From Saccharobesus litoralis (GTDB lineage: Bacteria > Pseudomonadota > Gammaproteobacteria > Enterobacterales > Alteromonadaceae), in the NCBI RefSeq assembly GCF_003063625.1, contig NZ_CP026604.1, positions 1,178,001 to 1,242,000 on the forward strand: DNA of 64,000 nt, given 5' to 3'. Below the pieces are notes generated by a model. That model made no database searches, was not told where the DNA came from, and worked only from the letters and a program-made list of their open reading frames with translations. Shown piece after piece: positions 1 through 64,000 of the stretch. The translations under genes were made by a program, and so were the position numbers. Numbering within the stretch: position 1 is the first letter of the stretch; every line of letters starts with the position of its first letter.

Positions 1-3000
1 TTAACTGTGCTGGCTTTAAATTGATCGGGTGCGTAAGTCAAACGCAGACTTAATCCAGCCTCTTCTTCAATCACGTTTAGCTCTAAGCCGTAGTTGGTCA
101 TTTCAAAACCAGAGACAATCTGTGGTCGTGCAACTTGGGCTTGTGGATCGCTAGCACCCGCAGCGACATGACGATAACTTTCGAAATCGTAGGTGCAATC
201 AAACAATTCCGTTAACTGATAATCGCCACTGGTTTGGCGTGCCATATTGGCCACTTCAGATAATGGGAATAAACAGTTGTCCAGTAAACCCGTCATTTGC
301 TTATGGGTAAGCTGTAATAGCTCCGCCACGGATAGATCATGATTTAATTCAGCAACATAAGGTAAGGTGTTTAAACAACAGCCGACTATGCTATGACTAT
401 TCGCGACGGCGTCTGTACGACCCGAAGTAATCAGGCCCAAATTAATTTGGTTTTGTTGTTTAACAACCCGCAGCAACAGTAAGAAAGCGGTTAAGGTTAC
501 TGTATTTAACGTGACCCCTTGTTGCTTAGCTAATTGTTGCAATTGCTGATAACGCCCATCACCAATATTAACTGTGACTAATTGGCTTTTGTTTTCTGCT
601 AGGCCCGCGTTGTTATTTGTTAGGCCAGAATCACTCAGTAAACCGACGCGCTCAAAATTGATTAATTGATTAACTTGCTGTTGCCAGTAATAGCGAGTGC
701 TATCTAGCTGTGTAACTTGCTGCTGACCAACAATATAATCAACATAACTTGCGGTCACAGGAGGCAGTGATACAGGCTTATTAGCCAGTAAGCTAGCGTA
801 GATAGCAGCAACTTCATCCAAAACAATGGCTAAGCTCCAACCGTCATGAATAAGATGATGAACACTGAGCAATAATCTAAATTGCTCGCTCTCATCTATA
901 TTGCTATCCGAACGGTTTTCTAAACTATGGGTCGGAAAAGCGGTTAAACGCAATAAAGGTTCAGCTTCTAAGCCAAATCCGCGTTGGCCATCTAACGCAA
1001 GGTAATCAGCAATAGTTAAGTCGATATCCTCAGCGCTCATGGCGCGCAAATCAACCTCACTAATAGCTAACTCTAGTTGACTTAATACCCCTTGTACCGG
1101 ATGCGACAAACCGCTCGCGAAAATTTGTGTGCGTAGCGCCGGATGACGCGCAATCACGATTTGCCAAGCTTGTTGTAGCAAGTTGAGGTTGTAAGCTTGA
1201 TTAAATTGATAAACCACTTGCACTTGATACATTTGCGAATCCGGTGCTGAAACACTTTGCAAGTAAATGCCAGACTGAATATCGGATAGAGGCAATACAT
1301 TTTGCAAATTAGCCGGTAATGTAGCCAACTCTTCTGTGCTGAGCTTTGCTAGAGGAAAATCGCTCGGGGTACGTTGCGCACAATGCAAACTCTCGCAAGT
1401 TGTGGTTAATTCATTAAACTGTTCAACAATTAAATCCGCTAGTAGATTAGCTGATTGGTTATCGAAATAAGCCTGATGAAAATACAATTCAAAATGTAGC
1501 TCGCCATGACTAATAAAGGCCTCAATCGCTAACTCATAAGGGGTACGATTATCGGCATGGCTTTCAACCGCTGACATGTCTAAACGTTGCCAACCATCGG
1601 TTGGCGTATCTATAACACCTGAATAGTTAAAGATCACGTCGCTAGCTTGGTAGTCGGCAAAAGCCGTGTTTACCCGTTCAGAATTGACTTTTTCAGCTTG
1701 AGTTAAATAGCGTAATACACCAAACGAGGCGCCGTTACAGATTTTGGCACGCTTAGCTTCTTTTACCGCTAGCAAGGTGTCCGATAAACTTTGGCCTTTG
1801 GCAGTATTCACAGCTAATGGAAAAATACTGGTAAACCAACCAACCGTTTGATTTAAGTCTATCTGATCATTACCAAAGGTTTGTCGTCCATGCCATTCAA
1901 CATCTAAGCAAACTTGGCTGCGCGCCATTAATATACTTAACGAACGATACACTGCCGCTAGGGCTAACTCTTCATTACTCGCGTTAAAATATTCACGCGC
2001 TAACTTAACCACTTGCTGACTTTGCTTTACAGTTAATTTAACCGTTTTACGTTGCAAACTAGCCGTTGTCGATAACCCTGGTGCTTGTTGGGCACGGATA
2101 ATTTGTTTATTGCTTACGGCTAATTCTGGTTGCCATAAAGGTAAATAGTTTTCAACAAAGTCATCTTGTTCTGCTAATTGGCTTAAAAACAAAACCCAAC
2201 TTGCATAAGCACTGGTTTTATCGACCAATTGTGCGGGTTTGTTGTCAATGAGAGCTTGATAACAGGTTTGTAGATCTTTGCTAATAATATACCAGCTCAC
2301 GGTATCCACTAACGCGTGGTGCATCACCCAAATCAGTTGATAGCTTTGCTCCGCCAATTGACACAAGGCGATACTATGCATGGGTTTGTCTAGGCGAATA
2401 TCACGGCGCAAACCTTGGCTGATTTCCGCAATCTGCGCTTGCTGATGCTCACGACTGAACGAGCATAAATCAACAAATTGAATGCTAAGCGGATCAGCTG
2501 AGTGATCATCAAGTAGAGCAGCTTGGTCTATAGTTTGTTGTTGTTGCTTAAGATCAATAATACTAAGTAACTGCTCATGGCGCTTAACAACCGTATTCAC
2601 GGCTTGTTGCAACAAAGGTAAATTGACTGCTTGCTCTATCTGCCAAGCCATAGACTGATGATAATAACTAGGCTCAGCAAAGTTTTGTTCTGTAAACCAC
2701 AGTTGAATGGGGGCTAATGGATAGGCCGTTGTTGGCGCGCGACTATCGATTTTCGCCTGTTGCTGTAACGGTTTTAATTGCGTCACTAGTTGGCCAACTT
2801 GAGGAAAATGTCCTATATCCGACTGACTAACAGCAAAGCCCAAATCGTTTAAAGCCGATGCCAAACGTAGTGCCGAAACAGAGTCACCGCCGAGTAGATA
2901 AAAATTATCCTGAGCTGTGACCTCTGCGACATTTAACACTTTGGCCATTGCTTGGCACAGTGCAACTAACGCCGCGGTGGATGAAACAGTCATATTACCA

Positions 3001-4715
3001 TCAGCAGTGCTGGCAGATGTCGACCATTCGATGTCAGGCAAGCGGGCTTTGTCCACTTTACCACTGGTCGTCATAGGGATTTCATCTAGCCATTGGTAAT
3101 GAAATGGCACCATATGCTTAGGCAAGTTCTGGTGACAAAAGGCCGCAATATCCTGCGTATCGATTTGTTGAGCTAAAGGGTTAACAACCAAGTAAGCAAC
3201 TAAACGCTTAGTTTGATTGCTATCTGGGGTATAAACCACAAAAGCATCTTGCACTGCATTATGGGTTTTGATCAACTCACGTATTTCGCCTAGCTCAACA
3301 CGCATGCCATTGATTTTAACCTGTTGGTCGGCACGGCCCACTATGGTCGCATTGCCATGCTGGTCTATCGATCCCAAATCGCCAGTACGGTAATAGGTTT
3401 TGCCTGCTAGCTTAATAAAGGCCTTGCTAGTTTGTTCGCTAAGCCCGAAATAACCCTGTGAAACACAATCACCGGCAATTAAAATCTCACCTGAATTATC
3501 GGTGTCTTTGCTATTTTCTGGGGCACTATTGTCTGTGTAAGTATGGACATCCAATACCACCAAATCTTGTTCGGTATCATGAGACACAATGAAACTAGCA
3601 ATGACCAACTCACTATTAGCCACGGGTTGACCAATTGGCAATATTTGACTATCGGGCCATGCGTTAATTACAGCACTTTCAATTTCATAAGCAGTACAAT
3701 AGACAGTGGTTTCGGTTGGCCCATAGATATTGACCAAGCGACACGGTGACAACACATCAAGATAATGTTTTGCCAAGCCAACCGGAAATGGCTCGCCGCC
3801 AACCAGCATGATCCTTAGCGTTGGCATTTGCGCCTTTAAGTCGGAAGTTAAATAGGATTTAACCATCTCTAGCGCTGTCGGTGAAAACGTCGCGACACTA
3901 ATAGATTTGTCAGCCAACAATTGCACTAGATGCTTAGGCTCTGTGGTTTTCAACGAAGGGAAAATCACGACGTGAGCAGCATTTAGCAGCCCTGAAAATA
4001 GTTCGCCAATTGATGCATCGAAACTAAATGATGGGATCTGCGAAACAACATCGTTTACACCAACTTGATAAGCTTTTTGATAATGCAAAGCGAGATTTAA
4101 AATTTGCTGATGGCCGTTAACTACGCCTTTGGGTTTGCCTGTGGTACCAGAGGTAAACAGTAAATAAGCCGGATCTTGACCTTTAGTAACTGGCATTGGA
4201 AGCGAATCAATACTGGCAGGCACAGTATATTCGAGTTGTTGCCACCATTGACTAACATTAAAAAGACGGGCTGAGCTGTTGGCGTTAGCTAACGCCACGC
4301 TTGCTTTTTGATCGGATAAAATCAACTGACTTTGGCTAATCTCCAGCATGGTCGCGATCCGCTCGGCGGGATATTCAGGATCAATCGGCACAAAAACCGC
4401 GCCGGCTTTCAATGTTGCCAACACCGCCACGACATAATCTAAACCTTTGTCAAAAGCTAATGCCACATGGTCGCCTAGCTCAACACCTTGGGTTATTAAT
4501 TCGCAGGCTAAGCAATCTGATAACTCATCCAATTGCTGATAGGTTAATCGCTGACTGCTAGTCGTATTTGCCGCAAAACTCAGCGCAACTTGCTGGCTGT
4601 GTTGTGCAACAATCTGCTTAAAAAGCTTAATCACTGACCATTCACGATTATACTCGTGCGATCGACCTACTAGTTGCGACTGTTCTTGATTCGGATTTGC
4701 CTGTAAACTTTCCAT
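1..4715 (-). CDS. NRPS, A-PCP-E-C, 3' end outside the window
   Basis: Non-ribosomal peptide synthetase; 1571 codons are open to the left edge with no stop in frame. Domains in order: adenylation (about residues 25-520; LLFTSGTTGKPKG, FSFDAS, YGPTETT, YRTGDLG, GRADQQVKINGMRVE), peptidyl carrier (LGGDS, Ser612), epimerization (about 660-1110; PIQLWF, HHALVDTVSW at 799-808, VEWHGRQ, TVGWFTSIFPL, FNYSG) and condensation (from about 1150; PLSDIQSG, HHLIHDGWS at 1286-1294). The third domain is called E and not C because it carries the E-specific motifs. One residue is activated, loaded and epimerized, so the next C should be of the D-accepting type. The ATG lies 5 nt after the aminotransferase stop with AGGAG inside that gene's end, which suggests coupled translation. 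The protein starts directly with A; its partner C domain seems to be at the end of the large PKS. By-eye pocket residues are about D-A-G-T-M-V-I-V-Y, which I cannot assign. Confidence 0.93.
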   Translation of the reverse strand, partial: MESLQANPNQEQSQLVGRSHEYNREWSVIKLFKQIVAQHSQQVALSFAANTTSSQRLTYQQLDELSDCLACELITQGVELGDHVALAFDKGLDYVVAVLATLKAGAVFVPIDPEYPAERIATMLEISQSQLILSDQKASVALANANSSARLFNVSQWWQQLEYTVPASIDSLPMPVTKGQDPAYLLFTSGTTGKPKGVVNGHQQILNLALHYQKAYQVGVNDVVSQIPSFSFDASIGELFSGLLNAAHVVIFPSLKTTEPKHLVQLLADKSISVATFSPTALEMVKSYLTSDLKAQMPTLRIMLVGGEPFPVGLAKHYLDVLSPCRLVNIYGPTETTVYCTAYEIESAVINAWPDSQILPIGQPVANSELVIASFIVSHDTEQDLVVLDVHTYTDNSAPENSKDTDNSGEILIAGDCVSQGYFGLSEQTSKAFIKLAGKTYYRTGDLGSIDQHGNATIVGRADQQVKINGMRVELGEIRELIKTHNAVQDAFVVYTPDSNQTKRLVAYLVVNPLAQQIDTQDIAAFCHQNLPKHMVPFHYQWLDEIPMTTSGKVDKARLPDIEWSTSASTADGNMTVSSTAALVALCQAMAKVLNVAEVTAQDNFYLLGGDSVSALRLASALNDLGFAVSQSDIGHFPQVGQLVTQLKPLQQQAKIDSRAPTTAYPLAPIQLWFTEQNFAEPSYYHQSMAWQIEQAVNLPLLQQAVNTVVKRHEQLLSIIDLKQQQQTIDQAALLDDHSADPLSIQFVDLCSFSREHQQAQIAEISQGLRRDIRLDKPMHSIALCQLAEQSYQLIWVMHHALVDTVSWYIISKDLQTCYQALIDNKPAQLVDKTSAYASWVLFLSQLAEQDDFVENYLPLWQPELAVSNKQIIRAQQAPGLSTTASLQRKTVKLTVKQSQQVVKLAREYFNASNEELALAAVYRSLSILMARSQVCLDVEWHGRQTFGNDQIDLNQTVGWFTSIFPLAVNTAKGQSLSDTLLAVKEAKRAKICNGASFGVLRYLTQAEKVNSERVNTAFADYQASDVIFNYSGVIDTPTDGWQRLDMSAVESHADNRTPYELAIEAFISHGELHFELYFHQAYFDNQSANLLADLIVEQFNELTTTCESLHCAQRTPSDFPLAKLSTEELATLPANLQNVLPLSDIQSGIYLQSVSAPDSQMYQVQVVYQFNQAYNLNLLQQAWQIVIARHPALRTQIFASGLSHPVQGVLSQLELAISEVDLRAMSAEDIDLTIADYLALDGQRGFGLEAEPLLRLTAFPTHSLENRSDSNIDESEQFRLLLSVHHLIHDGWSLAIVLDEVAAIYASLLANKPVSLPPVTASYVDYIVGQQQVTQLDSTRYYWQQQVNQLINFERVGLLSDSGLTNNNAGLAENKSQLVTVNIGDGRYQQLQQLAKQQGVTLNTVTLTAFLLLLRVVKQQNQINLGLITSGRTDAVANSHSIVGCCLNTLPYVAELNHDLSVAELLQLTHKQMTGLLDNCLFPLSEVANMARQTSGDYQLTELFDCTYDFESYRHVAAGASDPQAQVARPQIVSGFEMTNYGLELNVIEEEAGLSLRLTYAPDQFKASTV

Positions 4716-4720
4716 TGTAA

Positions 4721-5974
4721 TTACTCTCCTATTACGACTTTGATTGCATCGCGTAAAATATCTAACCCTTGCATCAATACGCTTGATTCTGTGGTTAACG
4801 GCGGCATAATTTTTATCGCAGTGTCGTTACGCCCTGCACGCTCAACAATCAAGCCATTAGCAAAGCAGATATTTAAAATGGCACTGGTAGTTTCTTCGGC
4901 AAAAGCACTGCAATCCAACGCCCAGATCATGCCAATGCCGCGCACTGCAAGTTGCGGATTTAACACACTGATCTGGGTATCGATATATTCAGCAATCAAA
5001 CGCTCATTGCTCTTGACCAAGCTACTTAAATTGTTGTCGTCGGCAAACTTCAACGCGGCAGTTGCCGCAACAAAAGCTAATTGGTTGCCGCGAAAAGTAC
5101 CGTTGTGTTCTCCCGGTAACCAATTTTTGTCGAGCTCTTCGGTTAAACACAACAAAGAAACGGGTAGGCCATAACCACCCAATGATTTGGATAAAACCAC
5201 CATATCCGGTTTGATATTCGCGCGCTCAAAAGAGAAGAAATCACCACTGCGATAGCAGCCGACTTGGATGTCATCGATAATTAAATAAATGCCAAACTTG
5301 TCGCATAACTTGCGTAGCCCTTGTAACCATTCAACTGGCGCAACGACTACGCCGCCCTCAGCTTGCACAGTTTCAACAATAACTGCAGCCGGTAAATCAA
5401 CCCCAGATGAAGGGTCGCTCAGTACGGCTTCCATATAGGCTAGCGTATCAAATGACTTCATAAAGCCATGCGGGTAAGGCATAAACGTCGTGTCGGAAAC
5501 AGGGAAGCTTGGATCTCTATGGTATTTATTGCCCGTGAGCGCAAGTGCACCCAAAGTCATGCCGTGATAAGCGCCCATAAAAGCAAAAACGTTGCGACGG
5601 CCTGTGGTTTTGCGCGCTATTTTTATCGCGGCTTCGACTGCATTAGTGCCTGTCGGGCCACAAAATTGCAATTTGTATTGTAAATCGCGCGGCTTAAGAA
5701 TGAGTTCATCAAAGGTTTGGATAAACTCGGCTTTAGCTGAGGTATGCAGATCTAAGCCATGAATAATATTGTCTGAGTCTATGTAGTCTTTAATTTTTTG
5801 CTTGATCGCATCATTATTATGACCGTAGTTAAGTGAACCCGCTCCTGCTAAAAAGTCGATATATTGGTTACCGCTTTCTGAATATAAAAAACTACCTTTT
5901 GCTCGATTAAATGTAACCGGAAAACTTCTGCAATAAGAGCGTACTACCGATTCTTTCGCTTCAAATACCGTCAT
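4721..5974 (-). CDS. Diaminobutyrate--2-oxoglutarate aminotransferase, EctB-like
   Basis: Class III PLP aminotransferase of 417 residues, the usual EctB/Dat length. It should convert aspartate 4-semialdehyde plus glutamate to L-2,4-diaminobutyrate in the cytoplasm. Family signatures are clear: VRSYCRSFPV near the N-terminus, FLAGAGSLNYGHNN, QFCGPTGTNAVEAA (residues 103-116), the DDIQVGC motif at 234-240 with the PLP-binding Asp, SKSLGGYGLP with the PLP lysine K263, and EHNGTFRGNQ. It lies between the tandem AT and the NRPS; no ectA or ectC is next to it, so a role in precursor supply for the NRPS is more likely than ectoine synthesis. That role is inferred from position. The start is supported by an AGAG about 10 nt upstream. 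Confidence 0.9.
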   Translation of the reverse strand: MTVFEAKESVVRSYCRSFPVTFNRAKGSFLYSESGNQYIDFLAGAGSLNYGHNNDAIKQKIKDYIDSDNIIHGLDLHTSAKAEFIQTFDELILKPRDLQYKLQFCGPTGTNAVEAAIKIARKTTGRRNVFAFMGAYHGMTLGALALTGNKYHRDPSFPVSDTTFMPYPHGFMKSFDTLAYMEAVLSDPSSGVDLPAAVIVETVQAEGGVVVAPVEWLQGLRKLCDKFGIYLIIDDIQVGCYRSGDFFSFERANIKPDMVVLSKSLGGYGLPVSLLCLTEELDKNWLPGEHNGTFRGNQLAFVAATAALKFADDNNLSSLVKSNERLIAEYIDTQISVLNPQLAVRGIGMIWALDCSAFAEETTSAILNICFANGLIVERAGRNDTAIKIMPPLTTESSVLMQGLDILRDAIKVVIGE

Positions 5975-5997
5975 AATTTTATTCTCTAACTTACTTG

Positions 5998-7914
5998 TTA
6001 ATCTGCTAATAATTCCACTGTCTGCTGCAGTGTTTCGCGGTTGCGACCAAACTGGTTGATCAGGGTAAATGCCTTAACATGGCGTGAGTCGCCAACACCA
6101 TGTTTAACTAAACTCGCCAATGAACCAGTGGCACTCATATCGATTAAATTAAATTGGCCTATATCAATCGCGTTCACCGTGCTGATGAAGTGCACAGGCT
6201 CGCTAATCACTTGCCATAAATGTTCTGGGGTAAATTGTTCGACTTGTGCTTGGCTTAAGCAGGAGTGCAATGCAATTGCAGGATCGTTAAATTCAACCTT
6301 GGCCAGCTCTGCCAAATATTCACTTTCTATCGCTTTAATCGCATTACTGTGAAATGCATATTGCACCGGCAGTATTTGACTATGAATAGATTGACTGTGA
6401 ATAGATTGACTATGAGTAGGCTGGCCATCAGTAATGGTACTGCTTAAGCTAGCTTGGATTTGGCTTAATGCTTGGCGATCACCACTTATCAATAAGTTGC
6501 CTTGATGATTAACGCCAGCAATATAAACATCTGGCCGCTGGCCAACTAAACGTTGCCAGGTTTGCTGATCTGTCATCACCGACATCATGGCGCCTTTTTC
6601 GGCTTTTTGTTCCAGCAACTGCGCTTGTTTTACCACTAATTTTAGCCCAGTAGTAAAATCAAACACGCCAGCAACAGTTGCCGCGACAAATTCGCCTAAG
6701 CTATGACCTAACACAGCATCGGGTTTAATCCCTTCGGCCAGCAAAGTTTGATACAAGGCGTAGCTGACGCAATAAATCGCTGGATGGCTACTTGCCAAGT
6801 AATCAAACTCATCACTCGCTGGTGACTGGTAAATTTCATCAATTAATGAATAACCAGCTAGCTCAATAAACGCTTGATCGCACAACTCTAGCTGACGTTT
6901 AAACTCTGGGTGATATTGATAGAGCTCTTGTGCCATGCCAAAGTATTGCGAACCTTGACCGGCAAACATCAATAGATTTTTACGTTGGCTGGCTGGCAAC
7001 ACAGGGCGTTGTTCAGATATTTGTTTAGCACGCTGTTGCTCTAGCAAATTAAGCTGCGACTTCGCCATCGGTGTGTCTTTAATAGTGCGCACCATTTTCG
7101 ACAACACCATACCTGGGCCAATTTCTTCAAACTCTTTATAGCCTTGATCTAATAGCCATGAGACAGATTCATACCACAGCACTGAGCCAGCAATTTGTTG
7201 CTGGAGTAATGGGAAATAGTCTTGCTCTGGGTAAGGTCTGGCAGTGACATTAGCGACCACAGGTAGTTGTAATGGTTTGAATGCAAATTGCTTAGCAAAT
7301 TCTGCGAACTCAGTGGCAACCGACGCCATATAACGCGAGTGAAATGCCGCACTGACTTTTAACGGTACGTAGCGCGCACCTTGTTCGCTAAACAGGCTCT
7401 CGGCGGCGCCAATATCATCAAATAAGCCTGAAACAATAATTTGTTCTCGGCTGTTGATATTAGCAATGTCGATGCCATTAAATTGCGAACCTTGCAAAGT
7501 GGTTACAACTTGTTCAAGCGGTAACGACATAACAGCAGCCATTGCGCCTTTCGGTGCCTGCGCCATAAGCTCGCCACGTTTTTGCACTAGCTTTAAGCCC
7601 GTAGCTAAATCAAACGCGCCGGCTGCATATAAAGCTGCGTACTCACCTAAGCTATGACCCGCCAAATAATCTGGCTGCTGACCGCCATTTTGCAAATAAT
7701 CGTGATATTGCAACGCGCTAACAAAGAACAAAGCTGGCTGTGTGTATTGGGTTTGATTTAGCACGCCATTAGGATCCTGTAAGCATAATTCGACAATCGA
7801 ATAGCCTAAAATCTCATCTGCTATTAACACCCAATCTGGATAACGTTCGAATAACGCTTCACCCATACCCACATGTTGCGAACCTTGGCCGGGAAAAACA
7901 AAAACCTGTGACAT
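5998..7914 (-). CDS. Tandem trans-acting acyltransferase (AT-AT)
   Basis: Free-standing protein of 638 residues with two FabD-like acyltransferase domains. AT1 spans about 1-290 (FPGQGSQ, GHSLGEY with Ser88, AAFHS) and AT2 about 312-630 (FAGQGSQ, GHSLGEF with Ser405, YAFHS). Both keep the Ser-His pair. In trans-AT systems one such domain loads malonyl units on the AT-less modules, and the second is often a malonyl AT or an acyl hydrolase that clears stalled chains. Which does which here cannot be read by eye. The 7380-residue PKS has no AT, so this protein is the obvious supplier. AT2 carries an odd insertion made of three five-residue repeats (HSQSI type, about 6375-6425). The gene ends 23 bp before the aminotransferase start and follows the small ACP gene. 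Confidence 0.92.
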   Translation of the reverse strand: MSQVFVFPGQGSQHVGMGEALFERYPDWVLIADEILGYSIVELCLQDPNGVLNQTQYTQPALFFVSALQYHDYLQNGGQQPDYLAGHSLGEYAALYAAGAFDLATGLKLVQKRGELMAQAPKGAMAAVMSLPLEQVVTTLQGSQFNGIDIANINSREQIIVSGLFDDIGAAESLFSEQGARYVPLKVSAAFHSRYMASVATEFAEFAKQFAFKPLQLPVVANVTARPYPEQDYFPLLQQQIAGSVLWYESVSWLLDQGYKEFEEIGPGMVLSKMVRTIKDTPMAKSQLNLLEQQRAKQISEQRPVLPASQRKNLLMFAGQGSQYFGMAQELYQYHPEFKRQLELCDQAFIELAGYSLIDEIYQSPASDEFDYLASSHPAIYCVSYALYQTLLAEGIKPDAVLGHSLGEFVAATVAGVFDFTTGLKLVVKQAQLLEQKAEKGAMMSVMTDQQTWQRLVGQRPDVYIAGVNHQGNLLISGDRQALSQIQASLSSTITDGQPTHSQSIHSQSIHSQILPVQYAFHSNAIKAIESEYLAELAKVEFNDPAIALHSCLSQAQVEQFTPEHLWQVISEPVHFISTVNAIDIGQFNLIDMSATGSLASLVKHGVGDSRHVKAFTLINQFGRNRETLQQTVELLAD

Positions 7915-7969
7915 AACTAACCCAAATCTATAACATCATTTATTAAGTGGTCTAAATAAGTATCTTGAC

Positions 7970-8236
7970 TTAGGCTGTCGCTTCGGCCATTTTCTTGGCG
8001 AAAACATCAATCACGTTTTCCAATGTGTAGATGTCACGTTTTTCGTAATCGTGAACTTCAACTTCTAATTTCTTTTCAATGTCGTACCAAATTTCCAGCA
8101 TTTCACGCGAATCGATCCCTAAGTCGCCACCTAGGTAAAAATCTAAATCGACATTGGATTCGTCAAAGGCGGTTTTCTTGCATTCGTTTATGGCTGCGAA
8201 TACGGTGTTGATAATGGTTTGTCTAACTTGGCTCAT
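7970..8236 (-). CDS. Free acyl carrier protein
   Basis: Acyl carrier protein of 88 residues with the phosphopantetheine site LGIDSREMLEIW; the serine is in GIDS, near residue 43. The chain is acidic and helical, as usual for the family. A strong AAGGA lies 8-10 nt before the ATG. It sits directly downstream of the alpha-oxoamine synthase and upstream of the tandem AT. This matches the dedicated ACP that serves serine palmitoyltransferase-type enzymes in bacterial sphingolipid loci, so it may present an acyl thioester to that enzyme. This partnership is inferred from gene order. Confidence 0.9.
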   Translation of the reverse strand: MSQVRQTIINTVFAAINECKKTAFDESNVDLDFYLGGDLGIDSREMLEIWYDIEKKLEVEVHDYEKRDIYTLENVIDVFAKKMAEATA

Positions 8237-8280
8237 GATTTTTTTCCTTAATTATTAATATTCAGACTAAGCGCGAAATA

Positions 8281-8318
8281 GTCGAAGGCTTGGCTTTTTT
8301 ATGGCCTTTCACTTCGAC
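8281..8318 (-). other. Intercistronic inverted repeat between oxoamine synthase and ACP genes
   Basis: GTCGAAG (8281-8287) and CTTCGAC (8312-8318) can pair across a 24-nt interval that includes a run of six T and the short pair GGC/GCC. It lies in the only sizeable gap (116 bp) inside this part of the operon. It could be a processing or attenuation hairpin that sets ACP level relative to the upstream enzyme. On the transcript strand the U-run is not in the position of a normal intrinsic terminator. Confidence 0.45.
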
Positions 8319-8352
8319 AGACTCAGCAAGAACTAAATGTTATTTTTTACTG

Positions 8353-9636
8353 TTAAGCAGGTTCTGCTTGTTTGATTGACTCTTTGGGCTCAGCCTCTAA
8401 CACACCAAACTCGTTAGCCACTTGCTTAATCAAAGCTAATGCTTGTTCCATCTCTTGTTTGGTGTGCGTCGACATAATAGACAGGCGCAAACGCTCCAAC
8501 CCTGGCGGCACCATAGGGTATTCCATAATATTGGCGAACAAACCAAGCTGGTATAAACGGCGGTTGAGTTGACGAGCGATACCATCTTTTAAGAACACAG
8601 GAATAATGCCTGACTGACCGCGAATGATGTTAAACCCTTCTTGTTCTAAACGGTCTTGCATATAGCGTACGTTAGCGTGTAACTGACCAACCCTGTCTTC
8701 TTGGCGATCTTCTAAAATATCTAAAGCGGCATTAATCGCTGCAATCGTTGGCTGGGCTAAGCCGGTAGTAAACACATAAGGATAAGAGAAGTTACGCAGC
8801 ATAAAGATCAGCTCTTTACTGCCCGACACAAATGCACCTTGCGCGCCTAAAGACTTACTACAAGTCGACATACGTAAATCAACTCGGCCCATTAAATCTA
8901 AATGCTCCAACGTGCCTTTACCGGTTTTACCAACAGAGCCAAGACCATGAGCATCATCTAAGATGGTGATCACCTCAAACTCTTGACACATTTCGAGATA
9001 GCCAGCTAAATCGATAATAGTGCCATCGATTGAACGCACCCCTTCAACCGTTGAGAAAATTTGTACATCCGGTGTGCGGCGACGAATACGCTCAAGCAAG
9101 GGTCGTAAGGTATCTAAGTTATCCGGATCGAATGAATAAAAAGGTACGCCCGTCATTTTAATCGCATTGATTACGCTAGCATGACTATGCTTGTCGTAAA
9201 CGATAACGTCGTTTTTGTTCATTAAGCCGTTAACCCAACACAAATTAGCCATGTAACCACCGGGTAATAACACGGCGTCCTCGTGGCCTGCTAATTTAGC
9301 CAAACGTTGTTCTAACTCTTTGTGTTGTTTGGTGTAACCAGAAAAAGCGGGCGAGCCACCTGAGCCAATACCATATTGCTCAATCGCTTCACATACTTTG
9401 CGTTTTACGTAGGGGTCGTTTGAACAACCTAAGTAGCTATTTGAACCAAAGACCAACACCTCTTTAAACTCGTCTGAGTGCAAGTCTTTGTATTGCATTT
9501 TGCTGGCAACAGGGCCATGACCTTCACGGCCATTGAGATAACCTTGCTCAACTTCATCAAGATAAAATTGATATTGTTTTGCAACCCTTTCTTTGAAAGG
9601 CATACGCTCTAGTTCAATTAACGTTTTAGAATCCAT
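8353..9636 (-). CDS. Alpha-oxoamine synthase (PLP), serine palmitoyltransferase/KBL-like
   Basis: Fold-type I PLP enzyme of 427 residues in the family of 5-aminolevulinate synthase, 2-amino-3-ketobutyrate CoA ligase, BioF and serine palmitoyltransferase. It condenses an amino acid with an acyl thioester, with loss of CO2, to give an alpha-aminoketone. Visible motifs: FGSNSYLGCSN (63-73), GSGGSPAFSGYTKQH (91-105), DKHSHASV with the PLP-stacking His, ILDDAHGLGSVGKTGKG (about 226-241) and STCSKSLGAQGAF with the PLP lysine K261. The C-terminal tail (about 405-427) is charged and probably disordered. A good AGAGGA precedes the ATG. With the downstream ACP and the upstream extended SDR it forms a triad like Spt-ACP-CerR. 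It may use the PKS chain or a fatty acyl-ACP; the substrate cannot be told from sequence. Confidence 0.9.
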   Translation of the reverse strand: MDSKTLIELERMPFKERVAKQYQFYLDEVEQGYLNGREGHGPVASKMQYKDLHSDEFKEVLVFGSNSYLGCSNDPYVKRKVCEAIEQYGIGSGGSPAFSGYTKQHKELEQRLAKLAGHEDAVLLPGGYMANLCWVNGLMNKNDVIVYDKHSHASVINAIKMTGVPFYSFDPDNLDTLRPLLERIRRRTPDVQIFSTVEGVRSIDGTIIDLAGYLEMCQEFEVITILDDAHGLGSVGKTGKGTLEHLDLMGRVDLRMSTCSKSLGAQGAFVSGSKELIFMLRNFSYPYVFTTGLAQPTIAAINAALDILEDRQEDRVGQLHANVRYMQDRLEQEGFNIIRGQSGIIPVFLKDGIARQLNRRLYQLGLFANIMEYPMVPPGLERLRLSIMSTHTKQEMEQALALIKQVANEFGVLEAEPKESIKQAEPA

Positions 9637-9691
9637 GTTGTCCTCTTATTTCTTACTCGTTCCAGAAATTACAATTAAAATTGCTCTTGTT

Positions 9692-10693
9692 TTATTCACT
9701 TTGGGCTGGTGGCAAAATGCCATTCGCTCGATACCAAGCAACACAATTACCTATCATTTGTTCTAGCTTGATTGGCTGATAACCCAGATCTTGTTCAGCC
9801 TTGGCTGACGAAAAATAATACTGGCCGCCAAATACACGAATGCGGTAGGGTTCAACCAAAGCATCTCGACCCAACAAGGGGTACAACCACTCTTTTAACT
9901 TTTCCCGCCAATACAAACGGCTGTAGTTGGTATTGGGTAAATCAAATTTAGTTTGTAAGCTGTCAGCGATAAGCTGCAAAAAGCTGCGATAGTCTCTGTC
10001 ATCGCCAGCCAAAATATAGCGCTCGCCAGATTTGCCTTGCGTTAATGCATTAACATGGGCTTTGCCAACTTCGGCTGCACAGCAAAAGCTTGCCGCGCCG
10101 GGCGGTAAAAATGGCACTTGATTAGCAAACACCGCCATCACCAAACGCCCCCATTGAAAGTTATGATCAAACTCACCAATAATTTCAGCTGGGTTTAAAA
10201 TCACCACTTCTAAGCCCTGTTTTTGTGCAGCCAACACAGCTTGTTCTGCCAAAAGTTTGGTTTTGGCATAGGGGCTTTTTGCTCTAAAACCTTGTAAGCG
10301 CGTTGCTTCATTGGCTTGATTTTGCGAGTTACGCTGCGCGCCTATGGTTGATGTGGTGCTGGTATAAACTAAGCGCTTTACGCCACTGGCTAACGCGGCA
10401 TCAATCACGGTTTGTGTTCCCGTTACATTGACCTTAAACAAATGTTGATAATCACGCTTAAAACAACTGGTGTTGCCCGCGGTATGGATCACCGCATCGA
10501 CACCTTGCATTGCCTGTTGCAAAGCCGCTAAATCTGTCAATTCGCCGGTATGAAAAGTCGGTGAAAACGCTTGTAAAAAATCACGCTTAGAACTTGCCCG
10601 TAAATAAACATGCGTGTCATGACCTGCTTGCTGCAAGGCTTTGACTATATTTAGGCCAACAAAACCGCTGGCACCGGTTACCAATACTTTCAT
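9692..10693 (-). CDS. Extended SDR reductase/epimerase (CerR/HpnA-like)
   Basis: NAD(P)-dependent extended short-chain dehydrogenase of 333 residues. The N-terminal MKVLVTGASGFVG gives the Rossmann GxxGxxG; YTSTTSTIG holds the catalytic serine/threonine region and YAKTK the Tyr-Lys pair; NPAEIIG follows as in dihydroflavonol reductase and hopanoid-associated epimerases. I place the start at 10693, where AAGGA lies 8 nt upstream; a longer frame from 10789 would add 32 residues without family support and would overlap the PKS end. Next to an oxoamine synthase and an ACP, it is best compared with the ketosphinganine-type reductase (CerR) of bacterial sphingolipid clusters, which would reduce an alpha-aminoketone to an amino-alcohol. 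That role is inferred. The 68-bp gap to the PKS has a direct repeat of TTTCTTGCCCG. Confidence 0.85.
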   Translation of the reverse strand: MKVLVTGASGFVGLNIVKALQQAGHDTHVYLRASSKRDFLQAFSPTFHTGELTDLAALQQAMQGVDAVIHTAGNTSCFKRDYQHLFKVNVTGTQTVIDAALASGVKRLVYTSTTSTIGAQRNSQNQANEATRLQGFRAKSPYAKTKLLAEQAVLAAQKQGLEVVILNPAEIIGEFDHNFQWGRLVMAVFANQVPFLPPGAASFCCAAEVGKAHVNALTQGKSGERYILAGDDRDYRSFLQLIADSLQTKFDLPNTNYSRLYWREKLKEWLYPLLGRDALVEPYRIRVFGGQYYFSSAKAEQDLGYQPIKLEQMIGNCVAWYRANGILPPAQSE

Positions 10694-10761
10694 GCTAAAA
10701 TTCCTTGTCTTATTCTTGTCAGTTTCTTGCCCGTTTCTTGCCCGTTTCATATCGAACAGCG

Positions 10762-13700
10762 TTAGTCTGCTTTCTCTAAGTTCTGCCAAAATTTTTGGCG
10801 ATACTCTTCACGCGTCATCAATGAAATCGCTGCCGGATTGCGTAACGGGTTAGCGACAAATGCTTGCAACGTCACTTCCAAATACTGCAACCAAGTATCA
10901 ACTTGCTGCGCACTAAATTGACTATCATCAAATACCAAATTAAGTTCGATAGAAGCTAAGTCTCGCTCAACAATTAACTGCAATGCTTGAGTCGACGAGC
11001 CGTTAATCGCCTTAGGATTAAACTGCCAGCTATGGGGTTGAGCATGTTGCGTCGTTAGGTCAAACACAGTTACCGAGCTATCGATAGGCAATTGTTGTAA
11101 TCGAGTTTGTTGCAGTACCTCACTTGGTACTTGCGCATGGTTTTGCAACTGAGCGGCACAGTGCTGAATATCAACCAACCATTCGACCACTTTTTGTCGT
11201 ACCGAGGTTTTAATCACCTGTGGCCAGTTGTTTAAACTCGCCGCAAATGGCTCAACGGTTAGCAAGGCCTCAGAACCTGCCTGCTGGCTACACAATGTGT
11301 GATTGATGTCAGATAAAGCAGTCGCCGCTTGATTAACATTGATCGCGACGGCTTTGGCTTTTGCGTGACGCGCCAAGACTAGTGACCAGGCAGCCGATAC
11401 CATGGTTTGCAAATCGATATGGTAATGCCAACCCAACAAGCGCAGTTTTTCAGCTAACTGGCTTGGTAATTTAACTTGTAGTTTAGGCGCGCTCGACCAC
11501 AGTTCAGCAGCAACGACTTGACTGTCTAAGTTAGCCAAGTCAGGTAGTTGTTCTTCAAACGTTAAAGCTTGTTGCTGCCAGAACTCGCGATTCACTTGCT
11601 GCTGGGCTTCATCATTGCTCGGCATAACCGCAATTTGGCTATAGTCAGCCAATGACAAATCTTTTAATTCGATATCTTGCTGACATAGCGCTGCAAAAAG
11701 CTTCATTAAACGTAAGCTATCGTTGGCACTAAATACCGCGTTATCAAAGCTCAGAACCGCTTGCTGACTGCAATCATCATCACATAACCAAGTCAGTTGA
11801 TAAGCAATACCGCTATTTATCAAACTCAACTGGCTTTGTTCCATGGCGGCATCAAGGCCAATACTCGCTTTTACTGCTCGCCACATGTCTGAGCAATCAA
11901 ACGCATCGGCTCGACTAATAATGGCTTGATAAATCTTGTTACGATTTTTCGGCCATACTGTGCGCAGTACAGTTAATTGATTAGCCAGTTGTGTCCACGT
12001 TTTTTCTAGTAACTCAACATCCATCGCATGTGGCAAGTTAATTGACCATTGCTGAACTCGTGATGTTATGTCTGGCGCGAATGACGCCTGTTGGCTTGCC
12101 GTTGCAAGGTAAACTGCTTCAAAGTCACCAAACTTATGTGCCGATTTTGGCAATACTTTTTCAGCCTTAAGCTTTTGAGCCGGTTGCGCACTTTGATTAT
12201 AGCGTTCCAGTTTACTGTTCAGCTGTTGGGCTATCTTGAACCAACTGCGCTTATTTTCCTGATGCTCAGTGGCAATTGGGTGTTTTTCAACCGCGACTTG
12301 CTGCTGACGCGCTGCCGCTTTGGTGACTTCGACGTCTTTTACAGCCAAGTGCTCAGCCGCTTGTGGTTCGCCCGCAACAGAGAGTAAGGTTTTTAAGCTG
12401 TATTCTTTTTCAGCAAAAGGGTAAGTAGGTAACGGTGTGCGATGCACGCCACGACCATGTAACATTTGCCAAGGAATATTACAGCCTTTAACCCATAGAT
12501 CGGCCAATTTACTATGGTCTTTGGCTAACATGGTTGATTCAATAAAGGCTTCACCATCAGAGCCCGACAGCAAATGTAATATCTCTTTGCCTGCGGTTGT
12601 GTTGCCACTGTAACAAGCGACAATATTTGTCGTCTTGCTAGCAAATAATTCCAATTTATTGATCAGCTCATCTATCCCATCAGCCACTATAGCTAATCGC
12701 TCTGTGTAAGCTCGACGCCCAGTTTGCAAGGTAAACGCCACTGATTGGCAGAAATCCATATTTTCACGCGTGGCTTGGTCTTGCTGTTTTAAGAACTCCG
12801 CCAAGTTGCAAGCCATACGTTGTAACTGCTCTTGCGAAGGCGCTGATAAGACAAATATTTGTGGTTTTAAGCGGTTAACATCGACGATTTGACGAGGCTT
12901 AGCTTGATGCGACTCAACCACTAAGAAAGCGTTAGAACCACCTAAACCAAAAGAGTTAATACCGGCAATACGCTTGCCTTTCTGTTCGCGTGATGTCGCA
13001 CTTAAGCGTTGATTTTCACTTGAGTGAATAGCGGTAGGCGCACGCCACTTTTTCGCCTCTTTCGGGAAATAGAAAGGCGACTGGCTAGCATCAAATGATG
13101 GATTAATTTCATTTAAATTGGCGCACGGTGCTAGCGTATTATGTTTAAAGCTAAGCAAGACTTTAATCAATGAACAGATACCCGATGCGGCCTCTAAATG
13201 ACCTAAGTTTGCCTTACTGCCAATCGCACAATAGCTGGTATCTTGAGTATGGCGTTTAAAAGCATTGCTTAGCGCTTTTAGCTCAATCGGATCCCCTAAT
13301 TCAGTACCTGTGCCATGACTTTCAATGTAACTAATATCTCGCGCATTCACGCCTGCGCTATCCAAGGCTTTTGTTATGTTATGTTCTAGCGCTTGAACGC
13401 TGGGTAAGTTTTGCGCAGGGCCGACACCAGAATGACCAATCGCAGAGCCAGAAATAACACCGTAAATAAAGTCGCCATCTTTCACGGCTTGGTCGTAACG
13501 TTTAAGAATAACCGCACCCACACCTTCACTTGGCACTAAACCATTTGCGGCGGCATCAAAGGTTTTTTCTTCGCCACTTGGTGCTAATACTTTCATCTGG
13601 TTCAACATCAAGTATTTACCCTGATGCAAACTCAAATTAACCCCACCCGCTAACGCCATTTCACATTCGCCATTAACTATCGCCGTTCTGGCTAAATGAA

Positions 13701-16700
13701 TGGCTGATGAAGAAGAAGCACAAGCCGCTTCGACGGTTAGGCTGGGGCCTTTGACATCAAAAGCGTAAGAAATACGATTAGCAATTTCGCTGGCAAAGGC
13801 GCCTGGCCCTTGGTATTGACCGGTTTGGCGATAGGCCTCTGCCGCTAACCAAGTGTAGTCATCATTCATAACCCCGACGTACACACCAAATGGTACGTGC
13901 GCTAACGCTTCAGGGCTGTAGCCACCATCTTCTAGCGCTTGCCACGCCACTTTTAACATTAAGCGTAATTGCGGATCTAAGCGTTGGGCTTCAGCTTCAG
14001 AAATTTTAAATAAGCTTGGGTCAAAGAAATTAGCCCGCTCAATAAAGCCGCCCCATTGACTGCAGCTTAAACCTTGTCCGGCTGGCAAGCCTTGAGTAAA
14101 GAAGGCGTCTTTGTCCCAGCGATTGGCAGGAATTTCTCGCAGGCAGTTTTCGCCAGTTACCACTTTTTGCCAAAATTGCTGCAAGTTTTCAGCTTCGGGG
14201 AACATACCACTTATGCCGACAACAGCCACACGGTTGTCTTGCTGGCCACGGCCTGTCGCAAAACCTAAATTCATTTTTGCACTGTTGGCAACTTTTAGCT
14301 CTGCACGCTTATCGTCAAACTGGTTTGTCGTGCTCTTGTCTTGCTGTGGCTTGCTTAATGGATCATGCGCTATGTTCGCTGATATTTCGTTCGCCGATTG
14401 AAGGCTTTTTTCGCTGGCCGCTTGCTCGGGCGAATTACCAGAGAATTGCGCTAACGCATCAGCATGCTTATTGGCTAAATACGCTAACAAGCTATCGATT
14501 GAGTCATACTCAAATAGTACGGTTTTAGGTAGTTCACCTAAGGTATCGCTAAGGACTTTGTTAAATTCCATCAGCATGACAGAATCCAACCCATAACTTT
14601 CAAAACGCGCCGTCTTATCAATTTGCGAGGCAGGCATCTTGATCACACTTGCTAGTGACTCAAGTAAGAAATGTAACGCCGCATTGTCAGTTTGTGGCTG
14701 AGCTGAGGTCGTAGCATGCTTGGCAACAACTTGCGGTTCTGTGCTTACTGGTTTAGAGCTTGCTGGTTTTGTGCTTACAGGTTCTGGGCTAGCCTGTGAT
14801 GAGTTAGCTTGTACTGAATTGACTTGCTCAACAGTCACCACCTTTAAGGTACGAGCGATTTTTTCACCATTACCACAAGCGACAAACAAATTGCTTTGGG
14901 CTGCACGCAAGCATGTTTCAAACGCGCGAATACCATCTTGTTCGTTCAAAGGAACCATGCCAGAGAAGTCATACACAGCTTTTTCATCTTCCGGAATAGT
15001 CATGCCACCTTCGGCGCTTTCACCCTCATGCCATAGCGGCCAATTAATGGATGTCACGGTTAATTCTGCTGCTAATTCTTGCTGACTATTAATAGGCTGA
15101 AGGCTCTGATGTTGATAAAACTCTGCCAAACCATTTAAGAATTTATTAGCATAGGCATAGCTACCGCTGCCTAAATCACCCAAAAGCGAAGAGATAGACG
15201 AAAATAGCACTAGATGATCGACCGCTTCGGCCTGCATGGCACGCACCAAGTTAACTCCGCCATGTACTTTGGCTTGTAAGGTTTGCGCAAAACCTTCACG
15301 GTCTAACTCTAAGGCATTCACTTCATCAACAACACCTGCACTATGAAGTACGGCTTTAACCTCACCAAATTCTGCTTTTGCTTGGCTTAACAACTGCTGC
15401 ACACTGGCCAAGCTAGCTGTATCGCAAGTCAGATAAATAACTTTTCCACCAAGTTGATTGAGTTCATTTAACAATTGCTCTGTGCGGACATTAGCAGTTG
15501 AGCGACCGGTTAAAATCACATTGGCTTGCAACTGGGTTATCAAGTACCGCGCAAAAATCTGTCCCAGTTTGCCCATACCTCCCGTGATGATATAAGTACC
15601 CGCGAAAGTAAAGGCGGCTGGCAAGCTTTGTTGGCTTAGTTGGTCTTCATTTAACGCTTGGTAACGTTTAACTGAACGCGTTAGGCTAGCTGAATCATTT
15701 AACTGAGCCGTTTGCTCTTGTTGTTCTAGCTGTTGTGTAGTGAGTAAGGATGAGTCTTTAGATACTTGATAACGAATTTCAATTCCCGAATAAGCATCAT
15801 CATTGTTCAATTCATTGCGCAGTAATTGACCAACCTGCTCAATGGACAAATCGGCGTTGTTCGACGGTAAGCCAACGCTGATCACGCTAAATCTATGATT
15901 TAACCCCAATAAGGATTTGGCAAAGCCGCTGATCGCTTGGTTATGCGGTAAACAAATATCATGCTGCTGTTGGTGCAAATACAAGTACTGAACCTTAGCT
16001 CCAGCATTGACCGCTTCAGATGCTTGGAACAAATACAGGGTAGTGTAAATACTAAAGTCCAGTGTGGTTTCTAGCTCTTGTAACGCTGGCTTGTCTGCTT
16101 TAGCTTGGTAACAAATGAGGTTGGCTTCATCTGTCACTAAATTTAAGCCATTAATCACAGTCGCGGGCTGTAAATCATGCTCGGCTAAGTCACTAAATAA
16201 CAGCTTAACTTGCTGACTATCGGTAAAATCGAGCTCGTAGCTATTGTTGGCTAATTGCTGATAATTGCTTGATTGAGTCGCAATTATCATATTCTCGGCT
16301 AATTTCAGCTCGGTTAACTTTTGCCCTGGGTAGGCAATTAACAAGCAAGGCTCATCAATTGGCTGATTGTTTTTCTCCATCGAAGTCGCACTATCGGTGC
16401 TCTGCCACAATGATGAAAAATAATGGTTTTTGTTCGAGTAATCAGGCAATTGCCGCGCAGCAAAACCAAATATCTGTACACAAATATTGCCTTTTGCGTC
16501 ACAAATTTTAATGTCATAGCGTTTAAGGCTAGCGCCGCTTTGCTCTTGGCTTGACTCTAAAGTCGCGTAGGCATAGCAAGATTGATTAACGGGTGCATAA
16601 TAATGCAGTTCTTCCAACGAAAACGGCACAATTGGGCTAGATAACTGCTGCAGACCATCTATGGCTAAACAAGTGCGTAATGCCGCATCCATTAATGAAG

Positions 16701-19700
16701 GGTGTAACAAATAGCTTTGACTACCCGCTAACAAAAACTCAGGTAAGACTAAATGGCTTAATGCCCAATTATCTTGAGTATAAACCTCAGCAGTGACTTG
16801 AAACGCAGGACCATATTGATAACCGATAGAACGGTAGTAGTTGTATAGCGTGTTGCCATCATAACGGCCAGATGCTTGAACTCGAATCGCTTCTATATCT
16901 AGTATTTCACCGCTATTTTGCAATTCGCTGGCATAAATAATTTCGCCACTGGCATTAACCGCTTGCGAGCCATTAAGCTCGCTAACAATTTCAAATTTAA
17001 GCTCGTGATTTTGCTGCTGGATATTGGCAAATACCGCTTGTGATTGACCATCAACAACAATCGGCGACATCCACATTAAATTACGAATACCCGTAACATA
17101 AGCCTGTTTTGCAAAAGCATTTTGTGCCGCAGCACGGGCCATTTCGATATAAGCCACACCAGGCAGGATCATCTTCGCTTGATCCATACCAATGAGGTGA
17201 TCGCGTAAATAAAATTCACTGCCGGTTAAGGTTTTCTTGTATTGTTGGCTAAATAAGCTAGATAAGTTCTGATCGATTAACGGATGTAATCCTTCATTGA
17301 CAACCGCCGTTGATGTTGATTTTTGTTTGATCCAGAAACGCTGAGTTTGCAGCACGGTAACCGGCAAAGATACGCGGCCAGGCTGACGCTGTGGGTATAA
17401 AACGTCAACGACTTGGTTCCAATCTAGGTTAATCGAAGTTGCCCACGCAGATGCTAAACCCAGTAAGTTTTGCTTATTGATAAATGAGTGAACTAACTCG
17501 ACCTTTTGTTGGCTATCTAAGCTCAACTCTAATTGACTGGATTGACCGTCCACGACACCGGCAATAACATAACTATCAGAGCCTGTCTCTAACCAGTTAT
17601 TTAAACTAATCACTAGCTGCTCGACTGAGCTAGCTACTACTGCTAAACGATGAGCAGCGTGACTACGACCGACTTGCAAGGTAAAAGCAATATCAGCTAA
17701 GTGCAGTTCTGGTGAATCTATCTCAGTTTGCGTCAAGAAGTCAGTAAGTGCGGCAACTTGCGCTTGTAATCGCTCTGCCGACATTGCTGAAACTGGAATG
17801 ACAGTTTGCTGAGTTGAATTAACGCCAGCAAAATCGATACGATCAGCCGCTTGGAATTCTTCAATCAACACATGTCCGTTGGAACCGCCTGCTCCAAATG
17901 AGCTAACCCCAGCCCGCATTGGGTAATGTGTTTGATTGCGTTGAGCGGCATCGGTTGCGACAACAGGACGGTGCCATGGTTGCAACTGGCGATTGACGTT
18001 AAACGGTGTTTGCGCAAAATCGATATTTTCATTGAGGGTGTCGCTATGCAATGATGGCACTAATGTTTGGTGTTGCATTTGCAACAAGACTTTAGTGATA
18101 CCCGCAATACCAGCAGCAGATTCTAGGTGACCTATATTTGATTTAACCGAGCCAATTGCACAATAACCCCGCTGTTCGGTATTAAATGCACGCGCTAAGC
18201 CATTGATCTCTATCGGATCACCTAAGCTGGTACCCGTGCCATGAGCCTCAATGTAAGACAAGCTTTCCGCTGGCCAAGCTGCTTGCTTAAGTGCAGATTT
18301 AATCACATCACCTTGCGCCAAAGGATTAGGCACAGTAAAGCCATTAGTGCGACCACCGTGATTGACTGCTGTCGCTTTTATTACGCCATAAATATGATCG
18401 TTATCGGCAATCGCTTTACTTAAGCGCTTAAGTAGAACAACACCAACCCCTTCACCCGGTACATAACCGTCACCACCTTGACCAAAGGTTCGACAACGAC
18501 CATCCGTTGATAAAAATTGGCCTTGCGCTAATTGTTGATATTTATTGGGGTGCAAACTTAAATTAACACCACCCGCCAACGCATAATCGCACTCGCCCGC
18601 CAAAATGCTTTGTCTAGCATGATGCAACGCAGTTAACGACGACGAACACATGGTATCTAAGGATAAGCTAGGACCATGGAAATCAAACGAGTAAGAAACC
18701 CGATTAGCGATTGCAGCAAAAGAAGATCCCGGTCGGCCATATTTTTCTTGCTCGGCATCAATGTCGAATAACTGATATTGGCCCCACATCACACCCACAT
18801 ACACACCAACCGCATGTTGACTTAAAAACTCGCGGCTGTAGCCAGCATCATCCAAACAATGTTGTGAGGTTTGCAGGAACAAGCGTTCCTGCGGATCCAT
18901 TAATTCTGCTTCGCGTGGTGAGATGTTGAATAACTGGGCATCGAACTGATCGACACCATCAATAAAACTACCCCATTTGGCGTAAACCTTGCCTTTCTCA
19001 TTCCGATCGGTCGAGAAGTTATCATTAGCGTTCCAACGATTGTTTGGCACTTCAGTGATGCAATCACGACCTTGGGCTAAATTCTGCCAAAATGCCTGTA
19101 GAGAATCCGCCTGCGGATAATGGCCACTCAGACCAATAATCGCGATATCGTCGTCAATTTGAATACGATGCTGCGCTTGACTTAGCGCATTAGCAATGCG
19201 TGAGTTAATGGGTAATTGATGAGATTGGCCAACATCAGAATGACTGGCATCTGATGCAATCACTAACTCAGTGGTTAAACTTGCCGAAGCGATTTGCTCA
19301 ACCGGCTGGATAGCTAAACCAAACTTGTCACGTACTGTTTTAGCGTCACCAAACAATAAACTAACATGGGATAAAATATTGGTTTGTGCCTGCGCCCAAC
19401 AATGCTCCACAATAGTAATACCTTGTTCGGCTGTAATAGCTTGCAAGCCAAATTCGTTTAGCGCTTGGCGCACTACCTCATCATCTTGCTGTACACCATC
19501 AAGTTGCCACAACGGCCAACCGATTGATAAACAACGCCCTGCGCGTTGACCTTTAATCGTTTGTAAATTGCGAGTAGCAGCAAAACTGTCTAAGAAGCGA
19601 TTACCATAAGCATAGCTGCCCGCGCCGAAATCACCCATTTGCGCAGTAACCGATGAAAACAGCAGGTAGAAATCGAGTTCACATTGTTGACTCGCTTGGT

Positions 19701-22700
19701 CTAAATTCAACGTTCCCGCTAACTTAGCCGTAATCGGCGCGGCAAACTCTTGGTCGCTAGCATCCAACAAATTGACCGAGGCGCTCTGCCCTGCACAGTG
19801 CAATATGCCTTTCAGTTCGGCATTTTCGTTAATATCCGCAATGGCTTGCTCAACATTTTCAAGTTGGCTGATATCAAGCTGAATGTATTGGCATTTAACC
19901 CAAGAGGAATTTAGTTCAGGCTTATCCGCTAATCGTTGATTAAAAGCTTGGCTCGTTTGCGCTGAGCGACCCGCTAAGTAGATAGTAATATGACGTTGTT
20001 GCGCTTGTGCTTGGTTGGCCAAATAACTCGCCATCACGAGACCAATCGCACCTAAACCACCCGTGATCAAATAACTTGATTGGTTCGCCAGCGGTAATGC
20101 GGCTGATTTAACTAATTGCTGACTTACATCAGCTAGCTTATATAGTCGCGCTTGTTCATCTAAACCGTACTCGAAAATGTTCGCCTGTCCGGCAAAAACT
20201 TGGTTGGCGTACAAGGCGGTTGATGAAGTTTGCGCGGCAAAATGCTGGCTAACAATACGCTGCCATTTTTCGGTACTGTTGTACGATTTAGTGTCCGATT
20301 GAGAGCCCGATGTATGTGTAATTAAGCCCGGATGTAAGCGGATCAGCTCAATTTCTAGTTGTTGCGAAACCGCTGGCAGAGCGTTAGCTAAACCAATGAC
20401 AGCGTCCATGTGCGGTTGTTGGTTATTAGCGAAGCCATAACTCCACACTCGCAATTGCACTGCAAGAGTTAAATCAGCTTGACGCAAACCTTGGGCAAAG
20501 CTACGAATTAACTTGAGTAATTCATCTGCTTGTTGCTGAACTTGCTTTGCGACACCTTGGCTAATGTCAGATGGCTTAGTAGCGGAGCTAGCAGTAGATA
20601 CAGTGTAATCGACACGCTCAGTTTGGAACACATTCACTTGCAACGATGTTGGGTGCTGCTGAGCCAATTGTGCGAGTAATTCGCTAACTAAGTTTGGTTT
20701 GCTAATATCGAATTCAGCGGTTACCAGCTCGGCTTGCCAATCAATTTGCAACTCACCCGCTTCGCTTTGCACCAAGTTTAATAGACGGGCTTTACTCGTT
20801 TGCTGTAACTGCAATAACTGCGGTTGCGCTAAGCCAAAGCACACAATCCAATCGTCTTGCGTTAGTTCTTGGCTGCTTAGCTCAATTGCTTGGCTTTTAT
20901 AGTTAATGTAAGTATAGCCAAGGTCAGTTTGTTTAGGGTCGCTGGCACTTAAAGCGGCCTGTTCTGTCGCAACCCTTGCTGGAACTGCATTATCAGCGGC
21001 GGCTGACTGTGCGCCGCCGACCAAGGCTGCAACTTGCGCACTGTGCTTATCGACTAAATAGCTTTGTACCTGCGCTAGGCTGTTACACTCGAAGAATAAG
21101 GTTTTTGATAACGGCTCGAAGTGTTGATCAAGAATACGATTTAATTTGGTGATGGTGATCGAATCGATTCCGAGTGCATCGAATGTTTGGGCAAATTGAA
21201 CTTGCGCGGCAGCAAATCCGGTTGCTTGACTAAATGCGTCGGTTAGCAATTGCTTTAATGCTTGCTCTGCGGCCGCAGATACTGTGGTTACTGCTTGTGC
21301 TGCACTAAGTGTTACTTGCGCGACAGCGCGACTTTCTTGCTTGCTTAGCTCCAAGTCTTTAGCAATATTTTCAGTGCGACGAGCCTGCACGTTACCTGCA
21401 ACTGCATAAAAGCCTGTTAACTCAGCCACTAAACGGCCATGCTGATCGTATAAATCAATATCAGCATGCACATCGGCTTGTAATTGATAGTCAACCTCAG
21501 CCAATTTTACATGGGCAAATGCCGTGGTCGGTATTTGACGATACCAAGTCAAACTAGTCAATGAGCGTGGCAACAATAACTGCTGCCATTTAGCACCATC
21601 AACCGGCGTTTGAAACACAAGCGCCATCAATACACTGCGTAGCGCGCCGTCTAATACGGCTGGCGCTAGCGTAAATTCTTGCTGTTCTTTTATATGTTCA
21701 GGGACAAGCTCTAGTTTGATTAGCGCCTGTTGAGAACGATTAATATTTTTATCAGCAGCGACTTGCTTCTGAGGAATAAGCACTGAGCGAATGGCTTGGT
21801 AACCACCCGACAGATTAAGGCCAAACTCGACAAAACTCTGGTTGATTTCGGCTACATTGTTAGTCGCTGGTAACCAGGTTTGTTGCATGGTGACTAAATC
21901 TAACAATGGTTTGGCGGCAAGCTCTACCTGAGTAAACTGTCCTTGAACTGCAACAGTGCGACTGACTTTTGAATTGAAGTCATCAGCTTGTTGAAGCGTT
22001 TCTAACTCATCGCTGCCAATCATTTCAAAGCTTAAACTTTGTGGCTCATCGGCAAACAAAACCGTAGTCACAGATTTGCGCGGAGCGGCAATGAATGGCT
22101 TGTACCAGCGAATATGACGCGCTTGATTAAACTCACCCAAACCTTGGCCTGTTTCTTCGCTGCTTTGAGCGTTTGAGATGCTTTGGCCGCTTGAGCATTT
22201 TAGCGTCGATGAAGTTTGCGCAAGCTTGGCTGCTTGTAATGCGGTTTCGAGTAAGACAGTACCCGCAATAATAGTTTGTTCACCAACTTTATGATCGGCA
22301 ATCAGTGGAGTTCTATCACTAAATTCTGACTGATAAGCTTGCCAGTTGAAATTTGATACATTACTGGCAACTAAAGGCGCTAAACGCTTGCTAGCAAAGT
22401 CAGCTTCAGTTGCCTCTAACCAATATTCTTGCAACTCAAAACTATAGGTCGGTAAGGCGATGCGGCGAGCTGGTAAGTTTTTGCTAGCAGTGTGATTTAA
22501 CAATGCAGCGAACTGTTGCCAATCAATCGCTTCGCCATTTAACCAAGCACTAATTAACTGCTGGCGGTTGGTAATTGCAGCTGCATCAATATGGCTGAAA
22601 CTCCAACCTTTATCACGAGCATTCGCTACATAGCTATACTGAATTTGCGTAGTGTTTGCTGACCAAACATGCGTTTTTAGTATCGCAGAATCAGCGTTTA

Positions 22701-25700
22701 ACCTAGTCAACTGCTGGTGACACGAGCTAAGCGCAGCTCGTAAATCCGCAATATTAGTCACACTAAAAGCTAAACGATGGCTAAGCGCAGCACGGCCAAC
22801 CTGCAGTGTATAAGCAACATCAGCAAGACGGATATCATTTGCGGTTGCTAACCAGTTTTCTAGCTTACTAATTTGGCCCTGCAAGCTAGTGAAGCTTTGT
22901 GCCGACAATACAATAAGTTGCTCGTTAAGTGCTTCATCTCCGCCAGTTTGATGCTGTTTTTCTGATTCTGAGCGTTCGATATTCGAGTACTCTTCAACAA
23001 CCAAATAAGTATTGCTGCCGCCAGCACCTAGTGAGGCAATTGCAGCACAACGTTTTTGGCCTGATTCAGCTTGCCAAGCAGTAATTTGCTGCGGAATGTA
23101 TAACTGCGAGCTATTGAAATCTAATGCTGGATTGAGCTTGTCTGAATGCAATGACGGCACTAAAGTTTGATGCTTAAGCTGCAACGCCACTTTAGTTAAA
23201 GCGACAATGCCTGCCGCGCCTTCTAAATGGCCAATATTGGATTTAACCGAGCCTAACGCGACAGATTGCTGCGCTTGGTCATCGGCTTTTAATAAACGAT
23301 TAAGCGCATTAAACTCAATTGGATCACCAAGTGCAGTGCCAGTACCATGCGCTTCGATATAGCTTAAGTCTTGTAAACTAACACCGGCATTTTGCAATGC
23401 CGTTTGTAAACCTTCGCTTTGGGCATTTGGGTTTGGCACGGTAAAACCATTGGTTTTACCGTTGTGGTTAGTTGCACCACCTTTGATGACCGCATAAATT
23501 TGATCGCCATCGCGCTCAGCGTCGGCCAAAGGTTTAAGTAATACAGCGCCAACACCTTCGCCCGGCACGTAACCATCACCGCCTTCACCAAAACTGCGGC
23601 AGCGACCATCACTAGCCAGCATCTGCATTTGGGTTAAAGTTTGGTATTTGTATGGATGCAGCGATAAGTTAACACCGCCAGCAATCGCCGCCTTACACTC
23701 ACCTTTTTTAATACTCTCGCATGCTTGATGGATCGCTAACAAGGACGATGAACAGGCTGTGTCGATACTGACGCTAGGGCCATGTAAATCAAAGAAATAC
23801 GAAACACGGTTGGCAATAGATGCATCCCAGCTGTAGGACATACTCGGCTGGCCTTTGGCTGTATTTTCCAAACCTAGCTGCGAATACTGATTCCACATGC
23901 TACCGGCAAAAACACCTACCTTACGTTCGCGTTCAGCCTGACCAAAATAACTTGGTGCATAGCCAGCATCTTCTAATGTTTGCCAAACGGTTTGCAGGAA
24001 TAAACGTTCCTGCGGATCCATCGTTTTGGCTTGCTCTGGCAAGATATTAAATAGGTTAGTATCAAACTCAGCAATACCATTGATAAAGCCACCCCATTTG
24101 CCACTCGACTTACCAAGCTCAATGGTGTTTGCGACATACTCTTGATTTAGATCCCAACGCGATGCGGGGATCTCTTCAATACAGTCTCTAGCGGCCAGTA
24201 AGTTTTGCCAAAATTCGTCTAGGTTGTCAGCCTTAGGATATTTACCACTAATACCAACTATTGCGATATCGCCTTGTGGTTGGCCGTTTGCTTGTGAACC
24301 ACTAATTTGAGCACGATTGTTTTGCAAACGTAACTGGGCAAAATCCCAACGCAAAGCATGTTGGCTTGGCTGGTTGGCTTGCTTTTCTGAAACCTTGCTA
24401 ACTTGTGCCGAATTTGTAACCTCAACCTCAGTGTCTAAAGGGCTTTCAACAATAACTTGAGTTAGCTGTTCGCTATGTTGTTCAACAAAGTAGCCCGCCA
24501 AACTTGAGATGTTCTGATATTCGTAGAATAACGTTTTTGATAATTCACCAAACTTAGCTTCTAACGCTTCGTTCAATGCCATTATCATCACGGAATCGAT
24601 GCCGTATTTTTCCAGCGCAACAGCTGAATCAATATCAGCTACATCTAGCTTGGTGACTTTGCCCAACGCTTGCTTTAAATACAACTCAACCGCAGGCAAT
24701 TGCTCGGACTCACCTGCTTGGGCTGAACTCTCTGCATTGTTCTTTTTAACTGGATCAGCTTCTGAATCACTTAACGACGTACCTAAATTGCTAATGGTTT
24801 GTGTGGTAAAGCGCTCAACAATTGCAAACTGCTGCCCTTGCTCATCAACTAACTGCAGTTGGTAATGGTTTTGGTACTGGTTTTGTGCAGAGCTCGCTGG
24901 TGCTCCCGTACTCGATTCGGTTGGCAATTGGGTCGCCAATACATAGAACTCTGCCGGTAATGCATGAACACTATATAAATTGCTCAACTCGCGCGGCACC
25001 TGCAATTGCCCAGCTGTACCATTAGTTTGCTGGCCAATAAACAAGCATGTGCGCAATGCGCAATCAAGTAATGCTGGATTTAGGTAACAATCAGATTGAT
25101 CAGTGTGCTGACTGCCTCCAGTGCGAACATGTGCTAGTGCGAAGTTAGGACTTGACCAAATGGTTTCGATTGCTGTGTATTTGCCACTAAGCTCAATAGC
25201 AAATTGACTAAAGACACGTTGTACATCGCCACTGGCTAAGATCTGACCTTTTTGCTGATAGGCATTTAAATTGATTTGCGCCGACGTTTTAGCTGCTATT
25301 TGCTGCTGTTCAGCCAACGCTAAACGCGCTTGCATATAAACGGTCTGCTCACTGCTTTTTGCAATAGCCGACTTTTGGGCTTGTGACGAGAAAGCGTGTT
25401 CTTGTGCTGAGAAAGCGTCTGGGTGCGCTGTGCGCACTTCGCACAGTGCAAAGTTAGCTGGATCACGTACAACTTCAGTATGTAGCGCCACTGAAGCGCT
25501 ATCAGCATTAAGGTTAATAGGCGCTAACCAATCGATTTGGCTAATGTGCAAACCGACTTGCTCAGTTACTTCGTGACCTTGAGCTAAAGCCGCTGCTTGC
25601 ACGGCTAATTCAGCTAATGCCGCACCGGCAACAATTGCTTGGCCGTTAACTAAATGACCTTGATAATGCGGCTGCTGGGCATTGAGTAAACTTAGATACG

Positions 25701-28700
25701 TTTGTTGTTCTAATGTCGAAACATTTTGGGCAATTAAACTAGTTAACTCACCGGCGACTTGACTGTTTTTAGAACTTTCGTGCGGTAAAGGCGTCCAGAA
25801 ACGTTTGGTAGTGAAGACATAGCCCGGAATATGAATACGCTTAGCGTTACGGGTAATTTGACTCCAATCAACGTCGCCACCATTAACCCAAATAGTTGCT
25901 AAACTAGCTTGCGCATTTTGCTGATACCAATCGCTCAGCATTTGCTGACCTTGATTGATAATTTGTTGAATACCCGCAGCTTTTGATGCTTGTCCGACTA
26001 AGATATTGTCAGTTGCTACCTCTGTGTTTTCTGCATCTAAATAAGTTGCAATTACGGTAGTTAACTCGGCAATATTATTGGCAATAAACGCTAAACGAAA
26101 CTCGAAGTTTTCACGCCCCACTTGGCTGGTATAGGCTAAATCAGCTAAGTTAATCTCGGTATTTTGTTCAATAAAGCCAGCTAACTGCGCAGCAGCTTGC
26201 TGCAATGCTTGCTGGTTATGAGCCGACAACAACACAGCTTGGGGCTGCTGTTGCACGCCATGTTGCTCACCAACGACTTTAGTTTCAGCAAGCTGTTCAG
26301 TGACAAATTCTTCGATAACAATATGCGCATTGCTACCGCCAGCACCAAACGAGCTAATTGCCGCTAAACGCGGTACTTCAATACTTTGCTGATTATCTGG
26401 ATCGACAAATTGTGGGCGTTGCCATTGACCCAATTCTTGTTGCACGGCAAACGGTGAGCGTGAAAAATCGATATTGCTGTTTAGTTCAGTGGAATGAATC
26501 GATGGCGCAATTTGTTTGTGCTTGAGCTGCAACAATACTTTAGTCAGCGCTGCAATACCTGCCGCCGCTTCTAAGTGGCCGATATTGGCTTTAACCGAAC
26601 CTATCGCACAATATTGCTTATCATCCTGCTGGAATGCTTTATTGAGACCTATCATCTCAACTGGGTCACCCAAGCTAGTGCCTGTGCCATGTGCTTCAAC
26701 GTAACTGACGTGACGTGGATTTACACCCGATTTAGCAAAGGCATCTTTAATGAGTGCACTTTGGCGATTAGGGTTTGGCACGGTAAAGCCACTGGTTTTA
26801 CCTCCGTGGTTTAACGCAGAGCCTTTAATAACCGCATAAATATCGTCGCCATCTGCTTTTGCTTGCGCCAACGGTTTAAGTACCACTGCACCGACACCAT
26901 CGCCAGGTACATAACCATCACCACCTTCACCGAAGCTACGACAGCGACCATCAGTCGATAAGAACTGCATTTCAGATAACAAGTTGTACTTGTTTGGGTG
27001 CAATGTCAGGTTAACGCCACCGGCAATCGCAACGTCAACTTCGCCACGTTTTAAGCTTTCACAAGCCATATGAATTGCCGTTAATGAAGATGAACACGCG
27101 GTATCAATGGCTAAACTTGGGCCAGAAAAATTGTAAAAATACGATAAGCGGTTAGCGATAGCCCAATAGAAAGAACGTGGGGTTGTCCATTGGCTGGCAT
27201 TTTGGCTTTGCACACCATGCAACTGGTAATCACCCCACATGACACCGACAAATACACCGACTGGATTGTTATCACCCGCTACCTTTTGTTTGGCGTTAGC
27301 ACGTTTTGACAAGGTTTGAGGTGTGTAACCAGAATCTTGAATAGCATGAGTTGCGGTTTGCAAGAACAAGCGCTCTTGCGGGTCCATCGTCTCGGCTTCT
27401 TTTGGCGAGATGTTGAAATACATCGCATCGAACTGATCAACATCAGATAAGAAGCCACCCCATTTGCTATAACTCTTGCCCGCAGTTTGTTTACCCGGCT
27501 GATAGAACTGCTGCCAATCCCATAAATGCTCAGGCACTTCTTGCACACTGTCTTTGCCACTGGCTAAGTTTTGCCAGAACTCATCTAGGTTGCTAGCTTG
27601 AGGATAGCGGCCAGAGACACCAATAATGGCAATATCATCGTCATTGATGCTTTGTTCTAATCGATCAGCTTTTGCAAACTTTTGAGTCGGCTTAACCACT
27701 TTAGTCGGTGCCAACTTAGCGGAAAAACGCAACGATTGCTGTGCTTGGTCAACATTTTCAATAGCAAAATCAGACTGTACTGTTGCGGTTTTAGCGGGTT
27801 GTTTAGTGCCTTTATCTGCTGCCGAGCTACCTTCTGTTTTAGCACTAAAATGTTCGCTGTGATTAGTTGCAAAATAATCGGCTAATTCATCTATCGTTTG
27901 GTATTCAAAGAATAGTGTTTTTGGCAGGCTGGTGAATTGCTTTTCCATGATATTGATAAGATCAATCATCACGATAGAATCAAAACCGTAGCGCTCAAAT
28001 GAACTGGTTGGGTCAATTCGCTCAGCTGGAATTTTTAACTCTTGGGCAAATAATTCACTTAAATATTTTATGGCTGCAGGTTTTGCACTTTCAGTATTGT
28101 CAGAACCTTTGTCAGCATTGCTTGCTGGATTTTCTTGCGGATCAGGTTCAGTCAAACCAAGCACCGACTGAATTTTTGCTTGATCGCCTTCAAGTACCGC
28201 TAACTGATCAATATTGGCTTGCAAACCATCGATTAGCGCTTGAATGCCAGTATCATTTTCTAATGGCGTAAAACCAAAGTTGCGCGTCAGTACTGCTTCT
28301 TCTTTGTCGGTTAAACGCATACCGCCATTTTTCCAATACGGCCAGTTAATCGCTAAGCTGCGGCCCGAACGCTCGCCCTGCTCGACTAGTTGATTACGCT
28401 GGGCACAGAAATTATCTTGGAAGGCATTGGCATAACCATAGTCAGCTTGGCCTAAGTTACCCAAAATAGCCGTTACAGACGAGAACAAGCAGAAGAAATC
28501 GAGTTCTATATCGGCAGTCAGTTGGTCGAGTAAGCTAGCGCCAACGACTTTCGGTTGAGTCACGCGGACAAACGCATCTGCCGTTTTCTTTAGAATGAAG
28601 TTATCTTCAATCGTACCTGCAGAATGAATAATACCGTTTAATTGCGAACCAATGTCGCTTATTACTTGGCTCAAGCTTGTTTGGTTGTTGACATCACAGA

Positions 28701-31700
28701 CAATGTAATGCGCTTGGCCAAATTCAGTTAATTGGTTTAACTGATCAAGTTTTTGCTGTTTGTTGTCATCAAGCTTTGAACGGCCAGTTAAGTAAACTTG
28801 CGCATTGAAGTTTTCTAGCAAGTATTTGGCAAACACTAAGCCAATACCGCCCATACCGCCGGTGATCAAATAATGACCTTGGTGGCGTAATGCGGTTATG
28901 TCTTCTCTGATCTCAGCTTTGGCTAGTTGACTAAAGCTGCGGCTAAAACGCTGTATTCCTTTATTGTTAGCGTCTTCAAGCTTTGTGCCTTGATAAAGTA
29001 CTTCAAACCCTTGACTCTGAGTTTGCCAATCAGTTGTAATAAATTGATTAAGCGAATTAAAGTCTGCCGTAACATTTTCTAGTAATGATTGCTCAACAGT
29101 GAAAACTCTGCCTTTAAAGTTTGGCTTCTCAACTTTTAAAGTTTTAAATAAACCCGCCAGTGCTTGGATATAGGGTAAGGCAGCTGTATTGTCTTTTGCG
29201 GCTAATACGCTAATCTGCAACGACTTACATTGGGTAATTAACGATTTAATTAACAAGAATACATTGAGACCAACATCTGTGAATTGAATGTCTGAATCAG
29301 CTAGTTGGCTGAAATCGAAAATCAAACGCTGTGGCAATTTACCTATCGTTTTTAGTTGCTCAACAACGGCTTGATAACGTTCTAATTGGTTAGCTTGAAC
29401 CTGATAAACTGTATTCGTTTGAGCTGCGTCGATTTGAGCTGCTTGGCTATCTGATTCATTAGCGACAATCTGTAACAACTGACACGTATCTGTTGCCGTA
29501 ATAGAAGTGCTAACCGTGGAAACGTATAAGGTTTGTTGTGCATCAAGGCTTTTCTCTGTTTCACCTGATACTTCACCTACTACCTCAGCGGCTTTAGTCA
29601 AAGCAGAGGGTAACCAGACTGGGTAATAATAGTGCTGTAAAATGTCAGTCGCTGTTTCAGCTTCGCCTTCAGGAGCTAGTGCAACGACTTGTTGTTTATC
29701 GCTAACCGCTGGGTTTTCACCATCACCTTTCATTTCACGCAAAATAAAGTTATCGACTTGTACCAGTGGTTTACCTTCTAAATCCGTTAACACTAAGTCG
29801 AATTGCTTTTTCGCTTGGTCGATAATACGTGAATAAACCAAGACTTCAGTTTGCATTGGCGCAATCAGTTTTACGCTAGAGAAATGGAACGGCAATATTT
29901 TAACGTCGTAGTCGTTAGTGTATTGCACATGCATCATTGCGGTTTGCACGATGCCATCCATTAATGCGGGATGAAAAGCAAATTGTTCAAATTCAGCCAA
30001 TAAATTATCAGGCAACACAAGCTTTGCTATTGCTTGGTCGCCATTAAACTGCATGCGTTTTAGCACTTGAAAACTGCGTTTTTGAATGATGCCAGTTTCA
30101 ATAAACTTAGGGTAAACATCGCTGATTGCCCATTCGTCATTCATTTGTGCTTGTAGTGCTGGAACATCTAATTGCGCTACCGCAGTTGGCTGGTAATCAG
30201 CATCTGGCCAAGCGATTTTGCCACGCGAGAAAATCGTCTCAGTGACTGGATCGTGTATTTGATAATTCAGGTCTTGCTCATCAACGGTTAAATCAATTTC
30301 AACTCGACGCTCTTCAGGAACCGAAATAACGTTAGAGAACCAAACATCGCGAATTTCCACCGCCATTTCAGCCACTGCTTCTGACGCACATTTGCGCGCC
30401 ATTTCTAGGTGACAAACACCTGGGATCACGTAAGTTTCATTAACCAAATGGTCGCGCAACACAAACTCGCTGGTGCGGAAAGTTTTAGCGAATTTTTGCT
30501 GATAGACAGTCGAAATATTTTCATCGACTAACGGGTGCAACAAATTGTTATTTGGCGTTAAATCCACCAATGGCACAAGCGGATAGCCTTCTAACAACCA
30601 TGAACGTTCTTTAGCAAAAGCATAAGTCGGCAATGGTACTTTTCGGCTGTTTTGCTGTAGCGCGCTAAATAAAGCTAAATCAGTTTTTTCACATTCACCG
30701 CTAACCCAAGCTTTAGCCCAGTCAACAAGCTCAAGTTGTTGCTCTGCCGAGCCGTCAGTTTGATTATCTTTTGCCGTTGCAAGCAGTACGTAGTTAATGG
30801 TTTGCCATTGTTCAGTTTCGGTCGCCGCCAATTGATTCAATTGTTGTTGTAGCTCGTCAATTGATGAAGCCAAAATAACCAGTCGTTCTGTTTCGGCTTG
30901 GCGTCCCGCTAACAAGCTGCTGGCAATATTAATTAGACTGTAACAACTGGCTGTTTCGGCTGGTAATAAACTGACTTCGGTGTTAAAGAAGTCTGCTAAA
31001 TCAGCAACCATTTGGGCTAGTTGCGCTTGGCTTTGCGCAGATAGAACGACGGGTAATTGACCAAAGTCTTTTGAAGTGAAATTTTGCTCACTTATATAGT
31101 TTTGAGCAATTAAATGCGCGTTTGAGCCGCCTGCGCCGAATGAACTTAATCCAGCGACCATAGCTGGGGCATCGGCTTGGCCGACGCTATTATCAACGTG
31201 GCTAGCAGCCCACTTTTGGTTTTCTTTAACTAAGTAAAATGGCGAATCTGCTAATTTTAATTTCGGGTTTTCGTTCTCTGCATGCAAGCTTGCCGGCAAG
31301 GTTTGGTTTTGCATCGACAGCAAGATTTTAATCAAGCCTGCGACACCAGCTGCCGCTTCTAAATGACCAATATTTGATTTTAACGAGCCAATCGCGCAGA
31401 ACTGTTTTTGCTGATCTGCTGCTGCAAGTGAATCCGGCGCAAATGCATTAGTTAGGCCGGTAATTTCAATTGGGTCGCCTAACTCAGTACCTGTGCCATG
31501 ACATTCAACATAATTAACCTTGTTAGCGGCAATGCCCGCGCGATCGATAGCCGTTTTAATTAAATCTGTATGAGCCACTGGGTTGGGTACGGTATAGCCA
31601 GTCACTTTGCCACCATGATTGGTAGACGTACCGCGAATAACACCATAGATGAAATCACCATCGCGTTCGGCTTGCGCTAATGGTTTAAGTAACACCGTGG

Positions 31701-32904
31701 CAACGCCTTCACCTGGTACATATCCGTCACCGCCTTCACCAAAACTACGGCAAAGACCTTCTGAGGATAAGAAATGGTTTTGACTTAAAAATTGGTACTT
31801 AGCTGGGTGTAGATTTAAGTTAACCCCACCAGCAACTGCCATTTGACAATCGCCATTACGTAACGCTTGGCAGGCATCATGAATAGCAACCAATGAAGAT
31901 GAACATGCGGTATCTAACGCAACGCTCGGGCCTTTGAAATCAAGAAAGTATGATAGGCGGTTTGCTATGCCCCAGTATAAAGAGCCCGGCCCTTTATAAG
32001 CTTGCTCCATTAAATTGGCGTCACGAACAACTAGTGAAAATTCGTTCCAAGTAACACCCACGTAAACGCCAATGTTGTCGGTGTTACGCAATTCTTTGTC
32101 AGCGTAGCCCGCATCTTCCATTAACTCCCAGCCACATTGCAAAAATAACTTTTGCTGTGGATCCATCAGCTCAGCTTCGCGATAGGGGATCTGGAAAAAC
32201 ATCGGGTCGAAATATTCGATGCCGTCAAGGAAGCCACCCCATTTGCCAAATATCGCCTGACGATCGGTTTGGTCATCTGAAAAGAGTGCTTCAGCATCCC
32301 AACGCTTTTCAGGTACAGGAGTAACCGAGTTACGATTTTCAATTAGGTTGCGCCATAATTGGCGTGGGTTACTGGCCTCAGGAAAATGACCACTAATACC
32401 GATTACCGCAATAGCATCTTCGCTGCTAACTTGCTGATCGAAACTTTCAGTACTTTCTGAGCTTTCAGTGCTGTCCGCGCTATCAGTATTGGCAACGTCG
32501 ACTTCATTATTGGCTAACGATTCGCTTGCTACTTGCTCTGTTTTTTCTGTTTGTTGCGTGCTTTTTGTTTGCAGTATGTCAGAAGATTGCTGCTCAGAGG
32601 GCGATTGTTGATTAACAGCTTCGTTATCAGTCAACCACTCTATGATAGGTGCATTTTCAAACTCTGGTGTTAAGTTAGCTAAGTGCTTAGCCAACTTAGT
32701 CACTGAGGGTTGCTCAAACAATAAAGTTGAAGATAAGCCATCAAAACTCAGAGCAAGTTCAGCTAAAATTTCTTCACTGACCAATGAAGAAACACCAATA
32801 CTAAAGAAAGGTTTCTTAATGTTGATCTCTTCTCGGTCAACGCCCATTTTATCGGCGATGATATGCTGGATATAACTGGCAATACTTGCAACTGAAAATT
32901 CCAT
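10762..32904 (-). CDS. Giant trans-AT polyketide synthase with C-terminal degenerate C domain
   Basis: One open frame of 7380 residues and no integrated acyltransferase. Domain order: ACP (Ser40); KS1 (Cys334)-DH1-KR1-ACP1 (Ser1643); KS2 (Cys1937)-DH2*-ACP2 (Ser2771); KS3 (Cys3051)-DH3*-ACP3 (Ser3915)-KR3; KS4 (Cys4753)-DH4*-KR4-ACP4 (Ser6108); KS5 (Cys6395); and a condensation-like domain (about 6925-7365). All five KS keep Cys-His-His. The asterisks mark DH domains whose second motif ends in Arg in place of Gln/His. There is no ER, methyltransferase or thioesterase. The usual post-KS linker LPTYxFxxxxxWL recurs after KS domains. The N-terminal ACP can accept a starter made in trans by the upstream ligase, ACP and LnmK-like genes. 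The C-terminal end (SLMTREEYRQKFW) looks like a C-A linker, which suggests docking with the A domain that opens the NRPS. The product is unknown. Confidence 0.95.
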   Translation of the reverse strand: MEFSVASIASYIQHIIADKMGVDREEINIKKPFFSIGVSSLVSEEILAELALSFDGLSSTLLFEQPSVTKLAKHLANLTPEFENAPIIEWLTDNEAVNQQSPSEQQSSDILQTKSTQQTEKTEQVASESLANNEVDVANTDSADSTESSESTESFDQQVSSEDAIAVIGISGHFPEASNPRQLWRNLIENRNSVTPVPEKRWDAEALFSDDQTDRQAIFGKWGGFLDGIEYFDPMFFQIPYREAELMDPQQKLFLQCGWELMEDAGYADKELRNTDNIGVYVGVTWNEFSLVVRDANLMEQAYKGPGSLYWGIANRLSYFLDFKGPSVALDTACSSSLVAIHDACQALRNGDCQMAVAGGVNLNLHPAKYQFLSQNHFLSSEGLCRSFGEGGDGYVPGEGVATVLLKPLAQAERDGDFIYGVIRGTSTNHGGKVTGYTVPNPVAHTDLIKTAIDRAGIAANKVNYVECHGTGTELGDPIEITGLTNAFAPDSLAAADQQKQFCAIGSLKSNIGHLEAAAGVAGLIKILLSMQNQTLPASLHAENENPKLKLADSPFYLVKENQKWAASHVDNSVGQADAPAMVAGLSSFGAGGSNAHLIAQNYISEQNFTSKDFGQLPVVLSAQSQAQLAQMVADLADFFNTEVSLLPAETASCYSLINIASSLLAGRQAETERLVILASSIDELQQQLNQLAATETEQWQTINYVLLATAKDNQTDGSAEQQLELVDWAKAWVSGECEKTDLALFSALQQNSRKVPLPTYAFAKERSWLLEGYPLVPLVDLTPNNNLLHPLVDENISTVYQQKFAKTFRTSEFVLRDHLVNETYVIPGVCHLEMARKCASEAVAEMAVEIRDVWFSNVISVPEERRVEIDLTVDEQDLNYQIHDPVTETIFSRGKIAWPDADYQPTAVAQLDVPALQAQMNDEWAISDVYPKFIETGIIQKRSFQVLKRMQFNGDQAIAKLVLPDNLLAEFEQFAFHPALMDGIVQTAMMHVQYTNDYDVKILPFHFSSVKLIAPMQTEVLVYSRIIDQAKKQFDLVLTDLEGKPLVQVDNFILREMKGDGENPAVSDKQQVVALAPEGEAETATDILQHYYYPVWLPSALTKAAEVVGEVSGETEKSLDAQQTLYVSTVSTSITATDTCQLLQIVANESDSQAAQIDAAQTNTVYQVQANQLERYQAVVEQLKTIGKLPQRLIFDFSQLADSDIQFTDVGLNVFLLIKSLITQCKSLQISVLAAKDNTAALPYIQALAGLFKTLKVEKPNFKGRVFTVEQSLLENVTADFNSLNQFITTDWQTQSQGFEVLYQGTKLEDANNKGIQRFSRSFSQLAKAEIREDITALRHQGHYLITGGMGGIGLVFAKYLLENFNAQVYLTGRSKLDDNKQQKLDQLNQLTEFGQAHYIVCDVNNQTSLSQVISDIGSQLNGIIHSAGTIEDNFILKKTADAFVRVTQPKVVGASLLDQLTADIELDFFCLFSSVTAILGNLGQADYGYANAFQDNFCAQRNQLVEQGERSGRSLAINWPYWKNGGMRLTDKEEAVLTRNFGFTPLENDTGIQALIDGLQANIDQLAVLEGDQAKIQSVLGLTEPDPQENPASNADKGSDNTESAKPAAIKYLSELFAQELKIPAERIDPTSSFERYGFDSIVMIDLINIMEKQFTSLPKTLFFEYQTIDELADYFATNHSEHFSAKTEGSSAADKGTKQPAKTATVQSDFAIENVDQAQQSLRFSAKLAPTKVVKPTQKFAKADRLEQSINDDDIAIIGVSGRYPQASNLDEFWQNLASGKDSVQEVPEHLWDWQQFYQPGKQTAGKSYSKWGGFLSDVDQFDAMYFNISPKEAETMDPQERLFLQTATHAIQDSGYTPQTLSKRANAKQKVAGDNNPVGVFVGVMWGDYQLHGVQSQNASQWTTPRSFYWAIANRLSYFYNFSGPSLAIDTACSSSLTAIHMACESLKRGEVDVAIAGGVNLTLHPNKYNLLSEMQFLSTDGRCRSFGEGGDGYVPGDGVGAVVLKPLAQAKADGDDIYAVIKGSALNHGGKTSGFTVPNPNRQSALIKDAFAKSGVNPRHVSYVEAHGTGTSLGDPVEMIGLNKAFQQDDKQYCAIGSVKANIGHLEAAAGIAALTKVLLQLKHKQIAPSIHSTELNSNIDFSRSPFAVQQELGQWQRPQFVDPDNQQSIEVPRLAAISSFGAGGSNAHIVIEEFVTEQLAETKVVGEQHGVQQQPQAVLLSAHNQQALQQAAAQLAGFIEQNTEINLADLAYTSQVGRENFEFRLAFIANNIAELTTVIATYLDAENTEVATDNILVGQASKAAGIQQIINQGQQMLSDWYQQNAQASLATIWVNGGDVDWSQITRNAKRIHIPGYVFTTKRFWTPLPHESSKNSQVAGELTSLIAQNVSTLEQQTYLSLLNAQQPHYQGHLVNGQAIVAGAALAELAVQAAALAQGHEVTEQVGLHISQIDWLAPINLNADSASVALHTEVVRDPANFALCEVRTAHPDAFSAQEHAFSSQAQKSAIAKSSEQTVYMQARLALAEQQQIAAKTSAQINLNAYQQKGQILASGDVQRVFSQFAIELSGKYTAIETIWSSPNFALAHVRTGGSQHTDQSDCYLNPALLDCALRTCLFIGQQTNGTAGQLQVPRELSNLYSVHALPAEFYVLATQLPTESSTGAPASSAQNQYQNHYQLQLVDEQGQQFAIVERFTTQTISNLGTSLSDSEADPVKKNNAESSAQAGESEQLPAVELYLKQALGKVTKLDVADIDSAVALEKYGIDSVMIMALNEALEAKFGELSKTLFYEYQNISSLAGYFVEQHSEQLTQVIVESPLDTEVEVTNSAQVSKVSEKQANQPSQHALRWDFAQLRLQNNRAQISGSQANGQPQGDIAIVGISGKYPKADNLDEFWQNLLAARDCIEEIPASRWDLNQEYVANTIELGKSSGKWGGFINGIAEFDTNLFNILPEQAKTMDPQERLFLQTVWQTLEDAGYAPSYFGQAERERKVGVFAGSMWNQYSQLGLENTAKGQPSMSYSWDASIANRVSYFFDLHGPSVSIDTACSSSLLAIHQACESIKKGECKAAIAGGVNLSLHPYKYQTLTQMQMLASDGRCRSFGEGGDGYVPGEGVGAVLLKPLADAERDGDQIYAVIKGGATNHNGKTNGFTVPNPNAQSEGLQTALQNAGVSLQDLSYIEAHGTGTALGDPIEFNALNRLLKADDQAQQSVALGSVKSNIGHLEGAAGIVALTKVALQLKHQTLVPSLHSDKLNPALDFNSSQLYIPQQITAWQAESGQKRCAAIASLGAGGSNTYLVVEEYSNIERSESEKQHQTGGDEALNEQLIVLSAQSFTSLQGQISKLENWLATANDIRLADVAYTLQVGRAALSHRLAFSVTNIADLRAALSSCHQQLTRLNADSAILKTHVWSANTTQIQYSYVANARDKGWSFSHIDAAAITNRQQLISAWLNGEAIDWQQFAALLNHTASKNLPARRIALPTYSFELQEYWLEATEADFASKRLAPLVASNVSNFNWQAYQSEFSDRTPLIADHKVGEQTIIAGTVLLETALQAAKLAQTSSTLKCSSGQSISNAQSSEETGQGLGEFNQARHIRWYKPFIAAPRKSVTTVLFADEPQSLSFEMIGSDELETLQQADDFNSKVSRTVAVQGQFTQVELAAKPLLDLVTMQQTWLPATNNVAEINQSFVEFGLNLSGGYQAIRSVLIPQKQVAADKNINRSQQALIKLELVPEHIKEQQEFTLAPAVLDGALRSVLMALVFQTPVDGAKWQQLLLPRSLTSLTWYRQIPTTAFAHVKLAEVDYQLQADVHADIDLYDQHGRLVAELTGFYAVAGNVQARRTENIAKDLELSKQESRAVAQVTLSAAQAVTTVSAAAEQALKQLLTDAFSQATGFAAAQVQFAQTFDALGIDSITITKLNRILDQHFEPLSKTLFFECNSLAQVQSYLVDKHSAQVAALVGGAQSAAADNAVPARVATEQAALSASDPKQTDLGYTYINYKSQAIELSSQELTQDDWIVCFGLAQPQLLQLQQTSKARLLNLVQSEAGELQIDWQAELVTAEFDISKPNLVSELLAQLAQQHPTSLQVNVFQTERVDYTVSTASSATKPSDISQGVAKQVQQQADELLKLIRSFAQGLRQADLTLAVQLRVWSYGFANNQQPHMDAVIGLANALPAVSQQLEIELIRLHPGLITHTSGSQSDTKSYNSTEKWQRIVSQHFAAQTSSTALYANQVFAGQANIFEYGLDEQARLYKLADVSQQLVKSAALPLANQSSYLITGGLGAIGLVMASYLANQAQAQQRHITIYLAGRSAQTSQAFNQRLADKPELNSSWVKCQYIQLDISQLENVEQAIADINENAELKGILHCAGQSASVNLLDASDQEFAAPITAKLAGTLNLDQASQQCELDFYLLFSSVTAQMGDFGAGSYAYGNRFLDSFAATRNLQTIKGQRAGRCLSIGWPLWQLDGVQQDDEVVRQALNEFGLQAITAEQGITIVEHCWAQAQTNILSHVSLLFGDAKTVRDKFGLAIQPVEQIASASLTTELVIASDASHSDVGQSHQLPINSRIANALSQAQHRIQIDDDIAIIGLSGHYPQADSLQAFWQNLAQGRDCITEVPNNRWNANDNFSTDRNEKGKVYAKWGSFIDGVDQFDAQLFNISPREAELMDPQERLFLQTSQHCLDDAGYSREFLSQHAVGVYVGVMWGQYQLFDIDAEQEKYGRPGSSFAAIANRVSYSFDFHGPSLSLDTMCSSSLTALHHARQSILAGECDYALAGGVNLSLHPNKYQQLAQGQFLSTDGRCRTFGQGGDGYVPGEGVGVVLLKRLSKAIADNDHIYGVIKATAVNHGGRTNGFTVPNPLAQGDVIKSALKQAAWPAESLSYIEAHGTGTSLGDPIEINGLARAFNTEQRGYCAIGSVKSNIGHLESAAGIAGITKVLLQMQHQTLVPSLHSDTLNENIDFAQTPFNVNRQLQPWHRPVVATDAAQRNQTHYPMRAGVSSFGAGGSNGHVLIEEFQAADRIDFAGVNSTQQTVIPVSAMSAERLQAQVAALTDFLTQTEIDSPELHLADIAFTLQVGRSHAAHRLAVVASSVEQLVISLNNWLETGSDSYVIAGVVDGQSSQLELSLDSQQKVELVHSFINKQNLLGLASAWATSINLDWNQVVDVLYPQRQPGRVSLPVTVLQTQRFWIKQKSTSTAVVNEGLHPLIDQNLSSLFSQQYKKTLTGSEFYLRDHLIGMDQAKMILPGVAYIEMARAAAQNAFAKQAYVTGIRNLMWMSPIVVDGQSQAVFANIQQQNHELKFEIVSELNGSQAVNASGEIIYASELQNSGEILDIEAIRVQASGRYDGNTLYNYYRSIGYQYGPAFQVTAEVYTQDNWALSHLVLPEFLLAGSQSYLLHPSLMDAALRTCLAIDGLQQLSSPIVPFSLEELHYYAPVNQSCYAYATLESSQEQSGASLKRYDIKICDAKGNICVQIFGFAARQLPDYSNKNHYFSSLWQSTDSATSMEKNNQPIDEPCLLIAYPGQKLTELKLAENMIIATQSSNYQQLANNSYELDFTDSQQVKLLFSDLAEHDLQPATVINGLNLVTDEANLICYQAKADKPALQELETTLDFSIYTTLYLFQASEAVNAGAKVQYLYLHQQQHDICLPHNQAISGFAKSLLGLNHRFSVISVGLPSNNADLSIEQVGQLLRNELNNDDAYSGIEIRYQVSKDSSLLTTQQLEQQEQTAQLNDSASLTRSVKRYQALNEDQLSQQSLPAAFTFAGTYIITGGMGKLGQIFARYLITQLQANVILTGRSTANVRTEQLLNELNQLGGKVIYLTCDTASLASVQQLLSQAKAEFGEVKAVLHSAGVVDEVNALELDREGFAQTLQAKVHGGVNLVRAMQAEAVDHLVLFSSISSLLGDLGSGSYAYANKFLNGLAEFYQHQSLQPINSQQELAAELTVTSINWPLWHEGESAEGGMTIPEDEKAVYDFSGMVPLNEQDGIRAFETCLRAAQSNLFVACGNGEKIARTLKVVTVEQVNSVQANSSQASPEPVSTKPASSKPVSTEPQVVAKHATTSAQPQTDNAALHFLLESLASVIKMPASQIDKTARFESYGLDSVMLMEFNKVLSDTLGELPKTVLFEYDSIDSLLAYLANKHADALAQFSGNSPEQAASEKSLQSANEISANIAHDPLSKPQQDKSTTNQFDDKRAELKVANSAKMNLGFATGRGQQDNRVAVVGISGMFPEAENLQQFWQKVVTGENCLREIPANRWDKDAFFTQGLPAGQGLSCSQWGGFIERANFFDPSLFKISEAEAQRLDPQLRLMLKVAWQALEDGGYSPEALAHVPFGVYVGVMNDDYTWLAAEAYRQTGQYQGPGAFASEIANRISYAFDVKGPSLTVEAACASSSSAIHLARTAIVNGECEMALAGGVNLSLHQGKYLMLNQMKVLAPSGEEKTFDAAANGLVPSEGVGAVILKRYDQAVKDGDFIYGVISGSAIGHSGVGPAQNLPSVQALEHNITKALDSAGVNARDISYIESHGTGTELGDPIELKALSNAFKRHTQDTSYCAIGSKANLGHLEAASGICSLIKVLLSFKHNTLAPCANLNEINPSFDASQSPFYFPKEAKKWRAPTAIHSSENQRLSATSREQKGKRIAGINSFGLGGSNAFLVVESHQAKPRQIVDVNRLKPQIFVLSAPSQEQLQRMACNLAEFLKQQDQATRENMDFCQSVAFTLQTGRRAYTERLAIVADGIDELINKLELFASKTTNIVACYSGNTTAGKEILHLLSGSDGEAFIESTMLAKDHSKLADLWVKGCNIPWQMLHGRGVHRTPLPTYPFAEKEYSLKTLLSVAGEPQAAEHLAVKDVEVTKAAARQQQVAVEKHPIATEHQENKRSWFKIAQQLNSKLERYNQSAQPAQKLKAEKVLPKSAHKFGDFEAVYLATASQQASFAPDITSRVQQWSINLPHAMDVELLEKTWTQLANQLTVLRTVWPKNRNKIYQAIISRADAFDCSDMWRAVKASIGLDAAMEQSQLSLINSGIAYQLTWLCDDDCSQQAVLSFDNAVFSANDSLRLMKLFAALCQQDIELKDLSLADYSQIAVMPSNDEAQQQVNREFWQQQALTFEEQLPDLANLDSQVVAAELWSSAPKLQVKLPSQLAEKLRLLGWHYHIDLQTMVSAAWSLVLARHAKAKAVAINVNQAATALSDINHTLCSQQAGSEALLTVEPFAASLNNWPQVIKTSVRQKVVEWLVDIQHCAAQLQNHAQVPSEVLQQTRLQQLPIDSSVTVFDLTTQHAQPHSWQFNPKAINGSSTQALQLIVERDLASIELNLVFDDSQFSAQQVDTWLQYLEVTLQAFVANPLRNPAAISLMTREEYRQKFWQNLEKAD
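10765..12135 (-). other. Degenerate condensation-like domain at PKS C-terminus
   Basis: The last ~440 residues follow the C-domain plan: LATASQQASF at the start, FWQQQAL in the middle and a final SLMTREEYRQKFW like the C-A linker. The catalytic HHxxxDG site aligns with NAVFSAN in SFDNAVFSANDSLRL, so both histidines, the Asp and the Gly are gone. It is unlikely to form an amide bond itself; it may serve as a docking or gating domain for the separate A-PCP-E-C protein. Confidence 0.7.
12906..14241 (-). other. PKS KS5, atypical active site, no ACP in cis
   Basis: The fifth ketosynthase reads VEAACASSSS at the active site (Cys6395), where KS1-4 have DTACSSS or DTMCSSS. HGTGT and ANLGHLEAASG are kept, so the Cys-His-His triad is intact. 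Its body differs most from the other four. No ACP follows before the C-like domain. It may be a non-elongating KS, or it may hand its product to a separate carrier. Confidence 0.75.
14425..19161 (-). other. PKS module 4: KS-DH*-KR-ACP
   Basis: KS4 has DTMCSSS (Met for the usual Ala; Cys4753), HGTGT and NIGHLESAAG. DH4* has a three-residue insertion in its first motif (HLIGMDQAKMILPG, His5236) and HPSLMDAALR (Asp5406, Arg5410). KR4 has ITGGMGKLG, LFSSIS and GSYAYANKF. ACP4 has YGLDS (Ser6108). KR should be active; DH activity is doubtful. Confidence 0.83.
19400..24276 (-). other. PKS module 3: KS-DH*-ACP-KR
   Basis: KS3 is complete (DTACSSS with Cys3051, HGTGT, NIGHLEGAAG). DH3* reads IADHKVGEQTIIAG (His3538, Pro lost) and APAVLDGALR (Asp3752, Arg3756). 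ACP3 (LGIDS, Ser3915) comes before the KR, which has ITGGLGAIG, LFSSV and GSYAYGNRF. No second ACP lies between the KR and KS4. A long region of about 350 residues between ACP3 and the KR core is probably the KR structural subdomain. Confidence 0.82.
24457..27648 (-). other. PKS module 2: KS-DH*-ACP
   Basis: KS2 is complete (DTACSSS with Cys1937, EAHGTGT, NIGHLEAAAG). The next domain has a DH fold, but its first motif reads QGHLVNGQAIVAG (Pro replaced by Ala) and the second NPALLDCALR (Asp2614, Arg2618 for Gln/His). No KR was found in this module, so the DH-like domain has no hydroxyl from its own module to remove. ACP2 has YGIDS (Ser2771). Confidence 0.82.
27835..32421 (-). other. PKS module 1: KS-DH-KR-ACP
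   Basis: KS1 has DTACSSS (Cys334), HGTGT and NIGHLEAAAG. DH1 has DHLVNETYVIPG (His819; the usual Gly of HxxxGxxxxP is Glu) and HPALMDGIVQ (Asp983, Gln987), so it is the only DH in the protein with an intact second motif. KR1 has ITGGMGGIG, LFSSV and ADYGYANAF, plus IED at the place of the LDD stereochemistry motif. ACP1 has YGFDS (Ser1643). The predicted outcome of an active module is an alpha,beta-unsaturated unit. Confidence 0.88.
32635..32904 (-). other. PKS N-terminal loading ACP
   Basis: Residues 1-90 are an acyl carrier domain with FFSIGVSSLVSEEIL. The expected G-x-D-S site reads G-V-S-S, so the pantetheinylated residue is probably Ser40 and the preceding Asp is missing. An Asp/Glu/Ser-rich linker (about 95-160) follows. 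As the first domain it should receive the starter acyl group from a separate enzyme. Confidence 0.8.
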
Positions 32905-33283
32905 GACTCAATAAACTCGTTGTTCAACCTAATGCTTTTTTCTCGATTTTTCTTTGTTTTGCTACGTTATTCCACAGCGCACAACACAAGCACTCACATT
33001 AAGTGGATATATTTTTTAAACAGCAGAGAATCGATCACCTGAGGGGTGATAACTCTCTTAATATTTTTTGGTTGTTACTTGGTTTTCGCTTTGGCTTTTT
33101 TGCTTTGTTTTTTTTGCTTTAGTGGCGAAGTTTTAACCTTGCTAACCCTTAGTTCGTGTTGACCACAAGGTTTGCTGGCTCTGCAAGCATAAATGCTCGC
33201 CTACAACACAAAGTACGCATGGCAATATTTTTTAAACCGTTAAAAACCAATAAAACCTTATTTGTTTAGCTGAATAGCCTTAA
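32905..33283 (-). promoter_or_regulatory. 379-bp leader of the giant PKS gene
   Basis: No gene is seen here. It is the longest gap inside the biosynthetic run and sits just upstream of the PKS, so it may hold an internal promoter. It includes a small inverted repeat ATCACC-TGAGG-GGTGAT (about 33033-33049), T-rich stretches near 33090-33120, and one copy of a dispersed REP-like repeat. I could not fix -35 and -10 boxes with confidence. Confidence 0.35.
33171..33208. repeat. REP-like dispersed repeat, copy 1 of 4
   Basis: The unit contains GGCTCTGCAAGCATAAATG followed by CTCGCC and a CA-rich end, with the small hairpin AGCAT-AA-ATGCT. Related copies lie at 43486-43556, 43572-43641 and 57981-58020, always between genes. 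Confidence 0.7.
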
Positions 33284-34024
33284 CTAACAAGTTAAGCCAC
33301 CATCAATTACTATGGTTTGTCCGGTAACAAATCGAGCTGCGTCAGACAGCATAAACTCGACAACACCGGCGACATCTTCAACTTCTCCCAAGCGCCCTAA
33401 CGGCGTGCGGCGTTCAATTTGTTCTTTGCGCGCTTGGGCCATGCCATGCGTCATGTCAGTGGCTAAAAAGCCCGGTGCAATTGAATTAACCCGAATTTTT
33501 TTACTGCCCAGTTCGCGCGCTAAACTACGTGAAAAGCCATCCAATGCTGCTTTAGTCGCCCCGTAAACCGAAACACCTTTAAAACCACGCACACCGAGTA
33601 CCGAGCTAATATTGATAATGCTGCCCGATTGTTGGCGCAACATAACCCGTGATACTAAGCGTGATAGGCGCATGGAAGAGGTTAAGTTAAGCGCTAAAGT
33701 ACGCTCCATTTCTTCGTCTGTCGTGATTGGTAAAAGTGCATCCAAGGTCGCTCCTGCGTTATTCACTAAACCATCAATACGTCCAAATTTTTGATAAACC
33801 TGATTCACAAACAGCTTTAACGCTTCAGCATCAGTAATATCCAAAGGCGCCCAAAAAAAGTTGTCTGGATTAGCGGCTTGTGCAGTTTCGACAAAATCTG
33901 TTTTCGAACGGCTAAACGTTGCTACCGCGTGGCCACTTGCCATTAATTGTTCTGCAATACCACGCCCTAAACCTCGGCTACCACCACTGATGACAATAAC
34001 TTGCTTATTTGTTGACTGTGCCAT
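33284..34024 (-). CDS. SDR reductase, FabG-like 3-oxoacyl-ACP reductase
   Basis: Classical short-chain dehydrogenase of 246 residues. GGSRGLGRG (14-22) binds NADP(H), NNAG is at 88-91, the catalytic Ser is in INISS (about 140-141) and YGATK gives Tyr154 and Lys158. PGFLATDM and the C-terminal TGQTIVIDGGLTC are typical of FabG. It reduces a 3-oxoacyl thioester to the 3-hydroxy form. The start is 5 nt after the ligase stop (TAA-GGAAA-ATG), so the two are translationally coupled. With the free ACP and ligase it could tailor the starter unit before the PKS; this is inferred from the operon. Confidence 0.9.
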   Translation of the reverse strand: MAQSTNKQVIVISGGSRGLGRGIAEQLMASGHAVATFSRSKTDFVETAQAANPDNFFWAPLDITDAEALKLFVNQVYQKFGRIDGLVNNAGATLDALLPITTDEEMERTLALNLTSSMRLSRLVSRVMLRQQSGSIINISSVLGVRGFKGVSVYGATKAALDGFSRSLARELGSKKIRVNSIAPGFLATDMTHGMAQARKEQIERRTPLGRLGEVEDVAGVVEFMLSDAARFVTGQTIVIDGGLTC

Positions 34025-34029
34025 TTTCC

Positions 34030-35412
34030 TTATGCCTCTGTTGTTTTTGTTGTTTGTTTGCGGGATTTTTTCAGACGATCACTCATAAAACTGTTTTGTG
34101 AGATCATCACTAATTTAGGAACTTTAAAAACTTCTAGCTGATCTTGGCAGTGCGCTACAACGCGTTGGTACAAGGCTTTGCGTTCTTCCGGCTGTTCTAA
34201 TACAAACGTCGCCAACACAATGTTGCCAGTAACCGGGTTCGCTTTACCTTGTACTAGCACTTCTTTCACGTTTGGCATTTCCAGCAATACACTTTCAACT
34301 TCTGCCGGATAAACCTTTTCACCGCCAACATTAATAATCTCGCTTTCGCGACCTAAAATTCGATAGTAGTCACCATCGACTTCAACCCGATCACCCGTGT
34401 TGTACCAACCATCAGCAGTGAATGGCGATGGTGCATTGAGATAGCCCAACATCGCGGTTTGCGTTTTGATAAATAAGATGTGGTTTTCCACTTTAGTCGC
34501 GACACCTTCGCCACCAATTTTGACCCAATCCGAGTCATTCGATTTTGATTTAGTCGAGAAAATACCCAGCTCAGTTAGGCCATAAGTTTGCTTTAAGCGC
34601 ACTTCAGGAAAAACCTTACATACCGACTTAAGCGTCGACATTGGCATAGGCTCAGTACCATAGGTAATCACCTTTAAGCTAGATAAGTCGTACTGCTGAT
34701 GTAAACCAGACAATAACAACATATTGAGAAAGGTAGGAGTTGTCGGTAGTAACTGAACTTGATAGCGTTCGATGACTTCGCATACTTCCGCAGCCGAGCG
34801 ATCATATGTTGAAACAGCCGTGCCGCCAGAAAACAAGATGGAAAATAAAGTGTTCAACCCACCGATATGATCAAGCTTTAAAAAGACTAAACAGCGCAGC
34901 GCTTTATCAGGATTAACCGCCATATTTTCGAAACGCGTTAAAATACGCGTTGCCGATAACACCGCGCCTTTACTTTCGCCAGATGTACCAGAAGTAAACA
35001 ACACCAAACCCGCTTCTTGGCTATGCTGCAGTTCGCCAATCAATTGATGGTTATGAGTCGGCGTTACAAGGGTTAATTGCCAATTTATGCAACCATCAGT
35101 CATAGGTGTAGCCGTAAAGCAAGTTTGCACATTGGCTAATTCAAAAAAGCGTTTATGCTTCGCTTGTGTTTCCGTGGTTAGTGGCACCACAATCGCGCTA
35201 CGCATTAACAAGGCAATAATTAAAGCCGCACTATCTGGACTGTAATCGGCAATAACCGCCACAACGTGGCCTTGTTCAATATTTTGCTCGTCTAAACGGT
35301 TTTTCCAAGTCGCGATTTGCTCTAATAACTCGCTGTATGTGACTTGCTGCTGATGATTGATAAAGGCGGTTTTGTCAGCAAACTGCTGCAAACGCGCTAA
35401 CATCCAGCTCAT
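34030..35412 (-). CDS. AMP-dependent acyl ligase (ANL superfamily)
   Basis: Adenylate-forming ligase of 460 residues. FTSGTSGESKG is the phosphate-binding loop; TYGLTELG, GWYNTGDRVEVDG and GRESEIINVGGEKVYPAEVE are the later core motifs. It should activate a carboxylic acid as acyl-AMP and load it on CoA or, given the neighbouring gene, on the free ACP. It is shorter than most acyl-CoA ligases and has no transmembrane segment. The C-terminal motif that usually reads SGK reads SDR (NSFMSDRLKKSRK), so the lysine that assists adenylation appears to be Arg or shifted. The substrate is not predictable by eye. The gene lies between the ACP and FabG genes with gaps of 30 and 5 nt. Confidence 0.85.
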   Translation of the reverse strand: MSWMLARLQQFADKTAFINHQQQVTYSELLEQIATWKNRLDEQNIEQGHVVAVIADYSPDSAALIIALLMRSAIVVPLTTETQAKHKRFFELANVQTCFTATPMTDGCINWQLTLVTPTHNHQLIGELQHSQEAGLVLFTSGTSGESKGAVLSATRILTRFENMAVNPDKALRCLVFLKLDHIGGLNTLFSILFSGGTAVSTYDRSAAEVCEVIERYQVQLLPTTPTFLNMLLLSGLHQQYDLSSLKVITYGTEPMPMSTLKSVCKVFPEVRLKQTYGLTELGIFSTKSKSNDSDWVKIGGEGVATKVENHILFIKTQTAMLGYLNAPSPFTADGWYNTGDRVEVDGDYYRILGRESEIINVGGEKVYPAEVESVLLEMPNVKEVLVQGKANPVTGNIVLATFVLEQPEERKALYQRVVAHCQDQLEVFKVPKLVMISQNSFMSDRLKKSRKQTTKTTEA

Positions 35413-35442
35413 ATCCTTTCCCCTTATGCTATTACCAATGAA

Positions 35443-35706
35443 TTAAGCTGGCTCTGCAGATAATGCGTTTTGGTATACGGCAATCAGCTCACCGACTGAG
35501 TGAACTTCCATGATGGACACGCCTTGACTAAACGGGTCAATGCCAAACTCCATTTCTAGTACGGCGACTAACTCAGCCACGTCTAATGAACTAAAGCCTA
35601 GGTTTTTAACGACTTTAACTTCTTCGTTGATTTCTTTTAACGGATAACCGTTGCGCTCTTGGATCTCACGTAATACTGAATATATGGTTTGTTGTACTGT
35701 ACTCAT
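35443..35706 (-). CDS. Free acyl carrier protein
   Basis: Acyl carrier protein of 87 residues; the modified serine lies in LGFSSLDVAELVAVLE, where the common D of GxDS is Ser. The start at 35706 is chosen because AAGGAG lies 6 nt upstream and the protein then begins MSTVQQTI, as ACPs do; a longer frame from 35739 would add an unlikely 11-residue lead. It lies between the LnmK-like gene and the acyl ligase. By analogy with the LnmK/LnmL pair it may be the carrier on which a short acyl group is placed. Confidence 0.88.
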   Translation of the reverse strand: MSTVQQTIYSVLREIQERNGYPLKEINEEVKVVKNLGFSSLDVAELVAVLEMEFGIDPFSQGVSIMEVHSVGELIAVYQNALSAEPA

Positions 35707-35774
35707 CGAAAACTCCTTATCACTGTTATTATTTTCCATCGGGTTAAGACCACAATGGCTTGGTCAAACATGAC

Positions 35775-36773
35775 CTAAATGGGTTGATTCAACTGGTTAA
35801 TTTTTCGCACTAAATCTGGAATTAAATCTTGCTCTTGCATAGGTACGGCAAACACTTTCTTAGCTTTTGCCATGGCAATTAAGGTGCCGGTACGCTTTTG
35901 ATAGATCTCAAAGCGAATATTCAAAAAAGCGGCTGCCACAAAGTCGAGGTCATCACTCAACTCATCATCTTCTACTGACTCAATATTGCCAGCGAGATAG
36001 ACAGCTAACTCTTCACCTGCATAACAGTTGCCATAGTAATAAATTTCACGTTCTAAAATATTTAGGTGACTTAGCATGCCATCGGCAATACCCGGCTCTA
36101 TTTGATGCGCTAAAAAGTCAGCTTCGGCTAAATCCATCACTTCACTAAATTTGGCGAATATCATGGCATGACCCGGCATAGCATCACGGCCTTTAGCAAT
36201 GGAGTAAATATAAGGCTGCGAGCTAGTAAATTCGCCTATTTTATCTGCTGCTAATAAATTCGCCGCGCGCACTTTACGCGATTGGGCAATACCTGCTGGT
36301 GAGCGACGCGCCTTTACTAGCTCAGTTATTTTATCTGGGTTGGGGTTTAGTACTTGTCTTTTAGTCCCACCGCCATTTATTTCCTCAGCCACTAATAAGT
36401 TATTACCCGCCATGGTAATGAATTGCGCTGATTGCCATTGTTCTAGGTCATCAGGTACTTGACCTTCACTGGCAATCACGTAGTCAGATTCCAATAATGT
36501 GTCACCAAATTTACGCACATCAACCCCGACAGAAACCTTATCCCAAAGCTTGATAGACGGTAACAACTGCGTGAGCGGCACCTTTAAATGCGTCATAAAA
36601 TACGCCGGATACAAGGTCGTTCCATCCATTGCCTGAATATCATTTGGGGTAATCGACAATCCGCGTACCAAATGGTGTGAATGGGCGTTACCAAATAACA
36701 CCATCAATGCATATTCGTTTAAATCACCTAACCCTAAATGGCTCATGGTTAATTCAACATTTTCTACTAACAT
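35775..36773 (-). CDS. LnmK/Pnap_2097-like double-hotdog protein
   Basis: Protein of 332 residues. Its opening MSHLGLGDLNEYALMVLFGNAHSHHL resembles the M-P-H-L-x-x-x-G-L-S-E-x-x-L-L-k-x-x-G-d-x-H-W signature of the LnmK family as I recall it, and the length fits two tandem hotdog folds (about 1-150 and 165-320). LnmK of leinamycin synthesis is a bifunctional acyltransferase/decarboxylase that makes propionyl-ACP from methylmalonyl-CoA; relatives occur in many biosynthetic clusters with unknown roles. A free ACP gene follows directly, as in the LnmK/LnmL pair, but no HMG-synthase or crotonase partner is visible in this window. The start has AAAGGA 6-7 nt upstream. Activity on methylmalonyl-CoA is not shown by the sequence. 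Confidence 0.6.
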   Translation of the reverse strand: MLVENVELTMSHLGLGDLNEYALMVLFGNAHSHHLVRGLSITPNDIQAMDGTTLYPAYFMTHLKVPLTQLLPSIKLWDKVSVGVDVRKFGDTLLESDYVIASEGQVPDDLEQWQSAQFITMAGNNLLVAEEINGGGTKRQVLNPNPDKITELVKARRSPAGIAQSRKVRAANLLAADKIGEFTSSQPYIYSIAKGRDAMPGHAMIFAKFSEVMDLAEADFLAHQIEPGIADGMLSHLNILEREIYYYGNCYAGEELAVYLAGNIESVEDDELSDDLDFVAAAFLNIRFEIYQKRTGTLIAMAKAKKVFAVPMQEQDLIPDLVRKINQLNQPI

Positions 36774-36930
36774 GATTATCCTTTTCTGCCGCAGCAGATT
36801 TAACTATCCCTGAGTACTATTATCTTATTAACAATAATATTGCGTGGATTTTAGATTTAATCCAAAAAACTGCAATCACCAGCAACGACATTTTTGTCAC
36901 AACATGGTGATTTTTATAACCAGTTCACAA

Positions 36931-37683
36931 TTAACTAAATATTAGATTAGGCTCAATTTGCTGTCTAAGATCATGCAACAATGCTTGTCTGCCAGGCTCT
37001 AAATAAAAATGCCCACCAGCATACGTTTTAACACCTAAAAATTCAGTTGTTAACTCCTGCCAACAAGCCATTTGTTGTGGTTTGACAACATCGTCATCAA
37101 CACCGCAAAAGCCTTGTATTGGACACTGTAATTTGACTACTGGCGCGATATAAGTCTCGGCAATTTTAAAATCGGCTCGGAACATAGGCAGCAGCATTTG
37201 CATAAATTCAGCGTCGCGCAAGATAACCTCTGGTGTACCATTTAAACGACTAATTGCCGTGATCAGCTCGTTATCTGGCAACTGATGAATATAACAGCTT
37301 TGTGCTTTTCCCTGATGCGCAGCTCGACTAGCTGAGACAAAAAAGCATTCAGGTAAAGCTGCCGATAAGCGCTGAATTTCACTTAAAACAGCGTAAGCAA
37401 TTCTCGATCCTAGGCTATGACCAAACACAAAATAAGGCACACCTGATAACGCCAATACAACCGGCAACAACTCATTGACCATTGCCTGTATGTTGTCATA
37501 AGGAGGCTCATTAATACGCGCTGAGCGACCTGGTGGTTGAATTGCAATCACTTCAATATCTTGTGCTGACAAGCAAGACCATTGTCGATAAGCACTGGCA
37601 TTACCACCCGCATAAGGGAAGCAAATTAGCCTTGCACGCGGATTGGCCACTGAGTTGATTTTAACTAATGCTTGGCTGTTCAT
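36931..37683 (-). CDS. Type II thioesterase
   Basis: Alpha/beta-hydrolase thioesterase of 250 residues, standard TEII length. CFPYAGGNASAYRQW (21-35) is the family start motif, GHSLGS holds the nucleophile Ser90, GVDDDVV near 192-198 the acidic residue, and GGHFYLEPG near 226 the catalytic His. Such enzymes remove wrong or stalled acyl groups from carrier domains of PKS and NRPS lines. Its place in the same run as the PKS fits that editing role. No clear Shine-Dalgarno sequence precedes the ATG; the 280 bp upstream hold a MITE-like element. Confidence 0.92.
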   Translation of the reverse strand: MNSQALVKINSVANPRARLICFPYAGGNASAYRQWSCLSAQDIEVIAIQPPGRSARINEPPYDNIQAMVNELLPVVLALSGVPYFVFGHSLGSRIAYAVLSEIQRLSAALPECFFVSASRAAHQGKAQSCYIHQLPDNELITAISRLNGTPEVILRDAEFMQMLLPMFRADFKIAETYIAPVVKLQCPIQGFCGVDDDVVKPQQMACWQELTTEFLGVKTYAGGHFYLEPGRQALLHDLRQQIEPNLIFS

Positions 37684-37728
37684 TTTTTTATAATTATTAA
37701 TGTTTGATTAATTAAATAAGTGACTATT

Positions 37729-37850
37729 TGTCTTCTCGCTCAGGCCTTATGGTTCATTGTCAGCGCTTACTCGCCCCAATCACATAATAGAGCATATGCT
37801 CATGGGGTCTCGAAGCTTGACGGCTTCCCCTAAAACCTGATCGCTTTGAC
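37729..37850 (+). repeat. MITE-like element, copy 1 (short, decayed end)
   Basis: About 122 bp in the gap between the PPTase and thioesterase genes. It shares TCTTCTCGCTCAGGCCTTAT, GGTTCATTGTCAGCGCTTAC, CACATAATAGAGCATATGCT, GGGGTCTCGAAGCTTG and CCTGATCGCTTTGAC with two other copies. The outer TAG/CTA ends are lost or changed here. Confidence 0.8.
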
Positions 37851-37963
37851 AACAGCTGACCGGCGAACCACTTAACTAATAGATGCGCCACCATACATAA
37901 ATAACTCAACTAGTTAACCACAAAAGTAAGTGGTCAGAGCTGTGAACAGTATATTAGCGTTAA

Positions 37964-38779
37964 CTAATTCACTGTTTTTAGCCAAATTGGCTTAGTAACC
38001 GCTCTTTTCCGTGTTAACGATTGATATTCATAAAAGTTAACAGCCTCAATTGCACCATCATATTTAATGGCTAACGACAGCTGATAATTAGCTGCAAACT
38101 CAAAATTGTAAAAATGATACAAATTCGCCTCTACCCCGAGACTGCTGGATGCTTTGAACTGTATTTTTTCTGATTCCAAAATAAAGCGAAACTTATCTAG
38201 GTTAATCGACAGCCCTTTACCTTCTGCTTTGATAAATGACTCTTTCAATGTCCACAAACGATAAAACTCTGTGATTTTCTGTGGCTGAGGCCATTGTTCT
38301 AAATATTTCGCTTCTTGCTTAGTAAAAAAACGGGGCGCTAGTAAAGTCAAATCGCGACTGGATTGCTCTTTCTCTATATCAACACCCAACTCTAATGTGA
38401 CGTCTTGCTGAGGAAAGCAACAAATAGCACAAACAATATAATCGCCAGCATGAGAAATATTAAAAACTAGCTGGTCGCGGGTTTGATTATCAACTAAGGG
38501 TTTACCCCAGCGATTTTGCGTAAATTGCCACTCTTTTGGCGTAATTTCAGGTGCTACATCACTTAACAATAATCGAATGAATATGCGCGTTAACAGATAA
38601 CGCGTTTGATCTTTGGCAAAATGAAAGCGCTTAGCTTTACTTACTTCATCTACTGTTACAACGTCACCAAACGAGGTGAGCAATTCATCAAAATAAAAAT
38701 CTGACGTATTAATATAGCTTAGCGCTATTATGGGTTTATCCATGTTCTGGTTTTGTAATCCTTGTTGTTTTGTATTCAT
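37964..38779 (-). CDS. 4'-phosphopantetheinyl transferase, Sfp type
   Basis: Protein of 271 residues that moves 4'-phosphopantetheine from CoA to carrier-domain serines. GVDIE (132-136) and WTLKESFIKAEGKG (176-189) carry the Mg2+- and CoA-binding acids and lysines (Asp134, Glu136, Glu180, Lys184); FNISHAGDY is the upstream motif. The first ATG is kept because AAGG lies 7 nt before it. The broad-range Sfp type is what a locus with eight or more carrier domains needs. It is the right-most gene of the biosynthetic run; the next gene to the right is a secreted polysaccharide enzyme. Confidence 0.93.
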   Translation of the reverse strand: MNTKQQGLQNQNMDKPIIALSYINTSDFYFDELLTSFGDVVTVDEVSKAKRFHFAKDQTRYLLTRIFIRLLLSDVAPEITPKEWQFTQNRWGKPLVDNQTRDQLVFNISHAGDYIVCAICCFPQQDVTLELGVDIEKEQSSRDLTLLAPRFFTKQEAKYLEQWPQPQKITEFYRLWTLKESFIKAEGKGLSINLDKFRFILESEKIQFKASSSLGVEANLYHFYNFEFAANYQLSLAIKYDGAIEAVNFYEYQSLTRKRAVTKPIWLKTVN

Positions 38780-39130
38780 GACTCGACCTTGGCCATTTAA
38801 TCCATCATCGTTAAAAATAAGTATGTCAACAATGCCGACATACTTTAACGCAACAGGAATATACAGTAAGAATTACAAGGGGATTAACAAAAATATTGCT
38901 AACGTTTTAAATGTGAGGGGTAATGCACAAATTGAAATTCATGCTTAATTAAACACGAATATTCCATAATTTGTGCACAATCTTCATGTTTGTATAATAT
39001 TTGAAAATATTTCGCGTAATTTTACCGCGTTATCGATTTATGTGGCTTTTAGCGACTCATTTCATGTCGGAAAAGTAGGTGGCGGTTTATATAACACTAA
39101 ACCACCACCAAGCTGTTACTGCGTAAACAG
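38780..39130. other. 351-bp gap at the right border of the biosynthetic locus
   Basis: No gene is seen. It is AT-rich, holds the likely promoter side of the PPTase gene, and near its right end a strong hairpin (listed separately) that closes the GH86 gene. It marks the border between the PKS/NRPS locus and the polysaccharide region. Confidence 0.5.
39078..39109 (-). terminator. Hairpin after GH86 gene
   Basis: GGTGGCGGTTTA and TAAACCACCACC form a 12-bp stem with one mismatch (G-U capable) and an 8-nt loop, 21 bp after the GH86 stop. On the minus strand it is followed by TACTTTTCC, a weak U-run. It fits an intrinsic terminator. Confidence 0.65.
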
Positions 39131-42100
39131 CTACTTATTTTTCGCTACTATACTTTGTAAAAGACCTTTTTCTTGTCCCGAAATATCGCCTTGCTTTTTA
39201 AGGCTATTCAAAGCATGAGAAAGACAACTGTTATATTGACCACTATTTTTAGCATTTGCTAGACATTCAGTATCAGCCATCGAAATTTGAACAGCTAAAG
39301 GCACACCATTAGCATTAACACGATTAACAATACCTGAGTCAGCGCCGCTAATAAAAACATTGCCAGAAACTAAGCCTAAATGATGATCTAAAGCATCTTC
39401 CACACCGTCGTTATCATCATCATTATCGGCATTATCGCCAGTGCCATCACTGTCGAAGTCAGCTGATTCTGAGGCATCTAGTGGGAACAAGTCTTCACTG
39501 TCAATAACATTGTCATTATCGTCATCGTTGTCGGCATTGTTGCCAATACCGTCGGCATCAGTATCTATTGTTTCTGTTGCATCTAATGGGAATGCATCTA
39601 ATACATCAGCAACACCGTCGTTGTCATCGTCAGCATCAGCGTTATTGCCTAAACCGTCACCGTCAGTATCTAGCCACTCGTTTTTATCTAGCGGGAAGGC
39701 ATCCATTAAGTCGCCGACGTTGTCGCCATCGTCGTCTAAATCAGCATTATTCCCTACACCATCGCCATCAGTATCGATTGACTCAGTTGCGTCTAACGGG
39801 AATGCATCTGCGCTATCAAGAACTTGGTCGTTGTCATCGTCATTATCTGCATTGTTGCCAATACCATCGCCATCAGTGTCTAACCACTCTATGGCGTTAA
39901 ATGGGAAAGCATCTAACGCATCAATAACACCGTCATTATCGTCATCGTTATCAACCACATCAGCTTCACCATCGCCGTCAAAATCAGCAATAATAGTAAC
40001 TGGGGCTACACCACCAATTCGTTGGGTAGTACCATCAGTTGAATCAAATAATGCGTATAGGAAGTAGAAATGACCTTCTGGTAATTGATCACTAGGCAAT
40101 AACCCTGTTAGAGGAATAGTCACGGTTGAAACACCTGTTTGCACACCAATTACACTAGTGTCTTCTACCTTAACATCACGCACGACTGTCCAATTTGCGC
40201 GCATTTCTCGAAGGAAATAACGAATACCATTTTTACTAGCGGCAACAGTTTGACCTGCACCCGCTTCAAAATTGGTGGTTACAGTAATACTGCTATTTTG
40301 GGTAAAAGGTGTGTAGTAGTAACTCGCATCATCTAAGGTTAATGACGGCTCAACTAACTCGCCCTCTATTGTTATTGGGAATACACTTAGTGTTTTGGCT
40401 TGTCCGTTTGTATCAACATAACGCACAAATAAGTAGTAAAAGTGCCCGTCTGCTAACAACGCAGTTGGTGTAACACTAGACAGTGGAATGCTTACGCTTG
40501 AAGTACCACTTTGCTGACCAATCGCACTTGCATCATCAACTATTACGTCTTTTTCTACTGTCCAGTTTGGACGTAGTTCACGTAAGAAATAACGAATACC
40601 ACCAACTTCATCGCTAATTTTAGCACCTGTACCCGCTTCATAATGGGTGGTTACATCTAATGTTTCGCCAATTTGATAGGCTGTCGTTTTGTACTTTGCT
40701 ACGTCATCAAACGTAAATTCAGGCTCAACAATTGGGGCTGCGGTAATGTTAATGCCGCGTACGCCTGTTGTTTTCGTCACACCATCAGTAGAAGTAAACT
40801 TAACAAATAGATAGTAGAAGTTGCCCTCTTCTAAATCCGCTGTCGCCGTGACGCCATCCAGTGGAATATTAACAGTTGAGGTACCGCGTTGCTGGGTGAC
40901 TACCGTTTTATCTGTGACCACAACATCTTTCACCACAGACCAGTTTGAGCGTAATTCACGCAAGTAATAGATAACACCGGCATTGTTCACGCCTTGATCG
41001 GTACCCGCCTCATATTGAGTACTGACTTGCATCGACGTACCCGATTGATATTCGGAATTACGGTAAGTATTAACATCGTCAAACTTAATAGACGCTGCGA
41101 CAGGCTCTTCAACTGTAATCACGCTTTGTGCAGTAAAGTTACCTTCTTCAGTAGTCACAGTGATGTAAGCTGTACCTTGACCCACAGCCGTGACTAAACC
41201 TTCCGGCGTGACGGTAGCAATAGCAGTGTCGCTAGAGCTAAACGTATAGTTACCATTAGTCGCATAAAACGGGCTAACCGATGCGGTTAAGCCAACGGTT
41301 TTACCCACAGTTAATAACGCCTGCTGCGGAGCCACAAACGCGCCTGAAACCGTAGCATTTTTGTTACGAACATCGGCACTGAAATTTAGCACTTCCAACG
41401 TCACACTGGTTACGAAGCCACCTGTATCACCAAAGGTTACGCTAATGTTGTTATCTTCTTGCAATAAGTCGTATGGTACAGCTAATTCAGTCATACCAAA
41501 GTACTGATCCCGAGCACGTTGGTCATCACCAATATACTCAAATGGCACATCGATTTGCGTACCATTTACAGTAACAACCGGCTGCTTAGATAGCTCATGG
41601 TTGCGGCCAAAACTTAAACGTAATGTCGCATCACCATATTGACCCAGAGCCACGTTATCAATCGCGAAAGTATTGGCTTGATTAGCCGTGATCGGCTGAT
41701 GATAGCTGCTGGCGTAGTATTTAGTTTCATCCGCAGTTTGATTAATTTGAATATCACGATCAAAGGTATATTCAATAATCGCAGTCGCTTCTGAGCCTAA
41801 ATCAAATGCAGAAGGCGCTGATACTTGATTAGTTTCAGTTAAAACAGGCGTGTTAAAAGCCGATGCATGTAAGTGCTTAATATTAACCGACTGCACTTGC
41901 GCATCTTGCTGGCCAAAGGTGTTTAAATAAACCTTTTCTTCACCCGGCTTAAGATTAGAAACAATAACGTAAACTTTGTTTTGATCGACATAGGTATCAA
42001 GCAACACATCTGGGTTGCTAGAACGCGTTTCAACCCGCGTGCCTTTTACATTTGCCCATAACTCGTAGAATTTAACCAGATCGGTAAATACCCACTCGTC

Positions 42101-43315
42101 GCCGGTTTTGCCTTCTTCTTCCTTAACTTGACGCACAACTCGCGTGCCATAGGCAAAACCTTCGGCATTGGTTCCCCATAAGGCTTTATCAACAATAAAC
42201 GGGATCGATTTAAGAATTTGATCCGGCATTTCAAGGTATTGCATCGTCATGGCATTAATGGTTTTTAAATCGTGCCAATCTCGCTCTGGGCTCCAGCCTT
42301 TGTTCTCTAACGTGTGGTCGCGACCGCCATACTCAGAGATCAAGAAAGGTTTAACTTCACCTAAAGTTAATTTGCTGTACTGCTGGATCATATCCATAGT
42401 GGCCTCCATACGGCCACCTTTATAGTTTTGCGGGCCTACGTAACCACCAGCAGTTTTGCTCCATATTTGGTTAAAATCGTAGAAATGCAGTGAAAAGTAG
42501 TCCATATGTTGACCACTGGTATCGATAAACAATTTCATGCGTTCATCCCAGCGGGCAAAATTTCTTTCATCAAAAATAGGGAAAGCTGTGGTATAGCCAC
42601 CAATCAAGGTTGTATCGTTAACACTACGAATACCTTCAGCCACTTCGTTGTGGAACTCAAACACTTCCAATGGACTACCGTGATCTGATGCGGTAACCAA
42701 TTCATACAGAGGCTCGTTTAATACTTCAATAAAGCGTGGACGCGGATGCCCCTGTGTGGCGTCTTCACCATCATTACGGTAAAACTCGTTTAAAAAGTGA
42801 CCCATGAATTCACCGCTAGCTTGGCCGCTAGCCACTTGCCAAGGTTCACCGCCACAGCAAGGCTTAGTGATATGGTCGTACCAAAACGCACTTAATTGGC
42901 CACCGATCATCACATCCGCTTTGTCATCAAATGCGTGGCGAGAGGTGGCAGCGCCATATTTATTACGGTTGGTTTGACCGCGCGCAGCAATATCGACTGG
43001 ATCAGCATAACCGGCACGGGTTGGATCTTGCTTAACTTGGTTCATGTGCCAAACCATAGAGCCGTTATCACGCCCCATGTAAACATCCAAGTCATTGGCT
43101 AAATATTCCAACTTATCTTCAATGTCGTCCCAATAACGCGAGTCAGTGGTTGAATGCAACGTAATGTACTTACGGCGATCAAATTGTGAAACGCCTGACA
43201 CACTGTGCTTAACATTAAGGTTTATCTCGGTTTCGGTCTGCGCGTTAACCAACGCACTTGGCGCAGCCATTAACGCAGACGTTGCAAACCAAGTTGCCAG
43301 CCTTGTTTTGGTCAT
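39131..43315 (-). CDS. Secreted GH86 beta-agarase/porphyranase with repeats and TSP3 tail
   Basis: Exported enzyme of 1394 residues. Residues 1-26 form a signal peptide (ALVNAQ). The GH86-type catalytic part spans about 30-640: RRKYITLHST at 48-57, EVLNEPLYE with the probable acid/base Glu201, HFYDFNQIW, and FLISEYGGRDH with the probable nucleophile Glu328. The family cleaves beta-1,4 bonds of agarose or porphyran; which one cannot be told here. Then come a Big_2-like Ig domain (about 656-738), three homologous repeats of about 120 residues that I do not recognise (YYLRELRxNW, IPLxGV, FYYLFV), six TSP3-like calcium-binding repeats (about 1112-1310), and a tail of about 80 residues with two Cys. 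The start has AAAGG 9 nt upstream. It is far longer than the usual GH86 enzyme because of the C-terminal modules. Confidence 0.85.
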   Translation of the reverse strand: MTKTRLATWFATSALMAAPSALVNAQTETEINLNVKHSVSGVSQFDRRKYITLHSTTDSRYWDDIEDKLEYLANDLDVYMGRDNGSMVWHMNQVKQDPTRAGYADPVDIAARGQTNRNKYGAATSRHAFDDKADVMIGGQLSAFWYDHITKPCCGGEPWQVASGQASGEFMGHFLNEFYRNDGEDATQGHPRPRFIEVLNEPLYELVTASDHGSPLEVFEFHNEVAEGIRSVNDTTLIGGYTTAFPIFDERNFARWDERMKLFIDTSGQHMDYFSLHFYDFNQIWSKTAGGYVGPQNYKGGRMEATMDMIQQYSKLTLGEVKPFLISEYGGRDHTLENKGWSPERDWHDLKTINAMTMQYLEMPDQILKSIPFIVDKALWGTNAEGFAYGTRVVRQVKEEEGKTGDEWVFTDLVKFYELWANVKGTRVETRSSNPDVLLDTYVDQNKVYVIVSNLKPGEEKVYLNTFGQQDAQVQSVNIKHLHASAFNTPVLTETNQVSAPSAFDLGSEATAIIEYTFDRDIQINQTADETKYYASSYHQPITANQANTFAIDNVALGQYGDATLRLSFGRNHELSKQPVVTVNGTQIDVPFEYIGDDQRARDQYFGMTELAVPYDLLQEDNNISVTFGDTGGFVTSVTLEVLNFSADVRNKNATVSGAFVAPQQALLTVGKTVGLTASVSPFYATNGNYTFSSSDTAIATVTPEGLVTAVGQGTAYITVTTEEGNFTAQSVITVEEPVAASIKFDDVNTYRNSEYQSGTSMQVSTQYEAGTDQGVNNAGVIYYLRELRSNWSVVKDVVVTDKTVVTQQRGTSTVNIPLDGVTATADLEEGNFYYLFVKFTSTDGVTKTTGVRGINITAAPIVEPEFTFDDVAKYKTTAYQIGETLDVTTHYEAGTGAKISDEVGGIRYFLRELRPNWTVEKDVIVDDASAIGQQSGTSSVSIPLSSVTPTALLADGHFYYLFVRYVDTNGQAKTLSVFPITIEGELVEPSLTLDDASYYYTPFTQNSSITVTTNFEAGAGQTVAASKNGIRYFLREMRANWTVVRDVKVEDTSVIGVQTGVSTVTIPLTGLLPSDQLPEGHFYFLYALFDSTDGTTQRIGGVAPVTIIADFDGDGEADVVDNDDDNDGVIDALDAFPFNAIEWLDTDGDGIGNNADNDDDNDQVLDSADAFPLDATESIDTDGDGVGNNADLDDDGDNVGDLMDAFPLDKNEWLDTDGDGLGNNADADDDNDGVADVLDAFPLDATETIDTDADGIGNNADNDDDNDNVIDSEDLFPLDASESADFDSDGTGDNADNDDDNDGVEDALDHHLGLVSGNVFISGADSGIVNRVNANGVPLAVQISMADTECLANAKNSGQYNSCLSHALNSLKKQGDISGQEKGLLQSIVAKNK
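39390..39970 (-). repeat. Tandem TSP3-coding repeats (about 105-bp period)
   Basis: Six in-frame units of about 35 codons encode D-T-D-G-D-G-x-G-N-N-A-D-N-D-D-D-N-D followed by xxDAFPLDAxE. The DNA keeps the period, so recombination could change the copy number. Such Asp-rich repeats bind calcium and often lie near the surface-anchoring end of marine polysaccharidases. Confidence 0.85.
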
Positions 43316-43361
43316 TGTTGATTACCTTTATCGTTGTTTATACGTGTACAAAGTTTATATT

Positions 43362-43373
43362 TTGTAAATACAA
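43362..43373. promoter_or_regulatory. Possible operator upstream of GH86 gene
   Basis: TTGTAAATACAA is a perfect 5-bp-arm palindrome about 50 bp before the GH86 start. A related TACGTGTACAAAG lies some 20 bp closer. LacI-type operators are often like this, but the base composition is AT-rich and the match may be chance. Confidence 0.3.
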
Positions 43374-43485
43374 CTTTGATAATTGTTAACAATATATCAC
43401 TATTAATCTACAAATCAATAAAGATGGAGCAAATAACATCATTTAATATCAATCATATTGAAGCATGGTGGAACGCAAAGGTTTG

Positions 43486-43641
43486 GTTTGCAGGCTTTGC
43501 AAGGCATAAATGCCCGCCCACTAAAAGTTTGTTGGGAACTGAACTCTGATGTCTTAATTTTTGAATAGAAAAGCTTGCAGGCTCTGCAAGCATAAATGCT
43601 CACCCACAAAAAACTTGATGGGAGCTAAACTCTGTTGTCTT
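43486..43641. repeat. REP-like repeat, copies 2 and 3 in direct orientation
   Basis: Two units of about 70 bp (43486-43556 and 43572-43641) share TTTGCAGGCT or CTTGCAGGCT, the GCATAAATGC core, CCCACAAAA-like tract, and a 3' part (GGGAxCTxAACTCTGxTGTCTT) that the other two copies lack. Together they form a direct duplication with a period of 86 bp. Confidence 0.75.
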
Positions 43642-43800
43642 ATCTTTTGGGACAAAAAGAAGAAGAGTAATACTAGATAGAAACTTAAGCGAGCAGAAAA
43701 GTGACAAGATTAAAAGAAATTAGCAGCTTGAATCTTGCCAATTCAAGCCACTTATTTTTACGCAGATACTCAGTAACGCACTTTTTGGCGTTATTGGCGG

Positions 43801-44061
43801 TTAGCTTTTCTTATGCTTACCCGCTTTCAATTTATGCTTGTTCGGCACAGCTACCAAAAATTCCGGTAACTTACGGCATGTTGCGTCCAACTCATCACCG
43901 CGTCGCGTAGTAAATGAAACTTCTTGCCCTTCTGCTTTACCTTTGCAAGCTTCAATCGCTTCCGGTGGCGGGCCAAATTTACGCTTCTTTTGTGGTTCAG
44001 CCATAGATGAAACAGATAAACACAACCCGCAAGCAATTAACAACCAACACACTTTTTTCAT
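43801..44061 (-). CDS. Small exported basic protein, function unknown
   Basis: Protein of 86 residues. MKKVCWLLIACGLCLSVSSMA is a signal peptide; the mature part has GPPPEAIEACKGKAEG, SFTTRRGDELDATCRK and a lysine-rich end (KHKLKAGKHKKS). Two cysteines in the mature part could form a disulphide. I chose the ATG at 44061, with AAAGG just upstream, over a TTG seven codons earlier. Short proteins with this plan recur in Alteromonadales, to my recollection, but I know no function. It lies downstream of the AraC regulator gene on the same strand, 157 bp away, so it may have its own promoter. Confidence 0.7.
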   Translation of the reverse strand: MKKVCWLLIACGLCLSVSSMAEPQKKRKFGPPPEAIEACKGKAEGQEVSFTTRRGDELDATCRKLPEFLVAVPNKHKLKAGKHKKS

Positions 44062-44218
44062 AATACCTTTCCTACTCTCCAATCTAATGTCGAACCTAGA
44101 CTAAATCTGAAATAAGCAGGAAATGTGCAGCTAACGTGAAACTATTGTAAAGAGTGGTTTGTGCTTAATGGTTGCCCATGCAATAAAAGCCACCAAGCAC
44201 ATCAAATTGTTCCGGCAA

Positions 44219-45145
44219 TTAAGCGACAGCCTGCACCCTATTATTAGGATCCGTAAATTGAGGTTGGGCGTTGTGCTCAAATTTAACAACAAAATCCTCA
44301 ATAAAGGTTTGTGGCGACATACCAGTATCAAAAGTAAAAGCTTTTGCAAATCCGCGTTCATTAAAGAAACCACAGTCATCGGATACAGTTTCAACATCAT
44401 GACCTTGCAATAGTAACTGCAGCGCATAGGCAATGCGTTTGTGTTGAATATATTGCTTAGGACTAATATTGAGCGCTGTTCTAAACTTTCGAGCAAAATG
44501 CGGCGGCTCTATATTCAAGCCACTGACTCGAGTTAAATCTCCTATACTGGGCGGGTTGCTCATATTATCGGTAATATGGTGCGCGACTTGTAATATTGTT
44601 TGATACCGTAGCGCAGCACTAGGACACTTTACCCCTTGTAGCTGGCTAAAATAAGGTACTAACATTTGCTTAATCAGCGTTTGCTGTTGCTGATTACTAG
44701 CAACAGACGCTTTTGTTGCGAACCCGTCTAACGCGCGATAAAACAAAGGAGTAAGCTCATCAACTTGAGAGGCCGCTATCTGGCTTATATCGCCATTTAA
44801 TAACATGATCGCCAACTCGGCTGGCGTGCTAAGTTGAAACGAAACATCAAGAATATTAACCCCTCGCTGATCTTGAAAAGAGGCTGAAACGTAAGGCGAA
44901 AGTAGGTAGGCGCTACCTTGCTCTAGCGTGACCTTTTGCCGCTTAAACACCACATCAACTCGGCCTGAGCTCACATAAATAAGACGACAGTAATAGTTAA
45001 GCCTAGACTCATGCTGTTTAAGTAACTCAAAAGACATCATAGTAGCCGAACAATAGCTTATTACAGCCTGTTGTAATACTTGCTCTAATTGTATGTCGTC
45101 GTGCACTAAACAGGTTTTGCTTCCGAGAATTTTATCTTGTCGCAT
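44219..45145 (-). CDS. AraC-family transcriptional regulator
   Basis: Protein of 308 residues. The C-terminal ~95 residues form the two-helix-turn-helix AraC domain: IGDLTRVSGLNIEPPHFARKF for the first HTH and VSDDCGFFNERGFAKAF with GMSPQTF for the second. The N-terminal part (about 20-180) is a sensing domain without an obvious cupin signature (CRLIYVSSGRVDVVFKRQ resembles an AraC-ligand type). It starts 36 bp after the FG-GAP lipoprotein stop, so it is probably its operon partner and may sense a sugar-derived signal. A good AGAGGG precedes the ATG. The target is unknown. Confidence 0.88.
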   Translation of the reverse strand: MRQDKILGSKTCLVHDDIQLEQVLQQAVISYCSATMMSFELLKQHESRLNYYCRLIYVSSGRVDVVFKRQKVTLEQGSAYLLSPYVSASFQDQRGVNILDVSFQLSTPAELAIMLLNGDISQIAASQVDELTPLFYRALDGFATKASVASNQQQQTLIKQMLVPYFSQLQGVKCPSAALRYQTILQVAHHITDNMSNPPSIGDLTRVSGLNIEPPHFARKFRTALNISPKQYIQHKRIAYALQLLLQGHDVETVSDDCGFFNERGFAKAFTFDTGMSPQTFIEDFVVKFEHNAQPQFTDPNNRVQAVA

Positions 45146-45181
45146 GTCTACGCCCTCTTTTAAAACCGCTAATAACTACAA

Positions 45182-47455
45182 CTACCCATTATTAAAGTTA
45201 TTGGCATCAGTGCTGTAACGCTGATTAAGCTTAGGTTTAATCAATTGCTTAGTTTCACCGTTACGCCAAACCACGCTAACTTTTTTCACTTTACTTTGTT
45301 TGGCAATACCAAACTGTAACGTGTTAATCACCCCTTGCGAAAACACTTCGCCCGCTGAACCAACACGTCGAACTAATTGCGTCCCATCATCAAGGCTAAC
45401 CACAACTTCAGCGCCTAGCGGATCAATGCCGTCTTTAGCGCTATAGCCTATATGGATTAATAAGTTGTTACCTTGGTTAGATGACACGTTTTTATATAAG
45501 TACCAATGGCCTTCTTCTTCACTGCCATTGAGCAAATCGATTTGGCCGTCTAAATCAAAATCAAACGCCTGCCCCATATCACCATGCCCTGGATCATTAA
45601 CGTCGTGCGCGCCATGCATAGTGGTTATCGCAAAGCGTTTGCCTTGCATATTTAGCAACATTAAATCGGTGACTCTGTCATCCAAAAACCCGTAACGATG
45701 AACAAAAAGATCGGTCCAGCCATCATTGTTAAAGTCACCATGAGTGACCCCCCAATGGTTGCCTCCTTTAGGGATCTGCCATTGCTGTGAAGCGTTTACA
45801 AATCGATCACCTTGGTTAATTAACAAAATATCTTGCACGTTCCGGTTATTGGCCGGCCAATCATATGCAACGTTAGTTAAACCGCTAAGCTTGAACGATA
45901 CGTTCCAATAAATCGTTTTATGTCGCACCCACTCCATTTGCCATTTACCATTACCTAAATAACCAAGATAAAAACCATTTTCAGCCTGTGAATCGGCCCA
46001 ACCTTGCGCTTGTTCAGCTTGAATGGTGAGTTGTGCAGGCGCGGTTTTCATCTCTTCTGGGATCTGATTTGGCTGAAAACCCGATGCCTTTATGACAAGG
46101 CGTTTTTTATCCTTACCAAGGAAGATTGGATAATTGCCACGGTATTGACGAAAAACTAAATCGACATGCGACAGGTTGATCTGCTCACCCGCATCAAACG
46201 TGATCAGTGTACGGCCTTTTTTACCTTGATCGCGCACATCCAGTTGCTGGGTTAGCGGGTTAAAATCGATAGACTTATTAGATAATTGGAAGTGCGGTAA
46301 ACCGCGTGATAAATACAGGTCAATTAAGCCATCATTATTAACATCAACATCTGTCACTGCCGTGACTTGCTTGGCATTAACCACAGATTTTGGCACCAGC
46401 TGTTGCGTGACATTGGTAAATGTAAAATCGCCATGGCCTTGCCAAATGGAGAAGGGGGAATACAACACCACATCATCTTTGCCATCGCGGTTAAAATCGG
46501 TGATCAGTACGCGTTCGGCATTAAACGTTTCTAACCCTGGTACAGAAACCGGTTCAAAAGTGCCATCCCCTTGGTTGCGATAAAATAACTGGATAGCGCC
46601 TTTTTTCATTGGCGTTTTTGCATTAAATAAGGCTAAGTCCAGATCGCCATCTAAGTCAAAATCAACCCAACGCGGTGAACGACCACGCGCTGGCGTATTA
46701 ATACCTGCCGCATTAGACACTTGCTTAAACTTGCCATTGTCGTTGCGCAATAACTGGTAAGAAGTCGGATTAGTGCCATTAGCCCCGCCTTTCGCCACCA
46801 TGATATCGAGATCACCATCTTGATCGTAATCACCTAATGCTGAGCCGTGAAAATCAAGCGAATGTTTAAATAAGCGTAATTCGGAAACCGATTTACCTTG
46901 ATGGTTAGTAAATAACTGGGTTGGCACATAGTTGTGGTTATTAGTGACAAAATCTAAATAACCGTCGTTGTTAACATCACCTACCGAGGGGCCGCCATAT
47001 TTAAAAGTTTCGTCGGTTTTCAAGCCAATCGCGGCTGAATGGTCTTTAAATTGAGGAAGGTTAACATTGTCAATGTTTTTCACGTCAAAAGACATCAGGT
47101 TGATTTTACCACCTCGGCTACGAAAGGTTAGTGTTTGTTCACCAAGCGCCGGAAAATCAACAAGATAAGTTAATTTGTGTTGGCCCGATTTCGGTATATC
47201 TAGGTTATCGATAAGTAATGTAGCACCAGACAATAAACTTAAGTGAGCATAATCGGCAGTAATACTCAAATCTATCGTCACCAGTTTAGTCGTGCTGTCT
47301 TTTATATTAACTCTATGCTCTAGGCTTTGCGTATTACTCACTACGCTAGGGAAGCTAGGGCTACTTTTATCCAAGGGTGTGCTACAGCCACCTACGACCA
47401 GAGAAAACAAAACCACAGCTAATGGGTTAAATCGACGTTTAATTGCGTGACGCAT
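45182..47455 (-). CDS. Lipoprotein with FG-GAP/VCBS repeats and ASPIC/UnbV domain
   Basis: Protein of 757 residues. The N-terminal signal ends in the lipobox VGGC, so it is lipid-anchored. About six FG-GAP/VCBS calcium-loop repeats are seen (DYDQDGDLD, DFDLDGDLDL, DFNRDGKDD, DVNNDGLID, DFNNDGWTD, DFDLDGQID), which suggests a beta-propeller, interrupted by a region of about 150 residues (about 385-560). The C-terminus (DPLGAEVVV to VWRNGETKQ) is the ASPIC/UnbV domain. Proteins like this often lie beside TonB receptors in marine polysaccharide loci and are thought to bind ligands at the surface; the exact role is not known. It is divergent from the LacI gene, with 231 bp shared between them. 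Confidence 0.85.
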   Translation of the reverse strand: MRHAIKRRFNPLAVVLFSLVVGGCSTPLDKSSPSFPSVVSNTQSLEHRVNIKDSTTKLVTIDLSITADYAHLSLLSGATLLIDNLDIPKSGQHKLTYLVDFPALGEQTLTFRSRGGKINLMSFDVKNIDNVNLPQFKDHSAAIGLKTDETFKYGGPSVGDVNNDGYLDFVTNNHNYVPTQLFTNHQGKSVSELRLFKHSLDFHGSALGDYDQDGDLDIMVAKGGANGTNPTSYQLLRNDNGKFKQVSNAAGINTPARGRSPRWVDFDLDGDLDLALFNAKTPMKKGAIQLFYRNQGDGTFEPVSVPGLETFNAERVLITDFNRDGKDDVVLYSPFSIWQGHGDFTFTNVTQQLVPKSVVNAKQVTAVTDVDVNNDGLIDLYLSRGLPHFQLSNKSIDFNPLTQQLDVRDQGKKGRTLITFDAGEQINLSHVDLVFRQYRGNYPIFLGKDKKRLVIKASGFQPNQIPEEMKTAPAQLTIQAEQAQGWADSQAENGFYLGYLGNGKWQMEWVRHKTIYWNVSFKLSGLTNVAYDWPANNRNVQDILLINQGDRFVNASQQWQIPKGGNHWGVTHGDFNNDGWTDLFVHRYGFLDDRVTDLMLLNMQGKRFAITTMHGAHDVNDPGHGDMGQAFDFDLDGQIDLLNGSEEEGHWYLYKNVSSNQGNNLLIHIGYSAKDGIDPLGAEVVVSLDDGTQLVRRVGSAGEVFSQGVINTLQFGIAKQSKVKKVSVVWRNGETKQLIKPKLNQRYSTDANNFNNG

Positions 47456-47602
47456 TTTGTAAAACCTTTACCACTTATCGCAAGTGTCAACGAACATAAT
47501 TGTAGACAATATACTTTATATAACGAACAACCTTCAATTATAAAGCTCAAAAATCATCAATAAACAGCCAAACTTTACATAACTACAAGTTTGTTTAATT
47601 TT

Positions 47603-47665
47603 TTGACAGATAAATGATGGTTTTAACAGTGATATCATATACAATAGGTCAAAAGACCTCATTGT
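47603..47665 (+). promoter_or_regulatory. LacI-gene leader with inverted repeat
   Basis: AGGTC-AAAA-GACCT (47646-47659) is extended on both sides by ACAAT/ATTGT with one bulged base, giving 10-bp arms from 47641 to 47665. It lies 21 bp before the LacI-type ATG, between a possible TTGACA (47603-47608) and the ribosome site GGGGAG. It could be an autoregulatory operator or an mRNA hairpin. No well-placed -10 box for the TTGACA was found. Confidence 0.5.
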
Positions 47666-47686
47666 TAAAAGTTAAACGGGGAGTAT

Positions 47687-48700
47687 ATGAAAGTCACGCT
47701 TGATGATGTAGCACTAGAAGCCGGAGTCAGCCGCGCCACAGTCGATAGAGTATTGAATGAGCGTGGTAATGTTAGCCCAATAACCATTGAGCGCGTCAAT
47801 CGTGCTTTATATAGCACTAATTATTTACTCGAGCCTGTCGCCGAACATAAAACCGCGTTTTACACTTTTGACTTTATATTCCCAACACCACATAGCCGTT
47901 ATTTGGATTTTTATTCGCGCCAAGTGGATGCCATAAAAGATTGTTACCATGCGTCGCATATCAATGCACGCATCCATCGTGTTGAAGCATTTAAACCACA
48001 AGCGCTAGCCACCAAGTTATTAGAAATAGGCGATAACACAGATGGCATCGCATTTGTCGCCTTAGAGCATCCTGCGGTTAAAAAAGCAGTTGATCTTCTC
48101 GTGGCACAAGGGGTTGGCGTGATCAGTTTAGTTTCTGATATTACCAATACCCAACGCTTAGCCTATGTCGGTATTGATAACCGTGCCGCTGGGCGCACAG
48201 CAGGCTTGATGATGGGCCGTTTATTAGACAAAGGCGAAACCGGTAAAATAGGCCTGTTTATCGGCAGCCATGCATATCGTGGACACGAAGAGCGTGAAGC
48301 TGGGTTTAGAGGGGTGATCCGCGAACGTTTTCCCCATTTGCGTTTATTAGAAATGCCTGAGTTACTCGACAATGACGCCCGTGCGCAAGAAGTCGCCATG
48401 GCCACGTTAAAAGAAGAAAACTTATTAGGCATTTATAATGTTGGTGGCGGTACAGAGGGCATAGCTCAAGCACTTAAGAAGCTTGATCGCGCTAATGACA
48501 CTGTGTTTATTGCCCATGAATTATTTGATCATACCCGAGAGTATCTGATTGATGGCACCATAGATGCCATTATCAATCAAAATATCAAACACGAAGCTTA
48601 CAATGCGGTAGAAATGCTGATCAATTATAAATCAGGCCAATCTATTCAATCAGGTTTGCTTGAACCTAGAGTTGAAATCTATCTAGCTGAAAACGTATAG
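47687..48700 (+). CDS. LacI-family transcriptional regulator
   Basis: Protein of 337 residues and one of very few plus-strand genes. Residues 1-50 form the LacI HTH (VTLDDVALEAGVSRATVDRVLNE, then VSPITIERV); the usual hinge alanine region follows in shorter form. Residues about 62-337 are a periplasmic-binding-protein-like sugar domain (YVGIDNRAAGRTAGLMMGRLL, IGLFIGSHAYRGHEEREAGF, GIYNVGGGTEGIAQAL, IDAIINQNIKHEAYNAVEML). It should bind a sugar or oligosaccharide and control nearby genes, most likely the divergent lipoprotein and perhaps the TonB receptor. GGGGAG lies just before the ATG. The stop codon TAG belongs to the end of an inserted MITE-like repeat, so the native C-terminus may have been slightly different. 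Confidence 0.92.
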   Translation: MKVTLDDVALEAGVSRATVDRVLNERGNVSPITIERVNRALYSTNYLLEPVAEHKTAFYTFDFIFPTPHSRYLDFYSRQVDAIKDCYHASHINARIHRVEAFKPQALATKLLEIGDNTDGIAFVALEHPAVKKAVDLLVAQGVGVISLVSDITNTQRLAYVGIDNRAAGRTAGLMMGRLLDKGETGKIGLFIGSHAYRGHEEREAGFRGVIRERFPHLRLLEMPELLDNDARAQEVAMATLKEENLLGIYNVGGGTEGIAQALKKLDRANDTVFIAHELFDHTREYLIDGTIDAIINQNIKHEAYNAVEMLINYKSGQSIQSGLLEPRVEIYLAENV

Positions 48701-49053
48701 TCTTCTCGCTCAAGTTTTATGGTTCATTGTCAGCGCTTACTCTCGACTTTGGCTCACAAACCCCTACTTTTGGTGCTTATATGGATGTAAGTACTTAGGT
48801 TTCGTCTGGAACAGGAAACCTGTGGTTCCTGCGTCGTTCTAACAACTAAATCCACTTTCTTCCATTAAGAGCAGCGACCCCAATCACATAATAGAGCATA
48901 TGCTCATGGGGTTTCGAAGCTTGCCTGCATGGATGCAGGTAAGGGGCGTTAGCAGGACGCGGTAGCTTTGACGGCTTTGCTTACATGGATGTAAGTACTT
49001 AGGTTTCGTATGGAACTAGAAACCTGCCCCTAAAACCCGATCGCTTTGACTAA
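48696..49053 (+). repeat. MITE-like element, copy 2 (long)
   Basis: About 358 bp, same orientation as copy 1. It starts TATAGTCTTCTCGCTCA, inside the LacI-gene stop, and ends CCGATCGCTTTGACTA. The ends form imperfect inverted repeats (TAGTCTTCTCGCTCAGG type against TAGTCAAAGCGATCAGG). Inside are two direct copies of ATGGATGTAAGTACTTAGG followed by TTTCGT (about 48781 and 48984). No coding frame is carried. Confidence 0.82.
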
Positions 49054-49069
49054 ATTTTAAGCCATGGCT

Positions 49070-49095
49070 GAGACTAATAATTAACATTCAGTCTC
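49070..49095 (-). terminator. Possible terminator after TonB receptor gene
   Basis: GAGACT and AGTCTC form a 6-bp stem with a 14-nt AT-rich loop, about 25 bp after the receptor stop. No strong U-run follows on the minus strand, so it is only a weak candidate. Confidence 0.35.
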
Positions 49096-49120
49096 TGTTA
49101 ATTAACTCTTTACAAACGGT

Positions 49121-51199
49121 TTAATAGCTAATTGCCGCGCCAAGATACAAGGCGCTGGCTTGCCCTGGAAAATACCTATCTCCGGAAAAACCACTAAAGT
49201 CCGCACGCTCGGCGTAGGCTTTGTTAGAAACGTTTAACCAACGCAAGTACACATCCACTTCCGGCGACCATTGATATTTAGCACGAAAATTAAGCACTTG
49301 ATGACCAGGATAGCCATGTTGGTTTTCGGCATCTGTATAGTATCGGCCTTGATACAAGGTTTCGGCGACTAAGCTAATTTCATCAACCGGTTGCCAAGTT
49401 AATGCTAGCCTACCAAAGTGTTTAGGTGCCGAATCCACTTGATGACCCACAATATCAATTTCGCGATACGTCGCCGCGTTGCCATACTCATGCTCACCAT
49501 AATTCGCGGTGAGCTCAACAAACCAAGTATCGCTCAAGCCATATTGAGCATAAAGCTCTAATCCGCGGCTGGTCATTTTGCCATCAGCCACATTAAAGTA
49601 ATTGGCATCTCGAATAATAATGTTATCGCGTTGCATGTCATAAGCCGCCAGCTCGTAATTTAATTTACCCAGCTCGCCTCGCATGCCAATTTCAATACTA
49701 TCAAGCTGCTCAGCATCGAGATCCGCCACGCTTTGCTCTCGTTGTAAACGATACAGTTCAGTGGCTTGAGGGGCGCGATACCCTCGAGCTAGATTGGCAA
49801 ACAACTGGTTAGATTCATTTAGCTGATAAATAAAACCGAGTTTGGGAGAAAAATGGCTAAAACTATCATCGCGACTTTCAGGGCGGCTAAAACGACAGCC
49901 GCCAAATCCACAAGCCTCTCCTTGATCATTAGTGCGCCCTGCCAGCATATTGTTTTGATAGTCGTAACTAACATGCTCAAAGCGCAAGCTAGCTGTCATA
50001 CTCAGCACTTCGCTTAATTGACGCTGATACTGCATAAAAGGCGCAACAACGGTCGCGCTAACATCGTAATCATAATGATAGCCAGTTGGGATCGTCGCTT
50101 GTAAAAACTCCGAACCTTGAGTCGGTTGCGCTTGAAACTCTTGTAAAAACCCTTGGGTATATTCAGAATCCAAGCCAAATTGTAAACTGGCTTGCGACGA
50201 TAATTGCATATCTATTAACGACTGCACGCCAATACTCGCGTGACCATTTTTTTCAAGCGGTGTGCCCGGTAAAAAGTGCTGTAAAAACTTCATGCTGGTA
50301 TATCGTGCGTAAGGCGTGATTTGCCACGAAAAACCTTCATTAAGGGTATTCTCAACCCGCGTATACCAACGTACAGATTGCGCATCACGATACGCCTCGG
50401 GGTTAGGGTTAGTTGCCGCCAACTTTCTGTTTTTATAGCTATCCGTTCCGACCAAGTAACCTGCGGTTTCTTGATTCAAGTTACTCAATGTCAACTGACT
50501 AGTCACAGAAAAACCACCATGAGTATATTCGTGGCGCGCTAACAATTTTTGATTGGCATAACCTGAATCGTCTCGCCAGCCTTCATCCTTACCAACCGCA
50601 GCGTCAAGTCGAAAGCCATGTTGCTGCTGTTGATAGTTAGCACTCACTTGACCATTTAACTGGCCATGAGGCCCGACATTAACCGCGAGGCGATCAGCAA
50701 AAACATCCACTTTAGGCGATACAACATTAACAACACCATACATGGCGTTTGAACCATACAAAGCTGACCATGGGCCACGGATCACCTCTATACTTTCGGC
50801 AACCTCAAACGGCGAATCAAACAACTCATTAATATTACAAAAACCCGCGGCTCGCAGGGCAATACCGTCAACCGCACTCAATACACTACCACACGCACCA
50901 GCACCGGTTAACACGGGAGAACGCAAAGCCGGTAAGTATTCTTGCCCTTCACCTCGCGCGAAGTTAGCCCCCGGCACTTTACTTAACGCCTGTTGAATAT
51001 GACTGGCACCGGTTAACTGTAGATAGGTTTTATCCAAAACCGCGACGCTACCAACTTGTTGGCGGACCTCGGTATCGATCCGATTTGCCGTCACTTTGAT
51101 ATGTTCGATCACTTGCCCCTGTGCAACCGAGGCCAAAACAAAAGTAGGAAGCAAGCTAAAAAGCGGCTTAACAACAAACCGCGTGACTGACAATTTCAT
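49121..51199 (-). CDS. TonB-dependent outer-membrane receptor
   Basis: Protein of 692 residues with a signal peptide (cut near SVAQGQ), a TonB-box-like stretch (IEHIKVTA), a plug domain (about 40-150; VGSVAVLDKTYLQLTGASHIQQALSKVPG and EVIRGPWSALYGSNAMYGVVNVV) and a 22-strand-type barrel that ends in the aromatic AAISY. Two Cys in the plug (GAGACGS and AGFCNINELF) and two more in FGCGGF-like loop GEACGFGGCRFS probably form disulphides. It imports a ligand with energy from TonB. The substrate is not known; its place next to a LacI regulator and a beta-helix polysaccharide enzyme favours an oligosaccharide over a siderophore. Confidence 0.92.
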   Translation of the reverse strand: MKLSVTRFVVKPLFSLLPTFVLASVAQGQVIEHIKVTANRIDTEVRQQVGSVAVLDKTYLQLTGASHIQQALSKVPGANFARGEGQEYLPALRSPVLTGAGACGSVLSAVDGIALRAAGFCNINELFDSPFEVAESIEVIRGPWSALYGSNAMYGVVNVVSPKVDVFADRLAVNVGPHGQLNGQVSANYQQQQHGFRLDAAVGKDEGWRDDSGYANQKLLARHEYTHGGFSVTSQLTLSNLNQETAGYLVGTDSYKNRKLAATNPNPEAYRDAQSVRWYTRVENTLNEGFSWQITPYARYTSMKFLQHFLPGTPLEKNGHASIGVQSLIDMQLSSQASLQFGLDSEYTQGFLQEFQAQPTQGSEFLQATIPTGYHYDYDVSATVVAPFMQYQRQLSEVLSMTASLRFEHVSYDYQNNMLAGRTNDQGEACGFGGCRFSRPESRDDSFSHFSPKLGFIYQLNESNQLFANLARGYRAPQATELYRLQREQSVADLDAEQLDSIEIGMRGELGKLNYELAAYDMQRDNIIIRDANYFNVADGKMTSRGLELYAQYGLSDTWFVELTANYGEHEYGNAATYREIDIVGHQVDSAPKHFGRLALTWQPVDEISLVAETLYQGRYYTDAENQHGYPGHQVLNFRAKYQWSPEVDVYLRWLNVSNKAYAERADFSGFSGDRYFPGQASALYLGAAISY

Positions 51200-51254
51200 G
51201 ACTGATTTTCAAGATAAACAAAGCTTGGCAGCATGATAACCACGTCTGCCAGCA

Positions 51255-51264
51255 ATGTATACAT
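51255..51264. promoter_or_regulatory. Perfect palindrome upstream of TonB receptor
   Basis: ATGTATACAT lies about 56 bp before the receptor start, in the 68-bp gap after the beta-helix gene. A 10-bp palindrome there could be a regulator half-site or a full operator; a chance match cannot be excluded. Confidence 0.3.
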
Positions 51265-51267
51265 GAC

Positions 51268-53841
51268 CTAATACGCCACCGGAAAATCACTACGTTTTAT
51301 ACTGGCACCAGCGTTAAACACTCTGTCTTTATCCGCTAACGTATCACCTTCCCACGCGCCGCGGGCAATCGGTGCTGAACCGGTAATACCCACAATTGAT
51401 GTACCGTTGGAGGTTTCATCTACTCCACTTTTCAACCTAAAATTGTGACTGGTTGGGTTTTCAAATACTTGGCTAAATTCAGCTTGGCTCAACTCAGTAT
51501 TGTGCGATTGTTTGATGGTGTAACCGTATGGCGGGTTAGCAATTTCAGCGACATAGTCAGCTAAACTAGTCTCTTCAATTTTCGAAATACTACCTGTAGC
51601 AGATGAACTGTAATTAGGTAAGGTAATAGTCATATACGTGCCGCCCAGCTTATGCGCTTTGCCCGCCATCATAATATTGTTTTTAAAGTTACCGTCAGCA
51701 ATTAAACCGTGAATATCCTTATCTTTATCCGAATGATGCCAAATGTTCATAAAGCTATCGTAGTTGTAAAAAGTATTATTGAAGTAATTAACTGGGCGCG
51801 TCATGCTGCGTGCTCTTGGCCCTAAGTAAATCATGCTGCCATCGGGCTGCACTGCGGTGCCCGGCGTTTTTCGCGTATAGCCAGCACCACTGACGTTGAA
51901 CACCAAGTTATGATGCACAGTGTAATTATCGACGTCTTCCAAATAGAAGGCCTTGACCGTTTGGCGGTTGTAGCTGGGCTTGATATCCATAGCTGGAATA
52001 CCATGAATATCATGGATTTTGTTGTAGGCGATCTCTGTGCCTTTTAGATCGAGATAATTGGTTTTAGCAGTACTTGTCATCATGATCACACCGGCATCTT
52101 CCCCCATCGCCATGGCTTCAAACATATGGTTATCGGTGATGGTCGACTTAACCGACTTAGTGGTGCGGATATGAAAACGCGACGCGCGCCCCATGGTGTT
52201 TTGACTAATTTCGGTATTATTGGCTTCGTTAAAAATCGCGACGGTAAACTGCCCTAACCAACCGATATCTTCAATGATATTGTTATGAATTTTATTATTG
52301 TTACCCGAATTTAAAATAATACCGCTACCCCAAGTATGGGCAATTAAGCTGTTTTCATACACACCATTATCAGAGTTATCAATAACGATACCTTCTTTAA
52401 GAACACCATAGCTGCGACGATATAAAAACGGATGTAAATACTGGAATGAACAACCTGTTACATGTAAATCATCCGAGCTATCAACCTGCATTGCAGCCGC
52501 TTTAACATGAATATTTTCTAAAGTGATATTGTGTGAATTGCTGAGTTGGATCGCCCATTTACGTTTTTTAGCTTCAACCGTTAAGCTATTCATTGAACCG
52601 CTAGCTGGCTTGTAATACAGCTCATTATTATCGCGGCTATAAAACCATTCCCCAGCACGATCTAATACGGCTAAATCAAAAATGAAACCAAAACCTTCCG
52701 GTGAGCTATAGGCATCATTGCCTTTCCAATAGCCATTATTAGTGCCTTTAAAGCTTAAAAGGCGGCTGTCTTCACGCTGAATAGCCGCACCATCACTTGA
52801 GGCAGAAAAGATATTGTTGCGCAATTTGCCAATTAAGCCACGTACTACGGCTTCGTCAGTGAAAGTAACATTGGGGATCTCGCCGATGCCGCCGTGCGCG
52901 GTAAAGGTAACCGTCGAGCGCGAAGAGCTGCCAGCAGGCTTACTCGCATTAGTGATAATGGCGTAACCACTTTGCGGATCCATTGGCTTCATCATTTCGC
53001 CGCTAATATTGTCCGGATAGCGCGCCATTTGTTGGAATTTACCATCAACAAATACTTGGGTGTAATCCGTCTCTATCGAATTGCTATTCAAGCTGGTTTT
53101 AAACACCCCTGGCTTGTTTGGGTCTTCGCTCCAACTGCTGGTGATGAGATCCGCTCCGGATATAGTAACAAGCTCATAGCCATAAGCTTTGATGGCAATA
53201 TTTTGTTTATTGCTAATCGACACTTTTTCACGATAGGTACCAGCGCGCACTAAAATGACATCGCCACTTACCGCTTGATTTACTGCTTGGCTAATTGTTT
53301 GATATGGCATACTCTCGTCACCGGTATTGGCGTTATTACCATCAGGTGCAACATAAATATAGCGACCACTAATTGGTGGCAATACAGGTGGCGTATCGGG
53401 TTGTTGCACCGCCATCACATTGATGGTGACTTTGGCTGCAGTAGACACAGCGCCTTTATCATCGGTAACCGTAAACATAAAAGAATCAGTGCCAGTAAAG
53501 TCATCATTCGGATCATAGCTATAACTGCTGCCTGAACCGCTTAACGTACCATGACTCGGTTGCTGGCTTATTTGATACTTAGACACAATGCCATCGCTAT
53601 CACTACCAACCAACGTCAGCGCCAATATTTTATCTTGGTCGACTTGTTTAGATTGAGCGTGCGCTATTGGCTTTTTATTAACGGGTTGCTGCGGTGTATC
53701 TTCAACCTTATCTCCTCCACTAGGATCAGCACCATTATTATTGTTACTAGACGCACCACCGCCTCCACCGCACGCTGTTAGCGCCGCTAACGCCATGAGT
53801 ACTGTTGCCAACAGCAGACCACGTGATGTTTCAAATTTCAT
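51268..53841 (-). CDS. Lipoprotein right-handed beta-helix enzyme (DUF1565-like), Ig-like domain
   Basis: Protein of 857 residues. Lipobox LTAC with a poly-Gly/Asn linker, then a cadherin/Big-like domain (about 58-145; PIAHAQSKQVDQD to FTGTDSFMFTVTDDKGAVS), then a right-handed beta-helix (about 160-857) that opens with IYVAPDGNNANTG and GDVILVRAGTYREKVSI as in DUF1565 proteins. Conserved stretches shared with the protein at 61662-63869 include FVDGKFQQMARYPD, HTWGSGIIL, EDIGWLGQFTVA, EAMAMGEDAGVIMMTSTAK and YFNNTFYNYD. The fold is used by polysaccharide lyases and some glycoside hydrolases (GH120, GH141 types); I cannot assign the family. A good AAAGGC precedes the ATG. The receptor gene follows after 68 bp, so uptake and cleavage of one glycan is plausible. 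Confidence 0.75.
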   Translation of the reverse strand: MKFETSRGLLLATVLMALAALTACGGGGGASSNNNNGADPSGGDKVEDTPQQPVNKKPIAHAQSKQVDQDKILALTLVGSDSDGIVSKYQISQQPSHGTLSGSGSSYSYDPNDDFTGTDSFMFTVTDDKGAVSTAAKVTINVMAVQQPDTPPVLPPISGRYIYVAPDGNNANTGDESMPYQTISQAVNQAVSGDVILVRAGTYREKVSISNKQNIAIKAYGYELVTISGADLITSSWSEDPNKPGVFKTSLNSNSIETDYTQVFVDGKFQQMARYPDNISGEMMKPMDPQSGYAIITNASKPAGSSSRSTVTFTAHGGIGEIPNVTFTDEAVVRGLIGKLRNNIFSASSDGAAIQREDSRLLSFKGTNNGYWKGNDAYSSPEGFGFIFDLAVLDRAGEWFYSRDNNELYYKPASGSMNSLTVEAKKRKWAIQLSNSHNITLENIHVKAAAMQVDSSDDLHVTGCSFQYLHPFLYRRSYGVLKEGIVIDNSDNGVYENSLIAHTWGSGIILNSGNNNKIHNNIIEDIGWLGQFTVAIFNEANNTEISQNTMGRASRFHIRTTKSVKSTITDNHMFEAMAMGEDAGVIMMTSTAKTNYLDLKGTEIAYNKIHDIHGIPAMDIKPSYNRQTVKAFYLEDVDNYTVHHNLVFNVSGAGYTRKTPGTAVQPDGSMIYLGPRARSMTRPVNYFNNTFYNYDSFMNIWHHSDKDKDIHGLIADGNFKNNIMMAGKAHKLGGTYMTITLPNYSSSATGSISKIEETSLADYVAEIANPPYGYTIKQSHNTELSQAEFSQVFENPTSHNFRLKSGVDETSNGTSIVGITGSAPIARGAWEGDTLADKDRVFNAGASIKRSDFPVAY

Positions 53842-53875
53842 ATTTACGCCTTTGTTGTTTTGAGATGTTTTGTCG

Positions 53876-53895
53876 GTCGGACGTGTATGTCCGAC
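53876..53895. promoter_or_regulatory. Inverted repeat in leader of beta-helix gene
   Basis: GTCGGAC-GTGTAT-GTCCGAC has perfect 7-bp arms (with one extra flanking base on the left) and lies about 35 bp before the start codon. It may be an operator or a 5'-UTR hairpin. Confidence 0.4.
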
Positions 53896-54141
53896 ACAAC
53901 GAAGCCTCAGCTTCGATTTTTAAAATCAATACCTATTATCTAAATATGTAATAGAGCATCATAAGTAACACTTTAAATTTAAATATAATTAACAAAGGTG
54001 TAACAGGTGGGTTTTCGAATTGATTTTGTTTGGGTGATGTAGGGTGATCCGAGTACAACGAGGCGCACCTTTTAGCGAAGACTATTTGGCGATGGCAAGA
54101 ATAGTTTAATGGGAAAATTTCAGGGTAATGCACCGTACACG

Positions 54142-54341
54142 TTGCACTTACAGGGAAGTAAGAAGTGCCGAGTAGTAAGGAACGATCTTCGGTGCACTTA
54201 CAGGGATGTAGGAAGTGCCGAGCGTTCGGGAATAAGCATCGGTGCACCTACAGGGATGTAGGAAGTGCCGAGTAGTAAGGAAGGATCTTCGGTGCACTTA
54301 CAGGGAAGTAAGAAGTGCCGAGCGTTCGGGAATAAGCATTG
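54142..54341. repeat. Tandem array of four 50-bp units in A-B-A-B order
   Basis: Units start at 54142, 54192, 54242 and 54292, with a diverged fifth from 54342. Each opens GTGCACTTACAGGGATGTAG or a near variant, then GAAGTGCCGAG. The last 20 bp are of two kinds: TAGTAAGGAA plus CGATCTTCG (units 1 and 3) or CGTTCGGGAATAAGCATCG (units 2 and 4). GCACTT and AAGTGC within a unit can pair. The true period is therefore 100 bp. Confidence 0.9.
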
Positions 54342-54395
54342 GTGCACCGACAAGCACTTAGCAAGTATGAACCTCCAGAAAAGAAGTCCCGATTA

Positions 54396-54412
54396 GCCGG
54401 TATAAAACCGGC
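54396..54412. repeat. Palindromic element after GST gene
   Basis: GCCGGT-ATAAA-ACCGGC lies just past the GST stop. Read on the minus strand it belongs to the TAGGGCCGGTTTTATACCGG type of short palindromic repeat that is scattered in many proteobacterial genomes. It may end transcription of the GST gene. Confidence 0.55.
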
Positions 54413-54418
54413 CCTACA

Positions 54419-55033
54419 TTAACTATCAGTATCTATTCTCGCATCTAATTCTTGCGCGCGAATATAAGCAGGCCGTTGAATGAGCCGTTGCCAATAGGCT
54501 TCAAACGCTGGGCGTTTTTCAATTAAGCCAAACAACATCCCCATACCGATTTGCGAACCCATATACACATCCAGTGCGGAAAATTTGTTGCCAGCTAGAT
54601 AGTCTTTTCCCGCTAGCGCATTTTCAAGTGTATCTAACACTCTGGCGTAACTACCATAACCAATCGACTGGCTTAATTCATCGGGTACAGTTACACCTAA
54701 CATATTATTGGTCATCGCCGCTTCCAAAGGCCCAGCTGCAAACAGTAACCAACGATAATAATCACCACGATTTGATGGTTTTGGTGCCAATCCAACATCA
54801 GGAAATATATCAGCCAAATATAAACAAATAGCCGCAGCTTCAGTAACCACAACGTCACCATGCACCAAAGCGGGTACTTTACCCATAGGGTTTATTGTTA
54901 AAAATTCAGCATCTTGGCGTGTTGTGCCAGATGCCATTACTGTAGTTTGGTAAGGAACACCCAGCTCTTCTAATAGCCAACGCACAATACTGCCACGCGA
55001 ATTAGGGCTGGTGTAAAAATTAAGATCTGTCAT
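54419..55033 (-). CDS. Glutathione S-transferase
   Basis: Soluble protein of 204 residues. The N-terminal thioredoxin-like domain (about 1-80) has FYTSPNSRGSIVRWLLEELG, NPMGKVPALV (cis-Pro) and the glutathione-binding VVTEAAAICLYLAD; the helical C-domain follows (about 90-200; FSALDVYMGSQI). It conjugates or reduces substrates with glutathione. AGGAGG lies 5 nt before the ATG, a strong start. It stands alone between repeat-rich gaps and shows no tie to the polysaccharide genes. A 22-codon relic of a similar gene lies near 60,690. Confidence 0.92.
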   Translation of the reverse strand: MTDLNFYTSPNSRGSIVRWLLEELGVPYQTTVMASGTTRQDAEFLTINPMGKVPALVHGDVVVTEAAAICLYLADIFPDVGLAPKPSNRGDYYRWLLFAAGPLEAAMTNNMLGVTVPDELSQSIGYGSYARVLDTLENALAGKDYLAGNKFSALDVYMGSQIGMGMLFGLIEKRPAFEAYWQRLIQRPAYIRAQELDARIDTDS

Positions 55034-55185
55034 ATCAACCTCCTAGTTATGTTACGGGGTAACTATTTTGGGTAACTATACGAGGTGACTCCTGACAGCG
55101 TGCTGTCAGTAGCTATGACTTTTGTATCATTTTGTACAGCAAGTTTTAATTTGGTTGATAAGTTATTTATCGAATCACGCTGAAC

Positions 55186-55408
55186 TATAGTCAAAGCGAT
55201 CAGGTTTTAGGGGCAGCCGTCAAAGCTACCGCATCCGTGCTCACGCTCCTTACCTACATCCATGTAGGCAAGCTTCGAAACCCCATGAGCATATGCTCTA
55301 TTATGTGATTGGGGTCGCCTAAATGGATTTAGGTGTTAGAACGACGCAGGAGCCAAAGTCGAGAGTAAGCGCTGACAATAAACCATAAGGCCTGAGCGAG
55401 AAGACTAT
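55186..55408 (-). repeat. MITE-like element, copy 3 (inverse orientation)
   Basis: About 223 bp, opposite to copies 1 and 2. It starts TATAGTCAAAGCGATCAGG and ends CCTGAGCGAGAAGACTATA, so the ends are imperfect inverted repeats and TA flanks both sides, as expected for a TA target duplication. It lacks part of the interior of copy 2. No coding capacity. Confidence 0.85.
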
Positions 55409-55468
55409 ATCTGCGGTTAAATTAAGCTGGTCAACAGGGTTGATAATGTGTGTAAAAAACGCGTAGGA

Positions 55469-55499
55469 AAGTGCCGACTGAGATAACTAGTCGGCACTT
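55469..55499 (-). terminator. Strong hairpin after PL6 gene
   Basis: AAGTGCCGACT and AGTCGGCACTT form a perfect 11-bp stem with a 9-nt loop, about 52 bp past the PL6 stop. No long U-run follows. The arm AAGTGCCGA also occurs in each unit of the 50-bp tandem array. Confidence 0.6.
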
Positions 55500-55550
55500 A
55501 TATCCAAGTATTGACTTTGTATTAGCTCAGAATTATCCAAGCACTACACT

Positions 55551-57809
55551 TTATTCAACATACGGCGCATTTGGCCCTACATCGCTAGCCGTTAGCGGTG
55601 TCGGTTTATTAATAGTTGGTTGCGAGCTTAATACCTGTACTTGCGATGAGCTTAAAGCACCGCCATCAACGGCAATCGCATCGCCCGTTGCATAAGCTTG
55701 GTTATTTGACCAGATATTAGACGCATCATCTGCAACATTGTTAAACAAGATCCCCTGGCTACTAACAACAGTATTACCATCAACCGTGATATTAAATGGC
55801 ATTTTATTGTATCTATCGCCACCCAAGTGAATGCCACCACCAACACTGTCGACAATGGTATTGTTGTAGACTTGAATGTTGCTCGATACTTCATGACTAT
55901 CGTTACCCGTACTGTCTGACGTATCACCGGAATCAATTAAAATAGGACGACGCCAGCTAATACCCGATAAGCCTTCCATATAGTTGTCATAGATTTCATG
56001 ACCTGAACCATACACACGAATACCACCGGTTTGGTAGTTTTCGTCACTCACTTCAACACTAGCCCCAACACCATAGAAGTAGTTACCGTAAGCTTTATTG
56101 TTTGAACCTAAACGGAACGACAGCGAGCCCATTGAGTTTTTAAAGGTGTTATGGCGGAACGTATTGTTGGACGTTTTAACCGTGATAATTTCATTTTCAC
56201 CGTCACAGTTTTCAAACAGATTATACTCAACAATATTGTTGGTGATCACGTCTTGCGAGTCGGCAATGCCCATCGCTATCGCTTCACGATCTGAATCGCC
56301 AGCAGGTGCGCCGCCTGTTTCGAACGGGGCGATAAAGTTAAAGTGGTTACGATAAACATGCAGGTTTTTGGTCATTAACGGATCATCAAACTGAGTTTTG
56401 ATAAAGCTACCGGTAATTTTTGAACCATTCACATCATCAATATTTTTGTTTTTAAATTCGTTGTAACCAATTGAAATGCTGTCACTGGCTTGGGTCGTAA
56501 CAATTGACGACTGACTATTGGCAACATCTTTGTGATCAAAGCTATTTCTTAATACCTTGATATTGGTTGAATTGACAATTTTTAATAAGGTACTTTCTGT
56601 TGATGGTCCAAATACAAAGCCATGTAAGGTGACATTGTTAGTGTTTTTAATGGTAGCGTTAGTTAAGGTGACACTACCTAGGCTGGCCGCACGCACAAGA
56701 ACCGGATAACTAAAATCATAGTTAGATATGGTTAACTCACCTGAACCTGTCACAACAATTTCGTCACCTGCTGAAGCCGTTGCTAATACATCACTAAAGT
56801 TATCGACCGTGGCATTTAAGGTTGCACCGGTTACCGGATCAACATCACCACCTGTTGCACCGCCATCGTTGCCGTTTCCGTCTCCATTTCCGTCACCGTT
56901 GCCATTTCCGCCGTCATCACCGTTGCCGTCAGTACCGCCGTCTGGGCTGACTGCCATCTCGGTAATTGAATTCCAATTGTTGGCACTGTTACCAAAGCCT
57001 ACAAAGCGTACGTAACGAGCATCGGTTGTTGGAATAGCAAAATCTTCTAAATTCGTTGATGAGCCATTGCTAGTTGCGCCAGCAAGAGAGGTTGTCCAGC
57101 TATTGCCGTCGTCGCTAGTTTCAATATCAAAATTAGCGCTGCGTTGATCGCCTTTAAAGAATGCAATACTTACGGTACCAACTTGTTGGCTAACACCTAA
57201 ATCCAGTTCTAACCATTCACCATGACCTAAAGAAGACCAACGAGTATTTAAATCACCATCGAGAACGTTGTCAGCAATATTGCCATCATCGCTGCTGGCA
57301 GTTGCTACAATCTGACCTGTGCCGCCATTCTCACCATTACCATCGCCGCCGTTATCAATAGCTGAAGTATTAATGTCCACCTCAGTAATACTATTCCAGC
57401 TATTGGCACTATTACCGTAACCCACTATACGAACAAATTGAGCATCTGAACTGGTTAGCGCAATGTTCTGTAGTGCTGTGGTACTTTCAGCTTGAACACC
57501 ACTAAATACCGTCGTCCAATTCGATGCGTCTTCTGACGTTAGCACATCAAACGTAGCACTGCGTTGATCACCTTTGTAAAAAGCAATATCAATCGAATCA
57601 ACTGAAAAACTGTCACCTAAATCATACTCTATATATTCACCTGCACCGTTGGCCGACCAACGCGTAGCAAGATCATTATCAGCGGTATTTTCAGGTACAT
57701 TTCCATCATGACTACTGGCGGTTATATTGACGGGTTCAGCCGCATTAGCCGAACTGAAACCTAAAGCGAGCAGTATTGAACTTAATAAAAACGATTGCTT
57801 AGTTAACAT
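55551..57809 (-). CDS. Secreted PL6 alginate lyase with two discoidin-like modules
   Basis: Exported protein of 752 residues. Signal peptide MLTKQSFLLSS to SANAA; two discoidin/CBM32-like domains (about 25-145 and 165-290; TASSHDGNVPENT, NDLATRWSA, SATFDVLTSEDASNW); a Gly/Asn/Asp linker (about 290-320); and a beta-helix lyase of chondroitinase-B type (about 325-752). The PL6 core motif NLFENCDGENEIITVKTSNN with FRHNTFKNS and SLSFRLGSN carries the probable catalytic Lys (about 545) and Arg (about 566). PL6 enzymes cut alginate by beta-elimination, many with preference for MG or G blocks; which is not readable here. AGGGA lies 6 nt before the ATG. The N-terminal ~290 residues are nearly the same as in the PL7 protein next door. 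Confidence 0.9.
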   Translation of the reverse strand: MLTKQSFLLSSILLALGFSSANAAEPVNITASSHDGNVPENTADNDLATRWSANGAGEYIEYDLGDSFSVDSIDIAFYKGDQRSATFDVLTSEDASNWTTVFSGVQAESTTALQNIALTSSDAQFVRIVGYGNSANSWNSITEVDINTSAIDNGGDGNGENGGTGQIVATASSDDGNIADNVLDGDLNTRWSSLGHGEWLELDLGVSQQVGTVSIAFFKGDQRSANFDIETSDDGNSWTTSLAGATSNGSSTNLEDFAIPTTDARYVRFVGFGNSANNWNSITEMAVSPDGGTDGNGDDGGNGNGDGNGDGNGNDGGATGGDVDPVTGATLNATVDNFSDVLATASAGDEIVVTGSGELTISNYDFSYPVLVRAASLGSVTLTNATIKNTNNVTLHGFVFGPSTESTLLKIVNSTNIKVLRNSFDHKDVANSQSSIVTTQASDSISIGYNEFKNKNIDDVNGSKITGSFIKTQFDDPLMTKNLHVYRNHFNFIAPFETGGAPAGDSDREAIAMGIADSQDVITNNIVEYNLFENCDGENEIITVKTSNNTFRHNTFKNSMGSLSFRLGSNNKAYGNYFYGVGASVEVSDENYQTGGIRVYGSGHEIYDNYMEGLSGISWRRPILIDSGDTSDSTGNDSHEVSSNIQVYNNTIVDSVGGGIHLGGDRYNKMPFNITVDGNTVVSSQGILFNNVADDASNIWSNNQAYATGDAIAVDGGALSSSQVQVLSSQPTINKPTPLTASDVGPNAPYVE

Positions 57810-58130
57810 CTTAATTCCCTGTTTATTGTCGTTAAAATTAAACGTTAGGCAAGCGAAAGCACCAAACCAGAAATAACTGACTTGTTGTTAACACTTACGG
57901 GTTGAAATTGGGTTAGTTGTTTTGATTCCGTTAAGAATTTAATAAGGCAGGTTTAGCCTTGCTTGACCTGCGGCAAACATAGTTTGCTGACTTTGCAAGC
58001 ATAAATGCTCGCCCACAAAAGAATAAAATGTAGGTTAGATTTCGATTAAACCACCCAACCTACGATAAATTTGAAAGTCATTACCCCCACCTTGCTAGTT
58101 ACACAAAGCAGGAGAATTTTTTAGTTCAGC
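57810..58130. other. 321-bp gap between PL7 and PL6 genes
   Basis: No gene is seen. It holds a REP-like copy (57981-58020) and a GTAGGTT/AACCTAC inverted repeat (about 58031-58063), and upstream of the PL6 start a region that should carry its promoter. Confidence 0.5.
57981..58020. repeat. REP-like dispersed repeat, copy 4 of 4
   Basis: TTTGCTGACTTTGCAAGCAT followed by AAATGCTCGCCCACAAAA; the same core as the copies near 33,190 and 43,500. Confidence 0.7.
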
Positions 58131-59819
58131 TTATTGATGGTCTACCCAGAAATCGTAAACAACCACTTCACCATAGTTATCAGGATCATCTGTATAGCTT
58201 CCCTCTTTTTCAGAATTACTTTGCGTATAGTTACCTATTTTAAAGTAGGACTCGCCATAGCTAAGATCCATCAAGTAGTCGTTTGAGCCATCTTTAACTA
58301 AGTATTGTGACGCATTGCCAGCGGCATATGCACTTGCTAGGTTGCCGTCTTCACTGTAGTAAACATAGTGCTTACCATCGATAACTTCGAACATAACCTC
58401 GTGCGTTGTACCTAACACATAGTCGGTTTTAACCGTCACATTGCTGCGAAGCTTACCGCCATTAAAGCTAAGGAATAGATGCTCGTCTTCCAATCTAAGT
58501 ACTAATGAATCATCAATACCTGCTTCTTTGTTACCATGGATTTGCGTCGCAACTAAATGGCTCTTAACAATAGGTAAATGCGTAATCGCTTGTTTTGCAT
58601 AAACCACATGCTTGCCATCTGTTGTCCAATAGATGTCTTTGCTGCCATCAGCTTCACGCTCACGTAATTCAGAACGAATATAGCTAGAGTTAGGCGTTGT
58701 ACCATTGTTACTTCTAACCGGTGCGTAAAAAACAATGCCGTCTTTAGCGTCGTTTACGTAGAAGTACTCATTAGTCGCTTGATATAAGGTTTTATCCTCA
58801 ACACCGTCAGGGTAAGTGATCTTCCATTGATTATAGTTACGCATTAGATCAGATGGGTATTGTGCTGTGCCACCACCATTATCTCCGCCACCATTATCTC
58901 CGCCACCATTATCTCCGCCACCATTATCACCACCGCCGTTATCACCATTAGAGCCACCATCAGCGCTAATTGTTATTTCAGTTAACGAGTTCCAGGTATT
59001 TGAGCTATTACCTTGACCCACATAACGAACATAGCGAGCTTCACTTGTCACAACCGAGAAAGGCTCTAAAGCCGTTGTATTACCCGCACTAGTCGCGCTG
59101 GTTAATACTTTAGTCCAGCTTGAACCATCAACACTGGTTTCAATATCAAAGTAAGTGCTACGTTGATCACCTTTAAAGAATGCAATATTGACTGTACCAA
59201 CAGGCTGAACAGCACCAAGATCCAACTGTAACCAAGCACCGTTACCATTAGCAGACCAACGTGTATTTAAATCATTGTCTAATACGTTTGCTGCAACGTT
59301 GCCATCATCAGCACTTGCCGTCGCAGTGATCGTGACTGGGTCACCGCCACCATTGTTGCCATTATCAACCGCAGACGTATTAATATCGACTTCGGTAATG
59401 CTGTTCCAAGTGTTAGCTGAGTTACCATAGCCCACGATTCGAACAAATTGGCCTTCAGAGCTAGTCAATGCAACATTTTGTTGGCTTGCAGTACTTTGAC
59501 TTTGCACGCCACTGAACACTGTCGTCCAGTTAGTGGCATCAGCAGACGTTAATACATCAAACGTAGCGCTGCGTTGATCGCCTTTGAAAAAAGCAATATC
59601 AAGCGAGTCGATAGAGAAATTCGCCCCCAAATCATACTCAATATATTCGCCGTCACCGTTTGCAGACCAGCGAGTACCTAAATCATTATCTAACGTATTT
59701 TGCGGAACATTACCGTCATGACTGCTGGCAGTAACGTTAACTGGATTAGCTGCATTGGCAGAACTAATACCAAAAGCTAAAAGAATTGAGCTCATTAAGA
59801 ATGACTGCTTAGTAAGCAT
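58131..59819 (-). CDS. Secreted PL7 alginate lyase with two discoidin-like modules
   Basis: Exported protein of 562 residues. I set the start at 59819 (MLTKQSFLMSS), because AGGA lies 7 nt upstream and the PL6 neighbour starts with the same residues; a frame from 59837 would add six residues. After the signal peptide come two discoidin/CBM32-like domains (to about 285), a GGGDN-repeat linker, and a PL7 jelly-roll domain (about 325-562). The three PL7 motifs are seen: RSELRE (near 382), QIH (near 426, catalytic His with Gln) and YFKIGNYTQ (catalytic Tyr near 531). The QIH form is usually linked with G- or MG-active enzymes. It degrades alginate by beta-elimination outside the cell and should act together with PL6. 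Confidence 0.92.
   Translation of the reverse strand: MLTKQSFLMSSILLAFGISSANAANPVNVTASSHDGNVPQNTLDNDLGTRWSANGDGEYIEYDLGANFSIDSLDIAFFKGDQRSATFDVLTSADATNWTTVFSGVQSQSTASQQNVALTSSEGQFVRIVGYGNSANTWNSITEVDINTSAVDNGNNGGGDPVTITATASADDGNVAANVLDNDLNTRWSANGNGAWLQLDLGAVQPVGTVNIAFFKGDQRSTYFDIETSVDGSSWTKVLTSATSAGNTTALEPFSVVTSEARYVRYVGQGNSSNTWNSLTEITISADGGSNGDNGGGDNGGGDNGGGDNGGGDNGGGTAQYPSDLMRNYNQWKITYPDGVEDKTLYQATNEYFYVNDAKDGIVFYAPVRSNNGTTPNSSYIRSELREREADGSKDIYWTTDGKHVVYAKQAITHLPIVKSHLVATQIHGNKEAGIDDSLVLRLEDEHLFLSFNGGKLRSNVTVKTDYVLGTTHEVMFEVIDGKHYVYYSEDGNLASAYAAGNASQYLVKDGSNDYLMDLSYGESYFKIGNYTQSNSEKEGSYTDDPDNYGEVVVYDFWVDHQ
58872..58945 (-). repeat. 15-bp tandem repeat in PL7 linker
   Basis: Four to five direct copies of CACCATTATCTCCGC encode the GGGDN linker. 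Copies are nearly identical, so slippage could change linker length. Confidence 0.85.
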
Positions 59820-60130
59820 AATGTATTTCCTAATCATTTGTTGTTTGAGTATTAACGAAGAGTTATTGAAGAAGGCGCAAAGATTTTTTTAGCGACTTAA
59901 CTTTTAAAGTAACTCAATCCAAACTCATCGTTTTGTGTTGTTGTTATAGCGGTAGTGATCATCATCAGCACAGGATGTGTCACCACTCGTTCACTGACCA
60001 CCAACAATCTATATGACCAATTAAAACCAAACCCTTCCTACCGGCCAAACAAATTATAGTAAACAGCGATTTGATTTATAACTAACAAATAGAGATCTAT
60101 CAAACACAATATTTTTACAAAATAACAACA

Positions 60131-60145
60131 ATTGGACATACCAAA
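60131..60145. promoter_or_regulatory. Possible GntR/FadR-type operator, box 1
   Basis: ATTGGACATACCAAA, an inverted repeat TTGG-acata-CCAA about 310 bp above the PL7 start. It resembles the ATTGGTATACCAAT operators of UxuR/ExuR-type GntR regulators of uronate use. Confidence 0.4.
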
Positions 60146-60267
60146 TGTTTGCAAATACGCTAAAACCCGTATTAACACTGAATTTTGATAGCTTTTAGCA
60201 ATATATTTTAAATAACAAGGCTATATAAGAGTAAATTAAACGTTATAAAAGGATTGACAACTTTAAT

Positions 60268-60282
60268 ATTGGACATACCAAT
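60268..60282. promoter_or_regulatory. Possible GntR/FadR-type operator, box 2
   Basis: ATTGGACATACCAAT, with perfect ATTGG/CCAAT arms, 137 bp from box 1. The repeat of the same 14 bases at two nearby places in a gap makes a binding site more likely than chance. Confidence 0.45.
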
Positions 60283-60380
60283 AAAACTTACAAAACAGCT
60301 TATTTCACTGTTACATTTTGCCAATTTGCAATTTGGCTCACATTTGTAGGATGGGGTAATGAGCTCGGTGAACGTTTCCT

Positions 60381-60618
60381 GATGGCTTAATGGCTTGTCA
60401 GCTTTTTTGTCAAGTAGAGAAAGGTTTGATCCACCACTCAGATCGAGATTCAAAATATACTCGCAACAAATTTAGAAGGCTATTCGATAAGAAGCCCAGC
60501 AGGACATTCTGAGTGACATCCCCCCTGTTTTATACAGTACTTGGCTTCATTCTTATTTAGACTACAAAAGCCCAAATGAATATGAAGTTGTAATGGCAAA
60601 ATTACAAAACGCAGCTTA
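60381..60618 (+). pseudogene. IS3-family transposase (OrfB) remnant
   Basis: A plus-strand frame reads EKGLIHHSDRDSKYTRNKF then RRLFDKKPSRTF and a stop; the HHSDR-S-Y stretch is the second DDE-motif region of IS3-type OrfB. After a deletion and frame change, HSYLDYKSPNEYEVVM ending in QNAA and a stop (60616-60618) matches the usual OrfB C-terminus. The catalytic Glu region in between is missing. No complete element ends were found. Confidence 0.75.
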
Positions 60619-60654
60619 ACTGCATGCTCACAAAATGGTTAACTAGGTCAAGAG

Positions 60655-60720
60655 GGATAGTTGTAAAAATTCAGCATCATTGTTTATTGCGCCAGACGCT
60701 AAAGCTATGGCTTGGTTTGG
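60655..60720 (-). pseudogene. Relic of a second glutathione S-transferase gene
   Basis: Twenty-two codons on the minus strand read ALASGAINNDAEFL, which lines up with VMASGTTRQDAEFL of the GST at 54419-55033; the DNA AAAAATTCAGCATC is identical in both. Nothing else of the gene is left on either side. Confidence 0.65.
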
Positions 60721-60737
60721 TTTGGTTTGGTTTGGTA
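60711..60737. repeat. TTTGG pentanucleotide repeat
   Basis: About five copies of TTTGG in a row lie at the edge of the GST relic. It looks like a slippage product. Confidence 0.8.
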
Positions 60738-60871
60738 CAAAAAAAGCTCTTCTCATATCCACGAACATAAAATAATCAGGGCGCAATGAAAATAAATAAC
60801 CAGTACTTTATGAACTCTAAATTTTACGACTATAGTTAAAAGGATTAGCGAAATTATGAAGGGATGTCGAC

Positions 60872-61471
60872 ATGTCAGCAGCCAGCTCAGATTTTTTTTT
60901 CGGTGATAAAAAACACCTAGAATTACGCAGTATTTGCGGCCTAAGTGACACAGTCAGTGATAATCACTTTTCAGCGCAAGTTAATCGATACTTGGCTGAG
61001 AACAATGGCAAAATGGATATTTTTTGTAAAACCACTCACCCACAATTCTCTGTCCTGTTAGGCAAATTAAATCGAGAACAGATCGGCAATTTGAAAATTA
61101 TTGCAATAAAGGATCGCGTTCCGTCGATAAAAGCCACGCTAACTTGCTCAATTCTATTAGAACAGGGCATCATCAATATTATTCCATTGTGGTGCGCGTG
61201 CAATAAAGGTAGAGCAGAAGAAATCATTAGTACCTTGTTGATCCCCATCCACTTGATGAATCTTCAATCAAGAACTTTTCTCAAAGAAGGTAAAAACCTT
61301 GTTCGGTTAGATAATGATTTAGAACACGAGGTTCGCTCTGTATTGGCGTTAAGCCTATACCCTGAAAATTTCTCATTTAAATTTGTCGAGCTATTAAAAA
61401 GCGCCACGCAAATTGGTAACCGTAACTTATCCATGCAAGACGCATTAAATAAACTCATGATGCGGGTGTGA
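60872..61471 (+). CDS. Hypothetical protein, 199 residues
   Basis: I do not recognise this protein. It has no signal peptide and no clear membrane segment; there are three cysteines, two of them close together (LWCACNKG near 108), and a mostly helical C-terminal half (HEVRSVLALSLYPENFSFKFVELLKSATQ). The start is supported by AAGGG 8 nt before the ATG. It is one of two real plus-strand genes in the window. It follows transposase and GST debris and is convergent with the beta-helix gene, with two hairpins in the 190-bp gap. It is likely cytoplasmic; expression is not proven. Confidence 0.6.
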   Translation: MSAASSDFFFGDKKHLELRSICGLSDTVSDNHFSAQVNRYLAENNGKMDIFCKTTHPQFSVLLGKLNREQIGNLKIIAIKDRVPSIKATLTCSILLEQGIINIIPLWCACNKGRAEEIISTLLIPIHLMNLQSRTFLKEGKNLVRLDNDLEHEVRSVLALSLYPENFSFKFVELLKSATQIGNRNLSMQDALNKLMMRV

Positions 61472-61524
61472 ACCTAGCTTTAAGTTACGAACGATAAATA
61501 AAAAGTCGGCCTGAATCGTAGGTT

Positions 61525-61544
61525 GGGTTAGCGAAGCGTAACCC
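61525..61544. repeat. GGGTTAGCGAAGCGTAACCC palindromic repeat
   Basis: GGGTTA-GCGAAGCG-TAACCC, preceded by GTAGGTT and followed by GACA. This short element is common between genes in many proteobacteria. Here it lies 53 bp after the 199-residue gene and could end its transcript. Confidence 0.6.
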
Positions 61545-61623
61545 GACAGTTGGAAGTTAACTCTTAAACCAATTAAAACGTGTCTTACGCCTTCGGCTAA
61601 AACACCCTACCCAAAGCAGCAAA

Positions 61624-61641
61624 GTCGACCCGAGGGTCGAC
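61624..61641 (-). terminator. Hairpin after the second beta-helix gene
   Basis: GTCGACCC-GA-GGGTCGAC is an 8-bp perfect stem with a 2-nt loop, 20 bp past the beta-helix stop. On the minus strand it is followed by TTTGC. It may serve as terminator for both convergent genes, or be another dispersed palindrome. Confidence 0.5.
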
Positions 61642-61661
61642 CTACAATTCACATCCAAGTA

Positions 61662-63869
61662 CTAATAAACCGGAAAATCCGTTGCCGAAATTGTCGCGCC
61701 GGCTCTAAATATTCTGTCACGTTGCCACTGAGTTTCACCTTCCCATGCGCCGCGTTCAACTGGTGAGCCACCGGTAATGCCATTGATCGCCGCACCATTT
61801 GAGTTCTGAGCTGAGCCTGTAAATAAGCTAAAGTCGCCAGTGCTTGGATTGACAAAGTTGCTGCTGTATTGCGACTCTGAAAACGCTGTATTGGTGCCTG
61901 TATGCAGAGTGTAAAAATACGGAGCTTTGGCGATTTCTTGGGCAAAGTCGTAAATACTGGTTTCTTCAATTCGTGAGATATTGCCACCTTGTATGGCTTT
62001 ATGAGTACTGGTATCCGTTATTTCAGCGTAGTCACCTTTAAAGTAGTATTTTTTGCCCGACATCATAATGTTGTTTCTAAAGCTGCCGTTGGACATATGA
62101 CCACCTAAGTTTAAGTCTGGATCTTCCATGTGCCAGATATTCATAAAATCGTCGTAGTTGTAAAAGGTATTATTGAAGTAGTGGACCTTTTTATCCATAT
62201 GCTTGGTGCGTGGTCCTAGGTAAATGGGTTTACCATCAGGTTCAACTGGCTTACCTTGGGTAACCCTGTCATAAGGGGTCGCGTTAATGTTGTAGATAAA
62301 ATTATGATGTACCGTATAGTTATTTACGTCTTCCATATATAGCGCTTTGACCGTAGTACGGCTGTAGTTAAAGCGGTCTGAGTCCATGGCCGGTATACCG
62401 TTAATATCGTGAATGCGGTTCCAGGCGATAACCGTATCTTTTAAATCAAGCGGCACACTTTTCGCGGTGCTAGTCATCATAATGGCACCCGCATCTTCAC
62501 CCATCGCCATGGCTTCAAAAAAGTCATTGTCTGTGATGGTAGATTTAACATGCTCAGTGGTACGGATATGGAAGCGCCCTGTACGGCCAAAGGTATTTTG
62601 GGTAATGGTGGTATTTTCCGCTGTATTCCAAAGCGATACGGTAAACTGACCTAACCAACCAATATCTTCGATAATATTGTTGTTAAGCGTATTGTTTTGC
62701 CCTGACTCTAGAATAACGCCACTGCCCCAAGTATGGCCAATTAAATTGTTTTCGTATAAGCCGTTATCCGAGTTGTTAATAACAATACCTTCTTTTAATA
62801 CACCGTAATCGCGACGATAAACAAACGGTGTCATATATTGAAATGAACAGGCATTGACGTGCAGATCATCCGAATTCGTGACTTCCATTTGCGCAGCCAC
62901 CACGTCAATATTTTCGATTTTAATATTGTCTGAATTGATAACTCTAATGCCCCATTTACGGCGCTTAGCTTCCACTGTTAAGCCATTCATTGTGCCGTTA
63001 GCGGGCTTGTAATAGAGAACATTTTGATTGCGTTTATAGAACCACTCGCCTGCCCTGTCTAACACGCTTAAATCGAATATATAGCCAAACCCTTCATGCG
63101 CAGTATAAGCCGCTTCGTTTTTCCAAGGACCATTATTGGTGCCGATAAAACTTAGTAAGCGATGGCCTTCGTTTCTAATATCAGCGCCATCTTTTGAGGC
63201 TGAAAATATGTTGTTTCTTAGTTTACCGATAAGACCACGTACTATAGCTTCGTCTGTGAAAGTTACGTTTGGTAGTGGCGTAGTACCGTTATGCCAAGTA
63301 AACGTTACGTTGGAGCGAACATTAGTACCCTGAGGTTTAGAACCATTGGCGATCACCGCATAGCCACTTTTTTGATCCATAGGGTTTAGCATTTCACCCG
63401 TGATATTGTCGGGGAAACGTGCCATTTGTTCGAACTTACCGTTGACGAAAACTTGGGTGTAGTCAGTTTCCACCTGATTACTGTCTAACCAAGCTTTAAA
63501 TACGCCGGGACGATATTGGTCTTCACTCCAAATGGTATTAACTTCGTTGGCACCTGAGATGGTGATTTGATGCGGATCATGGCCTTTAATCGTAATGTTG
63601 TTTTTGTTTTCGATTTTAACTTCTTCGCGATACGTACCGCCCTGAATTAATACGGTATCGCCACTGACCGCCTGATTAACCGCATGACTAATGGTTTGGT
63701 ATGGCTTGTCCCAAGCACCAGTGGCTGAGTCACTACCCGTGGTTGAAACATGGATAGTTTTGGCCAAAATCGGCGTTGAAATTAGCGACAGTGTTAGTGC
63801 TGACAAAGCCAGTTTGCCTATGTTTTTTCCCATCGTTTTTGTAACGCTATATCTATTTTTTCCTTGCAT
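61662..63869 (-). CDS. Secreted right-handed beta-helix enzyme (DUF1565-like)
   Basis: Exported protein of 735 residues. The N-terminus carries a signal peptide (LALSALTLSLISTPILA) after a 15-residue lead; the first ATG is kept because GAGGG lies 9 nt upstream, though a second ATG at 63833 is possible. The rest is a right-handed beta-helix that starts IHVSTTGSDSATG and GDTVLIQGGTYREEVKI. It is a full-length paralogue of the helix part of the protein at 51268-53841: FVNGKFEQMARFPDN, HTWGSGVIL, DIGWLGQFTVSLWN, EAMAMGEDAGAIMMTSTAK and a common end RGAWEGET with a DFPVY tail. It lacks the lipobox and Ig-like domain of that protein, so it should be free in the periplasm or medium. The glycan target is not known. 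Confidence 0.75.
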   Translation of the reverse strand: MQGKNRYSVTKTMGKNIGKLALSALTLSLISTPILAKTIHVSTTGSDSATGAWDKPYQTISHAVNQAVSGDTVLIQGGTYREEVKIENKNNITIKGHDPHQITISGANEVNTIWSEDQYRPGVFKAWLDSNQVETDYTQVFVNGKFEQMARFPDNITGEMLNPMDQKSGYAVIANGSKPQGTNVRSNVTFTWHNGTTPLPNVTFTDEAIVRGLIGKLRNNIFSASKDGADIRNEGHRLLSFIGTNNGPWKNEAAYTAHEGFGYIFDLSVLDRAGEWFYKRNQNVLYYKPANGTMNGLTVEAKRRKWGIRVINSDNIKIENIDVVAAQMEVTNSDDLHVNACSFQYMTPFVYRRDYGVLKEGIVINNSDNGLYENNLIGHTWGSGVILESGQNNTLNNNIIEDIGWLGQFTVSLWNTAENTTITQNTFGRTGRFHIRTTEHVKSTITDNDFFEAMAMGEDAGAIMMTSTAKSVPLDLKDTVIAWNRIHDINGIPAMDSDRFNYSRTTVKALYMEDVNNYTVHHNFIYNINATPYDRVTQGKPVEPDGKPIYLGPRTKHMDKKVHYFNNTFYNYDDFMNIWHMEDPDLNLGGHMSNGSFRNNIMMSGKKYYFKGDYAEITDTSTHKAIQGGNISRIEETSIYDFAQEIAKAPYFYTLHTGTNTAFSESQYSSNFVNPSTGDFSLFTGSAQNSNGAAINGITGGSPVERGAWEGETQWQRDRIFRAGATISATDFPVY

Positions 63870-64000
63870 GATATTGCACCCTCGTATGTGTTGTTTTGAT
63901 CATCAAGCTATAAACCTGATGCCGAATTATTTTGCTTATTGATAAATAGCCACTTTGAAATTCTTAAGCAGCGCAAACAAATTAACCACCACATTGCAGA

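Follow-up and report, generated by a model that had tools for sequence, protein, structure and literature searches.

Polyketide synthases (PKS) that act together with an alpha-oxoamine synthase (AOS) with serine palmitoyltransferase (SPT) activity have been described (PMC12134224). In the sphinganine cluster PfSgaAB of Pseudomonas fluorescens MYb115, the AOS releases the PKS chain, a step that is proposed for the Saccharobesus litoralis locus studied here. PfSgaAB, as presented in that report, consists of two genes, has one iterative PKS and makes no peptide, whereas the S. litoralis locus has a modular trans-AT PKS, two nonribosomal peptide synthetases (NRPSs), a diaminobutyrate (Dab) supply and exporters. 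In both cases an AOS with SPT homology lies beside a PKS, but the PKS of S. litoralis has five ketosynthases (KS) and is not of the single-module iterative type. An SPT-like enzyme beside a dedicated acyl carrier protein (ACP) is also found in the rhodobacterial serine palmitoyltransferase/AcpR system, in which the SPT prefers the dedicated acyl-ACP (PMC9386255). In that system an acyl-ACP synthetase loads a fatty acid, whereas in S. litoralis the PKS would be the source of the acyl chain.

Separate lines for a lipid amine and a peptide are known from zeamine (PMC3547906, PMC13291983), and a free condensation (C) domain was proposed to join the two halves in a final step on a free amine (PMC3547906). 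The zeamine cluster and the S. litoralis cluster both include an ABC exporter. The zeamine amine originates from a PUFA-type synthase, an aminotransferase and a thioester reductase, while the lipid side of S. litoralis is not a PUFA synthase but a KS-DH-KR-ACP modular line with a trans AT, followed by an AOS; furthermore, the zeamine C domain is a free protein and the C-superfamily domain of S. litoralis is an NRPS tail. Fabclavine is grouped with zeamine as a comparison system. In the pyoverdine proteins PvdL/PvdH, Dab is formed from aspartate semialdehyde (PMC6206403), and an A domain of PvdL has the code DIWELTADD. The pyoverdine line produces a siderophore. It is not known to include a PKS or an AOS. 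Shipworm symbionts carry GCF_3, which corresponds to "region 1" in Teredinibacter turnerae (PMC7329324, PMC2699552) and is a Cellvibrionaceae hybrid of a trans-AT PKS and one NRPS. Compared by its text description only, it is probably the same cluster family; the section of PMC7329324 concerned names no compound.

Extent of the cluster

The window analyzed is a stretch of 64,000 nucleotides. A first-pass annotation had described thirteen minus-strand biosynthetic genes at positions 1-38779 as one trans-AT PKS/NRPS locus. All thirteen were located where it had put them, and the family type agreed for 11 of them by Pfam/NCBIfam (phosphopantetheinyl transferase through diaminobutyrate aminotransferase); for the remaining two, the NRPS and the PKS of 7380 aa, HMMs made from the loci themselves gave the domain map. 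The interpretation as one trans-AT PKS/NRPS cluster is supported; a modular KS line without integral ATs and a free AT are both present. Its extent had to be corrected. Since NRPS1 overruns the window edge and the cluster goes on to the left, reaching about -26762 (26.8 kb further), positions 1-38779 are the right-hand part only. To the left of the window lie the rest of NRPS1, NRPS2, a GntG-type aldolase and all of the export genes, which encode ABC, MMPL/RND, LolA-like and DUF1302 proteins. The GC content was uninformative (0.417-0.447 in cluster parts versus 0.414-0.427 in the flanks). The two genes nearest the right end are:

37964..38779, minus strand: 4'-phosphopantetheinyl transferase, right end of the cluster (PF01648, 65.0 bits)
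36931..37683, minus strand: type II thioesterase (PF00975, 125.3 bits); not found in relatives

Polyketide line and acyl supply

The features of the polyketide side are:

10762..32904, minus strand: trans-AT PKS, 7380 aa (HMMs from the loci)
12913..14229, minus strand: terminal KS5, whose orthologue in Cellvibrio-family relatives is their own terminal KS
10780..12234, minus strand: degenerate C domain (C*) at the PKS end (PF00668, 66.9 bits)
5998..7914, minus strand: trans-acting AT, then an acyl-hydrolase-like half (two PF00698 stretches)
33284..34024, minus strand: FabG-like ketoreductase (Pfam/NCBIfam); not found in relatives
34030..35412, minus strand: AMP-forming acyl ligase, proposed to load the starter (Pfam/NCBIfam; 19-26% matches in relatives)
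35443..35739, minus strand: free ACP of 98 aa, proposed to carry the starter (PF00550, 25.7 bits); not found in relatives

The domain order of the PKS is ACP-[KS1-DH-KR-ACP]-[KS2-DH-ACP]-[KS3-DH-ACP-KR]-[KS4-DH-KR-ACP]-KS5-C*. The Cys and both His residues are present in the five KS, as in a multimodular trans-AT PKS, and the earlier description of the protein as AT-less was confirmed: PF00698 matches the genome at three places, two of which fall in the tandem AT gene and none within the PKS. The first half of the AT gene has the motifs GHSLGE and AFHS and the malonyl Arg (KRGELM) of a free-standing malonyl AT, while the second has Gln in place of the Arg (KQAQLL). An Arg versus Gln criterion for distinguishing an AT from an acyl hydrolase is available (PMC11775670), and the gene is probably an AT plus an acyl hydrolase. 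The "tandem AT" of the first-pass annotation thus holds for the two PF00698 stretches but probably not for the activity of the second.

By eye, the catalytic His of C* is not seen; DNAVFSANDS occupies the HHxxxDG site. The PKS of the relatives ends in a C-lobe only. A KS and a C-lobe without an ACP at the PKS end are not accounted for by the pathway proposed below, and count against it.

The oxoamine synthase and related clusters

Three genes are proposed to take the chain from the PKS:

8353..9636, minus strand: AOS of the BioF/KBL/SPT superfamily, proposed polyketide release enzyme (Pfam/NCBIfam)
9692..10789, minus strand: SDR (epimerase/3beta-HSD type), proposed aminoketone reductase (Pfam/NCBIfam)
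7970..8236, minus strand: free ACP, 88 aa, adjoining the AOS, proposed AcpR-like role (weak NCBIfam ACP matches, no Pfam match)

The assignment as an oxoamine synthase was sustained at the superfamily level. The protein scores below every equivalog cut-off, a point against the proposed pathway in that the family does not set the amino acid substrate. The best solved relatives are the SPTs 3a2b and 8guh (201.2 bits), with the KBL 1fc4 within a bit (200.6). Family matches of the SDR start at residue 33, and the listed TTG therefore probably lies upstream of the real start codon.

The AOS is the most conserved gene, with 72-76% identity in the Cellvibrio family versus 47-52% for the SDR and 39-43% for full-length AT genes; across 12 loci from two other families its identity is 71-76%. 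The set formed by PKS tail, SDR, AOS, ACP and AT recurs in 6 of 144 Cellvibrio-family genomes (7 loci) and in 5 of 297 genomes of a Lysobacter family; in the source's own order it was found in the source alone (1 of 394 genomes). In all 11 loci fetched, the AOS is accompanied by SDR, ACP and PKS tail, and PKS and NRPS occur together. Homologues of the 88-aa ACP are present in 7/7 Cellvibrio-family and 4/4 Lysobacter-family loci. The relatives have three or four KS; two of these relatives are cut. One further match, in G874, was set aside because its AOS (37%) is a different enzyme.

The cluster had previously been considered without match to a known compound. No product was found for any cluster of the family, but the family itself exists (in the Cellvibrio family and the family of a Lysobacter MAG). 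Butuanimides of a Teredinibacter were rejected as the product, as they belong to an andrimid-type cluster. A search for literature combining trans-AT with oxoamine synthase found none, and the Catenovulum polyketide literature, judged by its listing, held nothing on the subject.

The peptide line and its terminal domain

The window includes the start of NRPS1 and a gene for Dab supply:

1..4715, on to -6729, minus strand: NRPS1, first 1571 of 3814 aa in the window (HMMs from the loci)
4721..5974, minus strand: EctB/PvdH-like diaminobutyrate aminotransferase, supplying Dab (TIGR02407, 561.9 bits, cut-off 552.2)

The A-PCP-E-C order reported at first is the beginning of NRPS1, which as a whole reads A1-PCP-E-C-A2-PCP-C-A3-PCP-E; the peptide line has five A domains and a C-superfamily end. 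Module 4 has an A remnant only, which is a point against the proposed pathway. The Dab supply that had been suggested agrees with the EctB match over cut-off. The A-domain code is DVWQSTADDK in the source and DIWE(L/M)T(A/L)DDK in relatives, and DIWELTADD was read by eye in the solved PvdL chain; a search for literature mentions of the latter code found none. EctB and DDK-type codes co-occur in 8 loci and are both absent from 2. With source A2, the unnamed NRPS 9n1u scores higher than PvdL (78.3 versus 71.7 bits), which makes Dab less sure in the source than in relatives. The NRPS of the relatives begins with a C-lobe remnant; hhalign gave 98.1 for the C-lobe at their PKS end and 93.1 for this remnant.

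The last domain of the NRPS lines is a divergent member of the C superfamily that keeps the His and Asp residues in 10/10 loci displayed. When analyzed by hhalign it scored 98.3 with C domains and 97.8 with E domains, and 0.1 in both the reversed and the KS controls. The E-domain Glu is absent in the four terminal domains aligned and present in 12/12 E domains. These domains form their own clade outside C and E, with long branches. The best PDB stretch (30.0 bits, bacitracin synthase 3) is E-like by eye, and the C-type stretch reached 17.7. With Pfam Condensation (cut-off 30.6), four of five tails were below (18.9-24.1) and the fifth was not listed. No thioesterase was seen in five NRPS tails scanned. 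Among ten readable tails of relatives, seven have an ABC ATPase as the C-terminal part of the NRPS and an eighth has a HlyD-type part.

Proposed pathway and alternatives

From the gene and domain content, the conservation and the active-site residues, we infer every chemical step that follows. The starter would be extended on the PKS through four AT-less modules with malonyl units from the trans AT, and the acyl-hydrolase half may clear mis-loaded ACPs. As the terminal KS has no following ACP, the chain would pass to the free 88-aa ACP. The AOS would then condense it with an amino acid, with loss of CO2, to a 2-amino-3-ketone that the SDR would reduce to the amino alcohol. The predicted peptide of NRPS1 and NRPS2 is X1 (epimerised)-Dab-like-Ser-like (epimerised)-[module without A core]-X5 (epimerised)-Ser-like. 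The first NRPS module has no C domain, so the N-terminal residue of the peptide would be free. As NRPS2 lacks a thioesterase, its terminal domain would use the free amine of the amino alcohol as the nucleophile and release the peptide as an amide. The ABC, MMPL/RND, LolA-like and DUF1302 proteins would export the amphiphile. On balance, the product is somewhat probably a peptide with a C-terminal amide to a polyketide-derived sphingoid-like amine. The last step is the weakest because the terminal domain is not simply a C domain, and not an E domain either. More tentatively, a sphingoid base made by a modular trans-AT PKS and released by the AOS could free a cationic NRPS peptide through a terminal domain that branches separately within the C superfamily, and the exporter-fused NRPSs may couple assembly and export physically. 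Each half has precedent, in SgaAB and in zeamine, and the combination looks new; no earlier description of such a logic was found.

A conventional lipopeptide, in which the PKS chain acylates the first NRPS residue at its amine while the AOS has some other substrate, would make sense of the C-type PKS end and the A-PCP start of NRPS1, which together would read C-A-PCP. However, N-acylation of the peptide is unlikely, since C* has no His in the source and only C-lobe remnants occur at the PKS end and NRPS start of relatives; in addition, the most conserved gene, the AOS, would be left without a role. The terminal domain could instead macrocyclise the peptide, and a sphingoid lipid would then be a second, separate product, made by the AOS/PKS half. 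Release by C-domain cyclisation is mentioned in PMC3547906, Dab side chains are possible nucleophiles, and a lipid would suit the MMPL and LolA-like proteins. This too is improbable: locus G1097 keeps the terminal domain, yet EctB and the DDK code were not found there, and the pairing of PKS and NRPS in all 11 loci fetched suggests one product.

X domains of glycopeptide synthetases recruit a partner. A modified E/C-type terminal domain might likewise recruit rather than release, with the peptide freed by another route, a reading that draws on its position outside the C and E clades, its E-like stretches, the type II thioesterase of the source and the exporter parts on relatives' tails. It is very unlikely, given that the C active-site His and Asp are kept in 10/10 loci displayed and that no type II thioesterase was found in relatives. 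The least probable scheme is that the AOS makes a small block for the PKS starter or an NRPS monomer and the type II thioesterase does the release. The source locus does have this enzyme and the GntG-type aldolase, but the 11 other loci (upstream visible in 9, downstream in 9) yielded neither of them, while all 11 have the AOS and every locus whose tail was readable and displayed has the terminal domain.

If the amide-linked product is correct, these clusters would represent a family of peptides C-terminally capped by a sphingoid-like base, which would occur in three or more lineages of Gammaproteobacteria and perhaps in shipworm symbionts. The AOS could serve as a sequence tag (over 70% identity) for finding further members. 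The family would link recent work on sphingolipids made by PKSs with recent work on hybrid cationic lipids, and would make natural NRPS-exporter fusions available for study.

The LnmK-family protein

35775..36773, minus strand: LnmK-family protein without the decarboxylation-loop Asn (TIGR04098); not found in relatives

The protein belongs to the NCBIfam domain family of leinamycin LnmK (TIGR04098, 115.1 bits versus a cut-off of 100), in which the loop Asn has a role in decarboxylation (PMC8666670). Of six homologues taken, one was left out for a wrong frame; the other five all have an Asn-Gly loop where the source has Met (DAMPG). The label "LnmK-like" is thus valid for the family, but the protein need not decarboxylate. 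Searches found no match in the PDB up to E 0.01, and none in the plasmid collection with the DNA of positions 33000-38800 or the protein. LnmK was discarded as a cluster marker. Within the order it is in 1 of 394 genomes, the source itself. Across the phylum it is over cut-off in 7 of 398 genomes, source counted, and no AOS, SDR, ACP, AT or EctB was found near the six other genes (9.5-20 kb stretches, E 1e-3). In G006, LnmK adjoins a 3299-aa PKS (39% over 822 aa) and a thioesterase (32%), and is therefore part of some other PKS locus there.

Gene content and extent of the cluster

The thirteen biosynthetic genes listed in the first-pass annotation were all found in place, as judged from gene positions and family matches. 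The genome has two contigs and 5.87 Mb in total; the window covers bases 1178001-1242000 of the contig of 5.66 Mb. Leftward of the window (negative coordinates) the cluster carries on, on the minus strand throughout, with the following features.

-6729..4715, minus: NRPS1, 3814 aa
-18622..-7004, minus: NRPS2, 3872 aa
left of the window, minus: MMPL protein, 857 aa (family scan covered 445 aa in the fetched stretch L004)
left of the window, minus: LolA-like protein, 304 aa
left of the window, minus: PLP aldolase, 363 aa (NCBIfam GntG family, 287 bits, cut-off 230)
left of the window, minus: ABC ATPase and permease
last of the row, ending at -26762, minus: DUF1302 protein

Just past the left end lies a 547-aa ORF that looks like a transposase (-29187..-27544, stretch L005). 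Directly right of the cluster, window positions 39131-64000 hold polysaccharide-degradation genes, which encode a porphyranase-type enzyme, a TonB receptor, LacI and AraC regulators, and chondroitinase-B-like and alginate-lyase-2 proteins with F5/8 domains.

Two designations had to be amended. The second half of the protein described as a tandem AT keeps an AT-like GHSLGE, but has Gln in place of the malonyl-binding Arg, the absence of which is diagnostic of an acyl hydrolase according to the accessible part of one report (PMC11775670). The LnmK-like protein does belong to the LnmK family, but carries DAMPG where five homologues have an Asn-Gly loop.

Related loci

When genome contigs were searched with the alpha-oxoamine synthase (AOS; 8353..9636, minus), Cellvibrio mixtus J3-8 and a Lysobacter MAG each gave one locus, with identities of 73-75%. 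AOS was found at 73-76% in 6 of 144 Cellvibrio-family genomes (seven loci) and at 71-75% in 5 of 297 Lysobacter-family genomes; in the source's order it occurred in one of 394, the source itself, whose genus is a single genome in the set searched. A seventh Cellvibrio-family genome, with an AOS match of 37%, was left out. The surroundings of AOS were read in all seven Cellvibrio-family loci and in four of the five Lysobacter-family loci, the fifth (L031) being only 4.4 kb long.

SDR, AOS, ACP and AT were present in all 11 relative loci. MMPL, LolA-like, ABC and DUF1302 genes accompany them in 7/7 Cellvibrio-family loci, and EctB in 6/7. Among the four Lysobacter-family loci, ABC genes were found in two and EctB in one; MMPL, LolA-like and DUF1302 genes were not found there, bar one 27% MMPL stretch. 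The available sequence ends inside the NRPS in genome G1163 and at the ABC permease in G1109. None of the 11 loci gave a match at E 1e-6 to LnmK, the 98-aa ACP, FabG, the type II thioesterase or the aldolase; for this count, sequence upstream of the PKS was visible in nine loci (all but G1097 and G1109) and downstream sequence also in nine (all but G1163 and G1109). These five genes look like additions of the Saccharobesus litoralis locus.

G870b (L074-L077) is a second, divergent copy in its genome; its PKS begins with A-KR-ACP rather than KS, its AT-type genes are two separate downstream ORFs, and neither EctB nor Dab-type codes were found in it. In G868 (L061, joined 69227-80000) a further PKS-NRPS ORF with the A-domain code DVGEIGTIDK adjoins the cluster; 3591 aa of it are covered before the fetched sequence ends.

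GCF_3, given as 'region 1' of Teredinibacter turnerae in the portion of PMC7329324 available, is probably of the same family as our cluster. The literature searched, outside which most subscription journals lie, held no report joining trans-AT with an oxoamine synthase, and the partial texts on Cellvibrio/trans-AT and Teredinibacter named no product for the cluster family.

The assembly line

Domains were mapped with HMMs that were seeded from the cluster's own PKS and NRPS proteins and then given one round of refinement on the loci. The PKS reads ACP-[KS-DH-KR-ACP]-[KS-DH-ACP]-[KS-DH-ACP-KR]-[KS-DH-KR-ACP]-KS-C*, where C* is a condensation-type domain; NRPS1 reads A-PCP-E-C-A-PCP-C-A-PCP-E, and NRPS2 C-(A remnant)-PCP-C-A-PCP-E-C-A-PCP-Ct, Ct being its terminal domain. 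All five KS retain Cys and two His, and DH2 and DH3 look degenerate. When 32 KS domains, ours plus those of the Cellvibrio family, were placed in one tree (the program warned of long branches), our KS2, KS4 and KS5 grouped with the relatives' KS2, KS3 and KS4 (supports 97/96, 99/97 and 100/100) and our KS1 and KS3 fell outside. The lines thus have their late part in common but not their starter end, in keeping with the additional starter-type genes of our locus.

The A-domain codes, derived by alignment to PheA, are DAGTLGIVYK, DVWQSTADDK, DVWHFSLIDK, DAGALAAVVK and DVFHLSLIEK; the third and fifth resemble serine codes. By eye, a C-A-PCP module of NRPS2 keeps only a C-terminal remnant of its A domain (residues ~480-600; L004 ~11197-11559). 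The PCP of this module retains GGHSI, and its residue may either be supplied in trans or be passed over. The first E domain (NRPS1 residues 666-1096, and Cellvibrio-family loci) has HHxxxDTxS, not HHxxxDGxS, in the eight loci listed.

Relatives have A domains with DIWE(L/M)T(A/L)DDK. The code region of G737 (DIWEMTADDK) is closest to a solved chain of PvdL, an enzyme that incorporates Glu, Tyr and Dab (PMC6206403, seen in part); by eye, the nine code positions in the aligned stretch of that chain are DIWELTADD, the code of several relatives, and we infer that it is the Dab domain. For the second A domain of our cluster the nearest solved domain is 9n1u (unnamed NRPS, 78.3 bits), with PvdL second (71.7). 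EctB, counted at the loci only, and a Dab-type code occur together in eight loci (ours, six Cellvibrio-family and G942) and both were not found in G870b and G1097, an agreement among loci related by descent, not ten independent tests; two loci are cut, G1109, which has the code, and G1163.

Proposed chain release and coupling

We propose that AOS releases a sphingoid-like polyketide amine, which the terminal domain would then join to the Dab-containing peptide. AOS matches solved SPT and KBL structures almost equally (201.2 and 200.6 bits) and, by eye in those alignments, retains the PLP lysine and histidine motifs; it scores under every NCBIfam equivalog cut-off. The free 88-aa ACP beside it (7970..8236, minus) is reminiscent of AcpR, from which rhodobacterial SPTs preferentially take their acyl group (PMC9386255). 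PfSgaB, encoded behind a PKS, is an AOS with SPT activity, in a cluster that yields sphinganines (PMC12134224). For zeamine, the proposal is that a free C domain couples the peptide-polyketide thioester to the amine of the polyamine (PMC3547906).

Condensation of the polyketide with the first residue at the PKS-NRPS junction would be unlikely, since only remnants of C domains were recognised there. In profile-profile comparisons the match of the PKS tails was confined to the C-lobe (98.1, template 190-426), and Cellvibrio-family NRPS begin with an extension that also matches the C-lobe (93.1, template 246-426). No catalytic His was seen in C*.

The NRPS tails (own and Cellvibrio-family) matched the 33 C domains of these loci with probability 98.3 (E 1.5e-14; query 123-498, template 2-409) and E domains with 97.8, the reversed and KS controls both giving 0.1; Lysobacter-family tails gave 100 against the other tails and 97.4 against C domains. 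A five-tail profile matched bacitracin synthase 3 in the PDB (6.4e-11) over two stretches, of which the better (30.0 bits) looks by eye like an E domain and the weaker (17.7) like a C domain. The Glu of E domains, present in 12 of 12, is found in none of four terminal domains. These four formed their own clade outside C and E (100/99, long branches) when C, E and terminal domains, 42 in all, were placed in one tree, built without the three Lysobacter-family tails, which escaped the selection pattern. Pfam listed no thioesterase in the five tails scanned, NRPS2 included, and Condensation below cut-off in four, leaving it unlisted for G870b. His and Asp of xHxxxD are retained in 10/10 loci displayed, a set that includes ours but neither G759 nor the truncated G1163. 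We take the terminal domain for a third branch of the C superfamily, one with a possible remaining ability to form an amide; this coupling is the weakest step of the model.

Fusion to exporter parts

The NRPS tail runs on into an ABC ATPase in five of seven Cellvibrio-family and two of three readable Lysobacter-family loci (7/10 relative loci with a readable tail). In G1097 the same open frame (L090:6606-9419:-) enters a membrane-fusion domain of HlyD type (66.9 bits), which may be a genuine fusion or reflect the loss of a stop codon. A full ABC-transporter ATPase follows the terminal domain in G868 (L060/L061), G870a (L063/L062), G873 (L068/L069), G872 (L071/L070) and G870b (L076). Identity of these five with our cluster's free ATPase is 53-57%, and the fused ATPases of G942 and G1109 have Walker A and LSGGQ.
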